Below the pieces are notes generated by a model. It worked only from the letters and a program-made list of their open reading frames with translations. It had not been told where the DNA came from and did no database searches. From Membranipora membranacea (lineage: Eukaryota; Bryozoa; Gymnolaemata; Cheilostomatida; Membraniporidae), in assembly GCA_914767715.1 (NCBI GenBank), contig OU612070.1, forward strand, positions 24,662,025 to 24,726,024: DNA of 64,000 bases, in the 5' to 3' direction. Numbering within the stretch: position 1 is the stretch's first letter; each line of letters starts with the position of its first letter. This document shows, in pieces, positions 1-64,000 of this stretch. The translations under genes were made by a program, and so were the position numbers.

Positions 1-2044
1 AATTTGAGATTATATATATTGATAAAATGAGTGCAATAATCGTCTAAGAATGCTTATATTGATTTCAATGTGGGACATGACTGAGAGCTGGTTATATCTT
101 TAAAGCATCCAAAAATCTTGCAAATACGTGCAAACAGTCAAACATACCACATTCTATTTACTTTAACTCAAATGACTTTAAAGCTTTACTTGTGTGACAA
201 CAAAGAAAATTTGATTACTGAAATACCTTCATCATGGTTTTTGTGTACTCCACCTTAATGGTCAACATATTAGTTTTCTCTGCTTTCAGCAACATGCAGT
301 CTTTCACTGACCATGATTGTTATTACATTTTTTTTTAATTTTAAACCTGTAGCCTATGGATTAAAAGACAGCTTTTGTGACATTGCATAGTATTTATTCT
401 TTCATGATTATAACACTTTATTATAATGGTATATATAATAGGTTCGGTTATCCTCGTATCAGCTGCAGTCCATTAGTAAGTCTGTTTACTTTTTCCCATT
501 TAAAAGACCGGTCACCGCGCTTAAAATAGAAACTTTTCATGAGAACTCGATTTGATCACAGTTAACGCAGGCAATGCATCAATGGTGATGATATGAACTT
601 TATTATTGAAAACCGCCCATAACATGCAGAGAAGACAATACACATCATATAAGAACGTGACAGACAAACCATAAACATATAAATACCTAACTAGCGTCTT
701 TTCTTATCACAGTAAAATACCATTTTCTTTATAGAAGCGTCTGTGCCTTAATGGCTGAGAAACACTTACAGTCAGCAGACTATGCAAAGGGAATCAGGGG
801 CAGAACATACAATCCATTGTTTAGATGACTGTTTGACTTGAAAATGACCTAGGTCATGTCTTGATTTCATTCTATCCAAAGTGTTTGTACGTCCTGTTAC
901 TTCATATTTCGCATTGGTACATGGTACTGATATATATTACATGGATTAGGAAAAATCGGTAAAAGAAAAGAAAAGAAAAGAAAGAAAACCATAAATAACT
1001 CTTAACAATCAGATATTGCCTAATTTCTTCACCCTCAAAATTCATAAAGAGAGAACGACTTCTTGAGAATGTTGACGTTGTTATCTTTACGTGCAAACTA
1101 TTAATTTGCACACATCGTTGGCTTTAAGTTAAATTTTTTATCGGTATAATTTTAATCATAACATCAAAGCCAGTATGAGCTACAGAAGACAAGCAGACTT
1201 TTTTAGCTTGCGATGATGAGACTAATGAATCAAGGAACTAGCATTGAGTTGTATTTCATCAAGGTTATTAAGCTTTCAGCTTTTCCTTGTTTCTGTCTAG
1301 CATATAACCTTCACAGTTTCCCGTTTTGTTGTTGTCCTGATAGACAGGATATCACGCCATCCAGGTTGGCCCTGATGCTAAGCAGAATACTGAGTGCGAG
1401 GGTTGTGAAAATGAAGAACAACTAAATGCATAGCTCCAGCAATAAATATTTTTGTGTGATAGATACCTTAGTTTTAGTCTAGTAATGTATTTGTGTCAAA
1501 TGTGTATTATCTTTATCACAAGAATGTTACACTGAGGCGCTGTGTGTTGACCAGTTAGTTGGTTCATAAATAATTTGATTGATTCCGCAGTAGTCATGTT
1601 TTCAAGTCATGTAGGGAGCTTTCATGACGAATTGGTCCTGCCTCAAGTGTATTTATTTCCTTAGCGTAGATATAAACTATTGCCTTCCTGTCAGAAAACA
1701 AAGCCGCCGAGTCCATAATGTAGGTCAGAATCATATACCTTAAATTCACTTTTGTCTGGTTTTGTTTCTAGGCTAACTACGCTGGCCACTAGACCAAAAA
1801 GTGATTGGCTCCAATGATTGAATATAATTAAAACTAAAACAATGCAAAATTCCGTTAGACTCCTCCTGTAATATTGGACGATTTCATACACAACCGTTGA
1901 ATGTCTTCTGATTACGCTACTTTTAGTAGGTGGGCACAAGAGTTTGCTCTCTCCTTGGTAATAATTGTGATACTGCAGCTAGTCATTCTCATGTAGTCGG
2001 ATGTGCTGACGAAACAACAATATCAAACCCACATATGTAGTCAT
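1..2044. repeat. Unit 0: truncated copy of the tandem unit, SP gene deleted
   Basis: Bases 1-690 match the spacer that lies between the temptin and SP genes in the other units (for example 6340-7070), and bases from about 692 match the spacer beyond the alpha exon (from about 9600). The join removes roughly 2.5 kb, including both SP exons and alpha. I see no intact gene here. Short open frames at 902-1111 (-) and 1213-1425 (+) recur at matching places in other units without clear coding constraint. An AAAAG microsatellite lies at about 960-985. The right edge is where the common sequence stops at the LINE. Confidence 0.75.
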
Positions 2045-2123
2045 AGTTGAATTCCGAAGTGAATGGCTGCAAGAAAAACTGCTCTCTAACAAACAATTTA
2101 AGTAGAAAACAAAATTTACTAGT

Positions 2124-2274
2124 AATGGCATCGGATACACCTGGTACAAATACGTGTAAAACAAAGAGGAAAACAACAGATACTGGGAACGACCTGCTGA
2201 GTATGCTGAGTATCGATTCATCTGCATGTAATCGCATTGTAATAAAAGATATCCTACACATACCGTCAAGATAG
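2124..2274 (+). pseudogene. LINE L1 ORF1 remnant with large internal deletion
   Basis: The frame begins MASDTPGTNT with a lysine/arginine-rich stretch and ends with RIVIKDILHIPSR, the same C-terminus as the 234-residue ORF1 products in L3 and L4. Between them about 650 bases, present in L3 and L4, are missing. The join falls after the serine pair of LSIDSS. LINE ORF1 proteins bind the element RNA; this remnant lacks the coiled coil and central domain and cannot be functional. Confidence 0.75.
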
Positions 2275-2402
2275 TTTTTACCGATGAGCAATCTTTAGAA
2301 GAGTGTCTTGAAAATGGAGTTAGACTTAATAGCTACAGTTCAATATGGATGGTTGAAAAACCTCGTTATTCATCGTTGAAACCTCCAACCGCTTGACTAT
2401 AT

Positions 2403-3124
2403 ATGCAAAGTGACAACATAAATAACAATAACATCACAAATGGTGAATACAGACATCCAAGAATCTATTTCCACAACATGCGATCCCTCAACTCAGAAAA
2501 GTTTGAAAAACTAAAGCTACTATCTTCAAACTATGATTTCTTACTGCTAACTGAGTCCTGGCTAACTAAGGCCAAAAAGAAGCTATACGAGATAGCAGAT
2601 TTCAACATTTACTATACCCATAGAGTAAACAGAAAAGGAGGTGGATTTGCCATTTATGCAAGAAATGAGTTTTCGTGCAAAGTCATTCAGAGATACACTA
2701 ATCAACATGTATCTGCTTGCTGGTTGTTACATCGCCCTGCTACAATAATCACAATCCAGTGATTATTGGAGTTGTGTATCATCCTCCGAATCTATCAAAA
2801 TGTATAAAAGAAGAAACAATTGATCATTTGGTTTCAAGTATAGCCAAATTCCTGGCTACACATAGATCAGCTCGTTTCATCATATGCGGTGATTTTAATG
2901 ATCTAGACACTAGACATATATCTGTCCTGTTCCCTATTAAACAAATAGTCTCCTTTGCTACCAGAGAGAGTAATACCTTGGATCTCGTCTTCACAGATAT
3001 CGCCGAGTACTATGATAATTGCACAAAACTTGCTCCAATAAGCACAAATGACCACTGGTCAATTACACTTGATCCATCAGAATGCAAGCTCCGAGGTATC
3101 ATACTGTCAAAAAAAGGGAAATAA
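2403..3124 (+). pseudogene. LINE L1 endonuclease domain, frameshifted
   Basis: Two overlapping frames (2403-2762 and 2717-3124) carry successive parts of an APE-like endonuclease, which nicks target DNA for target-primed reverse transcription. Visible motifs are NMRSLN near the start, LLLTESWL, GVVYHP, the IICGDFN block, TLDLVFTD and the closing TNDHWSIT, which holds the catalytic-type DH pair. The frame shifts at about 2730-2760, inside the conserved GVVYHP approach, so one polypeptide is no longer made. L4 has a parallel region at 49002-49716 with a different disruption. Confidence 0.85.
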
Positions 3125-4240
3125 CCCCTGATTTGAAGGTATCTCTGACAAAGGAGCTCGCCAAGACAAATTGGGATTTCATTTATAATGAAAACTCACT
3201 CAATGTGAAAGTTGAGAAGTTCCAGGATTATGTATGGTCACTATATGATGAGCATTTTCCTATCAAGAATATCCGTGTACCTATGGGCAAACCTGTTCTC
3301 ACCTCTTCACTAATACGTAAGTTGATTCGTGCAAAATACAGGGCTCATCGTAAAAACAACCCTGCTTGGAAAGCCCTGTCAGCCATTCTGAAATTTCATC
3401 AACAGAAAGAACTACAGAAAAATACTGATAACGAAATAAACTCAGCATCCAGAGGATCTAAAGATTGGTGGAACAGCATAAAGAGATTGACTGGAGGCAT
3501 AACAACTCCCGTTTCATCTCCAGTGGTGAGTGTCAATAACAATTGGGTCACAAATGCAGAGCTCTCAGGATACTATAACAATTACCTTACCAACAACGAC
3601 AGTGTCATTGAATTACCTGACCATAATATTATTACAATTGATGGCATTCCATCGATAGAAGAATACGCGGTAAACTCCCACCTAGAAAATATAGATACCA
3701 CTAAGGCAACCATATCAGAGGATTACCCTTCATGGATATCAAAAAATAACTCACATATTCTCTCTGAGCCTATAGCACACATCATTAACAAAATCTTTGA
3801 GTGTGGAAAATTCCCAATGCGATGGAAGCGAGCAGAGGTCGTACCTATCAACAAAGTACCTGATCCATCTGCATATAAAGATTACCGCCCAATAAGTATT
3901 TCACATCATTTGAGCAAGGTGGCTGAGAGAATACTCTCCTGGCGCATTACAGAGAAACTTCCCACTCTCAAATACCAATATGCACACAAGGAATATTGGT
4001 ACCACAGATGCTTTGGTGAACTTTTCATCTAGTGTGGCTAGCTTGCTTGATTGCAATGACAATCTCGGTGTTCAGGCATTAATGCTAGACTTCTCTAAAG
4101 CTTTTGACAAAATGCGTCCAGATCTCGCTGTCAAGAAACTTTTAAAACTGAAAATAGATGGATATCTTGTAGCTATAGACAGTTTTCTGAGCTCTGACTT
4201 AGGCCTCAACTCGGAGCTGCTGAAAAGAGGGTTATCTTGA
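3082..4240 (+). pseudogene. LINE L1 reverse transcriptase, N-terminal half
   Basis: Two frames (3082-4032 and 3980-4240) encode the linker and first RT blocks: FPMRWKRAEVVPI, KDYRPISISHHLSKV and, in the second frame, ALMLDFSKAFDKM, which is RT motif A with its catalytic aspartate. The frame changes at about 3980-4000, and the identical shift occurs in L4 (50565-50617), so the source element was already broken before the unit duplicated. The product ends at LLKRGLS. The thumb and the YxDD motif are absent. Confidence 0.85.
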
Positions 4241-4411
4241 AAACCGCATATAATAGGATAAAAATTATTTTTGATTTAGAATCCGCAACATTGAAATCCC
4301 ATATGGAAATAGTTTGGGAAATAATTTCAGTTTTTGGATCAATTTTAGAATTTTCTGTCTGTTTTGGGGACAATTTGGCATTTCATGAGTTTCGTGACTA
4401 AAATTGAGATT

Positions 4412-5466
4412 TATCTCACAATCTTCACTGGTTACTGGCTCACAAATTGCTGGATGGTTGAGAGCTGCTTCCTCTGGAGGTGAGGCTATAAAATAAGCAT
4501 AAGAATTAGCAACAAACTCAGACTTGACCTAAATATTTATTTAATGTCAAAAGATATGGGATAAAATAAAGCAGAGATAATTTGGTTTTCTTTCTATATA
4601 AAGCTTGCTGACTGCTTCAAATGGGTCCTCCAGAGGTTAGGAGAGGTAGATAAAGTGATATACACACCTCCTGTTGTCCAAGTACAATCTGGATCTCCAA
4701 GCTCTTCTCCATTTGATTTTCCATCTCCATCTTAATCCTGGTTGCATAACTCAACTGTCCAAGTCTGAGAAGTAAGAGGGAGCAATATCGAATATGATGT
4801 GTGTGCTGATTATAACTCCTTCTAGAGGAGAGGGAGGGCAAAGAGTTAATGATATGAAAATATGACACATCAACTGCAGTACACCAGCGAAAGAAGCCGA
4901 TGAGCAAAATTCGGCGAAGCATCTCAACTAGGACCCACATAATGCCCTCTTCAACTATCTTCCGAGCAACATGCAAAACATGTGTATAGCTAGAGAGATG
5001 GAATCATTACGGGATAAGTATGATAAAATTTGGCTATGAAATTTCTCTAAAGTGTGAGGTGCGCTGTCACCAACTCACCACAAATTCTCGAGCAGACAGC
5101 TATAGCCTGAAAACACACTAACACCAGAAAAAGATGTGAGATTCGGCAACAATAAAAGTCATCGAGAATGACTGCAATAACAAATAGACAGTTGAAAAAC
5201 TCAAACCACTCCCAAAAATCTTTTTAAAAAGACTCTAAAGGCTCTATAGACTTACTCTTGCTGCAGCAAGAAAGGCGAGTCCAAACACATTTCTTGCATT
5301 AACACCATTTATACTTTCATGACCAACTCCAGGCCATACATCCCCAGCCACAGTAGAACATGTGTTCGGTACAGAATCACCATTAGGTATTCGTGATTGG
5401 AAACTAAAGAATGCATCTATCATGCTCAAGCAGCATATTAGAACAAAAACTCCACCGAGGGTTGGT
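4412..5466 (-). pseudogene. T1: temptin-like gene, stop in exon B, tail replaced by LINE
   Basis: Exon A (5256-5466) begins after a good acceptor and encodes a hydrophobic signal-like stretch (GGVFVLICCLSMIDAFFS), then the temptin hallmarks RIPNGDSVPNTC, WPGVGHE and ARNVFGLAFLAA, ending at a GTAAGT donor. Exon B (4668-4764) should give TWTVxLCNQDSDGDG...GDPDCTW, a calcium-loop-like block, but the serine codon TCA is TAA, leaving CNQD-stop. Exon C (upper edge 4485) keeps HPAICEPVTSEDC, then runs into LINE-derived sequence at about 4412. No ATG-bearing first exon was found. Temptins are small secreted proteins that act as water-borne pheromones in Aplysia. A truncated N-terminal product cannot be excluded. 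Phases are 0 for A-B and 1 for B-C. Confidence 0.82.
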
Positions 5467-7230
5467 CTACAGAATCACAAAGGAATCATAAATACAAGGG
5501 GCATAACTTTCTATAATCTATGAATTTTTCTTGTATATCGGCACTGTTTCACATGAATGGTTTTTGCATGAATTCATTAACATGACTCAAACGTGTTTTT
5601 TCTAAGTATATGAGATATTGTTATCATGTCATTGGTTTCTTGATAGAACTATTAAAAATTATCTTCTGGGTGACAAATTTGGAACAACATTTACCTCATC
5701 AAAGCCACTATTATAGCATAATGATCATTAAGATAAATCATGTATTTCTGTCCAATTTTGCTTCCAATAAATAATAAATATTTTGAATTCTTAAAAAACT
5801 GAGTTTCCTTTTTATTTCAGACTTCACCCAGTTCCCAAGCGACAGGTGTGACATTATATTTGCATAAAAAATGTTTATCATATACGCCTTCAGTTACCTA
5901 CCTGATAACTGCCATATTGTGGTATTAGGTCTGTATCGTCTAAAATTATTCAAACTTCTTTTCGTAAGCCTCACTGCTTCTCTCAAAGTGTCAGTGATAA
6001 GTATGAGTCCGCTTCATTTACAGAGAGTTATATTATTATTTAAAATCGCTGTTTCACTGATTTTTATTTATTTACCAATCAACTTTTTTGTTAAATTTTA
6101 GCCTCAGACCTACCAGCGCACAATAAGATATTTATTGTTGAGGGTGCATTTTACTTTTCATCATCTCTGTTATATTCCTAGTTTTAGTTCACTCAGGCTA
6201 AACTTGGAATATAATATAGGTCGTACCAATTTGGCAACCAAAAAATACCAAAATTTGAAACTGAGTATTAGGTAAGAGATGATTTGTGGAATATCCGTCT
6301 ATTTAATGATTAAAAATTTTAAACGATTTCCGAGAAGACTAATTCCTTGACATTTAATTACCACAATTTGAAACATTCCAGTTTTCTCTGCATTCAGCAG
6401 CAAGCAGCATTACGCTGGTCGGGGCAAGTAGATAGCACTTATTTTTGTCACAACTATTACCATCAGAGTTTTAGTCGTTATTCAATCACATACCACATTC
6501 TATTTATTTTAACTCAAATGACTTTAAAGCTGTACTTGTGTGACAGCAAAGAAAATTGATTACTGAAAAACCGTCATCATGGTTTTTGTGTACTCCACCT
6601 TGATGTTCAACATTTTAGTTTTCTCTGCTTTCAGCGACATGCGGTCTTTCACTGACCATGATTGCTATTACATTTTTTAAACTTTTGACCTGTAGCCTAT
6701 GGTTTAAAAGACAGCTTTTGTGACATTGCATAATATTTATTCTTTCATGATTATAACACTTTATTTATGATGGTATACATAATAGGTTCGGTTATCCTTG
6801 TATCAGCTGCAATCCACTAGTAAGCCTGTTTACTTTTTCCCAGCCACAACAGCTCCGACCACGCTAAAAATGCAATAGAATAGAAAGATAAAAATCCTTG
6901 AAAAATACTTTCATGAGAACTCAATTTAATCGCAGTTTACACAGGCATTTTATGACCATATGAACTTAATAATTGAAAACCGCTCACAACATGCATTGAG
7001 AAGACAATACATATTATCATATAAGAACGTGACAGACAAACCATAAACATATAAATACCTAACTTATGTATTTATATGTTTATGATACCAACAGTCTTTG
7101 TCTTAGGTATTGCTATACATCGACCTCAGTTTGAGAGGAAGTTTGCGGGAGGTATGTGAATTTGCAATCAAGTTTTTGGCTGCTGCATAATTTTTTAACC
7201 AAAGTCATTTCAAAGTATAAGATATATTTC
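5467..7230. other. Spacer between T1 and SP1, conserved in all units
   Basis: This spacer recurs at 18083-19978, 32592-34240, 41978-43866 and 52057-53896. A + strand acceptor-like signal (tttttatttcag at 5809-5820) is followed by a short frame ending IIFA-stop, and by an open frame at 5871-6101 that is interrupted or lacks its start in some copies. Unit 1 lacks about 130 bases (after about 5608) that units 2, 4 and 5 keep. I see no convincing gene. If SP has a third exon, it would lie at about 7110-7180. Confidence 0.5.
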
Positions 7231-8142
7231 TTACCCGTCTACGATTTTTTCTTTGTTCTCATCCCAGAAATCCCCAGCTGTGTCTACAAGGCCGTCCCAC
7301 ACGTTGCTGAACCTGTTCGGTTTAAAAAATAAAAAAGCAAATGAATAGCTGTAAAGGAAACAACTTTTGTAACCATCCAAATGCACATACATCATGTTGA
7401 GTGTACCCATTACGTGGGTGCAAATCATCAAAGCCAGAACTTAATTCAGGACGTAATTCCCTCTGATCCATTTCTGGGATGCCTGTTAAGTTTTTTTACA
7501 ATTTTTATATTTCAGACAAATATTTTTCATTTTACTTTTAACCACTCCCGCAAATTTTTTACACCAGAAGAGCTGTAATGGTAATTTTAATGTCCCCCCA
7601 TTTAAATATTTCCGTGGTTGAAATAAAGCTACACACATACAAACTTACAATAGCAGCTCAAATCTGGGAGAGGTGAAATCTTCAGCGATATATAAACCAT
7701 CATAGGCTCATGACAAATATCTGATTAAGACCAAATTAAATAATCATAATTGATGTTTCTCATTTAAACAGAAACTCTGTGAATAGTAAGTAAGAGCGCA
7801 AAAATGATTTGAGAAAAGGCATAGCAAGTTGAGTGGACCAAGTCCACACTTGATATATTCTTCTATCTTCGTTTGAAGATATCACATATACATATATTGA
7901 TATTATTGTTATTATAGTAGGTAAGTAGCTAGGTCACTGCAACGGTCAAATGGTATCTGAAAATTTGACATGAACTATAAAAGAAAATAGGAATATAAAA
8001 ATCTGTATTTGGTGGTCTCAAATACTCACCATCCTCTAGGTTGAAGAACACGAACTCGTGTAGTCTCGCTTTTTGCGGTTGCAATCATCACCATCAAACA
8101 CACCATCAGTGCCAGGAGAAGATTAGATTTAATCAGCTGCAT
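7231..8142 (-). CDS. SP1: small secreted amphipathic-helix peptide
   Basis: Exon 1 (8030-8142) encodes 37 residues plus two bases: a signal peptide (hydrophobic residues 7-23, likely cleavage after the AxA at 21-23), then ETTRVRVLQPRGW. Its donor is GTGAGT. Exon 2 (7231-7312), after a TTTAAACCGAACAG acceptor, encodes FSNVWDGLVDTAGDFW, DENKEK and IVDG, then TAA. The total is about 64 residues. The mature part is acidic, with hydrophobic and aromatic residues spaced for one face of a helix. I do not recognise the family, and function is unknown; an antimicrobial, allelochemical or pheromone-like role is only inference. The stop overlaps a donor-like GG|GTAAGA, so a third exon at about 7110-7180 is possible. 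The intron is about 717 bases. Confidence 0.72.
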
Positions 8143-8226
8143 GGTTGTATGTTACTCTGTTACTGTGTGAGATGACAGAGAAGTTGTCTTGAAGTTGACT
8201 GATGGAAAACTTCTGAGGTGCAGCAG

Positions 8227-8266
8227 TTTTATATGATTTCTTTTGAGGTTATTTCCTGAAAGAAAT
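8227..8266 (-). promoter_or_regulatory. SP1 core promoter: TATA box and ATTTCC palindrome
   Basis: On the - strand a TATAAAA box (8227-8233) lies 85 bases upstream of the SP1 ATG. About 30 bases downstream of it is an initiator-like CCATCAGTC. Further upstream is ATTTCnnnnnGAAAT (8251-8266), containing TTCnnGAA spacing. Units 2-5 carry a cleaner version, ATTTCCTGAAGGAAAT. It could bind a heat-shock-, STAT- or ETS-type factor; the sequence does not decide which. Confidence 0.55.
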
Positions 8267-8558
8267 CCTGTAAGCCTTGAATTCAACGCAACATAATCAG
8301 TAAATAACAAGTCATGGAACATTGACGTGGCATCAGCTTGTTCCTTGATAGAAGAGATGAACTTCATTAACATGAGTTGATGGCGTGTTTAGTAACAGGT
8401 CTCCACTCCAGTTGGGTGGTGACAACTACTGCTTCGTAGTGATATGATATTGATACTCTGCTGCGCCACGCGGTGCTGATATTGAAATTGTGTCTGTTTT
8501 TGCCGATTTAGATATTTGGGTGGTGACAACTACTGCTTCGTGGTCTTTTAGAATTTAC

Positions 8559-8707
8559 CTCGTCTTCCGATCCAAACAATTAATTATCACATACGGCTTG
8601 TTGATGCTGTCTTGCAGCGTGGTGATCTTTTCAGCTACAGTGCATGGAGAAGATATAACTAGGGCTGTACAAGTCAACCGCATATCCAATCGAGACCCTG
8701 GGGTCTT
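8559..8707 (-). CDS. Alpha exon, unit 1: candidate coding exon of unknown gene
   Basis: An open stretch runs from an acceptor-like TTTTTAATTAG to an AG|GTAAAT donor. From its internal ATG (8683) it reads MRLTCTALVISS, then TVAEKITTLQDS, INKPYVIINC and LDRKTR. The donor phase (2) fits both the beta exons kept in units 3 and 5 and the SP exon 2 acceptor. In unit 1 beta has been cut to its 3' part (8436-8511), so this copy is probably orphaned. The first dozen residues look like a weak signal peptide. I do not recognise the family. Units 2 and 4 have lost both the ATG and the frame. Confidence 0.35.
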
Positions 8708-11552
8708 CTAATTAAAAACGGCAATATGATAGCTCGCTCAACGAGGGGTTGATAACTGCTCACTCGCTCACTCACTGATGGAACTATATAATTTCTGCTG
8801 AGTGTGCGGTTTGGGAGCAATTTTGTCTAATTGGAAGACGATGTGAGTGATAATTTTGAGTGAAAAGGGAGTGATGCCTTAGTAAAGCATTGCTGACTCC
8901 AATTGAAAGACCCCCCAGTTTCTCACATTCTCAACTGATCGAGCCAACAGCAACAAATCCAAACCTTTTGTGGTGATGTTTGGCTCAGAACTGTTGAAAC
9001 TTGTGGGGATAAGAATTATCCCAAGATCTCTGCATATGTCTTTGGAAAATAACTAATAAGAAATTAAGGACTTGATGTCAAATAATGCTAGATAAATATT
9101 AAGAAGACTTGACAAGGCAAGGGCTGTGATTACGATAGAAGGAGGCCTCCAGATGCGCTGGTGTGCCCTTTTATGCGCAGAGCCACCAGACATACGTCAG
9201 GCTCTGCCCAGCTGCAAGTGAGAATTTTTAGTTGTGCTGTACTGTACTGTATTGTATTGTATCATATCAAATTGTATTGTATTGTACCATACATACACGC
9301 CTGTCTCACTCATCACTTAAAATAGCCTGAGCCGGTATGATACAAACCTACACAACTGTCTTTAGCGCACCAATTCGACTTGTTTATCCAGCTGGAATCA
9401 AGTTGGAAAGCTTTTAACGCCATTATGTAGCTGATGAAAATACAAGGCTGATTTCTTTGACAATCTCAGGTGGAAGATGGCGTGATTTCCTGATTACTTT
9501 AGACCCAAGGAAAATCGTACAGGAAATCGTGAAAATTGATAAAACATAGATGAAGTTGCTTGCGAAACTCATTCAAGGTAACTCATATCCAACTCACAAG
9601 TTAGCGTCTTTTCTTATCTCAGTAAAATACCATTTTCTTCATAGAAGCATCTGTCTCTTAACGGCTGAGAAACTCTTACAGTCAGCAGACTATGCAAAGG
9701 GAATCAGGGGCAGAACATACAATCCATTGTTTAGATGACTGTTCGACTTAAAAATGACCTAGGTCATGTCTTGATTTCATTCTATCCAAAGTGTTTGTAC
9801 GTCCTGTTACTTCATATTTCGTATTGGTACATGGCACTGATATATATTACATGGATTAGGAAAAATCGGTAAAAGAAAAGAAAAGAAAAGAAAGAAAACC
9901 ATAAATAACTCTATACAATCGGATAGTGCCTAATTTCTTCACCCTCAAACTTAATAAAGAGAGAACGACTTCTTGAGAATGTTGACATTGTTATGGGCAA
10001 ACTTCTAATTTGCACACATCGTTGGCTTTAAGTTTAATTTTTTATCGGTTGAATTTTAATCATATCATCAAAGGCAGTATGAGCTACAGAAGACAAGCAG
10101 ACTTTTTTAGCTTGCGATGATGAGACTAATGAATCAAGGAACTAGCATTGAGTTGTATTTCATCGAGGTTATTTAGCTCTCAGCTTTTCCTTGTTTCTGT
10201 TTTGCATATAGCCTTCACAGTTTCCTGTTTTGTTGTTGTCCTGATAGACAGGATATCATGCCATCCAGGTTGGCCTTGATGCTAAGCAGAATACTGAGCG
10301 CGAGGGTTGTGAAAATGAAGAACAACTAAATGCATAGCTCCAGCAATATATTTTTGTGTGATAGATACCTTAGTTTTAGTCTAGTAATGTATTTTTGTCA
10401 AATGTGTATTATTTTTATCACAAGAATTTTACACTGAGGCGCTGTGTGCTGACCAGTAAGTTGGTTCAGATATAATTTGATTGATTCCGCAGTAGTCATG
10501 TCTACAAGTCATGTAGGGAGCTTTCATGACGAACTGGTCCTGCCTCAAGTGTATCTATTTCCTTAGTGTAGATATAAACTATTGCCTTCCTGTCAGAAAC
10601 AAGGCCCCAGGCATTTGGCTCAGCTTTGGCTGATGCTCAGACAAAATGAAACTGATAGAAATTTGTTTATCGTCATAGGAAATAAACTGCACTATTATTG
10701 TATATTTGAGAGTCCATAATGTAGGTCAGAATCAGATGCCTTTAAATTCACATTTGTCTGGTTTTGTTTCTAGGCTAACTACGTTGGCCACTAGACCAAA
10801 AAGTGGTTGGCTCCAATGATTGAATATATTATAACTAAAACAATGCAAAATTCCGTTAGACTCCTCCTGTAATATTGGACGATTTCATACACAACCGTTG
10901 AATGTCTTCTGATTACGCTACTTTTAGTAGGTGGGCACAAGAGTTTGCTCTCTCCTTGGTAATAATTGTGATACTGCAGCTAGTCATTCTCATGTAGTCG
11001 GATGTGCTGACGAAACAACGATATCAAACCAACATATGTAGTCATTGTCAGTCAAATCAGGACAGCTTTACCTGAGTTGTCATGGATCACAGTATGCTTT
11101 TTACTCACGCTATATGAACAAAAATAACCTCTTTTCTGCTTCCGCTCGGTTCTGGTTTAGTTGGTGTGTTTCTGATTCCAGTAATTTCCTCTCTTACCAA
11201 TACTTCACTACAGGCAACCCCCATGCAGAACAGTAAACCCACTGTTACAATTGCTGATCATGTCAAATCTCTCTGTTAAGAAAGTGGGCAACTCCATACA
11301 AAACGTATTTTAGGAATTTGATTAGTTGGTTAAAATCGCGAGGTTTCGTCACTCACCGCATCCCAGAGAAGTGGTGTACGCTTCACTGATCATAAATAAT
11401 TGTCCAACTTAATAAACATATCACAGTATATGCAAGAAACAATGCAATTACTGATGTTGCTGAACTTTATTTTCACACTTTGTTCAGGGTATTTATTTTT
11501 CTAACTTGCAGCCAATTGTTCAAAAGATGTGTGGCGGGCTATGATCTTTTAG
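8708..11552. other. Conserved inter-gene spacer, unit 1
   Basis: This spacer is repeated in units 2, 3, 4 and 5. It holds a TGTAT-rich tract (9237-9292), AAAAG repeats (9873-9895) and an open frame of 62 codons (9550-9738, +) ending EKLLQSADYAKGIRGR... that stays open in all five full copies. It also holds another at 11045-11236 (+) that is open in the three copies without LINE. Replacement changes dominate in the first, and I found no domain, so I do not call genes. The long spacer may be intronic or regulatory. Confidence 0.5.
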
Positions 11553-11560
11553 ATTAAGAC

Positions 11561-11792
11561 CGATTCTCGGCCTATTGGCTAAGGTCAAAGTGTCACTGCC
11601 AATGGCCGATTAGTGCCAGTTCAGTTTTGGCAGCTTGCTGCACACTTATGATTAGGAGGTCCTCTATGGCCTCACCTCTAGGATGCTTTCTAGTTTTCTA
11701 GAATGTATCACATTCTCAGTATGAGGATTAGGGCACCTTGCGTCCCTCTTTAGGGGCAGCCCAATCTTCTGTTTCTTAGCAAACAGCAAGAC
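11561..11792 (+). repeat. U2 snRNA-derived repeat, monomer 1 (unit 1)
   Basis: The 5' end resembles U2 snRNA stem-loop I (gattctcggcctattggct then aaggtcaaagtgt) but departs where U2 would have its branch-point-recognition GTAGTA. The body is unrelated and ends with a GGGC...GCCC hairpin and the tail aaacagcaagacc. It is arranged head to tail with a second monomer. It is best read as a retroposed, U2-headed SINE-like repeat. Confidence 0.65.
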
Positions 11793-12033
11793 CGATTCGC
11801 TTCTCGGCCTTTTGGCTAAGATCAAAGTGTCACTGCCAATGGCCGATTAGTGCCAGTTCAGTTTTGGGAGCTCGCTGCACACCCATGATTAGGAGGTCTT
11901 TTATGGCCTCACCTCTAGGATACATTCTAGTTTTCTAGGATGTATCACATTCTCAGTATGAGGATTTAGGGCACCTTGCGTCCCTCTTTAGGAAGCAGCC
12001 CAATCTTCTGTTTCTTACTAAACAGCAAGACCA
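11793..12033 (+). repeat. U2 snRNA-derived repeat, monomer 2 (unit 1)
   Basis: This is the better-preserved copy: cgcttctcggccttttggct is the canonical start of U2 snRNA, followed by aagatcaaagtgt with one extra A. From the branch-point-recognition position onward it diverges, so it is not a working U2 gene. It shares its body and terminal hairpin with monomer 1. Confidence 0.72.
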
Positions 12034-12035
12034 CT

Positions 12036-12212
12036 TCAATATTTCCATCGATCTAAGGCATCGTCAATATTATCATTGTCAGAGCCGGATGAGATGTGAT
12101 AACAGGCATGAGGTGAAGGTGTTGAGGAAGAAGTGATAGGAGGTACCGGAGGTAGCGGAGCCACACTATGTCCTTGACTCACGCCGTCTAGTTCATTTGG
12201 TCTAATCACACC
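12036..12212 (-). CDS. Delta exon, unit 1: C-terminal coding exon
   Basis: An open frame without ATG ends in a natural-looking C-terminus: GVIRPNELDGVSQG, then a proline/serine-rich VAPLPPVPPITSSSTPSP, then an acidic SGSDNDNIDDALDRWKY and stop. Compared with units 2 and 5 there are four base differences: L (TTA/CTA), S (TCA/TCC), N (AAT/AAC) and the stop (TGA/TAA). All four are silent, which supports coding. The upstream edge is an acceptor either at TTAAG or at GATTAG about ten bases on. The tail looks cytoplasmic or disordered. The rest of the gene probably lies upstream on the - strand (12.2-14.7 kb), but the model is unresolved. Confidence 0.55.
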   Translation of the reverse strand, partial: GVIRPNELDGVSQGHSVAPLPPVPPITSSSTPSPHACYHISSGSDNDNIDDALDRWKY

Positions 12213-12510
12213 TTAATGGTGGCCACACAATGTTCTGTCAGCACCATAGACTTAATAGTCAGTACCTACTCTGGTATAATATATTTCTAAAATTAAATGC
12301 CAAATTTATAGTCTTTTTTTATTGGTTTTACGAGGAAGTCGGAGAAACTTTAAAACAATATTTCAGGCTTTCCTGCCCTAACAGCAGTGTGGAAAAACCA
12401 GATGTTACAACAAAACACGTCATTATCTGAGAAAATGGAACTAAGTGCAATGCTGATAATACAGTGGGAAAGGGATGGAAGCAGTGATTTGATTGATTGC
12501 TTGATCGATC

Positions 12511-12597
12511 GACCGACCGACCGACCAACCGACCGACCGACCGACCGACCGACCGACCGACCGACCGACCGACCGACCGACCTACCGACCGACCGAC
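12511..12597. repeat. (GACC)n microsatellite, unit 1
   Basis: Roughly twenty copies of GACC with two interruptions (ccaacc and cctacc). Read through, it would encode Val-Gly-Arg-Ser or Asp-Arg-Pro-Thr repeats, but these are artefacts. Array length differs between units 1, 2 and 5. Confidence 0.97.
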
Positions 12598-13040
12598 ATA
12601 TTGATTGATCTCAAATTCAATAATGATCTCCTTCATCAAGTTTTTCAAACAAAATTGTTTTTCCCGGTGCTTTGCTCAGCCGAGAGTTTTGAGTAGGATG
12701 AAAAATGATACTAGTATTTAACCCAGTCCGAGCCACAAAAAAATGTATCTCTACTCTTCATATGGACAACCAGAGAATTTTCTTAAAATAAAGAGCAGCA
12801 ACAATCCCTTCCTTTAAGAAACTCTTTGCGTAAGGACACAATTTCAATAAAACAGTAAATCACTCTCAAGTATGCTGCAGTTCCTTGAGAGGTGTTTGAA
12901 GGGACCAACGTGTATCGAAGCTGAACACTTTATAAATAATTGTAATGAAAATTATAACTATAGAAAAAAAAAGAGATAACGCAGCAATAAGAATATCGAA
13001 GATCATTATAGGGGGTGTACCCTACAAATATTACTCTTAC

Positions 13041-13340
13041 TCATTCTCTTTGGATGTCAGTATCACATTGATCAACTCATAGAACTGTGGTGGGTCAAGC
13101 CCGGAATCGGCAAAAATAAGTCTGGCCATGAAAAAGGCCATTAGATTGAGACTACATTACTAAAGTATAATAATTTTAATTTATTTATGCCAACTTGTCA
13201 AGAACCCTAGCTTCATCATACTCATGAACAACAGCCATCTGTAGCTTCCCTAGATATATATTCCTCTCATGAAACAACAATGGAATCCGAACTGAATCCG
13301 AGCTGAATAGACTGGTCGTGTTCAGTGAAATGTAGGGATA
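13041..13340 (-). CDS. Epsilon/zeta: candidate internal exons, unit 1
   Basis: Epsilon (13041-13151) reads LNLMAFFMARLIFADSGLD then PPQFYELINVILTSKENE, with acceptor TGTAG and donor GTAAGAG, both phase 2. Zeta (lower edge 13195) reads RIPLLFHERNIYLGKL, then QMAVVHEYDEARVLD, and joins epsilon in phase 2 across an intron of only 43 bases with a weak GTTGGC donor. Upstream of about 13260 two different frames look protein-like, so the 5' edge is uncertain. A - strand hydrophobic stretch (IAALSLFF) lies at about 12960-13015, downstream on the same strand. I do not recognise the protein. Few differences from units 2 and 5 exist, mixed silent and replacing. Confidence 0.35.
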
Positions 13341-13797
13341 ATTTTGCCGGAATCAATGGTTGTGGTGCTTAAATCTGGGTTACCTTAAATATTGGTGATA
13401 TTTTGAAGTAGGTATTCTTTGCATTTACATAGTAGAGATGGAAGTTTGAAGGGTAAATTGCCACATTTGTCTCAATGATTATGGTCAATGATTGCAGCTT
13501 ATTGTATCTCAATATTGGTTCGCACATGGTGACAAATCAATGATACATTCTTGTGCCGAAAGGTCTTTTACATACTTTCACCAGTTTCCTTCGGGTTTAA
13601 ACAATAAGAGGCTGATATCATGCCCTGCATCCCTTGATTCTTTACATTATTTCAGTGATGGATATTTATAGTAAACAATGATTCTCTGCACAAACTAATT
13701 GTCATGTCATGTCATGTTGTGCATTTAAGTTGGACAGTATTGGATGATTTTAGCCTGTCTAGGGAGTACTATGTGTCCTATGTGTCAAATATTCCCC

Positions 13798-13882
13798 ATT
13801 AGTCAGTGGACCGAAGCTGGATTCGAACTCAAAACCTTCAACACTTGCACGTCGAAGACCGGCGCTTTAACCAATTAAGCAC
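13798..13882 (-). repeat. tRNA-derived sequence, unit 1
   Basis: On the - strand an A-box-like TTAATTGGTTAAAGC and a B-box-like GAGTTCGAATCC are spaced as in a tRNA, but the anticodon and acceptor stems do not pair well. This is a degenerate tRNA-derived SINE head or relic, not a gene. The unit 2 copy (26537-26617) has the better B box, GGGTTCGAATCCC. Confidence 0.6.
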
Positions 13883-14365
13883 CTCCTTCTTGCTGTGTCT
13901 AGCCCTATTTGAATTATGGTTTTTTTTTCCCATTTTATAAGAGACCCATATTTGACATAAAATGCATTTATCTTGGAAGACATGGACTGGTGCTGGTTAG
14001 TGCGGGCTCAAATTGAAATCTGAGCTTTTAAAAATCAATCTTATACAAACCTCTGATCTTGATGAAAAACAATATCAATATTGATACACAACTTGATACA
14101 AAGACAACATCCACGTCACTGAAGTATAAAATTATCGTGGTTACTCAGTGCTAACTTGTGGACTGTGAGCAGTGAAAATCTCCCACACACCATGTAGGTA
14201 AAGCTGCACACAACATTTTTGAAATTTTAAGTGAGCAAAAACAATAATTTTAATATAACAAAATCTTGAAGGTTTTTAACTAAAGGGTACGAGTAAGCAC
14301 CCTAACATGATATATCGCTTTTTAAAACTTTTTAATATTGTATTGGTGATCATGTCTAATAGTTT

Positions 14366-14526
14366 TTTGTTATAAAAATTTTTTATATAAATTTTATATA
14401 AATTTTTTATATAAATTTTATATAAATTTTTTTGTTATAAAAAAAATTGTTTTCTGGCACTGAGTGCAAAACATTTCGAATGAGATGACTTTTGATGCCA
14501 ATAAAAAAGTATATATATAGTTATTT
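14366..14526. repeat. AT-rich insertion present in unit 1 only
   Basis: About 160 bases of mostly TTTTATATAAA repeats, flanked by tagtt on both sides, interrupt a sequence that is continuous in unit 2 (about 27118). The flanking repeat suggests a small insertion; I recognise no family. Confidence 0.6.
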
Positions 14527-14539
14527 TCACAGTTGAAAC

Positions 14540-14657
14540 CTCCCAAATATTTGATGTTGAGTCGCAGTGACCTCTGTAAGTTCATTTTGGGGCAATTGAG
14601 CCCTCTCTGCCTTGTTTTTAGTTATGCTTTCACCATATAGAGGAGGCATGGCCCTAA
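14540..14657 (-). CDS. Candidate exon with tail-like sequence, unit 1
   Basis: After a strong acceptor (CTCTCCTCCAG) the - strand reads RAMPPLYGESITKNKAE, then RAQLPQNELTEVTATQHQ and IFGR, up to a possible donor GAG|GTTTCA. The composition suits a cytoplasmic or disordered segment. In unit 2 (27133-27252) small indels in the middle shift the frame, so that copy is broken or the frame is not real. No family recognised. Confidence 0.3.
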
Positions 14658-14855
14658 CTGGAGGAGAGACATTTTAGTGAAACTTTATGATTTTAGGCCT
14701 CCTTTCTTCAAGACTTGAAATTGATTTTTTACAATAGTAATGGGGCCATTTCTGACCCCTGATTACATGAGACCCCAATAATGCAAAAACTAAAAATTCC
14801 AAATTGTTATACCATTCTGGTCTTCTACTGTCACTTCCATCAATAATCTTACCAG

Positions 14856-15015
14856 CTTACAGATCCTGGCTGTCACAACTGTAACAGGTAATAACCTAAA
14901 TTTTACCCAAATTAGGTCGATGTTTTTCAGCCAAAATTCAGAAATTCAGAAAGATATTAGTCAAATTTGTTGTCAGCATGATGAACAGCAGGAGATTGTC
15001 AAGATTTTGATTGAG
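14856..15015 (+). CDS. Candidate exon pair with Cys-rich, helical coding, unit 1
   Basis: A short exon (from 14856 or 14863 to 14887) reads TDPGCHNCN and ends AG|GTAATA in phase 2. After a tttttcag acceptor, 14931-15015 reads SQNSEIQKDISQICC then QHDEQQEIVKILIE and ends GAG|GTAATT. The phases match. Unit 2 (27433-27517) keeps the frame with conservative changes (D to E, Q to K), but its donor GT is GC. No family recognised. These are the clearest + strand host exons in the window, but small. Confidence 0.35.
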
Positions 15016-16693
15016 GTAATTATTTTATTATGGCTTTACATCGTGAGATATTTGGATTTTTGTGGCTAAACCTGCTTTATTTGATCCAAAACATGCACTC
15101 CTCTCCAGCCAAAAACTGAAGATAGGTTAAACAACATGTTATACACACCAGCTTCCAATAAACTAGAGAGTATTTATGAGGTTTTGATCATGATGGTTGA
15201 TCATAAATTCAATAGTAGAGAAGTTATGAGCATATAAACATTACTCTTTCGATGCTAAATAATCACCCAAAAAACAAAATGAAATGAAATAAAGTGACAT
15301 CAAATCAAAGGAACATGATTATCAACGCAAATTTATGTGCCATTTGAAGAGTCAATTTAAGACATTAGCCGTTGGCAAATGCTGCAAATAGTTTTAACCA
15401 TTGATATGACTTTATGGATCAGTGGTGAAATACATAGCGTGGCTATTTGTGGAGATCTGCCATCAGTATAATATAACACAGCAACTGGATCAAGCTTAAA
15501 ATCTGACAGCTTTTACATTATGCATTGATTGATGTCCCAGTAACGACTCTGGCAAGCTGCTCGACAAAAATACATAGCATGGCTATTTGTGGTGATATGC
15601 CATCAGTATAAAACTTTGTGTAAGGATCCAAATAAAGCTATTATTTAGCACGTTTTACCTTATGCATTGATTGACTCCCAGTAAAAACTCTCAAAAACTC
15701 CAAGCTGCTTGACAAAAGTTTCCAATTGTCAGCTACTCTAGACTCTGAACTTGTCCAGCAATCATACATGATAGCCATACACTAGCTCAGGGTCACAGAT
15801 ATAGATATCACTCTTAATAAAAAAACAAATCAATCAGCAGCGCAATTCTGTGTCTGCAAAATCAAGACCCTAAAAATGGTTTCACCAATTTCATAGACTT
15901 TTGAAATGGATTATCAACCACTATTCTATTAATGCCCTATTCCTCAACTCCACTTGCAACGCTTTGTGCATAGCCCAAACAGATAAAAAACTATGTTCAT
16001 GCAGTCAATTCAGCTTGTGTCTAAGTCACTAGGACTGAGGCGATTTCAGTTACAAGCAACTTGAGGAGAAGAGTAGGAATAGGGAACTTTCAAGCCTTTT
16101 GATAACCAGAAAATAGTTTGTTCTGTACCTAGTCCTGTTTCGCCTTGCCAGTTGACTTGAATGCCTCTTGATCATTAAAGAAAGGCGCCAGAAAATAAAC
16201 ATTTACTATGGATTATTGGCGCAGGTAAATTATGCAATCAAGTAATTTGGCAATAAGTTGTCCTTAATTTCATCAAGTCACCGTTTCCTTGTCCATTAAT
16301 TCCCAGCCCACATGATTTCCAAATAATTTTGGATGATTAGCTTAAATAATAAGGAAATCCTTTCATTCTTACATAAATGGTTGTCATAGAATTAAGTCTT
16401 GTTATTTTATTATTCAGTTGAGTAAAAACGAAGTGAGGATATAACGAAAAGATGATATAACAAAAATTGCAAGCTTTTTTGCTGTAAAAAGGTTCCAAAC
16501 GATTGGCTGCAGAATATTGAGAAAGTTTCGCAGCATAACTGCTCAGGTTTTTTGAGTTTCCGCAAAGATGACTTGCATAAAATGATGGAAGATCATCATT
16601 TTAATGATGAAGATTGTTGACAATTATTGTATCATAAAAATGATAAAAGGCCGTATTTATGGCATTATTTCATCTTATTTATATAGCTGTCTT
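15016..16693. other. Spacer downstream of the Cys-rich exons, unit 1
   Basis: This holds a degenerate direct repeat: the block around catagcgtggctatttgtgg to gctgctcgacaaaa (about 15426-15570) recurs at about 15571-15715. One copy is open in a + frame for about 30 codons but the other is not. The segment 16086-16176 is the empty-site counterpart of the sequence flanking the gypsy LTR at 30490-30583. I see no other feature. Confidence 0.5.
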
Positions 16694-18082
16694 TTAACAG
16701 TAGACACACCATGCACGAGCAGCTGTTGAACTTAGAGAGGCTCGTTGAACGGTATTTAATGCGATTGTCGGGAAGGTTGTTGAAGCAACTGCTGGTATAG
16801 TTGTGGGAGCAGTTGTTGGAGCGGTTGTTGGAACAGTTGTTGGAGCGTTTGTTGGAACAGTTGAGGGAGCGGTTGTTGGAACAGTTGTTGGAGCAGTTGT
16901 TGGAACAGTTGTGGGAGCGGTTGTTGGTACAGTTGTCGGAGCAGCTGTTGGGGAGCTTGATAGAGTGGTTGCCACATCCGCAGCAGGACAAGAAAATACC
17001 CACACATTCCGAATCTTACAATCTTCACTGGTTACTGGCTCACAAATTGCTGGATGGCTGAGGGCTGCTTCCTCTGGTGGTGAGGCTATAAAATAGCCAT
17101 AAGAATAAGCAACAAACTCAGACTTGACCTATATATTTATTTAATTTCAAAAGATATGGGATAAAATTATGCAGAGATAATTTGGTTTTTCTTTCTATAT
17201 AAAGCTAGCTGACTGCTTCAAATGGGTCCTTCAGAGGTTAGGAAAGGTAGATGGAAGGGTAATAACATAAAGTGATATACACACCTCCTGTTGTCCAAGT
17301 ACAATCTGGATCTCCAAGCTCTTCTCCATTTGATTTTCCATCTCCATCTGAATCCTGGTTGCATAAATCAACTGTCCAAGTCTGAGAAGTAAGAGGAACA
17401 ATATCGAATATGATGCGTGTGCTGATTATATCTCCTTCTAGAGGAGAGGGAGGGCAAAGAGTTAATGATATGAAAATATGACACATCAACTGCAGTACAC
17501 CAGCAAAAGAAGCCGATGAGCAAAATACGGTGAAGCATCTCAACTAGGACCCACATATCACCCTCTTCAACTATCTTCCAAGCAACATGCAAAACATGTG
17601 TATAGCTAGAGAGATGGAATCATTACGGGATAAGTATGATAAAATTTGGCTATGAAATTTCTCTAAAGTGTAAGGTGTGCTGTCACCAACTCACAACAAA
17701 TTCTCGAGCAGACAGCTATAGCCTGAAAACACACTAAATCCAGAAAAAGATGTGAGATTCGGCAACAATGAAAGTCATCGAGAGTGATTGTAATAACAAA
17801 TAGACAGTTGAAAAACTCAAACCACTCCCAAAAATCTTTTTAAAAAGACTCTAAAGGCTCTATAGACTTACTCTTCCTGCAGCGAGAAAGGCGAGTCCAA
17901 ACACATTTCTTGCATTAGCACCATTTATACTTTCATGACCAACTCCAGGCCATACATCCCCAGCCACAGTAGAACATGTGTTCGGTACAGAATCACCATT
18001 AGGTATTCATGATTGGAAACTAAAGAATGCATCTATCATGCTCAAGCAGCATATTAGAACAAAAACTCCACCGAGGGTTGGT
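16694..18082 (-). pseudogene. T2: temptin-like gene with mucin-like tail, stop in exon A
   Basis: Three exons fit one reading frame. Exon A (17872-18082) has the signal-like stretch, PNGDSVPNTC and GLAFLAAGR. Exon B (17285-17381) has TWTVDLCNQDSDGDGKSN then GEELGDPDCTWTTG, intact. Exon C (16694-17085) has SHPAICEPVTSEDC then a Thr/Pro/Ala repeat tail ending AWCVYC-stop. The layout matches temptin (NGxxVPxxC, GxGH, RNxFG, DSDGDG, HPxICEP) with an added O-glycosylation-type tail. In exon A the arginine codon CGA before IPNG is TGA, a CpG-type transition, so the only copy with intact exons B and C is stopped early. The first exon with ATG was not found. Reassembly error or population polymorphism remains possible. 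Confidence 0.85.
16795..16960 (-). repeat. Thr-Pro-Ala coding tandem repeat in T2 exon C
   Basis: Twelve-base units alternate to give PTTA and PTTV blocks (codons such as CCA ACA ACT GTT). This is a mucin-like segment in frame with the temptin C-terminal domain. Open frames seen on the other strand and in the other two frames are by-products of the repeat. It is absent from T1, T3 and T4, where the LINE or its scar begins just downstream of the cysteine domain. Confidence 0.85.
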
Positions 18083-19978
18083 CTACAGAATCACAAAGGA
18101 ATCATAAATACAAGGGGCATAACTTTCTATAATCTCTTAATTTTTCTTGTATATCGGCACTGTTTCACACGAATGGTTTTTGCATGAATTCATTAACATG
18201 ACTCAAACGTGTTTTTTCTAAGTATATAGTATCTAATAGCATATATGATACCTATACTCTAACAAATATACAGACAAAGATTATTTTTCTCACTGATTGC
18301 CCATCAGTAAAGACTGGCACAATCGTTTTCTGATCGCTGCTTGCTGTTTGAGAATGAGATATTGTTATCATGTCATTGGTTTCTTGATAGAACTATTAAA
18401 AATTATCTTCTGGGTGACAAATTTGGAACAACATTGACCTCATCAAAGCCACTATTGTAGCATAATGATCATTAAGATAAATCATGTATTTCTGTCAAAT
18501 TTTGCTTCCAATGTTTAATAAATATTTTGAATTCTTAAAAAACTGAGTTTCCTTTTTATTTCAGACTTCACCCAGTTCCCAAGCGACAGGTGTGACATTA
18601 TATTTGCATAAAAAATGTTTATCATATACGCCTTCAGTTACCTACCTGATAACTGCCATATTGTGGTATTAGGTCTGTATCGTCTAAAATTATTCAAACT
18701 TCTTTTCGTAAGCCTCACTGCTTCTCTCAAAGTGTCAGTGATAAGTATGAGTCCGCTTCATTTACAGAGAGTTATATTATTATTTAAAATCGCTGTTTCA
18801 CTGATTTTTATTTATTTACCAATCAACTTTTTTGTTAAATTTTAGCCTCAGACCTACCAGCGCACAATAAGATATTTATTGTTGAGGGTGCATTTTACTT
18901 TTCATCATCTCTGTTATATTCCTAGTTTTAGTTCACTCAGGCTAAACTTGGAATATAATATAGGTTGTACCAATTTGGCAGCCAAATAATACCAAAATGG
19001 GAAACTGAGTATTAGGTAAGAGATGATTTGTGGAATATCCGTCTATTTAATGATTAAAAATTTTAAACGATTTCCGAGAAGACTAATTCCTTGACATTTA
19101 ATTACCACAATTTGAAACATTCCATTTTTCTCTGCATTCAGCAGCAAGCAGCATTACGCTGGTCGGGGCAAGTAGATAGCACTTATTTTTGTCACAACTA
19201 TTACCATCAGAGTTTTAGTCGTTATTCAATCACATACCACATTCTATTTATTTTAACTCAAATGACTTTAAAGCTGTACTTGTGTGACAGCAAAGAAAAT
19301 TGATTACTGAAAAACCGTCATCATGGTTTTTGTGTACTCCACCTTGATGTTCAACATTTTAGTTTTCTCTGCTTTCAGCGACATGCGGTCTTTCACTGAC
19401 CATGATTGTTATTACATTTTTTAAACTTTTGACCTGTAGCCTATGGTTTAAAAGACAGCTTTTGTGACATTGCATAATATTTATTCTTTCATGATTATAA
19501 CACTTTATTTATGATGGTATATATAATAGGTTCGGTTATCCTTGTATCAGCTGCAATCCACTAGTAAGCCTGTTTACTTTTTCCCAGCCACAACAGCTCC
19601 GACCACGCTAAAAATGCAATAGAATAGAAAGATAAAAATCCTTGAAAAATACTTTCATGAGAACTCAATTTAATCGCAGTTTACACAGGCATTTTATGAC
19701 CATATGAACTTAATAATTGAAAACCGCTCACAACATGCATTGAGAAGACAATACATATTATCATATAAGAACGTGACAGACAAACCATAAACATATAAAT
19801 ACCTAACTTATGTATTTATATGTTTATGATACCAACAGTCTTTGTCTTAGGTATTGCTATACATCGACCTCAGTTTGAGAGGAAGTTTGCGGGAGGTATG
19901 TGAATTTGCAATCAAGTTTTTGGCTGCTGCATAATTTTTTAACCAAAGTCATTTCAAAGTATAAGATATATTTCATAC
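18083..19978. other. Spacer between T2 and SP2
   Basis: Nearly identical to the unit 1 spacer, but it keeps about 130 bases (18228-18357) missing from unit 1. No supported gene. The possible third SP2 exon would fall at about 19830-19940. Confidence 0.5.
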
Positions 19979-20800
19979 TCTGATATGAGTTCTTCTTTGT
20001 TCTCATCCCACACATCCACAGCTGTGTCTACAAGGCCGTCCCACACGTTACTGAACCTGTTCGGTTTAAAAAATAAAAAAGCAAATGAATAGCTGTAAAG
20101 GAAACAACTTTTGTAACCATCCAAATGCACATACATCATGTTGAGTGTACCCATTAGGTGGGTGCAAATCATCAAAACCAGAACTTAACTCAGGGCGTAA
20201 TCCCCTCTGATCCATTTCTGGGATGCCTGTTAAGTTTTTTTACAATTTTTATATTTCAGACAAATAGTTTTCGTGGTCGAAATAAAGCTACACACATACA
20301 AACTTACAATAGCAGCTCAAATATGGGAGAGGTGAAAACTTCAGCGATATATAAACCATCATGGGCTCATGACAAATATTTGATCAAGGCCAAATTAAAT
20401 AATCATAATTGATGTTTCTCATTTAAACAGAAACTCTGTGAATAGTAAGTAAGAGCGCAAAAATGATTTGAGAAAAAGCATAGCAAGTTGAGTGGACCAT
20501 GTCCACACTTGACATATTCTTCCTATCTTCGTTTGAAGATATCACTTATTCATATATTTATTATTGTTATTATAGTAGGTAAGTAGCTAGGTCACTGCAA
20601 CGGTCAAACGGTATCTGAAAATTTGACATAAACTATGAAAGAAAATAGGAATTTAAAAATCTGTATTTGGTGGTCTCAAATACTCACCATCCTCTAGGTT
20701 GAAGAACACGAACTCGTGTAGTCTCGCTCTTTGCGGTTGCAATCATCACCATCAAACACACCATCAGTGCCAGGAGAAGATTAGACTTAATCAGCTGCAT
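19954..20800 (-). CDS. SP2: small secreted amphipathic-helix peptide
   Basis: Exon 1 (20688-20800) is the same 37-residue signal and N-terminal exon as SP1, donor GTGAGT, phase 2. Exon 2 starts at 20056 and encodes FSNVWDGLVDTAVDVW, DENKEE and LIS. It then either splices at TCAGA|GTATGA (19979) or reads on to YEIYLIL and a stop at 19954. It differs from SP1 at AGD to AVD, FW to VW and the last residues. The intron is about 631 bases and close to identical to that of SP1. Function unknown; see SP1 for the family description. Confidence 0.72.
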
Positions 20801-20884
20801 GGCTGTATGTTACTCTGTTACTGTGTGAGATGACAGAGAAGTTGTCTTGAAGTTGACTGATGGAAAACTTCTGAGGTGCAGCAG

Positions 20885-20924
20885 TTATATATGATTTCTT
20901 TTGAGGTTATTTCCTGAAGGAAAT
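20885..20924 (-). promoter_or_regulatory. SP2 core promoter: TATATAA box and palindrome
   Basis: TATATAA on the - strand (20885-20891) and the perfect palindrome core ATTTCC-TGAA-GGAAAT (20909-20924), spaced as in SP1. One base change distinguishes this TATA variant (also SP3 and SP4) from the TATAAAA of SP1 and SP5. Confidence 0.55.
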
Positions 20925-21112
20925 CCTGCAAGCCTTGAATTCAACGCAACATAATTAGCAAATAACAAGTCACGGAACATTGACGTGGCATCAGCTTGTT
21001 CCTTGATAGAAGAGATGACCTTCATTAACATGAATTGATTGCGTGTGTAGCAACAGGTCTCCACTCCAGTTGGGTGGTGACGACTACTGCTTCGTGGTCT
21101 TTTAGAATTCAC

Positions 21113-21260
21113 CTCGTCTTCCAATCCAAACAATTAATTATCACATACGCTTGTTGATGCTTTCTTGCAGCGTGGTGATCTTTTCAGCTACAGTGCATGG
21201 AGAAGATATAACTAGGGCTGTACAAGTCAACCGTATATCCAATCGAGACCCTGGGGTATT
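21113..21260 (-). pseudogene. Alpha exon relic, unit 2
   Basis: Same sequence as the unit 1 alpha exon, but the internal ATG is ATA and one C is missing in the AACAAGC(C)GTATG stretch, shifting the frame before the donor. Unit 4 shares both lesions. Confidence 0.4.
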
Positions 21261-21264
21261 TTAA

Positions 21265-21680
21265 TTCTCAGTGAATTAAATGCGATTTTTCCCACAGATT
21301 AGGGCTGAGCATTGCAATAGATATTTTTCCCTTTGGCATTACATTTTGAAACGAAATCAAATTGAGACTTATTCACAATTAGTGGTTATTGAAGTTATTG
21401 TCCAAAATTATATAAGCATTGTTCAATGGATTTTGAGTGACTTGCATGGTATAAGCAAAATAAGATTTTGATATTGGCGCAGCCCTAAAATCAGGAAAAA
21501 GCAAAATTTAGTCTTAAGAGATGTTTCCCGTAGTTTGTCCATAAGTCCCATTCAAGAGTAAGTAGCTGGACAGATTTGGTCAAAAGTTGCTGAAGTTACC
21601 TGAAGCAGTACTGGAAATAATTGAAAGAAAAAAATTATATATGTTTACCATTGGCAATGATAGCGTTTTAATTCACTGTG
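21265..21680. mobile_element. 416-bp TTAA-flanked MITE, unit 2
   Basis: The element is flanked by TTAA on both sides, with terminal inverted repeats containing CAGTGAATTAAA at each end (then TGCGA on the left and ACGCTA on the right, reading inward). Units 1 and 3 have uninterrupted sequence at this point; units 4 and 5 carry the same insertion. TTAA targets are typical of piggyBac-type elements. The 63-codon frame inside (21280-21471) is part of the element and not a gene. Confidence 0.8.
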
Positions 21681-24556
21681 TTAATAGCAGCAACATGATA
21701 GCTCACTCAACAAGGGGGTGATAACTGCTCACTCGCTCACTCACTGATGGAACTATATACTTTCTGCTGAGTGTGCGATTTGGGAGCAATTTTGTCAAAT
21801 TTCTAATTGGAAGACGATGTGAGTGATAATTTTGAATGAAAATGGAGTGATAAGCTGCCTTAGTAAAGCATTGCTCACTCCAATTGAAAGACCCCCCAGC
21901 TTCTCACATATAACTTCTCAATTGATCGAGCCAACAGCAACAAATCCCAATCTTTTGTGGTGATGTTTGGCTCAGAACTGTTGAAAATTGTGTGGATATG
22001 AATTATCCCAAGTTCTCTGCATATGTCTTTGGAAAATAACTAATAAGAAATTAACGACTTGATGTCAAATAATGCTAGATAAATATTAAGAAGACTTGAC
22101 AAGGCAAGGGCTGTGATTACGATAGAAGGAGGCCTCCAGATGCGCCGGTGTGCCCTTTTATGCGCAGAGCCACCAGACACACGTCAGGCTCTGCCCAGCT
22201 GCATGTGAGAATTTTCAGTTGTGTTGTACTGTACTGTATTGTATTGTATCACATCAAATTGTATTGTATTGTACCATAAATATACCCCTGTCTCACTCAT
22301 CATTTAAAATAGCCTGAGCCGGTATGATACAAAACCTACACAACAGTCTTCAGCGCACCAATTTAACTTGTTTATCCAGCTGGAATCAAGTTGGAAAGCT
22401 TTTAACGCCATTATGTAGCTGATTAAAATACAAGACTGATTTCTTTGACAATCTCAGGTGTAAGATGGCGTGATTTCCTGATTACTTTAGACTCAAGGAA
22501 AATCATACAGGAAATCGTGAAGGCTGTAATTGATAAAACATAGATGAAGTTGCTTGCGAAACTTATTCAAGGTAACTCATATCCAACTCACAAGTTAGCG
22601 TCTTTTCTTATCACAGTAAAATACCATTTTCTTCATAGAAGCGCCTGTGTCTTAATGGCTGAGAAACTCTTACAGTCAGCATACTATGCAAAGGGAATCA
22701 GGGGCAGAACATACAATCCATTGTTTAGGTGACTGTTTGACTTAAAAATGACCTAGGTCATGTCTTGATTTCATTCTATCCACAGTGTTTGTACGTCCTG
22801 TTACTTCATATTTCGTATTAGTACATGGCACCTATATATATTTCATGGATAAGGAAAAATCGATAAAAGAAAAGAAAAGAAAGAAAACCATAAATAACTC
22901 TATACAATCGGATATTGCCTAATTTCTTCACCCTCGAACTTAATAAAGAGAGAACGACTTCTTGAGAATGTTGACATTGTTATTTTTATGGTCAAACTTC
23001 TAATTTGCACACATCGTTGGCTTTAAGTTTAATTTTTTATCAGTATAATTTTAATCATATCATCAAAGCCAGTATGAGCTACAAAAGACAAGCAGACATT
23101 TTTTGGTTGCGATGATGAGACTAATGAATCAAGGAACTAGCATTGAGTTGTATTTCATCAAGGTTATTTAGCTTTCAGCTTTTCCTTGTTTCTGTCCAGC
23201 ATATAGCCTTCACAGTTTCCCGTTTTGTTGTTGTCCTGATAGACAGGATATCACGCCATCAAGGTTGGCCTTGATGCTAAGCAGAATACTGAGTGCGAGG
23301 GTTGTGAAAATGAAGAACAACTAAATGCATAGCTCCAGCAATATATTTTTGTGTGATAGATACCTTAGTTTTAGTCTAGTAATGTATTTTTGTCAAATGT
23401 GTATCATGTTTATCACAAGAATTTTACACTGAGGCGCTGTGTGCTGACCAGTAAGTTGGTTCAGATATAATTTGATTGATTCCGCAGTAGTCATGTTTAC
23501 AAGTCATGTAGGGAGCTTTCATGACGAATTGGTCCTGCCTCAAGTGTATCTATTTCCTTAGTGTAGATATAACTATTGCCTTCCTCTCAGAAAACAAGGC
23601 CCCAGGCATTTGGCTCAGCTTTGGCTGATGCTCAGACAAAATGAAACTGATAGAAATTTGTTTATCATCATAGGAAATAAACTGCACTATTATTGTATAT
23701 TTGAGAGTCCATAATGTAGGTCAGAATCAGATGCCTTTAAATTCACATTTGTCTGGTTTTGTTTCTAGGCTAACTACGTTGGCCACTAGACCAAAAAGTG
23801 GTTGGCTCCAATGATTGAATATATTATAACTAAAACAATGCAAAATTCCGTTAGACTCCTCCTGTAATATTGGACGATTTCATACACAACCGTTGAATGT
23901 CTTCTGATTACGCTACTTTTAGTAGGTGGGCACAAGAGTTTGCTCTCTCCTTGGTAATAATTGTGATACTGCAGCTAGTCATTCTCATGTAGTCGGATGT
24001 GCTGACGAAACAACGATATCAAACCAACATATGTAGTCATTGTCAGTCAAATCAGGACAGCTTTACCTGAGTTGTCATGGATCACAGTATGCTTTTTACT
24101 CACGCTATATGAACAAAAATAACCTCTTTTCTGCTACCGCTCGGTTCTGGTTTAGTTGGTGTGTTTCTGATTCCAGTAATTTCCTCTCTTACCAATACTT
24201 CACTACAGGCAACCCCCATGCAGAACAGTAAACCCACTGTTACAATTGCTGATCATGTCAAATCTCTCTGTTGAGAAAGTGGGCAACTCCATACAAAACG
24301 TATTTTAGGAATTTGATTAGTTGGTTAAAATCGCGAGGTTTCGTCACTCACCGCATCCCAGAGAAGTGGTGTACGCTTCACTGATCATAAATAATTGTCC
24401 AACTTAATAAACATATCACAGTATATGCAAGAAACAATGCAATTACTGATGTTGCTGAACTTTATTTTTCTCACTTTGTTCAGGTTATTTATTTTTCTAA
24501 CTAGCAGCCAATTGTTCAAAAGATGTGTGGCGGGCTATGATCTTTTAGATTAAGAC
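21681..24556. other. Conserved inter-gene spacer, unit 2
   Basis: Counterpart of 8708-11552: TGTAT-rich tract near 22225, open frame 22544-22732, AAAAG repeats near 22870 and open frame 24040-24231, none with convincing coding constraint. Confidence 0.5.
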
Positions 24557-24790
24557 CGATTCTCGGCCTATTGGCTAAGGTCAAAGTGTCACTGCCAATG
24601 GCCGATTAGTGCCAGTTCAGTTTTGGCAGCTTGCTGCACACTTATGATTAGGAGGTCCTCTATGGCCTCACCTCTAGGATGCTTTCTAGTTTTCTAGAAT
24701 GTATCACATTCTCAGTATGAGGATTAGGGCACCTTGCGTCCCTCTTTAGGGGGCAGCCCAATCTTCTGTTTCTTACTAAACAGCAAGACC
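24557..24790 (+). repeat. U2 snRNA-derived repeat, single copy (unit 2)
   Basis: It starts like monomer 1 of unit 1 (gattctcggcctattggct) and ends like monomer 2 (cttactaaacagcaagacc). A dimer has been reduced to one hybrid monomer, as expected from unequal exchange. Confidence 0.65.
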
Positions 24791-24793
24791 ACT

Positions 24794-24970
24794 TTAATAT
24801 TTCCATCGATCTAAGGCATCGTCAATATTATCATTGTCAGAGCCGGATGAGATGTGATAACAGGCATGAGGTGAAGGTGTGGAGGAAGAAGTGATAGGAG
24901 GTACCGGAGGTAGCGGAGCCACACTATGTCCTTGACTCACGCCGTCTAGTTCATTTGGTCTAATCACACC
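24794..24970 (-). CDS. Delta exon, unit 2
   Basis: Encodes the same C-terminal exon as unit 1 with identical amino acids. Differences are silent: a serine codon TCC, and the stop, TAA here instead of TGA. The exact acceptor is uncertain. Confidence 0.52.
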   Translation of the reverse strand, partial: GVIRPNELDGVSQGHSVAPLPPVPPITSSSTPSPHACYHISSGSDNDNIDDALDRWKY

Positions 24971-25264
24971 TTAATGGTGGCCACACAATGTTCTGTCAGC
25001 ACCATAGACTTAATAGTCAGTACCTACTCTGGTATAATATATTTCTAAAATTGAATGCCAAATTTATAGTCTTTTTTTTATTGGTTTTACGAGGAAGTCG
25101 GAGAAACTTTAAAACAATATTTCAGGCTTTCCTGCCCTAACAGCAGTGTGGAAAAACCAGATGTTACAACAAAACACGTCATTATCTGAGAAAATGGAAC
25201 TAAGTGCAATGCTGATAATACAGTGGGAAAGGGATGGAAGCAGTGATTTGATTGAGTGCTTGAT

Positions 25265-25368
25265 CGACCGACCGACCGACCGACCGACCGACCGACCGAC
25301 CGACCGACCGACCGACCGACCGACCGACCGACCGACCGACCGACCGACCGACCTACCGACCGACCGAC
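25265..25368. repeat. (GACC)n microsatellite, unit 2
   Basis: About 26 GACC units with a single interruption (cctacc) near the right end; longer than the arrays in units 1 and 5. Confidence 0.97.
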
Positions 25369-25811
25369 ATATTGATTGATCTCAAGTTCAATAATGATCT
25401 CCTTCATCAAGTTTTTCAAACAAAATTGTTTTTCCCGGTGCTTTGCTCAGCCGAGAGTTTTGAGTAGGATGAAAAATGATACTAGTATTTAACCAAGTCC
25501 GAGCCACAAAAAAATGTATCTCTACTCTTCATATGGACAACCAGAGAATTTTCTTAAAATAAAGAGCAGCAACAATCCCTTCCTTTAAGAAACTCTCTGC
25601 GTAAGGACACAATTTCAATAAAACAGTAAATCACTCTCAAGTATGCTGCAGTTCCTTGAGAGGTGTTTGAAGGGACCAACGTATATCGAAGCTGAACACT
25701 TTATAAATAATTGTAATGAAAATTATAACTATAGAAAAAAAAAGAGATAACGCAGCAATAAGAATATCGAAGATCATTATAGGAGGTGTACCCTACAAAT
25801 ATTACTCTTAC

Positions 25812-25922
25812 TCATTCTCTTTGGATGTCAGTATCACATTGATCAACTTATAGAACTGTGGTGGGTCGAGCCCGGAATCGGCAAAAATAAGTCTGGCCAT
25901 GAAAAAGGCCATTAGATTGAGA
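25812..25922 (-). CDS. Epsilon candidate exon, unit 2
   Basis: Same exon as in unit 1, with intact acceptor and donor. One silent (leucine) and one replacing (E to K before the LINVIL stretch) change against unit 1. Zeta follows upstream on the - strand to about 26110. Gene identity unknown. Confidence 0.33.
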
Positions 25923-26536
25923 CTACATTACTAAAGTATAATAATTTTAATTTATTTATGCCAACTTGTCAAGAACCCTAGCTTCATCATACTCATGAAC
26001 AACAGCCATCTGTAGCTTCCCTAGATATATATTCCTCTCATGGAACAACAATGGAATCCGAACTGAATCCGAGCTGAATAGACTGGTCGTGTTCAGTGAA
26101 ATGTAGGGATAATTTTGCCGGAATCAATGGTTGTGGTGCTTAAATCTGGGTTACCTTAAATATTGGTGATATTTTGAAGTAGGTATTCTTTGCATTTACA
26201 TAGTAGAGATGGAAGTTTGAAGGGTAAATTGCCACATTTGTCTCAATGATTATGGTCAATGATTGCAGCTTATTGTATCTCAATATTGGTTCGCACATGG
26301 TGACAAATCAATGATACATTCTTGTGCCGAAAGGTCTTTTACATACTTTCACCAGTTTCCTTCGGGTTTAAACAATAAGATTATTTCAGTTATGGATATT
26401 TATAGTAAACAATGATTCTCTGCACAAACTAATTGTCATGTCATGTCATGTTGTGCATTTAAGTTGGACAGTATTGGATGATTTTAGCCTGTCTAGGGAG
26501 TACTATGTGTCCTATGTGTCAAATATTCCCCATTAG

Positions 26537-26617
26537 TCAGTGGACCGCAGCGGGATTCGAACCCAAAACCTTCAACACTTGCACGTCGAAGACCGGCGCT
26601 TTAACCAATTAAGCACC
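26537..26617 (-). repeat. tRNA-derived sequence, unit 2
   Basis: B box GGGTTCGAATCCC and an A-box-like TTAATTGGTTAAAGC on the - strand, with poorly paired arms. A tRNA-derived SINE relic, copied with the unit. Confidence 0.6.
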
Positions 26618-27432
26618 TCCTTCTTGCTGTGTCTAGCCCTATTTGAATTATGGTTTTTTTTCCCATTTTATAAGAGACCCATATTTGACATAAAATGCAT
26701 TTATCTTGGAAGGCATGGACTGGTGCTGGTTAATGCGGGCTCACGTGGGTTGGTAAATTGAAGTCTGAGCTTTTAAAAAATCAATCTTATACAAACCTCT
26801 GATCTTGATGAAAAACAATATCAATACCAACAATATTGATATACAACTTGATACAAAGACAACATCCACGTCACTGAAGTATAAAATTATCGTGATTGCT
26901 CAGTGCCAACTTGTGGACTGTGAGCAGTGTAAATCTCCCACACACGATGTAGGTAAAGCTGCACACAACATTTTTGAAATTTTAAGTGAGCAAAAACAAT
27001 AATTTTAATATAACATAATCTTGAAGGTTTTTAACTAAAGGGTACGAGTAAGCACCCTACATGATATATCGCTTTTTAAAACTTTTTAATATTGTATTGG
27101 TGATCATGTCTAATAGTTATTTTCACAGTTGAAACCTCCCAAATATTTGATGTTGAGTCGCATTGACCTCTGTAAGTTCATTTTGGGGCAATTGAGCCAC
27201 TATGCCTTGTTTTTAGTTATGCTTTCACCATATAGAGGAGGCATGGCCCTAACTGGAGGAGAGGCATTTCAGTGAAACTTTATGATTTTAGGCCTCCTTT
27301 CTTCAAGACTTGAAATTGATTTTTACAATAGTAAACTTCCATCAATAATCTTACCAGCTTACAGATCCTGGCTGTCACAACTGTGACAGGTAATAACCTA
27401 AATTTTACCCAAATTAGGTCAATGTTTTTCAG

Positions 27433-27517
27433 CCAAAATTCAGAAATTCAGAAAGAAATCAGTAAAATTTGTTGTCAGCATGATGAACAGCAGGAGATTG
27501 TCAAGATTTTGATTGAG
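27433..27517 (+). pseudogene. Cys-rich helical candidate exon, unit 2
   Basis: Frame QNSEIQKEISKICC then QHDEQQEIVKILIE is kept, but the donor dinucleotide is GC instead of GT, so it may be spliced inefficiently or dead. Confidence 0.3.
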
Positions 27518-28375
27518 GCAATTATTGATTATGGCTTTACATCTTGAGATATTATTTGGATTTTTGTGGCTAAACCTGCTTTATTTGATCCAAAACATGC
27601 ACTCCTCTCCAGCCATAAACTGAAGATAGGTTAAACAACATGTTATACACATACGCTTCCATTAAACTAAAGAGTATTTCCGAGTTTTGATCGTGGCGTT
27701 TGATTATAAATTCAATATTAGAGAAGTTGTGAGCATAAAAACATTAAGACATTAGCCGTTGGCAAATGCTGCAAATAGTTTTAACCATTGATATGAATTT
27801 ATGGATCAGTGGTTATAGTTTATAGATAGTGGCTATTTGTGGTGATATGCCATCAGTAAAGAACATTGTGTAAAGATCGAAACAAAGCTATATATCTAGC
27901 AGCTTTTTACCTTATGCATTGATTGACGACCCAGTAACAACTCTCAACAACTGCAAGCTGCTTGAAAAAAGTTTCCAATTGTCAGCTATTCTAGATTCTG
28001 AACTTGTGGACCAATCCGAGATGATAAAGGCTGTCCAGCAATCATACATGATAGCCATACACTAGCTCAGGGTCATAGATATAGTTATAACTCTTAATAA
28101 AAAACAAATCAAGATCAATCAACAGCGCAATTCTGTGTCTGCAAAATCAAGTCCCTAAAAATGATTACACCAATTTCATAGACTTTTTTGAAATGGATTA
28201 TCAACCACTATTCTATTAATGCCCTATTCCTCAACTCCACTTGCAACGCTTTGTGCATAGCCCAAACAGATCAAAAATAATGTTCATCCAATCAATTCAG
28301 CTTGTGTCTAAGTCACTAGGACTGAGGCGTTTTCAGTTACAAGCAACTTGAGGAAAAGAGTAGGAATAGGGTAGG
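27518..28375. other. Spacer, unit 2
   Basis: Shortened version of 15016-16080, with internal deletions that leave one copy of the degenerate repeat. No gene seen. Confidence 0.45.
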
Positions 28376-29066
28376 AGGAAAGGTTCGTCAACATGCCCAC
28401 CCTTAAAATATTGAAGTTCATGGCTAGGTGACATTATTTTTTATAAACTCTCATCTTAGTTGGTGATTATTGGCGCTGGGTATACTTAAGTCCCCTCCAA
28501 ACTGGTTTGACTAAACTGTCACTATTATTTACATCTCCTGTAGAGTTTGTGGCTGAGGTTGTCCTCCCAAGGTCAGGGAGAACGCAACTCTGTTATCATT
28601 TTGTTTCTTATACAAGGGAGTACACTCCCTGTTAAAACATCATACGTCTCGGCTATGTCTTTGGTGAACGTATACATAAACTTTCCAGACCTCAATTGAT
28701 CAGTTTTCCTCGTCCATTTCTTGTGATCAAACAACATTGCCTCTAGGATGTCATAATTGAGAATGTGGGAGGAAAAGTGGAAAGGAAGGAATCAGGGAGG
28801 AGACCCTGAATTTGAAAATATCTGGGAGTCTCCCATAAAACAGAGAGTATGAGTGTAAGTAGTCTAAGTGCCCAGACTAGATGAACTTGGGTGGACGAGA
28901 ATGTAATGCCACTAAATCGCAATGGAGCAGTCTGAGCACTTAAACTTCAGTGTATAGTGTAAGACAAATGGGTACTGATATCCAGCTACCTTTCCCAGGT
29001 CCATCTAGGTGGCAATCGCTCACCGGCCTTATCTTGTCTCAGCCTCATCATGCAGATACTTATTAA
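28376..29066. other. Left part of a 2.1-kb insert unique to unit 2
   Basis: Unit 1 is continuous at this point (aggaatagggaactttc at about 16074-16090), whereas unit 2 carries about 2.1 kb up to about 30489. This left part has somewhat higher GC than its surroundings and no frame I can support. The rest of the insert holds two TTAA elements and a diverged copy of the conserved spacer. Confidence 0.5.
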
Positions 29067-29072
29067 AGTTAA

Positions 29073-29345
29073 AGGGCAACCAAGGTTTCGCAGCCATGCA
29101 TTAATGGGTAGTAAATTATGTGCTAGGCAGCATCAGCTTTGTGCATTACGCGAACAGGAACAGGAAACTGCTCTGTGGTATTCTATTTTAGCTGAGTTTG
29201 AGTACCTGATGGATGAAATGTTTCCCAATAACTCTGGCTGAATAATCATCCGAATTAGATTTGGTCTCTTTCCCTATTTCCCTATATGCAGAAGGTGCAA
29301 TCTGCTATCAATCAATGAGAACATGTTTGAAACCTTGGTTGCCCT
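29073..29345. mobile_element. TTAA-flanked inverted-repeat element, left
   Basis: Starts AGGGCAACCAAGGTTTC and ends with its exact complement GAAACCTTGGTTGCCCT, with TTAA directly outside both ends. The interior shares sequence, in reverse complement, with the element to its right. The 63-codon frame at 29050-29241 is not a gene. Confidence 0.82.
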
Positions 29346-29349
29346 TTAA

Positions 29350-29720
29350 AAGGCAACCAAGGTTTCAAACCACTTCTCATTGATGGCCATTGATAAATAG
29401 CAGATTGCACCTTCTGCATGGGGAAAAAGTATAATTCGGATGAATATTCAGCCAGAATTCTTGTGAAACAGTTCTTCCATCAGGTACTCAAACTCAGCTA
29501 AAAGAGAATACCACATAGCAGTTTCCTGTTCCTGTTATTATTTAGCCTGTGCTCTATAATTATTACAGCAAAGTTTTGGAACCTCCCCTAAACTGAAGTG
29601 TTACCCAGCTTAGAGTCAGCAACTACTTTGAGTTTTGCATCGAGTAATGCACAAAGCTGATGCTGCCCAGCACATTATTTGCTACCCATTAATGCATTGC
29701 TGCGAAACTTTGGTTGCCCT
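29350..29720. mobile_element. TTAA-flanked inverted-repeat element, right (opposite orientation)
   Basis: Begins AAGGCAACCAAGGTTTC and ends GAAACTTTGGTTGCCCT, followed by TTAA. It shares the middle TTAA (29346-29349) with its neighbour and is the same family inverted, with about 100 additional internal bases. Together the two make a 650-bp foldback. Confidence 0.8.
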
Positions 29721-29724
29721 TTAA

Positions 29725-30583
29725 GGGTCTCAACAAAACGCTGGAATAGTTGAGTTCTTGAGCAGATTTAGAATTGAATTTTTCTCTTTTATTTTCAGCA
29801 TTATTTGTAGACCATTTCATTATTACTCTCACTGTCCTTAATTTGCTGCCACTCCAGGTCATACAGACAAACCCAAAACCCAAACACTACATTTATAACC
29901 AGTATAGGAATATAGAACAACTGCGTATACTGCAGCTGACGAAACGGTTTTAAGAATTTTAGCAAAGTTATATTTTCATATGAACTACCGATTTGCATAC
30001 ACCACTGATTTTATCATGATACTTGACAGAAAAGTTCACATCATGGTAATTGCATTGATGCCTTTACAAAAAAAGAAGGAAGAAGTTAAATCTGGATTTT
30101 GGATTGAGTAAACAAAGTCAAACAATGAAAAAAACGGACTTTGTTAGATTGCAATGAAGAGACCATTTAATCAGGAAACAATCCTTGACTACAGTTTCAT
30201 CAAAGCTAGTTCATATTTAACATGTCCCAGTCCTGATAGGCACGTCACGTATATAGCTGCAGTTAATGTGCGATTTTCGACCTTGATGCTGAGATACTGA
30301 GTGTGTGGGCCGAGGAAAACAATAACAACTCTATCTCCGGTGTGTCTGAGATTGCTTTACCTTGTTATCAATTCAAATCGAAGCAGGGTCAAATCTTAAA
30401 ATTGTTATTTTAATGTTTTTATTAGCTTGTATAGGCAATTTCTTTCACATGCCGCTATTTTGAGCAACATTCTTTAGAGTCTTAGATTTTATAACTTTCA
30501 AGCCTTTTGATAACCAGATAATAGTTTGTTCTGTACCTAGTCCTGTTTCGCCTTGCCAGTTGACTTGAATGGCTCTTAATCAT
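29725..30583. other. Diverged copy of the conserved spacer, plus gypsy flank
   Basis: From about 30110 to 30370 the order of motifs (agagacc...atcag, ccttgac, tcctgatagg, gaccttgatgctgag, aataacaact) follows that of 10100-10330, but with far more differences than between units. It looks like an older paralogue. 30490-30583 matches 16086-16176 and is the left flank of the gypsy insertion. Open frames on the - strand (29689-29998) have no recognisable domain. Confidence 0.5.
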
Positions 30584-30805
30584 TGTTATAATGTGTGCCC
30601 CTATCTGTGTTAGGGGTACAGAAGTAACGAGTTTGTGTTTTAGGTTACATTATTCTAGATTTCTATTGCGTGTAATAAAGTATGCTTGATAGCTATACAA
30701 AGGTATAGCAAAGACTGAATCTAACAGGCTGTATAAAATATAAACAGAGACTGCTGCCGCTGCAGTGTTGACAGCTTGACAGTTTTTATGTCAGACAATA
30801 TAACA
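30584..30805 (-). repeat. Gypsy 3' LTR
   Basis: A 222-bp segment whose ends are TGTTATA and TATAACA, the inverted termini expected of an LTR. It lies directly beside the polypurine tract, and its outer flank continues into sequence matching the empty site in unit 1 (about 16177). No second LTR exists for age dating. Confidence 0.75.
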
Positions 30806-30816
30806 TCTCCTCTTTT
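30806..30816 (-). promoter_or_regulatory. Gypsy polypurine tract
   Basis: AAAAGAGGAGA on the - strand immediately precedes the LTR start TGTTATA: the primer site for plus-strand DNA synthesis. Confidence 0.7.
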
Positions 30817-30970
30817 ACGAAAACAAGTTGTTAGATCCAAAGGAGATACTGCTAAACAAATTCAAGTTAAAAACAAAAACACTGTGAACATAAATTCATG
30901 AAATTATAAAACACCCACCACCAAATCAGATCTAGTAATAAAATACTGTATGATACTTTCGGCAGTGAGA

Positions 30971-31978
30971 CTATTCATCAGGTTTGAAACCACTACCATA
31001 CCCCCATCTCTTAACTGGCTGTGTACTTCGTGTACTCGTTCTGAGACCCGTGCCAGATGGTGGATCAGGTGAACCAGACGGCACCTGAACAGGTACCAGG
31101 GGTGGCGCTCTATGCCCAGCCAATGCACTTTGCTCATGGGATAGGGCGGGTAATGATGTAACTGGAGTAGGGCAAGCAGATTGATCATGTAAGCTGCCAT
31201 TATCCCTGTACACCTTCAGGTACAATTGATTTCGTCTGAAAACCTTACCATTTTCCACCATCTCTACATGAAAACTTCTGGGCGTATCAGCATGACCTAA
31301 AATCCTAGCTTTCTCCCATTTTCTATGACCGGTTTGCACCCACACTGTCATGCCCTCCAAAAATCTCTGGCTCGGAAATTTATCTTGTTGTTGGGAGTGT
31401 GACTCTGAAACAACATTATCCATTGCAGCCTGAATTTTCTTTGAATCCAGCTGCTGGGTTTTGAGCTGGTTGGACGTACAGTGTAAATTGTCTCGAAAAT
31501 TTCTGCCTTGTAGCAGAACTGATGGTGACGGCAGACCATTGCCTAGAGGGGTAGACCTAAGACAGGACAGCACTGTGTTTAGATTGCTGCCAGACTGGCT
31601 TTCCTTAGCCAGAGAGTTTTTAATAGTTTGGTTCATTCTCTCAGCCAAACCATTGCTTCGAGACATCAGAGGGCTGCATGTCATGTACTTAATGTCATGC
31701 TCCTGCATGAACCATCTAAAATCAGCTGAGGTGAAATAGGAAGCATTATCAGTTACACAAGTCTCAGGGCACCCAAAATCCAAAAACTGTCTCTCTAGCA
31801 AGGTGATAATTTCACGTGATGAGGATGTACGAAGCATGTAGCATGTTGGCCATTTCGAGTAGCGGTTGACTGTAGCCAGGTATTCAATACCATCAAGATA
31901 GAAAACATCCATATGAATAGTCTGCGGGTTCAATGTATTCGCCTGAGTTAGCACGAGAATTTCCAGCGGAAATTTCAC
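30971..31978 (-). pseudogene. Gypsy integrase region
   Basis: A 335-residue open frame carries the DDE integrase core: HMDVFYLDG (first D), VTDNASYF (second D) and NGLAERMNQTIK (E). It is followed by a chromodomain-less C-terminal region with a WVQTGHRKWEKARIL fold-like stretch and a Pro/Ser-rich tail. Integrase inserts the element DNA. The core looks intact, but it is separated from a deleted RNase H and lacks gag, so the element is not autonomous. Confidence 0.85.
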
Positions 31979-32591
31979 AGCTGCTTATCAAATCTGTCAA
32001 CATGCTGAGATATCCTGGACAGTAAACGGCATTCTTTGCTCTTTCTATGCACTTGCTAATACCCAGATGGCCCTTATGAATGTTAGCAAGAATGGTTTTT
32101 CTCATGGCCGTCGGAACCACAATCTGATTATTTCTGATATATGATGGTTTGATAGTGCCACCTCCGATTATATGACCTAGGTACTTTAGCTCAGCTTGCT
32201 CAAATCTACACTTTTTGAGATTTAGTTTCAGATTTACCTCCCTACATCGTTCCAAGACTTTACGCAGAGTTTTGTTATGGTCATCTTTTGAAGCTCCATG
32301 TATCAAAATATCACCGACAAATATTTCTACATTTTCTATGTCATGAAAAATTTCACTGAATTTCCTGTGAAACACCTCACTGACTGAGCTGATGCCAAAA
32401 GGTAATCTGAGGAAGCGATATCTACCAAATGGGGTGGCAAATGTGGTGAGCAGACTGCTCTCCCTATCCAGTTCCAACTGTAAAAACCCGGATGTGGCAT
32501 CTAAAATCGTAAATATGTTAGACTTTGATAATTTAGAGAAAATTTCTGAGGCAGTGGGCAGTGCATAGTGCTCCCTCCTAAGGCACCTGTG
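31979..32591 (-). pseudogene. Gypsy reverse transcriptase, partial
   Basis: The frame starts at REHYALPTASEIF, an early RT block, and continues through FTILDATSGFLQLELD (motif A), FGRYRFLRLPFGI and VEIFVGDILIHG, where the usual YVDD is FVGD: a catalytic aspartate is lost. After KYLGHIIGGGTI it jumps to the zinc-binding region (GHLGISKCIERAK), showing that RNase H is deleted. Codons beyond 32591 belong to the unit spacer. Inactive. Confidence 0.85.
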
Positions 32592-34240
32592 CCCATCAGT
32601 AAAGACTGGCACAATCGTTTTCTGATCGCTGCTTGCTGTTTGAGAATGAGATATTGTTATCATGTCATTGGTTTCTTGATAGAACTATTACAAATTATAT
32701 TCTGTTGGGTGACAAATTTGGAACAACATTGACCTCATCAAAGCCACTATTATAGCATAATGATCATTAAGATAAATCATGTATTTCTGTCCAATTTTGC
32801 TTCCAATGTATAATAAATATTTTGAATTCTTTAAAAACTGAGCTTCATTTTTATTTCAGACTTCACCCAGTTGCCAAGCGACAGGCGTGACATTATATTT
32901 GCATAAAAAAATGTTTATCATATACGCCTTTAGTTACCTAGCTGATAACTGCCATATTATGGTATTAGGTCTGTACCGTCTAAAATTATTCAAACTACTT
33001 TACGTAAGCCTCACTGCTTCTCTCAAAGTTTCAGGGATAAGTATGAGTCCACTTCATTTACAGAGAGTTATATTATTAATTAAAATCGTTGGTTCACTGA
33101 TTTTTATTTATTTACCCATAAACTTTTTTGTTAAATTTTAGCATCAGACCTACCAGCGTACAATAAGACATTTATGGTTGAGAGTGCATTTTACTTTTCG
33201 TCATCTCTGTTATATTCCTAGTTTTAGTTCACTCGGGCTAAACATGGAATATAATATTGGTTGTACCAATTTGGCAACCAAACAATACCAAAATGCGAAA
33301 CTCAGTATTAGGTAAGAGATGATTTGTGGAATATCCGTCTATTTAATGATTAAAAAGTTTAAACGTTTTCCGAGAAGACTAATTCATTGACATTTAATCA
33401 TCACAATTTGTAACATTCCAGTTTTCTCTGCATTCAGCAGCAAGAAGCATTACGCTGGTCGGGGCAAGTAGATAGCACTTATTTTTGTCACAACTGATAC
33501 CATCAGAGTTATAGTCGTTATTCAATCACATACCGCATTCTATTTATTTTAACTCAAATGACTTTAAAGCTTTACTTGTGTGACAACAAAGAAAATTTGA
33601 TTACTGAAATACCGTCATCATGGTTTTTGTGTACTCCGGCTCAATGGTCAACATTTTAGTTTTCTCTGCTTTCAGCGACATGCGGTCTTTCACTGACCAT
33701 GATTGTTATTACATTTTTTTAAAATTTTAAACCTGTAGCCTATGGTTTAAAAGACAGCTTTTGTGACATTGCATAATAATTATTCTTTCATGATTATAAC
33801 ACTTTATTTATGATGGTACATATTACAGGTTCGGTTATCCTCATATCAGCTGCAGTCCATTAGTAAGTCTGTTTACTTTAACCCATCTAAAAGATCGGTT
33901 ACCACGCTAAAAATAGAAGATTTTCATGAGAACTCGATTTGATCACAGTTAATGCAGACAATGCATAAATGATGATGATATGAACTTTATTATTGAAAAC
34001 CGCCCAAAACATGCATCGAGAAGACAATACACATCATATAAGAACGTGACAGACAAACCATATAAATACTTAGTACATGTATTTATATGTTTATGATACC
34101 AACAGTCTTTGTCTTTGGCATTGCTATTCATCGACCTTAGTTTGAGAGGTAGTTTGCAGGAGATTCGGCGATGAGGTTTTTTGCTGCTTGCATGGTTTTT
34201 AATCAAGTTCATTTCAAAGTATATAGGATATATTTCATAC
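32592..34240. other. Spacer before SP3, unit 3
   Basis: Begins abruptly at the gypsy break with cccatcagtaaagactgg, the same bases found at 18300, 42189 and 52276. No temptin gene precedes it. The 84-codon open frame at 32887-33141 corresponds to shorter or shifted frames in other units. Confidence 0.5.
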
Positions 34241-35147
34241 CCTTCTATGATTTCTTCTTTGTTCTCATCCCAGACATCTGCAACAGTGCCTAGAAGGCCG
34301 TCCAACAAGTCGCTGAGCCTGTTCGGTTTAAAAAATAAAAAAGCAAATGAATAGCTGTAAAGGAAACAACTTTTGTAACCATCCAAATGCCCTTACATCA
34401 TGTTGAGCGTGCCCATTACGTCGGTGCAAAACATCAAAACCCGAACTTAACTCAGGGCGTAATCCCCTCTGACCCATTTCCGGGATGCCTGTTAAGTTTT
34501 TTTACAATTTTTATATTTCAGACAAATATTTTTATTTTACTTTTAACCGCTTCCGCAATTTTTTCTACACCAGAAGACCTGTAATGGTAATTTTGAATGT
34601 CCCCCATTTAAATATTTCCGTGGTCGAAATAAAGCTACACACATACAAACTTACAATAGCAGCTCTAATGTGGGAGAGGTGAAATCTTCAGCGATATATA
34701 AACCATCATGGGCTCATGACAAATATCTGATCAAGACCAAATTAAATAATCATAATTGATGTTTCTCATTTAAACAGAAATTATGTGAATAGTAAGTAAG
34801 AGCGCAAAAATGATTCGAGAAAAAGCATAGCAAGTCGAGTGGACCAAGTCCACACTTGATATATTCTTCATATCTTCGTTTGAAGATATCACTTATACAT
34901 ATATTTATTATTGTTATTATAGTAGGTAAGTAGCTAGGTCACTGCAACGGTCAAATGGAATCTGAAAATTTGACATGAACTATAAAAGAAAATAGGAATT
35001 TAAAAATCTGTATTTGGTGGTCTCAAATACTCACCATCCTCTTGGTTGAATAACACGAACTCGTGTAGTCTCGCTCTTTGCGGTTGCAATCATCACCATC
35101 AAACACACCATCAGTGCCAGGAGAAGATTAGACTTAATCAGCTGCAT
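34241..35147 (-). CDS. SP3: small secreted amphipathic-helix peptide
   Basis: Exon 1 (35035-35147): same signal peptide, with VIQPRGW at its end (I for L). Exon 2 (34241-34318): LSDLLDGLLGTVADVW, DENKEE and IIEG, ending at a GG|GTATGA donor. Without splicing the frame runs on to 33949 with unlikely composition, so splicing to a third exon (acceptor near GCAAGCAG at about 34185) is favoured here. Hydrophobic residues fall at i, i+3/4 positions. It is closest to SP5 in sequence. Function unknown. Confidence 0.7.
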
Positions 35148-35231
35148 GGTTGTATGTTACTCTGTTACTGTGTGAGATGACAGAGAAGTTGTCTTGAAGT
35201 TGACTGATGGAAAACTTCTGAGGTGCAGCAG

Positions 35232-35271
35232 TTATATATGATTTCTTTTGAGGTTATTTCCTGAAGGAAAT
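35232..35271 (-). promoter_or_regulatory. SP3 core promoter: TATATAA box and palindrome
   Basis: TATATAA (35232-35238) and ATTTCC-TGAA-GGAAAT (35256-35271), with the same spacing to the ATG as in the other copies. Confidence 0.55.
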
Positions 35272-35349
35272 CCTTTTAGCCTTGAATTCAATGCAACATA
35301 ATTAGCAAATAACAAGTCACGGAACATTGACGTGGCATCAGCTTGTTCC

Positions 35350-35617
35350 TTAATAGAAGAGATGACCTTCATTAACATGAATTGATGGCGTGTTTAGTAA
35401 CAGGTCTCCACTCCAGTTGGGTGGTGACAACTGCTGATTCGTGGTGATATGATACTGATACTCTGCTGCGCCCCGCGGTGCTGATATTGAAATTGTGTCT
35501 GTTTTTGTAGATTTAGATATTTTATTACAATTCTCGCTTCTCCAGCACGGTACCAAAAACACATCTTTACATGTTGAATACCAGCGTACAACTCTCTTAA
35601 TTGAGTCATCCCTGATG
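35350..35617 (-). CDS. Beta exon copy 1, unit 3
   Basis: After an ATTATTATCTCAG acceptor the frame reads SIRDDSIKRVVRWYSTC, KDVFLVPCWRSENCN, then KISKSTKTDTIS and onward to a stop near 35350. The phase matches the alpha donor, so alpha-beta gives ...CLDGKTS-IRDDSIK.... Four cysteines and a VFLVPCW core suggest a folded extracellular piece, but I do not recognise it. A second copy lies about 1.2 kb away. The downstream splice site is not clear. Confidence 0.35.
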
Positions 35618-36655
35618 CTGAGATAATAATGTGCAATACAGTAAAATATTATATAACCGTCTGAACAATGAACTTATCTTCTGAACTCAGTTAGGGCGTT
35701 AGCCACACAATAAAATGGAATCAAGTCATAGCAACATAGAGATAAAATCATTAACAATGAGTTTGATTAGACAAAGGGTGCCTCAAATCACAGCTTGACC
35801 ACGCTATCATTTGGTCAAACCCACATCACACCTTTCCCCCTTATCATGAAATTTTTCAGTTCCTTGGTATACTCGAATATTACATTGATTATAATTATAA
35901 GTCTTAAAATGTCTGATATCATAATTTTGCTTCTGTTGATAGTTGGGTAACTTCTGGAACCGAGGTCGCATTTGGCGGGCTCAGAATGATCTGCACGATT
36001 TTCAATTTTTATTTTAGTTTTATTTCTCATTTTGACACTGTACTGCTTCTACAGCCGGCTCTTCTCACCGTATGGTTACGGTGCTCCAGACTGTAACTTC
36101 GAGTGTGTTGATGATTTTAGGTCGATTTTGAATATATCTGTTTATCTAGCTGTTGCTTTGTCTTACTTTATTAATACATATTTCAAAGCTTTTCTTGGAA
36201 CGATAGTTTTCGTCGATGTCTAGATAGGTGTAGAGATCTGTCACGTTGTCACAAATTATCATGCTGTCAAGCAGTAAGCCCTAGTCTGCAGAGGAATCCA
36301 CCTGACTACAGGACCACAGGACATCCGCCAGCTTGTTTTGGTTTTTTAGAATACTTTGGCATCTTCCTGTCCGATACTTGATACACTGTTTAATGAAATG
36401 TCAGCTCTGTGGTTGCTTAGAGTGGTCGACGGCAAATAAAATCCAAGTCCGTTTCGTCATCAACACCCACTTATTCAGAGATGATATCATATAGTCCATT
36501 CTTCTCTCTCTATCCTTGAATTCCCTTACAATACCAACTTGAGTTACCGACAACGTCCGTGATGGTTGCAATCCTTCACCAACCCGAGAACCCTGCTGCA
36601 GGTTAGCTATCCATTAGAAAACCCGGTTGGCAGGAGTAGGCCAATGCACCAATGG
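35618..36655. other. Segment between the beta copies, unit 3
   Basis: Only units 3 and 5 keep this. Short - strand stretches look protein-like in different frames: LLLDSMIICDNVTDLYTYL at 36180-36290 ending at AAA|GTAAGA, KDCNHHGRC near 36555-36600 ending CG|GTAACT, and LSPPNATSVPEVTQLST near 35950. I could not connect them into one frame, and unit 5 differs by indels. They may be decayed exons of the alpha-beta gene. Confidence 0.25.
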
Positions 36656-36824
36656 TATGATATTGATACTCTGCTGCGCCCCGCGGTGCTGATATTGAAA
36701 TTGTGTCTGTTTTTGCAGATTTAGATATTTATTACAATTCTCGCCTCTCCAGCACAGTACCAAAAACACATCTTTACATGTTGAATACCAGCGTACAACT
36801 CTCTTAATTGAGTCAGCCCTGATG
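36656..36824 (-). CDS. Beta exon copy 2, unit 3
   Basis: Same acceptor (ATTTTTATCTCAG) and phase as copy 1: SIRADSIKRVVRWYSTC then KDVFLVLCWRGENCNK. One A fewer than copy 1 after NCNK shifts the remainder of the frame. Possibly an alternative or decayed duplicate exon. Confidence 0.3.
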
Positions 36825-37028
36825 CTGAGATAAAAATGTGTAATACAGTAAAATATTATATAACCGTCTGAACAATGAACTTATCTTCTGAACTCAGTTA
36901 GGGCCTTAGCCACACAATAAAATGCAATCAAGTCATAGCAACATAGAGATAAAATCATTAACAACGAATTCGATTAGACAACGCTATCCTCTGGTCAAAT
37001 CCACAACACCTGGTCTTTTAGAATTTAC

Positions 37029-37175
37029 CTCGTCTTCCCATCCAAACACTTAATTATCACATACCGCTTGTTGATGCTTTCTTGCAGTGTGGTGATCTTT
37101 TCAGCTACAGTGCTTGGAGAAGATATAACTAGGGCTGTACAAGTCAACCGCATATCCAATCGAGACCCTGGGGTC
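37029..37175 (-). CDS. Alpha exon, unit 3
   Basis: Intact frame from ATG (37153): MRLTCTALVISS, PSTVAEKITTLQES, INKRYVIIKC and LDGKTR, donor AG|GTAAAT. This is the copy that can still join a beta exon in phase. Acceptor or transcription start uncertain; the upstream AG differs from unit 1. No family recognised. Confidence 0.38.
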
Positions 37176-39532
37176 TTTTAATTGAAAACAGCAATATGAT
37201 AATAGCTCACTCAACGAGGGGGAGATAACTGCTCACTCGCTCACTCACTGATGGAACTATGTAATTTCTGCTGAGTGCGCGATTTGGAGCAATTTTGTCT
37301 AATTGGAAGACGATGTGAGTGATAATTTTGAGTGAAAAGGGAGTGATAAGCTGCCTTAGTAAAGCATTGCTCACTCTAATTAAAAGACCCCCCAGTTTCT
37401 CACATATAACTTCTCAATTGATCGAGCCAACAGCAACAAATCCCAATCTTTTGCGGTGATGTTTGCCTCAGAACTGTTGAAAATTGTGTGGATATGAATT
37501 ATCCCAAGTTCTCTGCATATGTCTTTGGAAAAAAACTAATAAGAAATTAAGGACTTGATGTCAAATAATGCTAGATAAATATTAAGAAGACTTGACAAGG
37601 CAAGGGCTGTGATTACGATAGAAGGAGGCCTCCAGATGCGCTTGTGTGCCCTTTGATGCGCAGAGCCACCAGACACACGTCAGGCTCTGTCCAGCTGCAA
37701 GTGAGAATTTTTAGTTGTGTTGTACTGTACTGTATTGTATCATATCAAATTGTATTGTATTGCACCATAAATACACGCCTGTCTCACTCATCACTTAAAA
37801 TAGCCTGAGCCGGTAAGATACAAAACCTACACAACAGTCTTCAGCGCACCAATTCGACTTGTTTATCCAGCTGGAATCAAGTTGGAAAGCTTTTAACGTC
37901 ATTATGTAGCTGATGAAAATACAAGACTGATTTCTTTGACAATCTCAGGTGTAAGATGGCGTGATTTCCTGATTACTTTAGACTCAAGGAAAATCATACA
38001 GGAAATCGTGAAGGCTGTAATTGATAAAACATAGATGAAGTTGCTTGCGAAACTTATTCAAGGTAACTCATATCCAACTCACAAGTTAGCGTCTTTTCTT
38101 ATCACAGTAAAATACCATTTTCTTTATAGAAGCGTCTGTGCCTTAACGGCTGAGAAACTCTTACAGTCAGCAGACTATGCAAAGGGAATCAGGGGCAGAA
38201 CATACAATCCATTGTTTAGATGACTGTTTGACTTGAAAATGACCTAGGTCATGTCTTGATTTCATTCTATCCAAAGTGTTTGTACGTCCTGTTACTTCAT
38301 ATTTCGTATTGGTACATGGCACTGATATATATAACATGGATTAGGAAAAATCGGTAAAAGAAAAGAAAAGAAAGAAAACCATAAATAACTCTTTACAATC
38401 AGATATTGCCTAATTTCTTCACCCTCAAAATTCATAAAGAGAGAACGACTTCTTGAGAATGTTGACGTTGTTATCTTTACGGGCAAACTATTAATTTGCA
38501 CACATCGTTGGCTTTAAGTTAAATTTTTTATCGGTATAATTTTAATCATAACATCAAAGCAAGTATGAGCTACTGAAGACAAGCAGACTTTTTTAGCTTG
38601 CGATGATGAGACTAATGAATCAAGGAACTAGCATTGAGTTGTATTTCATCAAGGTTATTTAGCTTTCAGCTTTTCCTTGTTTCTGTCTAGCATATAACCT
38701 TCACAGTTTCCCGTTTTGTTGTTGTCCTGATAGACAGGATATCACGCCATCAAGGTTGGCCTTGATGCTAAGCAGAATACTGAGTGCAACGGTTGTGAAA
38801 ATGAAGAACAACTAAATGCATAGCTCCAGCAATAAATATTTTTGTGTGATAGATACCTTAGTTTTAGTCTAGTAATGTATTTGTGTCAAATGGGTATTAT
38901 CTTTATCACAAGAATGTTACACTGAGGCGCTGTGTGTTGACCAGTTAGTTGGTTCATATATAATTTGATTGATTCCGCAGTAGTCATGTTTTCAAGTCAT
39001 GTAGGGAGCTTTCATGACGAATTTGTCCTGCCTCAAGTGTATTTATTTCCTTAGCGTAGATATAAACTATTGCCTTCCTGTCAGAAAACAAAGCCGCAGG
39101 CATTTAGCTCAGCGTGGGCTGATGCTCAGACAAACTGAAACTGATAGAAAATTGTTTATCGTCATAGGAAATAAACTGCACTATTTGTTTATTTGAGAGT
39201 CCATAATGTAGGTCAGAATCATATACCTTAAATTCACTTTTGTCTGGTTTTGTTTCTAGGCTAACTACGCTGGCCGCTAGACCAAAAAGTGATTGGCTCC
39301 AATGATTGAATATAATTAAAACTAAAACAATGCAAAATTCCGTTAGACTCCTCCTGTAATATTGGACGATTTCATACACAACGGTTGAATGTCTTCTGAT
39401 TACACTACTTTTAGTAGGTGGGCACAAGAGTTTGCTCTCTCCATGGTAATGATTGTGATACTGCAGCTAGTCATTCTCATGTAGTCGGATGTGCTGACGA
39501 AACAACAATATCAAACCCACATATGTAGTCAT
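37176..39532. other. Conserved inter-gene spacer, unit 3
   Basis: Counterpart of 8708-11040. A - strand stretch at 39104-39300 reads ASVVSLETKPDKSEF then KVYDSDLHYGLSNKQ and FISYDDKQFSIS. It looks protein-like and is open in units 3 and 4, but a one-base indel breaks it in units 1, 2 and 5. No gene called. Confidence 0.45.
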
Positions 39533-40513
39533 AGTTGAATTCCGAAGTGAATGGCTGTACAAGAAAAACTGCTCTCTAACAAACAATTTAAGTAGAAAAC
39601 AAAATTTACTAGTAATGGCATGGGATACACCTGGTACAAATACGTGTAAAACAAAGAGGAAAGCAACAGATACTGGGAACGACCTGCTGAGTATGCTGAG
39701 TATCGATTCATCTACAACTATACGAAGCAGATGGAGATAAAAATGGATGCCCTGAAGGCAGAAAACAAGGCTTTACACGAACGCCTGGATTTAATTGAAA
39801 ACAGCTCAACTACAGGAATAGCTGCCGCTATTAGCAAAGAGCTGACAAACTACTTTGATGGCTCGAGAGTGCCTCTTCCATCTGGGAGTCCGTCGCCATC
39901 GATAGAAGCCATGGAAGATGAAGCAACTTCTACTCAAGATAAGCTGTACTCAGCAGCACCACCAACCAGCCAGGCTCCCAAACTTGCTTCCGTTCAATCT
40001 GAACGTCAATCTATTCCTACCACTCAATTTCACCAGCATCCTCTCGATCCTAAAAGTAGTGTTGTAATTTACAATATTCAGGATAAAGAGAAAATCACCA
40101 AAGACAGCATAAGGTCTACTGTGAATAGTGTACTGGGACCAACTTTGATAGTGTCTATCAACAAGTACGCCTGGGAATCATCACAACCTAAATACATGGT
40201 CCAGCTAAAAAAGGAAGCCGATGCCCTAACATTGTTAGAAAAGTGGAAACCTGATACCCTGCATAACACCAAAGTTCGTGCAACGAGAACCCCTGAAAAG
40301 CATGTTGGAATGCTTCTTAATGTCCCTACCAGCTTCAGCGATATTAAAATGCAGCAAGACATACAAGCAAAATATCCAGGCACTGCATGTAGTCGCATTG
40401 TAATAAAAGATATCCTACACATACCGTCAAGATAGTTTTTACCGATGAGCAATCTTTAGAAGAGTGTCTTGAAAATGGAGTTAGACTTAATAGCTACAGT
40501 TCAATATGGATGG
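39533..40513 (+). mobile_element. LINE remnant L3 (ORF1 only)
   Basis: Same insertion point as L1 and L4 on the left. ORF1 is complete, but everything after the start of the following spacer (equivalent to 2355-4425) is missing, and the sequence jumps into the temptin exon C at a short ggttact match. It is complementary to L1, which lost ORF1 but kept ORF2. Confidence 0.82.
39731..40435 (+). pseudogene. LINE ORF1 protein, L3
   Basis: A 234-codon open frame. The N-terminus (MEIKMDALKAENKALHERL) is a heptad-like coiled coil, the middle is Ser/Pro/Thr-rich, and from about residue 110 a domain begins SSVVIYNIQDKEKI with an RNA-binding-fold look. It ends RIVIKDILHIPSR. Such proteins coat LINE RNA. 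An upstream piece (MASDTPGTNT... IRSRWR) lies in another frame and overlaps the start, so the original ORF1 was probably longer and a shared frameshift separates its head. The frame is open, but no intact ORF2 is associated. Confidence 0.72.
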
Positions 40514-41183
40514 TTACTGGTTACTGGCTCACAAATTGCTGGATGGTTGAGAGCTGCTTCCTCTGGTGGTGAGGCTATAAAATAAGCATAAGAATTAGCA
40601 ACAAACTCAGACTTGACCTAAATATTTATTTAATGTCAAAAGATATGGGATAAAATAAAGCAGAGTTAATTTGGTTTTCTTTCTATATAAAGCTTGCTGA
40701 CTGCTTCAAATGGGTCCTCCAGAGGTTAGGAGAGGTAGATAAAGTGATATACACACCTCCTGTTGTCCAAGTACAATCTGGATCTCCAAGCTCTTCTCCA
40801 TTTGATTTTCCATCTCCATCTTAATCCTGGTTGCATAACTCAACTGTCCAAGTCTGAGAAGTAAGAGGGAGCAATATCGAATATGATGTGTGTGCTAATT
40901 ATAACTCCTTCTAGAGGAGAGGGAGGGCAAAGAGTTAATGATATGAAAATATGACACATCAACTGCAGTACACCAGCGAAAGAAGCCGATGAGCAAAATT
41001 CGGTGAAGCATCTCAACTAGGACCCACATATCGCCCTCTTCAACTATCTTCCGAGCAACATGCAACACATGATAGGGGCGTATATTCTAAAAAATTTCAC
41101 TCACTGACTTTTCAGAGATGAGCATAATAATTGGGCGCAGCCCGATCCACATGCCGTAGGCGTGGCGGGGAGGGTGTGGGAGG

Positions 41184-41216
41184 GGCGCTTAAGCGCCCTC
41201 CCACCACGGAAATTTT
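41184..41216. repeat. GC-rich palindrome inside the element
   Basis: GTGGGAGGGGCGC-TTAA-GCGCCCTCCCAC: a near-perfect hairpin, far more GC-rich than its surroundings. Confidence 0.85.
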
Positions 41217-41365
41217 TGCATATCGGTAGCAAAATAGTGCAAGCAGAGAGGTATTTCAATGGCTCACTGAGCTGTTGGCTACTTTCAGAAAACAACTCAA
41301 TAGCAGTAGAAGATTACGGTAAAAATGCTCCAGTTATAAAGCAACCATTTGAAAAAAAACTGACC

Positions 41366-41452
41366 TGGATGGGATTCAAACCCACGACAATCTTATTAAC
41401 AGTGATTATAAGGCGGACGCTCTACACACTGAGCTATTCAGCCACTCACGGA
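41366..41452 (-). repeat. tRNA-like module in the element
   Basis: On the - strand: GGCTGAATAGCTCAGTGTG with an A box (TAGCTCAGTGTGTAGAGC), then a long anticodon region and a B-type arm GTGGGTTTGAATCCCA. The D- and T-arm sequences are clearly tRNA-derived. The 3' acceptor does not complete a cloverleaf, and it lies within a transposon, so it is not called as a tRNA gene. Confidence 0.6.
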
Positions 41453-41977
41453 TATCCGTGGGCCGTGAGTGCTAATATACGCCACTGACACATGTGTATA
41501 GCTAGAGAGATGGAATCATTACGGGATAAGTATGATAAAATTTGGCTATGAAATTTCTCTAAAGTGTAAGGTGCGCTGTCACCAACTCACCACAAATTCT
41601 CGAGCAGACAGCTATAGCCTGAATACACACTAACTCCAGAAAAAGATGTGAGATTCGGCAACAATAAAAGTCATCGAGAGTGACTGCAATAACAAATAGA
41701 CAGTTGAAAAACTCAAACCACTCCCAAAATTTTTAAAAAAAGACTCTAAAGGCTCTACAGACTTACTCTTCCTGCAGCGAGAAAGGCGAGTCCAAACACA
41801 TTTCTTGCATTAACACCATTTATAGTTTCATGACCAACTCCAGGCCATACATCCCCAGCCACAGTAGAGCATGTGTTCGGTACAGAATCACCATTAGGTA
41901 TTCGTGATTGGAAACTAAAGAATGCATCTATCATGCTCAAGCAGCATGTTAGAATAAAAACTCGACCGAGGGTTGAT

Positions 41978-43866
41978 CTACAGAATCACAAAGGAATCAT
42001 AAATACAAGGGGCATAACTTCTATGAATTCTTCTTGTATATCGGCACTGTTTCACATGAATGGTATTTGCATGAATTCATTAACATGACCCAAACCTGTT
42101 ATTTCTAATTATATAGTATTTAATAGCATATATGATACCTATACTCCAACAAAATATACAGACAAAGATTTTTATTCTCACTGATTTCCCATCAGTAAAG
42201 ACTGGCACAATCGTTTTCTGATCGCTGCTTGCTGTTTGAGAATGAGATATTGTTATCATGTCAATGGTTTCTTGATAGAACTATTACAAATTATCTTCTG
42301 GGTGACAGATTTGGAACAACATTGACCTCATCAAAGCCACTATTATAGCATAATGATCATTAAGATAAATCATGTATTTCTGTCCAATTTTGCTTCCAAT
42401 GTATAATAAATATTTTGAATTCTTAAAAAACTGAGTTTCCTTTTTATTTCAGACTTCACCCAGTTACCAAGCGACAGGCGTGACCTTATATTTGCATAAT
42501 TTTTTTTTATCATATACGCCTTTAGTTACCTACCTGATAACTGCCATATTATGGTATTAGGTCTGTATCGTCTAAAATTATTCAAACTACTTTTCGTAAG
42601 CCTCACTGCTTCTCTCAAAGTGTCAGGGATGAGTGTGAGTACGCTTCATTTACAGAGAGTTATATTATTAATTAAAATCGCTGGTTCACTGATTTTAATT
42701 TATTTACCAATCAACTTTTTTGTTAAATTTTAGCATCAGACCTACCAGTGCACAATAAGATATTCATGGTTGAGGGTGCATTTTACTTTTCATCATCTCT
42801 GTTATATTCCTAGTTTTAGTTCACTCAGGCTAAACTTGGAATATAATATAGGTCGTACCAATTTGGCAACCAAAAAATACCAAAATTTGAAACTGAGTAT
42901 TAGGTAAGAGATGATTTGTGGAATATCCGTCAATTTAATGATTAAAAATTTTAAACCATTTCCGAGAAGACTAATTCATTGAAACTTAATCATCACAATT
43001 TGTAACATTCCAGTTCTCTCTGCATTCAGCAGCAAGCAGCATTACGCTGGTCGGGGCTAGTAGAAAGCGCTTATTATTGGCACAACTGATACCACGCAAG
43101 TTATAGTCGTTATTTAATCACATACCACATTCTATATATTTTAACTCAAATGGCTTTAAAGCTTTACTTCTGTGACAGCAAAGAAAATTGATTACTGAAA
43201 TACCGTCATCATGGTTTTTGTGTACTCCACCTTAATGGTCAACATTTTAGTTTTCTCTGCTTTCAGCGACATGTGATCTTTCACTGACCATGATTGTTAT
43301 TACATTTTTTTAACTTTTGACCTGTAGCCTATGGTCTAAAAGACTGCTTTTGTGACATTGCATAATATTTATTCTTTCATGATTATAACACTTTATTTAT
43401 GATGGTATATATAATAGGTTCGGTTATCCTCGTATCAGTTGCAATCCACTTGTAAGCCTGTTTACTTTTTCCCAGACACAACAGCTCCGACCACGCTAAA
43501 AATAGAATGGAATAGAAAGATAAAAATCCTTGAAAAACACTTTCATGAGAACTCGATTTAATCGCAGTTTACACAGGCATTTTATGACATTATGAACTTA
43601 ATTATTGCAAACCGCTCACAGCATGCATTGAGACGACAATACATATTATCATATAAGAACGTGACAGACAAACCATAAACATATAAATACCTAACTTATG
43701 TATTTATATGTTTATGATACCAACAGGCTTTGTCTTAGGTATTGCTATACATCGACGTCAGTTTGAGAGGAAGTTTGCGGGAGGTATGTGAATTTGCAAT
43801 CAAGTTTTTGGCTGCTGCATAATCTTTTAACGAAAGTCATTTCAAAGTATAAGATATATTTCATAC
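41978..43866. other. Spacer between T3 and SP4
   Basis: Same composition as the unit 2 spacer. The 60-codon frame at 42551-42733 is a shortened form of the frames at 5871 and 32887. No supported gene. Confidence 0.45.
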
Positions 43867-44739
43867 CCTTCTATGATTTCTTCTTTGTTCTCATCCCAGA
43901 AATCCTCAGCTGTGTCTACAATGCCGTCCCACGCGTCGCTGAGCCTGTTCGGTTTAAAAAATAAAAAAATAAATGAGTAGCTGTAAAGGAAACAACTTTT
44001 GTAACCATCCAAATGCACATACATCATGTTGAGCGTGCCCATTACGTGGGTGCAAATCATCAAAACAAGAACTTAACTCAGGGCGTAAATTCTGGGATGC
44101 CTGTTAAGTTTTCTTACAATTTTTATATTTCAGACAAATATTTTTCATTTTACTTTTAAATACTCCCGCAAATTTTTTACACCAGAAGACCTGTAATGGT
44201 AATTTTGAATGTCCCCCCCATTTAAATATTTCCGTGGTCGAAATAAAGCTACACACATACTACAAACTTACAATAGCAGCTCAAATATGGGAGAGGTGAA
44301 AACTTCAGCGATATATAAACCATCATAGGCTCATGACAAATATCTGATCAAGGCCAAATTAAATAATCATAATTGATGTTTCTCATTTAAACAGAAACTA
44401 TGTGAATAGTAAGTAAGAGCGCAAAGATTATTTGAGAAAAATCATAGCAAGTCTAGTGGACCATGTCCACACTTGATATATTCTTCCTATCTGCGTTTGA
44501 AGATATCACTTATACATATAGGTCACCAGGTCACTGCAACGGTCAGACGGTATCTGAAAATTTGACATAAACTATAAAAGAAAATAGGAATATAAAAATC
44601 TGTATTTGGTGGTCACAAATACTCACCATCCTCTAGGTTGAAGAACACGAACTCGTGTAGTCTCGCTCTTTGCGGTTGCAATCATCACCATCAAACACAC
44701 CATCAGTGCCAGGAGAAGATAAGACTTAATCAGCTGCAT
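43842..44739 (-). CDS. SP4: small secreted amphipathic-helix peptide
   Basis: Exon 1 (44627-44739): signal peptide with N7 changed to Y, ending VLQPRGW. Exon 2 (from 43944): LSDAWDGIVDTAEDFW, DENKEE and IIEG. It then either splices at GG|GTATGA (43867) or reads YEIYLIL to a stop at 43842. Intron about 682 bases. Its helix mixes features of SP1/SP2 (WDGxVDTA) and SP3/SP5 (LSD start, EEII), which suits recombination between copies. Function unknown. Confidence 0.72.
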
Positions 44740-44823
44740 GGTTGTATGTTACTCTGTTACTGTGTGAGATGACAGAGAAGTTGTCTTGAAGTTGACTGAT
44801 GGAAAACTTCTGAGGTGCAGCAG

Positions 44824-44863
44824 TTATATATGATTTCTTTTGAGGTTATTTCCTGAAGGAAAT
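44824..44863 (-). promoter_or_regulatory. SP4 core promoter: TATATAA box and palindrome
   Basis: TATATAA (44824-44830) and ATTTCC-TGAA-GGAAAT (44848-44863) at conserved spacing. Confidence 0.55.
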
Positions 44864-45051
44864 CCTGCAAGCCTTGAATTCAACGCAACATAATTAGCAA
44901 ATAACAAGTCACGGAACATTGACGTGGCATCAGCTTGTTCCTTGATAGAAGAGATGACCTTCATTAACATGAATTGATTGCGTGTGTAGCAACAGGTCTC
45001 CACTCCAGTTGGGTGGTGACAACTACTGCTTCGTGGTCTTTTAGAATTTAC

Positions 45052-45197
45052 CTCGTCTTCCAATCCAAACAATTAATTATCACATACGCTTGTTGATGCT
45101 TTCTTGCTGCGTGGTGATCTTTTCAGCTACAGTGCATGAAGAAGATATAACTAGGGCTGTACAAGTCAACCGTATATCCAATCGAGACCCTGGGGTT
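45052..45197 (-). pseudogene. Alpha exon relic, unit 4
   Basis: Shares the lost ATG (ATA) and the one-base deletion with unit 2, while the donor AG|GTAAAT is kept. Confidence 0.4.
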
Positions 45198-45203
45198 TTT
45201 TAA

Positions 45204-45619
45204 TTCTCAGTGAATTAAATGCGATTTTTCCCACAGATTAGGGCTGAGCATTGCGATAGATATTTTTCCCTTTGGCATTACATTTTGAAACGAAATCAAA
45301 TTGAGACTTATTCACAATTAGTGGTTATTGAAGTTATTGTCCAAAATTATATAAGCATTGTTCAATGGATTTTGAGTGACTTGCATGGTATAAGCAAAAT
45401 AAGATTTTGATATTGGCGCAGCCCTAAAATCAGGAAAAAGCAAAATTTAGTCTTAAGAGATGTTTCCCGTAGTTTGTCCATAAGTCCCATTCAAGAGTAA
45501 GTAGCTGGACAGATTTGGTCAAAAGTTGCTGAAGTTACCTGAAGCAGTACTGGAAATATTTGAAAGAAAAAAATTATATATGTTAACCATTGGCAATGAT
45601 AGCGTTTTAATTCACTGTG
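45204..45619. mobile_element. 416-bp TTAA-flanked MITE, unit 4
   Basis: Same element, ends and insertion point as in units 2 and 5. It moved with the unit and is not a separate transposition. Confidence 0.8.
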
Positions 45620-47972
45620 TTAATAACAGCAACATGATAGCTCACTCAACTAGGGGGTGATAACTGCTCACTCACTCACTAACTGATGGAACTCTATACT
45701 TTCTGCTGAGTGTGCGATTTGGGAGCAATTTTGTCAAATTTCTAATTGGAAGACGATGTGAGTGATAATTTTGAATGAAAATGGAGTGATAAGCTGCCTT
45801 AGTAAAGCATTGCTCACTCCAATTGAAAGACCCCCCAGCTTCTCACATATAACTTCTCAATTGATCGAGCCAACAGCAACAAATCCCAATCTTTTGTGGT
45901 GATGTTTGGCTCAGAACTGTTGAAAATTGTGTGGATATGAATTATCCCAAGTTCTCTGCATATGTCTTTGGAAAATAACTAATAAGAAATTAACGACTTG
46001 ATGTCAAATAATGCTAGATAAATATTAAGAAGACTTGACAAGGCAAGGGCTGTGATTACGATAGAAGGAGGCCTCCAAATGCGCTGGTGTGCCCTTTGAT
46101 GCGCAGAGCCACCAGACACACGTCAGGCTCTGTCCAGCTGCAAGTGAGAATTTTTAGTTGTGTTGTACTGTACTGTATTGTATCATATCAAATTGTATTG
46201 TATTGCACCATAAATACACGCCTGTCTCACTCATCACTTAAAATAGCCTGAGCCGGTATGATACAAAACCTACACAACAGTCTTCAGCGCACCAATTTAA
46301 CTTGTTTATCCAGCTGGAATCAAGTTGGAAAGCTTTTAACGCCATTATGTAGCTGATTAAAATACAAGACTGATTTCTTTGACAATCTCAGGTGTAAGAT
46401 GGCGTGATTTCCTGATTACTTTAGACTCAAGGAAAATCATACAGGAAATCGTGAAGGCTGTAATTGATAAAACATAGATGAAGTTGCTTGCGAAACTTAT
46501 TCAAGGTAACTCATATCCAACTCACATGTTAGCGTCTTTTCTTATCACAGTAAAATACATTTTTCTTCATAGAAGCGCCTGTGTCTTAATGGCTGAGAAA
46601 CTCTTACAGTCAGCAGACTATGCAAAGGGATTCAGGGGCAGAACATACAATCCATTGTTTAGATGACTGTTTGACTTGAAAATGACCTAGGTCATGTCTT
46701 GATTTCATTCTATCCAAAGTGTTTGTACGTCCTGTTACTTCATATTTCGTATTGGTACATGGCACTGATATAGATTACATGGATTAGGAAAAATCGGTAA
46801 AAGAAAAGAAAAGAAAGAAAACCATAAATAGCTCCTTACAATCAGATATTGCCTAATTTCTTCACCCTCAAAATTCATAAAGAGAGAACGACTTCTTGAG
46901 AATGTTGACGTTGTTATCTTTACGGGCAAACTATTAATTTGCACACATCGTTGGCTTTAAGTTTAATTTTTTATCGGTATAATTTTAATCATAACATCAA
47001 AGCCAGTATGAGCTACAGAAGACAAGCAGACTTTTTTAGCTTGCGATGATGAGACTAATGAATCAAGGAACTAGCATTGAGTTGTATTTCATCAAGGTTA
47101 CTTAGCTTTCAGCTTTTCCTTGTTTCTGTCTAGCATATAACCTTCACAGTTTCCCGTTTTGTTGTTGTCCTGATAGACAGGATATCACGCCATCAAGGTT
47201 GGCCTTGATGCTAAGCAGAATACTGAGTGCGACGGTTGTGAAAATGAAGAACAACTAAATGCATAGCTCCAGCAATAAATATTTTTGTGTGATAGATACC
47301 TTAGTTTTAGTCTAGTAATGTATTTGTGTCAAATGTGTATTATCTTTATCACAAGAATGTTACACTGAGGCGCTGTGTGTTGACCAGTTAGTTGGTTCAT
47401 ATATAATTTGATTGATTCCGCAGTAGTCATGTTTTCAAGTCATGTAGGGAGCTTTCATGATGAATTGGTCCTGCTTCAAGTGTATTTATTTCCTTAGCGT
47501 AGATATAAAATATTGCCTTCCTGTCAGAAAACAAAGCCGCAGGCATTTAGCTCAGCGTGGGCTTGCTCAGACAAAATGAAACTGATAGAAAATTGTTTAT
47601 CGTCATAGGAAATAAACTGCACTATTTGTTTATTCGAGAGTCCATAATGTAGGTCAGAATCATATACCTTAAATTCACTTTTGTCTGGTTTTGTTTCTAG
47701 GCTAACTACGCTGGCCACTAGACCAAAAAAGATTGGCTCCAATGATTGAATATAATCAAAACTAAAACAATGCAAAATTCCGTTAGACTCCTCCTGTAAT
47801 ATTGGACGATTTCATACACAACCGTTGAATGTCTTCTGATTACGCTACTTTTAGTAGGTGGGCACAAGAGTTTGCTCTCCCCTTGGTAATAATTGTGATA
47901 CTGCAGCGAGTCATTCTCATGTAGTCAGATGTGCTGACGAAACAACAATATCAAACCCACATATGTAGTCAT
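45620..47972. other. Conserved inter-gene spacer, unit 4
   Basis: Counterpart of the unit 3 spacer, including the 62-codon frame (46478-46666) and the protein-like - strand stretch VASVVSLETKPDKSEF (47524-47740). No gene called. Confidence 0.45.
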
Positions 47973-48168
47973 AGTTGAATTCCGAAGTGAATGGCTGCAA
48001 GAAAAACTGCTCTCTAACAAACAATTTAAGTAGAAAACAAAATTTACTAGTAATGGCATCGGATACACCTGGTACAAATACGTGTAAAAAAAAGAGGAAA
48101 GAAACAGATACTGGGAACGACCTGCTGAGTATGCTGAGTATCGATTCATCTACAACTATACGAAGCAG

Positions 48169-48873
48169 ATGGAGATAAAAATGGATGCCCTGAAGGCAGA
48201 TAACAAGGCTTTACACGAACGCCTGGATTTAATTGAAAACAGCTTAACTACAGGAATAGCTGCCGCTATTAGAAAAGAGCTGACAAACTACTTTGATGGC
48301 TCGAGAGTGCCTCTTCCATCTGGGAGTCCGTCGCCATCGATAGAAGCCATGGAAGATGAAGCAACTTCTACTCAAGGTAAGCTGTACTCAGCAGCAGCAG
48401 CAACCAGCCAGGCTCCCAAACTTGCTTCCGTTCAATCTGAACGTCAATCTATTCCTACCACTCAATTTCACCAGCATCCTCCCGATCCTAAAAGTAGTGT
48501 TGTAATTTACAATATTCAGGATAAAGAGAAAATCACCAAAGGCAGCATAAGGTCTACTGTGAATAGTGTACTGGGACCAACTTTGATAGTGTCTATCAAC
48601 AAGTACGCCTGGGAATCAACACAACCTAAATACATGGTCCAGCTAAAAAAGGAAGCCGATGCCCTAACATTGTTAAAAAAGTGGAAACCTGATACCCTGC
48701 ATAACACCACAGTTCGTGCAACGAGAACCCCTGAAAAGCATGTTGGAATGCTTTTTAATGTCCCTACCAGCTTCAGCGATATTAAAATGCAGCAAGACAT
48801 ACAAGCAAAATATCCAGGCACTGCATGTAATCGCATTGTAATAAAAGATATCCTACACATACCGTCAAGATAG
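48169..48873 (+). pseudogene. LINE ORF1 protein, L4
   Basis: 234 codons, nearly identical to the L3 product: coiled coil, Ser/Pro/Ala-rich middle and the RIVIKDILHIPSR end. The upstream head (MASDTPGTNT...) is again in a different frame, so the frameshift predates the duplication. Confidence 0.72.
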
Positions 48874-49001
48874 TTTTTACCGATGAGCAATCTTTAGAAG
48901 AGTGTCTTGAAAATGGAGTTAGACTTAATAGCTACAGTTCAATATGGATGGTTGAAAAACCTCGTTATTCATCGTTGAAACCTCCAACCGCTTGACTATA
49001 T

Positions 49002-49716
49002 ATGCAAAGTGACAACATAAATAACAATAACATGACAAATGGTGAATGCGGACATCCAAGAATCTATTTCCACAACATGCGATCCCTCAACTCAGAAAAG
49101 TTTGAAGAACTAAAGCTACTATCTTCAAACTATGATTTCTTACCGCTAACTGAGTCCTGGCTAACTAAGGCCAAAAAGAAGCTATACGAGATAGCAGATT
49201 TCAACGTTTACTATACCCATAGAGTAAACAGAAAAGGAGGTTGGAGTTGCCATTTATGCAAGAAATGAGTTTTCGTGCAAAGTCATTCAGAGATACACTA
49301 ATCAACATGTATCTGCTTGCTGGATGTTACATCGCCCTGCTAACGTTAATCACAATCCAGTGATTATTGGAGTTGTGTATCATCCTCCGAATCTATCCAA
49401 ATGTATAAAAGAAGAAACAATTGATCATTTGGTTTCAAGTATAGCCAAATTCCTGGCTACACATAGATCAGCTCGTTTCATCATATGCGGCGATTTTAAT
49501 GATCTAGACACTAGACATATATCTGTCCTGTTCCCTGTTAAATATATAGTCTCCTTTGCTACCAGAGATCTCGTCTTCACAGATATCGCCGAGTACTATG
49601 ATGATTGCACAAAGCTTGCTCCAATAAGCACAAATGACCACTGGGCAATTACACTTGATCCATCAGACTGCAAGTCCGAGGTATCGTGCTGTCAAAAAAA
49701 GGGAAATAACCCCTGA
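49002..49716 (+). pseudogene. LINE L4 endonuclease domain, frameshifted
   Basis: Frames 49002-49268 and 49324-49716 hold NMRSLN, LPLTESWL, then GVVYHPPN, IICGDFND and TNDHWAIT. A one-base change at about 49240 shifts the frame after RKGG, and the residues ESNTLD before LVFTD are deleted relative to L1. Inactive. Confidence 0.82.
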
Positions 49717-50825
49717 TTTGAAGGTATCTCTGACAAAGGAGCTCGCCAAGACAAATTGGGATTTCATTTATAATGAAAACTCACTCAATGTGAAAGTTTA
49801 TAAGTTCCAGCATTATGTATGGTCACTATATGATGAGCATTTTCCTATCAAGAATATCCGTGTACCTATGGGCAAACCTGTTATCACCTCTTCACTAATA
49901 CGTAAGTTGATTCATACAAAATACAGGGCTCATCGTCAAAACAACCCTGCATGGAAAGCCCTGTCAGCCATTCTGAAATATCATCAACAGAAAGAACAAC
50001 AGAAAAATACTGATAACGAAATAAACTCAGCATCCAGAGGATCTAAAGATTGGTGGAACAGCATAAAGAGATTGACTGGAGGCATAACAACTCCCGTTTC
50101 ATCTCCAGTGGTGAGTGTCAATAACAATTGGGTCACAAATGCAGAGTTCTCAGGATACTATAACAATTACCTTACCAACAACGACAGTGTCATTGAATTA
50201 CCTGACCATAATATTATTACAATTGATGGCATTCCATCGATAGAAGAATACGCGGTAAACTCCCACCTAGAAAATATAGATACCACTAAGGCAACCATAT
50301 CAGAGGATTACCCTTCATGGATATCAAAAAATAACTCGCATATTCTCTTTGAGCCTATAGCACACATCATTAACAAAATCTTTGAGTGTGGAAAATTCCC
50401 GATGCGAAGGAAGCGAGCAGAGGTCGTACCTATCAACAAAGTACCTGATCCATCTGCATATAAAGATTACCGCCCAATAAGTATTTCACATCATTTGAGC
50501 AAGGTGGCCGAGAGAATACTCTCCTGGCGCATTACAGAGAAACTTCCCACCCTCAAATACCAATATGCACACAAGGAATATTGGTACCACAGATGCTTTG
50601 GTGAACTTTTCATCTAGTGTGGCTAGCTTGCTTGATTGCAATGACAATCTCGGTGTTCAGGCATTAATGCTAGACTTCTCTAAAGCTTTTGACAAAATGC
50701 GTCCAGATCTCGCTGTCAAGAAACTTTTAAAACTGAAAATAGATGGATATCTTGTAGCTATAGACAGTTTTCTGAGCTCTGACTTAGGCCTCAACTCGGA
50801 GCTGCTGAAAAGAGGGTTATCTTGA
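49634..50825 (+). pseudogene. LINE L4 reverse transcriptase, N-terminal half
   Basis: Two frames, 49634-50617 and 50565-50825, break at the same point as in L1. Motif A (LMLDFSKAFDKM) is present; later motifs are missing. Differences from L1 are scattered, with no sign of coding constraint. Confidence 0.82.
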
Positions 50826-51002
50826 AAACCGCATATAATAGGATAAAAATTATTTTTGATTTAGAATCCGCAACATTGAAAACTCATAATATGGAAATAG
50901 TTTGGGAAATAATTTTAGTATTTGGATAGTCAATTTTAGAATTTTCTGTCTGTTTTGGGGACAATTTGGCATTTCATGAGTTTCGTCACTAAAATTGAGA
51001 TT

Positions 51003-52056
51003 TATCTTACAATCTTCACTGGTTACTGGCTCACAAATTGCTGGATGGTTGAGAGCTGCTTCCTCTGGTGGTGAGGCTATAAAATAAGCATAAGAATTAG
51101 CAACAAACTCAGACTTGACCTAAATATTTAATTAATGTCAAAAGATATGGGATAAAATAAAGCAGAGATAATTTGGTTTTCTTTCTATGTAAAGCTTGCT
51201 GACTGCTTCAAATGGGTCCTCCAGAGGTTGGGAGAGGTAGATAAAGTGATATACACACCTCCTGTTGTCCAAGTACAATCTGGATCTCCAAGCTCTTCTC
51301 CATTTGATTTTCCATCTCCATCTTAATCCTGGTTGCATAACTCAACTGTCCAAGTCTGAGAAGTAAGAGGGAGCAATATCGAATATGATGTGTGTGCTGA
51401 TTATAACTCCTTCTAGAGGAGAGGGAGGGCAAAGAGTTAATGATATGAAAATATGACACATGAACTGCAGTACACCGGCGAAAGAAGCCGATGAGCAAAA
51501 TACGGTGAAGCATCTCAACTAGGACCCACATATCGCCCTCTTCAACTATCTTCCGAGCAACATGCAAAACATGTGTACAGCTAGGGAGATGGAATCATTA
51601 CGGGATAAGTATGATAAAATTTGGCTATGAAGTTTCTCTAAAGTGTAAGGTGCACTGTCACCAACTCACCACAAATTCTCGAGCAGACAGCTATAGCCTG
51701 AAAACACACTAACTCCAGAAAAAGATGTGAGATTCGGCAACAATAAAAGTCATCGAGAGTGACTGCAATAACAAATAGACAGTTGAAAAACTCAAACCAC
51801 TCCCAAATTTTTTTTAAAAAGACTCTAAAGGCTCTACAGACTTACTCTTCCTGCAGCGAGAAAGGCGAGTCCAAACACATTTCTTGCATTAGCACCATTA
51901 ATACTTTTATGACCAACTCCAGGCCATACATCCCCAGCCACAGTAGAACATGTGTTCGGTACAGAATCACCATTAGGTATTCGTGATTGGAAACTAAGGA
52001 ATGCATCTATCATGCTCAAGCAGCATGTTAGAACAAAAAGTCCACCGAGGGTTGAT
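51003..52056 (-). pseudogene. T4: temptin-like gene, stop in exon B, tail replaced by LINE
   Basis: Exon A (51846-52056): signal-like GGLFVLTCCLSMIDAFLS, RIPNGDSVPNTC, WPGVGHK and ARNVFGLAFLAAGR. Exon B (51259-51355) has the shared TAA after CNQD. Exon C (51003-51076) keeps HPAICEP and then meets the LINE. Splice signals are intact, so transcripts may still be made. Confidence 0.82.
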
Positions 52057-53896
52057 CTACAGAATCACAAAGGAATCATAAATACAAGGGGCATAACTTT
52101 CTATAATCTATGAATTTTTCTTGTATATCGGCACTGTTTCACAAGAATGGTATTTGCATGAATTCATTAACATGACCCAAAGGTGTTATTTCTAAGTATA
52201 TAGTATTTAATAGTATAAATGATACCTATACTCTAACAAAATATACAGACAAACATTTTTTTTCTCATTGATTGCCCATCAGTAAAGACTGGCACAATCG
52301 TTTTCTGATCGCTGCTTGCTGTTTGAGAATGAGATATTGTTATCATGTCATTGGTTTCTTGATAGAACTATTACAAATTACCTTCTGGGTGACAAATTTG
52401 GAACAACATGGACCTCATCAAAGCCACTATTATAGCATAATGATCATTAAGATAAATCATGTATTTCTGTCCAATTTTGCTTCCAATGTATAATAAATAT
52501 TTTGAATTCTTAAAAAACTGAGTTTCCTTTTTATTTCAGACTTCACCCAGTTCCCAAGCGACAGGCGTGACATTATATTTGCATAAACAAATGTTTATCA
52601 TATACGCCTTTAGTTACCTACCTGATAACTGCCATATTATGGTATTAGGTCTGTATCGTCTAAAATTATTCAAACTACTTTTCGTAAGCCTCACTGCTTC
52701 TCTCAAAGTGTCAGGGATAAGTATGAGTCCGCTTCATTTACAGAGGGTTATATTATTAATTAAAATCACTGGTTCACTGATTTTAATTTATTTACCAATC
52801 AACTTTTTTGTTAAATTTTAGCCTCAGACCTACCACCGCACAATAAGATATTTATGGTTGAGGGTGTATTTTACTTTTCATCATCTCTGTTATATTCCTA
52901 GTTTTAGTTCACTCAGGCTAAACATGGAATGTAATATAGGTTGTACCAATGCGAAACTGAGTATAAGGTAAGAGATGGTTTGTGGAATATCCGTCTACTT
53001 AATGATTAAAAATTTTAAACGATTTCCGAGAAGACTAATTCATTGACATTAAATTATCACAATTTGTATCATTCCAGTTTTCTCTGCATTCCGCAGCAAG
53101 CAGCATTACGCTGGGTGGGGCTAGTAGATAGCACTTATTTTTGTCACAACTGATACCATCAGAGTTATAGTCGTTATTCAATCACATACCACATTCTATT
53201 TATTTTAACTCAAATGACTTTAAAGCTTTAGTTGTGTGACAACAAAGAAAATTTGATTACTGAAATACCGTCATCATGGTTTTCGTGTACTCCACCTCAA
53301 TGGTCAACATTTTAGTTTTCTCTGCTTTCAGCGACATGCGGTCTTTCACTGACCATGATTGTTATTACATTTTTTTTAAAATTTTAAACCTGTAGCCTAT
53401 GGTTTAAAAGACAGCTTTTGTGACATTGCATAATAATTATTCTTTCATGATTATAACACTTTATTTATGATGGTACATATAACAGGTTCGGTTATCCTCG
53501 TATCAGCTGCAGTCCATTAGTAAGTCTGTTTACTTTAACCCATCTAAAAGATCGGTTACCACGCTAAAAATAGAAACTTTTCATGAGAACTCGATTTGAT
53601 CACAGTTAACGCAGACAATGCATAAATGATGATGATATGAACTATATTATTGAAAACCGCCCAAAACACGCATCGAGAAGACAATACACATCATATAAGA
53701 ACTTGACAGACAAACCATATAAATACTTAGTACATGTATTTATATGTTTATGATACCAACAGTCTTTGTCTTTGGCATTGCTATTCATCGACCTTAGTTT
53801 GAGAGGTAGTTTGCAGGAGAATCGGCGATGAGGTTTTTTGCTGCTTGCATTTTCTTAATCAAGTTCATTTCAAAGTATATAGGATATATTTCATAC
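52057..53896. other. Spacer between T4 and SP5
   Basis: As in unit 3 from about 52276. An open frame at 52567-52821 (+) parallels the one at 32887. Without splicing, the SP5 reading frame extends into this spacer as far as 53794. Confidence 0.45.
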
Positions 53897-54594
53897 CTTG
53901 ATATGATTTCTTCTTTGTTCTCATCCCACACATCTGCAAATGTGTCTAGAAAGCCGTCCAACCAGTCGCTGAGCCTGTTCGGTTTAAAAAATAAAAAAGC
54001 AAATGAATAGCTGTAAAGGAAACAACTTTTGTAACCATCCAAATGCCCATACATCATGTTGAGTGTGCCCATTACGTGGGTGCAAAGCATCAAAACCCAT
54101 TAACTCAGGGCGTAATCCCCTCTGATCCATTTCTGGGATGCCTGTTAAGTCTTTTTACAACTTTTATATTTCAGAAAAATATTTTTATTTTACTTTTAAC
54201 CGCTTCCGCAATTTTTTTACACCAGTAGACCTGTAATGGTAATTTTGAATGTCCCCCCCATTTAAATATTTCCGTGGTCGAAATAAAGCTACACTCATAC
54301 AAACTTACAATAGCAGCTCAAATATGGGAGAGATGAAATCGATATATAAACCATCATGGGCTCATGACAAATATCTGATCAAGACCAAATTAAATAATCA
54401 TAATTGATGTTTTTCATTTAAACAGAAACTATGTGAATAGTAAATAAGAGCGCAAAAATGATTTGAGAAAAAGCATCTCACCATCCTCTTGGTTGAAGAA
54501 CACGAACTCGTGTAGTCTCGCTCTTTGCGGTTGCAATCATCACCATCAAACACACCATCAGTGCCAGGAGAAGATTAGACTTAATCAGCTGCAT
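53794..54594 (-). CDS. SP5: small secreted amphipathic-helix peptide, possibly with long C-terminus
   Basis: Exon 1 (54482-54594): same signal peptide, ending VLQPRGW. The donor is GTGAGA because about 200 bases of intron are deleted just inside it. Exon 2 (from 53974): LSDWLDGFLDTFADVW, DENKEE and IIS, the most aromatic version. It can splice at AAG|GTATGA (53897), or read on without a break through YEIYPIYFEMNLIKK, then MQAAKNLIADSP and ANYLSN to a stop at 53794, giving about 97 residues. The AAKNLIA part is recognisable but out of phase in the other copies, so this may be the ancestral C-terminus. Function unknown. Confidence 0.7.
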
Positions 54595-54678
54595 GGTTGT
54601 ATGTTACTCTGTTACTGTGTGAGATGACAGAGAAGTTGTCTTGAAGTTGACTGATGGAAAACTTCTGAGGTGCAGCAG

Positions 54679-54718
54679 TTTTATATGATTTCTTTTGAGG
54701 TTATTTCCTGAAGGAAAT
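54679..54718 (-). promoter_or_regulatory. SP5 core promoter: TATAAAA box and palindrome
   Basis: TATAAAA (54679-54685), as in SP1, with ATTTCC-TGAA-GGAAAT (54703-54718). Confidence 0.55.
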
Positions 54719-54899
54719 CCTTTAAGCCTTGAATTCGATGCAAGATAATTAGCAAATAACAAGTCACGGAACATTGACGTGGCATCAGATTGTTCCTTAA
54801 TAGAAGAGATGACCTTCATTAACATGAATTGATGGCGTGTTTAGTAACAGGTCTCCACTCCAGTTGGGTGGTGACAACTACTGCTTCGTGGTGATATGA

Positions 54900-55064
54900 T
54901 ATTGATACTCTGCTACGCCACGCGGTGCTGATATTGAAATTGTGTCTGCTTTTGCAGATTTAGATATTTTATTACAATTCTCGCCTCTCTAGCACGGTAC
55001 CAAAAACACATCTTTACATGTTGAATACCAGCGTACAACTCTCTTAATTGAGTCAGCCCTGATG
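54900..55064 (-). CDS. Beta exon copy 1, unit 5
   Basis: ATTATCTCAG acceptor, then SIRADSIKRVVRWYSTC and KDVFLVPC..., in phase with the alpha donor. Unknown family. Confidence 0.32.
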
Positions 55065-56095
55065 CTGAGATAATAATGTGCAATACAGTAAAATATTATA
55101 TAACCGTCTGAACAATGAACTTATCTTCTGAACTCAGTTAGAGCGTTAGCCACACAATAAAATGGAATCAAGTCATAGCAACATAGAGATAAAATCATTA
55201 ACAATGAGTTTGATTTGACAAAGGGTGCCTCAAATCACAGCTTGACCACGCTATCATTTGGTCAAATCCACATCACACCTTTCCCCCTTATCATTGAAAT
55301 TTTTCAGTTCCTTTGTATACTTGAATATTACACTAAATTATACGTCTTAAAATGTCTGATATCATAATTCTGCTTCTGTTGATAGTTGGGAAACTTCTGG
55401 AACTGAGGTCACATTTGGCGGGCTCAGAATGATCTGCACGATTTTCAATTTTTATTTTAGTTTTATTTCTCATTTTGACACTGTACTGCTTCTACAGCCG
55501 GCTCTTCTCACTGAATGGTTACAGTGCTCCAGACTGTAACTTCGAGTGTGTTGATGATTTTAGGTCGATTTTGAATATTCTGTTTATCTAGCTGTTGCTT
55601 TGTCTTACTTTATTAATACATATTTCATAGGTTTTCTTGGAACGATAGTTTTCGTCGATGTCTAGATAGGTGTAGAGATTTGTCACGTTGTCACAAATTA
55701 TCATGCTGTCAAGCAGTAAGCCCTAGTCTGCAGAGGAATCCCCCTGACTACAGGACCACAGGACATCCGCCAGCTTCCTTTTGGCGTTTTAGAATACTTT
55801 GGCATCTCCCTGTCCGATACTTGATACACTGTTTAATGAAATGTCAGCTCTGTGGTTGCTTAGAGTGGTCGACGGCAAATAAAATCTGAGTCCGTTTCGT
55901 CATCAACACCTACTTATTCAGAGATGATATCATATAGTCCATTCTTCTCTCTCTATCCTTGAATTCCCTTACAATACCAACTTGAGTTACCGACAACGTC
56001 CGTGATGGTTACAATCCTTCACCAACCCGAGAGCCCTGCTGCAGGTTAGCTATCCAATAGGAAACCCGGTTGGCAGGAGTAGGCCAATGCAACGA
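55065..56095. other. Segment between the beta copies, unit 5
   Basis: Parallel to 35618-36655, with several small indels that move the protein-like stretches out of frame. The + frame at 55680-55889 is not convincing. Confidence 0.25.
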
Positions 56096-56267
56096 TGATA
56101 TGATATTGATACTCTGCTGCGCCATCCGGTGCTGATATTGAAATTGTGTCTGTTTTTGCAGATTTAGATATTTATTACAATTCCCGCCTCTCCAGCACAG
56201 TACCAAAAACACATCTTTGCATGTTGAGTACCAGCGTACAACTCTCTTAATTGAGTCAGCCCTGATG
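56096..56267 (-). CDS. Beta exon copy 2, unit 5
   Basis: Acceptor and phase as in the other copies: SIRADSIKRVVRWYSTC is followed by KDVFLVLCWRGGNCNK, then the same one-base shift as copy 2 of unit 3, so the duplication of beta predates units 3 and 5. Confidence 0.3.
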
Positions 56268-56509
56268 CTGAGATAATAATGTGCAATACAGTAAAATATT
56301 ATATAACCGTCTGAACAATGAACTTATCTTCTGAACTCAGTTAGGGCCTTAGCCACACAATAAAATGGAATCAAGTCATACCAACATAGAGATAAAATCA
56401 TTAAAGTCGTACGAGCCAAAGGTGGTGCACGGGGATTAATCATAATTAATATTTGCTTTTGACAAGCAAAACCATTGGATAATGAGTGTAATGTCACGCC
56501 TAGTTACGC

Positions 56510-56553
56510 CCACTGATTTATAATACTATTATTTATGTATTATAAATCAGTGG
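56510..56553. repeat. 17-bp inverted repeat within the insertion
   Basis: CCACTGATTTATAATAC is followed after ten bases by its exact complement, near the left end of the insertion. Confidence 0.85.
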
Positions 56554-57211
56554 TTACGCCTATTTTAGCCCAGTCCACGTGGCATTTGAGTTTTGCAGAA
56601 ATCGAGCTTGCATGTTTCAAGTGTTTTCTCAAGTGCTCAATTGTGTTATGCAAGAAATCAAGCAACACCTGTGCCCTTGCAGCTTTGCAGCCGACTGCAA
56701 TGTTTATGTGATGTTGAAAGGAAGCGACACTTCACATCAGCTGATGAAGACATTTGACTTTGTGAACAAACAAGGATTATTTGTATCCTGCTATTCCACT
56801 GTATGACAGGGCCGTAGATTAGAAAAAATGGTAGGGGAGGCAAAGGTCCGAGGCGAGTCCAATGCATCACCAGTGACCTCCTCCCCGAGAAATTAAAGCC
56901 ATGTAATAAGCAACTGGAAATCCCAGAGGAGCTGATTCTGACATGGATTATTGAATTAGAGTGTTTTTAGGCCACTGTATCTAGCTATCTAGGGGAGGCA
57001 GTGCCTTTCTTACGGTCCTGTACAATAAATAGTGTAAACAAGTTCTAACTATCGTAGAGGTATAATTGTAATAATCTTTGACACAATGATAATAAAAATA
57101 ATCTTGCAGAAATGAAAGAGAGATGCTGCTGCATTACCTTCCTCTAGAAAAAAACTTGTTTGCGTTACATTAGAGGCCTATGGGCAGATGAAGATAAATG
57201 CAAAAGACTAT

Positions 57212-57347
57212 GGCTATGGCCGGATTATCACACACTTTCACACCACAGTCGAAATGACTTCCCTTCGGATGTTCACTTTACCACGGACATCCGAAGGGAA
57301 GTCATTTCGACTGTGGTGTGAAAGTGTGTGATAATCCGGCCATAGCC
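57212..57347. repeat. Perfect hairpin: 61-bp arms, 14-base loop
   Basis: Left arm 57212-57272 (starting ggctatggccggattatc), loop tcactttaccacgg, right arm 57287-57347 (ending gataatccggccatagcc). I checked every position of the arms and found no mismatch. A transcript would form a long perfect duplex suitable for Dicer-type processing, but a recent inverted duplication without function would look the same. Confidence 0.9.
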
Positions 57348-58524
57348 AACCTCCGGTCGATTGTGAGTTTTGCCAAAAAGGTCACTTTGTTTGGCCAGTT
57401 GCACTCTCACCACAGAGAAAAGTTGAAACGCACTTTCTCGCATTGTTCAAAATTTTGGTGTACACTATATTCATTATGGTCGCATCTGAAATTCAGAAAA
57501 TTTCTAGTTGTTGCTTTATTGCAGCAGATGGGAATTCCCCACTACATGTAACATTCATGGAAAAGACAGGTCAAAAACAAGGTTGCATAAAAATTGTTGC
57601 GGCTAATTGGTATACTCCCAAAAAAAGTAGCCAATCTCGGGAAAAAATTTTGGTGATGCTGATGCATGCCCTAATCCTCCATATGTCCGGTATACATGGA
57701 TGACAATGTGCGACAACCAAAACGACTAGCCCTAAATCCAATGACCGTTTTCAGGACCACCAATTATAAATGAAGTGATTGTTTATTTATGTCACATCAT
57801 GAAAAACATTAGTAATAATGAATTGTTGCTGACAATAAAAGTATATATATTGTTTTGTTCACAATATACACTAATACATGACATCATCATACTCGTGTTT
57901 ACTCGAATCCTTTATACTTTATCATACTAATCTCTTAGATGAGATACATAGAGTTTTGGTCATTACAACCCTCACAAACTCCCAAAATGATCGATAAGAA
58001 TAGTGTTCATTTGTGGCCGCTTGTCTGCAACATCAATGAAAAATACTGTATTCAACAGTCCCCTTGGATAAAGCCCATAAAGCTATTTTATCCCATCTCA
58101 TGTAAACTTGATTGTAGGATTTCAATAGCATATAATTGCCAATTAATGACAGCAACCGTAACTAGGCACTTGAAAAAAATTCTAGGCACTATATAAATCT
58201 GTCAATCGTATTTCAAAATCGACCAATAAGAACCAGTAAAATGTGGGGCGGGTAATTTGAAATCTCTGTGGCTGTGCAATTTTGAGTCAAAGCTGATGCA
58301 TTTTCACCACTTTCTAAGGAGATTTTTGGAATAAGATTTATATTGGGATGTGTGTATGAAAAATCTGCATCAGCCCATGCAATTTTCATCTCAATAAAGT
58401 CAAGACTGCTCATCATATTCCCAAAAAAGCAGGAGGAATTTGAATGCTGCTAACCCCATTTGAATATGATATGGCTGGGTGATCGCTTTACATTGACTGG
58501 CCCTTATATACCGGTCGAGCCACT

Positions 58525-58622
58525 TTAACAATGAAATCGATTAGACAAAGGGTGCCTCAAATCACAGCTTGACCACGCTATCATCTGGTCAAATCCACAA
58601 CACCTGGTCTTTTAGAATTTAC
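58525..58622. other. Unit 5 sequence resuming after the insertion
   Basis: Continues the unit 3-like sequence (atcgattagacaaaggg...) into the alpha exon. No feature. Confidence 0.5.
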
Positions 58623-58768
58623 CTCGTCTTCCCATCCAAACAATTAATTATCACATACGGCTTGTTGATGCTTTCTTGCAGCATGGTGATCTTTTCAGCT
58701 ACAGTCCATGGAGAAGAAATAACTAGGGCTGTACAAGTCAACCGCATATCCAGTCGAGACCCTGGGGT
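58623..58768 (-). CDS. Alpha exon, unit 5
   Basis: Intact from ATG (58747): MRLTCTALVISS, PWTVAEKITMLQES, INKPYVIINC and LDGKTR, donor AG|GTAAAT. Its partner beta exons are now more than 2 kb downstream because of the 2.1-kb insertion. Unknown family. Confidence 0.36.
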
Positions 58769-58775
58769 TTTTTAA

Positions 58776-59191
58776 TTCTCAGTGAATTAAATGCGATTTT
58801 TCCCACAGATTAGGGCTGAGCATTGCGATAGATATTTTTCCCTTTGGCATAACAGTTTGAAACGAAATCAAATTGAGACTTATTCACAATTAGTGGTTAT
58901 TGAAGTTATTGTCCAAAATTATATAAGCATTGTTCAACGGATTTTGAGTGACATGCATGGTATAAGCAAAATAAGATTTTGATATTGGCGCAGCCCTAAA
59001 ATCAGGAAAAAGCAAAATTTAGTCTTAAGAGATGTTTCCCATAGTTTGTCCATAAGTCCCATTCAAGAGTAAGTAGCTGGACAGATTTGGTCAAAGGTTG
59101 CTGAAGTTACCTGAAGCAGTACTGGAAATATTTGAAAGAAAAAAATTATAAATGTTAACCATTGGCAATGATAGCGTTTTAATTCACTGTG
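58776..59191. mobile_element. 416-bp TTAA-flanked MITE, unit 5
   Basis: Same element and site as in units 2 and 4, with CAGTGAATTAAA at both ends in inverted orientation. Confidence 0.8.
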
Positions 59192-62051
59192 TTAAAAACA
59201 GCAACATGATAGCTCACTCAACAAGGGGGTGATAACTGCTCACTCGCTCACTCACTGATGGAACTATATACTTTCTGCTGAGTGTGCGATTTGGGAGCAA
59301 TTTTGTCTAATTGGAAGACGGTGTGAGTGAAAGTTTTGAGTGAAAAGGGAGTGATGAGCTGCCTTAGTAAAGCATTGCTCACTCTAATTAAAAGACCCCC
59401 CAGTTTCTCACATATAACTTCTCAATTGATCGAGCCAACAGCAACAAATCCCTACCTTTTGTGGTGATGTTTGGCTCAGAACTGTTGAAAATTGTGTGGA
59501 TATGAATTATCCCAAGTTCTCTGCATATGTCTTTGGAAAATAACTAATAAGAAATTAACGACTTGATGTCAAATAATGCTAGATAAATATTAAGAAGACT
59601 TGACAAGGCAAGAGCTGTGATTACGATAGAAGGAGGCCTCCAGATGCGCCGGTGTGCCCTTTGATGCGCAGAGCCACCAGACACACGTCAGGCTCTGCCC
59701 AGCTGCAAGTGAGAATTTTTAGTTGTGTTGTACTGTACTGTATTGTATCATATCAAATTGTATTGTATTGTACCATAAATACACGTCTGTCTCACTCATC
59801 ACTTAAAATAGCCTGAGCCGGTATGATACAAAACCTACAAAACAGTCTTCAGCGCACCAATTCAACTTGTTTATCCAGCTGGAATCAAGTTGGAAAGCTT
59901 TTAACCTCATTATGTAGCTGATGAAAATACAAGACTGATTTCTTTGACAATCTAAGGTGTAAGATGGCGTGATTTCCTGATTACTTTAGACTCAAGGAAA
60001 ATCATACAGGAAATCGTGAAGGCTGTAATTGATAAAACATAGATGAAGTTGCTTGCGAAACTCATTCAAGGTAACTCATATCCAACTCACAAGTTAGCGT
60101 CTTTTCTTATCACAGTAAAACACCATTTTCTTCATAGAGGCGTCTGTGTCTTAATAACTGAGAAACTCTTACAGTCAGCAGACTATGCAAAGGGAATCAG
60201 GGGCAGAACATACAATCCATTGTTTAGATGACTGTTTGACTTAAAAATGACCTAGGTCATGTCTTGATTTCATTCTACCCAAAGTGTTTGTACGTCCTGT
60301 TACTTTATATTTCGTATTGGTACATGGCACTGATATATATTACATGGATTAGGAAAAATCGATAAAAGAAAAGAAAAGAAAGAAAACCATAAATAACTCT
60401 ATACAATCGGATATTGCCTAATTTCTTCACCCTCAAACTTAATAAAGAGAGAACGACTTCTTGAGAATGTTGACGTTGTTATCTTTATGGGCAAACTACT
60501 AATTTCCACACATCGTTGGCTTTAAGTTTAATTTTTTATCGGTTTAATTTTTAACATATCATCAGAGCCAGTATGAGCTACAGAAGACAAGCAGACTTTT
60601 TTAGCTTGCGATGATGAGACTAATGAATCAAGGAACTAGCATTGAGTTGTATTTCATCAAGGTTATTTAGCTTTCAACGTTTCCTTGATTCTGTCTAGCA
60701 TATAGCCTTCACAGTTTCCCGTTTTGTTGTTGTCCTGATAAACAGGATATCACGCCATCCAGGTTGGCCTTGATGCTAAGCAGAATACTGAGCGCGAGGG
60801 TTGTGAAAATGAAGAACAACTAAATGCATAGCTCCAGCAATATATTTTTGTGTGATAGATACCTTAGTTTTAGTCTAGTAATGTATTTTTGTCAAATGTG
60901 TATCATCTTTATCACAAGAATTTTACACTGAGGCGCTGTGTGCTGACCAGTAAGTTGGTTCAGATATAATTTGATTGATTCCGCAGTAGTCATGTTTACG
61001 AGTCATGTAGGGAGCTTTCATGACGAATTGGTCCTGCCTCAAGTGTATCTATTTCCTTAGTGTAGATATAAACTATTGCCTTCCTGTCAGAAAACAAGGC
61101 CCCAGGCATTTGGCTCAGCTTTGGCTGATGCTCAGACAAAATGAAACTGATAGAAATTTGTTTATCATCATAGGAAATGAACTGCACTATTATTGTATAT
61201 TTGAGAGTCCATAATGTAGGTCAGAATCAGATGCCTTTAAATTCACATTTGTCTGGTTTTGTTTCTAGGCTAACTACGTTGGCCACTAGACCAAAAAGTG
61301 GTTGGCTCCAATGATTGAATATATTATAACTAAAACAATGCAAAATTCCGTTAGACTCCTCCTGTAATATTGGACGATTTCATACACAACCGTTGAATGT
61401 CTTCTGGTTACGCTACTTTTAGTAGGTGGGCACAAGAGTTTGCTCTCTCCTTGGTAATAATTGTGATACTGCAGCTAGTCATTCTCATGAAGTCGGATGT
61501 GCTGACGAAACAACGATATCAAACCAACATATGTAGTCATTGTCAGTCAAATCAGGACAGCTTTACCTGAGTTGTCATGGATCACAGTATGCTTTTTACT
61601 CACGCTATATGAACAAAAATAACCTCTTTTCTGCTACCGCTCGGTTCTGGTTTAGTTGGTGTGTTTCTGATTCCAGTAATTTCCTCTCTTACCAATACTT
61701 CACTACAGGCAACCCCCATGCAGAACAGTAAACCCACTGTTACAATTGCTGATCATGTCAAATCTCTCTGTTAAGAAAGTGGGCAACTCCATACAAAACG
61801 TATTTTAGGAATTTGATTAGTTGGTTAAAATCGCGAGGTTTCGTCACTCACCGCATCCCAGAGAAGTGGTGTACGCTTCACTGATCATAAATAATTGTCC
61901 AACTTAATAAACATATCACAGTATATGCAAGAAACAATGCAATTACTGATGTTGCTGAACTTTATTTTCACACTTTGTTCAGGTTATTTATTTTTCTAAC
62001 TAGCAGCCAATTGTTCAAAAGATGTGTGGCGGGCTATGATCTTTTAGATTA
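59192..62051. other. Conserved inter-gene spacer, unit 5
   Basis: Matches units 1 and 2: 62-codon frame at 60043-60231, a - strand stretch QFISYDDKQISIS at 60996-61187, and the 63-codon frame at 61540-61731, identical in translation to unit 2. No gene called. Confidence 0.45.
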
Positions 62052-62287
62052 AGACCGATTCTCGGCCTATTGGCTAAGGTCAAAGTGTCACTGCCAATGG
62101 CCGATTAGTGCCAGTTCAGTTTTGGCAGCTTGCTGCACACTTATGATTAGGAGGTCCTCTATGGCCTCACCTCTAGGATGCTTTCTAGTTTTCTAGAATG
62201 TATCACATTCTCAGTATGAGGATTAGGGCACCTTGCGTCCCTCTTTAGGGGCAGCCCAATCTTCTGTTTCTTAGCAAACAGCAAGAC
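62052..62287 (+). repeat. U2 snRNA-derived repeat, monomer 1 (unit 5)
   Basis: As unit 1 monomer 1; head to tail with the next copy. Confidence 0.65.
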
Positions 62288-62527
62288 CGATTCGCTTCTC
62301 GGCCTTATGGCTAAGATCAAAGTGTCACTGCCAATGGCCGATTAGTGCCAGTTCAGTTTTGGGAGCTCGCTGCACACCCATGATTAGGAGGTCTTTTATG
62401 GCCTCACCTCTAGGATGCATTCTACTTTTCTAGGATGTATCACATTCTCAGTATGAGGATTTAGGGCACCTTGCGTCCCTCTTTAGGGGGCAGCCCAATC
62501 TTCTGTTTCTTACTAAACAGCAAGACC
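62288..62527 (+). repeat. U2 snRNA-derived repeat, monomer 2 (unit 5)
   Basis: Begins cgcttctcggccttatggct, one base off the canonical U2 stem-loop I; the remainder is as in unit 1 monomer 2. Confidence 0.7.
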
Positions 62528-62530
62528 ACT

Positions 62531-62707
62531 TCAATATTTCCATCGATCTAGGGCATCGTCAATATTATCATTGTCAGAGCCGGATGAGATGTGATAACAG
62601 GCATGAGGTGAAGGTGTGGAGGAAGAAGTGATAGGAGGTACCGGAGGTAGCGGAGCCACACTATGTCCTTGACTCACGCCGTCTAGTTCGTTTGGTCTAA
62701 TCACACC
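62531..62707 (-). CDS. Delta exon, unit 5
   Basis: Protein identical to units 1 and 2. It carries the silent changes CTA (Leu), TCC (Ser) and AAC (Asn), with stop TGA. Confidence 0.52.
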   Translation of the reverse strand, partial: GVIRPNELDGVSQGHSVAPLPPVPPITSSSTPSPHACYHISSGSDNDNIDDALDRWKY

Positions 62708-63001
62708 TTAATGGTGGCCACACAATGTTCTGTCAGCACCATAGACTTAATAGTCAGTACCTACTCTGGTATAATATATTTCTAAAATTAAATGCCAAAT
62801 TTATAGTCTTTTTTTTATTTGTTTTACGAGGAAGTCGGAGAAACTTTAAAACAATATTTCAGGCTTTCCTGCCCTAACAGCAGTGTGGAAAAACCAGATG
62901 TTACAACAAAACACGTCATTATCTGAGAAAATGGAACTAAGTGCAATGCTGATAATACAGTGGGAAAGGGATGGAATCAGTGATTTGATTGATTGCTTGA
63001 T

Positions 63002-63072
63002 CGACCGACCGACCGACCGACCGACCGACCGACCGACCGACCGACCGACCGACCGACCGACCTACCGACCGA
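63002..63072. repeat. (GACC)n microsatellite, unit 5
   Basis: About 17 units with one cctacc interruption; the shortest of the three arrays. Confidence 0.97.
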
Positions 63073-63516
63073 CATATTGATTGATCTCAAATTCAATAAT
63101 GATCTCCTTCATCGAGTTTTTCAAACAAAATTGTTTTTCCCGGTGCTTTGCTCAGCCGAGAGTTTTGAGTAGGATGAAAAATGATACTAGTATTTAACCA
63201 AGTCCGAGCCACAAAAAAATGTATCTCTACTCTTCATATGGACAACCAGAGAATTTTCTTAAAATAAAGAGCAGCAACAATCCCTTCCTTTAAGAAACTC
63301 TTTGCGTAAGGACACAATTTCAATAAAACAGTAAATCACTCTCAAGTATGCTGCAGTTCCTTGAGAGGTGTTTGAAGGGACCAACGTATATCGAAGCTGA
63401 ACACTTTATAAATAATTGTAATGAAAATTATAACTATAGAAAAAAAAAGAGATAACGCAGCAATAAGAATATCGAAGATCATTATAGGAGGTGTACCCTA
63501 CAAATATTACTCTTAC

Positions 63517-63627
63517 TCATTCTCTTTGGATGTCAGTATCACATTGATCAACTTATAGAACTGTGGTGGGTCGAGCCCGGAATCGGCAAAAATAAGTCTG
63601 GCCATGAAAAAGGCCATTAGATTGAGA
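63517..63627 (-). CDS. Epsilon candidate exon, unit 5
   Basis: Same sequence as the unit 2 copy, with the K variant before LINVIL and with the acceptor and GTAAGAG donor kept. Zeta continues upstream on the - strand towards 63800. Gene unknown. Confidence 0.33.
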
Positions 63628-64000
63628 CTACATTACTAAAGTATAATAATTTTAATTTATTTATGCCAACTTGTCAAGAACCCTAGCTTCATCATACTCA
63701 TGAACAACAGCCATCTGTAGCTTCCCTAGATATATATTCCTCTCATGAAACAACAATGGAATCCGAACTGAATCCGAGCTGAATAGACTGGTCGTGTTCA
63801 GTGAAATGTAGGGATAATTTTGCCGGAATCAATGGTTGTGGTGCTTAAATCTGGGTTACCTTAAATATTGGTGATATTTTGAAGTAGGTATTCTTTGCAT
63901 TTACATAGTAGAGATGGAAGTTTGAAGGGTAAATTGCCACATTTGTCTCAATGATTATGGTCAATGATTGCAGCTTATTGTATCTCAATATTGGTTCGCA

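Follow-up and report, generated by a model that had tools for sequence, protein, structure and literature searches.

What do five neighbouring genes encode when their signal exon is almost constant and the peptide behind it varies from copy to copy, and does selection drive that variation? The question is raised by a 64,000-nucleotide stretch of Membranipora membranacea DNA, the whole of which is called the window here. An earlier note on this DNA had described a five-copy gene family whose small secreted products differ in an amphipathic helix, and had proposed diversifying selection on it.

A tandem array of three-exon genes

The five copies, SP1 to SP5, were all located as claimed, in a minus-strand tandem array with gene starts at 8142, 20800, 35147, 44739 and 54594. 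Each gene consists of three exons of 113, 78 and 34 nt (Table 1). The two-exon structure proposed at first was wrong and left precursors with unequal ends (64, 71, 160, 71 and 97 aa); a conserved donor, GTAAG or GTATG, closes exon 2 in every copy, and a 34-nt exon 3, stop included, lies 333-371 nt beyond it in all five. With this exon added, each precursor is therefore exactly 74 aa long, SP1 reaches down to 6830 rather than 7231, and a C-terminus with an amidation-type signal, hidden by the two-exon model, comes into view. The TAA of SP1 is part of its own donor GTAAG, where the other four copies have GTATG. No indel separates the five copies in any of the three exons, and their introns carry 18 and 7 gap patterns.

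A 37-nt core promoter block is the same in all five copies except at one A/T position. In SP1, TCAGTC, whose A stands at 8200, 27 nt from the last base of the TATA box, is presumably the start site, as an initiator. The array is rich in transposon pieces. The repeat unit was also examined for a second gene; its upstream block (8712-11048 and five other copies) yielded no candidate among its open reading frames: those of at least 45 aa were all short among the three copies listed, the longest attaining 120 aa in one copy only. Rfam and tRNA scans across the whole window gave no matches.

Table 1. Positions of gene features within the window.
Feature	Position	Strand	Remarks
SP1 TATA box TATAAAA	8227..8233	-	inside block conserved across copies
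SP1 exon 1	8030..8142	-	signal peptide 1-23, pro-piece 24-36, first mature residues; donor GTGAGT
SP1 exon 2	7235..7312	-	hypervariable amphipathic helix (predicted); acceptor AACCGAACAG, donor GTAAGA
SP1 exon 3	6830..6863	-	C-terminus ...VVGAVVAGKK and stop; acceptor GCATTTTTAG
SP1 poly(A)-signal block CATAAATAAAGTG...	6737..6772	-	36 nt identical in 5/5 copies
SP2 exon 1	20688..20800	-	
SP2 exon 2	19979..20056	-	donor GTATGA
SP2 exon 3	19574..19607	-	...VVGAVVAGKK
SP3 exon 1	35035..35147	-	
SP3 exon 2	34241..34318	-	
SP3 exon 3	33873..33906	-	...VVTDLLDGLK
SP4 exon 1	44627..44739	-	
SP4 exon 2	43867..43944	-	
SP4 exon 3	43462..43495	-	...VVGAVVSGKK
SP5 exon 1	54482..54594	-	
SP5 exon 2	53897..53974	-	
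SP5 exon 3	53530..53563	-	...VVTDLLDGLK
SP0 remnant, exon 3	486..519	-	...AVTGLLNGKK; sixth copy, truncated: exons 1 and 2 absent, 3' end kept

A predicted acidic, cysteine-free helix behind a basic pro-piece

Every precursor runs from a signal through a 13-residue cationic pro-piece ending at R36, with a charge of +3 in all five, to an anionic helix (predicted). Residues 24-74 contain no cysteine, and the side chains of the mature peptides sum to -5, -7, -8, -9 and -8 in the five copies. This charge layout inverts the one usual in precursors of cationic antimicrobial peptides; most antimicrobial peptides are not strongly negative, and the SP peptides differ from them there. The net negative amphipathic helix that marks anionic antimicrobial peptides is predicted here. 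A C-terminal glycine followed by basic residues, as in amidation signals, is found in SP1, SP2 and SP4, whose exon 3 ends in GKK, and in the SP0 remnant, but not in SP3 and SP5, which end in DGLK.

AlphaFold2, supplied with no alignment and with exon-2 fragments that carry intron-coded residues at one end, returned a single helix over residues 5-29 of 31 in both fragments modelled (mean pLDDT 80.9 and 84.1). The helix moment exceeds that of shuffled sequences over residues 38-56, a segment chosen after inspection of the helical wheel (P 0.0002-0.0022); it gives P 0.012-0.10 over residues 37-64 and is not significant over the whole mature region (P 0.06-0.18). Of the variable positions, 12 are hydrophobic in SP4, and 11 of these remain hydrophobic in all five copies, against 37-55% in neutral simulations, a retention that is significant with SP4 as root (P 0.009-0.013) and not with SP3 as root (P 0.12-0.13). 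Together, the promoter and poly(A) blocks, the signal, the absence of exon indels and the predicted helix support the earlier description of a small secreted peptide family with a variable amphipathic helix.

The mature region changes faster than the introns

The five-copy comparison agreed with the earlier reading of the exons. The signal exon is near-invariant, with 5 variable columns out of 113. Exon 2 has 14 codons that vary in amino acid (39, 41, 42, 43, 46, 47, 48, 50, 51, 53, 60, 61, 62 and 63) and two that vary only silently (40 and 49), to which the split codon 64 adds a further variable one; the hydrophobic-for-hydrophobic swaps first noted are present among the replacements. Residues unchanged in all five copies are the block W54-D-E-N-K-E59, the central D44-G45, S40, T49 and D52; six invariant codons in a row are rare in simulations at matched variability (P 0.008-0.017).

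The introns had been called nearly identical. This holds for intron 1 (pairwise difference 3.7-6.5%) and for intron 2 within the classes {SP1,2,4} and {SP3,5} (0.3-4.3%), but not for intron 2 between them, where the difference of 15-17% falls within the between-class range of exon 2 itself (14-24%). The clean contrast between exon 2 and introns is one within classes. Exon 2 stands above the introns at P<0.05 in three of the four same-class pairs: SP1-SP2 (11/78 vs 24/1001 differences, Fisher P 1.4e-5), SP2-SP4 (12/78 vs 45/963, P 6e-4) and SP3-SP5 (9/78 vs 31/838, P 0.0046); SP1-SP4 is not significant (8/78 vs 57/1047, P 0.074). For SP1-SP4 and SP2-SP4, two of the four, exon 2 is surpassed by a 78-nt stretch of 3' flank with 13 differences, in a scan that left out the 400 nt upstream of the genes; there, {SP1,3,5} and {SP2,4} differ by 18-19%.

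Measured against intron divergence, mature-region dN is 2.4-3.7 times as high (P 7e-6 to 2e-10), whereas signal-region dN is 0.11-0.19 of the intron rate. The silent sites of the mature region, too, diverge 1.5-2.6 times as much as the introns (P 0.04-0.32). This test fixed the tree to that of the mature region and kappa at 1.3, and used gap-free columns only (407/724 in intron 1, 324/380 in intron 2). Codon-based dN/dS, the check that had been proposed for selection, did not deliver it: the ratio is 1.57 for the mature region (LRT P 0.29) and 1.53 for exon 2 alone (P 0.43), neither significantly above 1, and Nei-Gojobori pairs in the mature region range over 0.79-2.15 plus one infinite value. 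Exon 2 offers only about 14 silent sites. It is moreover a mosaic exchanged between copies: its 11 informative sites give 23 four-gamete violations and therefore fit no one tree. Of the diversifying selection first proposed, the fast mature region stands and the codon ratio does not: the data demonstrate rapid evolution but stop short of strict positive selection. On a small scale, the array clearly presents a situation where rapid exon change must be gauged against introns, not silent sites.

A proposed function and its alternatives

We most likely see here fast-evolving, membrane-active defence (or venom-like) peptides. More specifically, we give about even odds (roughly 0.5) to tandem, secreted, linear peptides with an anionic amphipathic helix serving as rapidly diversifying defence effectors. 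A TATA-type promoter would drive the three-exon gene whose anatomy is described above. By the -3/-1 rule the signal peptide would be cut after A23, and by the convertase site consensus a second cut would follow R36, with R31 and R29 giving R-X4-R and R-X6-R, freeing a peptide that starts GW. Until then the cationic pro-piece may neutralise the acidic helix. In SP1, SP2 and SP4 the GKK end would be trimmed and the peptide amidated; SP3 and SP5, with LK in place of KK, would keep C-terminal acids. The monoisotopic masses calculated for these products are 3792.84 (SP1), 3831.86 (SP2) and 3848.81 (SP4) for the amides and, for the acids, 4011.03 (SP3) and 4212.01 (SP5) if the final K is lost or 4139.12 (SP3) and 4340.11 (SP5) if it stays. 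The helix would turn one hydrophobic, aromatic-rich face toward a membrane or hydrophobic target and its acidic face outward, and action would therefore probably need low pH or a divalent metal, a dependence that other anionic peptides are reported to show. Variants that keep the hydrophobic face and alter its shape, the pattern seen among the copies, would be retained by selection, and the small exchange tracts visible in exon 2 would reshuffle them between copies.

A more elaborate version, possible though we doubt it, is a charge-inverted arsenal. Here the cationic pro-piece would cap strongly anionic, cysteine-free helices, which would form an amidated and a non-amidated class and be activated by cleavage followed by acid or metal. 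The array would serve as a library of variants, its exon-2 codons reshuffled from copy to copy by tiny exchange tracts while the flanks stay alike. In either case SP1 to SP5 offer five natural variants, amidated and not (as predicted), for probing anionic helices.

The defence reading shares its anatomy with a venom or skin-secretion component aimed at prey or predators. Conotoxin genes, in the part of the literature available to us, have the same pattern, with a rise of both Dn and Ds in the mature exon, and the SP N-terminus resembles short membrane-active peptides, among them the nicomicin helix, whose nearest match is reported to be a scorpion venom peptide; the SP peptides are nevertheless strongly acidic and lack cysteines, and we consider a venom role unlikely. 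Slightly less likely again are signal or recognition peptides (pheromone, kin or gamete signals), each variant with its own receptor. The amidation-type end in three of five copies, the processing site and the W-D-E-N-K-E core as a possible receptor anchor would suit them, and SP1/2/4 and SP3/5 would form two chemical classes. The variation is, however, almost wholly hydrophobic for hydrophobic on one helical face, a pattern easier to reconcile with membrane contact than with a specific code.

No more probable than signalling is an account with no adaptive diversification, in which exon 2 is weakly constrained and mutates, or trades sequence with diverged copies, unusually often. It draws on the non-significant dN/dS, the 1.5-2.6-fold rise in silent divergence, the mosaic structure and an intron 2 equally divergent between classes; yet five copies have stayed free of indels and stops, six invariant codons and a retained hydrophobic character persist amid the variation, and the signal exon is under constraint. 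Non-coding or dead repeats, or assembly artefacts, are very improbable in an array that, for all its transposon pieces and one truncated copy, keeps three open exons with splice sites in 5/5 copies, and whose members differ throughout (intron 1, 3.7-6.5%) and in spacing, so that assembly has neither collapsed nor duplicated a single copy.

Comparison with known systems

As in the earlier note, no known family matched: Pfam profiles found nothing in the five precursors (best E 0.085, short of the cut-off), and a PDB search with SP1 and with a family profile returned no relative (best E 0.48). A pattern search confirmed none of 90 fitting stretches in viral contigs and one of 149 in prokaryote genomes (L001), a chance match to an open frame within a longer bacterial protein, since that protein has only the word D-F-W-D-E-N-K in common. 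Of five family peptide words, only 'wdenke' occurred in the literature text, in a context judged irrelevant, and the other four were absent. On sequence grounds the family appears provisionally new.

Fast-evolving secreted peptide arrays are well known; to our knowledge, cationic or cysteine-rich peptides make up nearly all the familiar cases. Conotoxin genes, as far as the source available covers them, have three exons, with a conserved signal exon and introns and a mature exon in which Dn and Ds are both raised (PMC3862624). The SP genes share the three exons, the conserved signal exon and the fast mature exon, with introns conserved within classes only; unlike in conotoxins, their mature part has no cysteine framework, is spread over exons 1-3 and is constant in length.

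Other invertebrate peptides resemble the SP products at the N-terminus or in precursor layout, on the portions of each report available. Nicomicins, BRICHOS-related antimicrobial peptides of polychaetes, begin GFWSSVWDG and carry an N-terminal amphipathic helix, the nearest match of which was reported to be a scorpion venom peptide (PMC6780910, PMC6265681); SP peptides have the similar aromatic start GWFSNVWDG and helix (predicted). The nicomicin precursor, though, has 239 aa, a BRICHOS domain and a cationic, disulphide-bearing mature peptide, whereas the 74-aa SP precursors lack a Pfam match to that domain in 5/5 cases and yield peptides of charge -5 to -9 with 0 Cys. The ascidian styelins and botryllin share a GW start and a small helix, with furin-type processing suggested for them; botryllin has a 158-aa precursor, a mature charge of +11.2 and a propeptide after the mature part (PMC9966394), in contrast to the anionic SP peptides, whose stop directly follows GKK or GLK. 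Sea urchin centrocins likewise combine a signal and pro-piece in heavy-chain precursors, and a Gly-Arg amidation signal closes one of the chains (PMC4805251), much like the amidation-type SP end; according to the same partial account they are cationic, with heavy and light chains joined through cysteines in a disulphide, where the SP peptides are anionic and Cys-free.

In charge, the closest parallels are dermcidin, an anionic antimicrobial peptide whose helix forms a zinc-stabilised hexamer (PMC5681987), and maximin H5, anionic as well, in which the C-terminal amide matters and action rises at low pH (PMC8425997), both as described in the available parts of those papers. Pfam and PDB searches showed no sequence relation to either; the likeness lies in negative net charge and a helix, predicted in the SP peptides. 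If our reading is right, a diversifying, acidic, Cys-free family with a basic pro-piece would mean that the evolutionary scheme of the familiar peptide arrays also operates with inverted charges.

A tandem array of three-exon genes

By its spliced genes and retrotransposon pieces, the window is eukaryotic genomic DNA, with CpG at 0.56 of expectation, a level that we take to be nearer that of invertebrates than of vertebrates. It contains a tandem array with units of ~8 to 15 kb, five of which carry one small gene intact (SP1-SP5, by rising position). The earlier note had described a gene of two exons, overlooking a third. Exon 1 spans 113 nt, covering residues 1-37 in full and ending two bases into codon 38. 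Exon 2 measures 78 nt, and exon 3 (34 nt) follows after a gap of 371, 371, 334, 371 and 333 nt in SP1 to SP5; the splice donors are GTGAG (first) and GTAAG or GTATG (second), and the acceptors end in CAG and TAG. With three exons, the precursor has 74 residues in all five copies. The two-exon reading, rejected here, gives unequal precursors of 64, 71, 160, 71 and 97 residues. No exon indels separate the copies; in their introns, gaps fall into 18 and 7 patterns. A 37-nt promoter block, which begins with a TATA box and extends as far as a TCAGTC start motif, varies among the five at a single A/T position, and a 36-nt block with AATAAA, ~64 nt past the stop, is identical throughout. TATA and TCAGT at such spacing are typical of arthropods, a weak lead only. 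If intron 1 is retained (exon 1 at 8030-8142 in SP1, and its copies), each frame stops directly past P-R-G-W, at 38 residues.

Features of the array and its surroundings (window positions)
Feature	Position	Strand	Remarks
SP0 remnant	486-519		truncated sixth unit; exon 3 and 3′ end left
SP1 gene start	8142	minus	
SP2 gene start	20800	minus	
SP3 gene start	35147	minus	
SP4 gene start	44739	minus	
SP5 gene start	54594	minus	
LINE-type retrotransposon pieces	2222-5611, 39650-41071, 48821-52201		Exo_endo_phos_2 endonuclease match; duplicated along with array units; first and third 97% alike
Gypsy-like element, broken	30971-32684	minus	two overlapping frames match reverse transcriptase and integrase
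(CGAC)n microsatellite	12506-12597, 25265-25368, 63002-63073		18 to 26 repeats, at three array sites
Inverted repeat, perfect	57211-57348		62 nt, loop 14 nt; either a small mobile element's hairpin or a recent foldback
Open frame	16694-17128	minus	mucin-like, with Thr/Pro-rich repeats of 12- and 24-nt period; Pfam gave no match
~330-nt repeated stretch	35445-35774, 36653-36981, 54892-55221, 56096-56404		adjoins SP3 and SP5; second copy ~1.2 kb off, 95-96% alike

An acidic peptide behind a basic pro-piece

By rule of thumb, we take residues 1-23 to resemble a signal peptide. The pro-piece (residues 24-36, KSETTRVRVLQPR; RVRVIQPR in SP3) is basic, with a charge of +3 and R-X4-R at its end. The mature part beyond it has side-chain charges of -5, -7, -8, -9 and -8 in SP1 to SP5 (GKK left out where present), and residues 24-74 hold no cysteine. 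The C-terminus is GKK in SP1, SP2, SP4 and the SP0 remnant, and GLK in SP3 and SP5. Over residues 38-56, a segment selected post hoc with the helical wheel already inspected, the helical hydrophobic moment was 0.27-0.32 versus ~0.11 in shuffles (P = 0.0002-0.0022); the same test gave P = 0.012-0.10 for residues 37-64 and 0.06-0.18 for the entire mature part. AlphaFold2 without an alignment predicted one helix, at residues 5-29 of 31, in exon-2 fragments of SP3 and SP1 that began with a few intron-coded residues (mean pLDDT 84.1 and 80.9).

Searches of Pfam (all five precursors), the PDB (SP1 and a profile as queries), viral contigs, prokaryote genomes and paper texts (five peptide words) returned no relative; because animal genomes and transcriptomes lie outside these sources, the family may not be new within its own lineage. 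Measured partly against published descriptions, the family lacks defining features of nicomicins, styelins, centrocins and conotoxins.

Rapid change in exon 2

The earlier count was borne out: among the five copies, exon 2 differs in amino acid at 14 codons and by silent change only at 2. Within the sequence classes {SP1, SP2, SP4} and {SP3, SP5}, exon 2 diverged more than the introns in three of four pairs (P = 1.4e-5, 6e-4 and 0.0046; fourth pair, 0.074), and in two of the four a 3′-flank stretch diverged more than exon 2. Between classes, intron 2 differs by 15-17%, within exon 2's range, and such pairs are therefore no proof. When a codon model was calibrated against the intron rate, dN was 2.4-3.7 times that rate in the mature part (P = 6.7e-6 to 1.8e-10) and 0.11-0.19 times in the signal, and dS was 1.5-2.4 times in the mature part (P = 0.044-0.31) and 1.7-2.6 times in exon 2 (P = 0.084-0.32). 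Mature dN and dS did not differ significantly in this model (P = 0.25-0.31). Of the diversifying selection proposed earlier, one part stands, in that the variable exon evolves fast with replacements predominating; the strict test of positive selection failed (mature omega 1.57, P = 0.29), because silent sites are few and silent changes are raised too.

Constraint was also apparent. Twelve variable positions carry a hydrophobic residue in SP4, and 11 of them do so in all five copies, versus 37-55% in neutral simulations; with variability matched, P was 0.009-0.013 with SP4 as root and 0.12-0.13 with SP3. The six consecutive codons of W-D-E-N-K-E are unchanged even at silent sites (simulated P = 0.008-0.017). 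SP1 clusters with SP3 and SP5 in the upstream region (53 sites) and with SP2 and SP4 in intron 2 and exon 3 (41 and 11 sites). Exon 2 yields 23 four-gamete violations from 11 informative sites, and a TCA codon common to SP2 and SP5 is two or three bases away from that of the other copies. Short exchanges between copies would be the simplest reading of this mosaic.

Candidate functions

Such an anatomy is consistent with a helix that faces a membrane, is secreted, processed and in part amidated, and is under pressure to vary. We rank a defence peptide first, at a probability of about one half. Venom-like use comes second and is unlikely; signalling, third, is doubtful, as is a hot spot of mutation or exchange that involves no adaptive diversification. 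For a defence peptide, the acidic charge counts against the standard cationic mechanism. By analogy, action would instead depend on zinc, as with the anionic helix dermcidin (PMC5681987), or be favoured by low pH and an amide, under which the anionic maximin H5 performs better (PMC8425997). In its evolution the family resembles conotoxin genes, in which, according to PMC3862624, Dn and Ds are likewise raised together in the mature exon.
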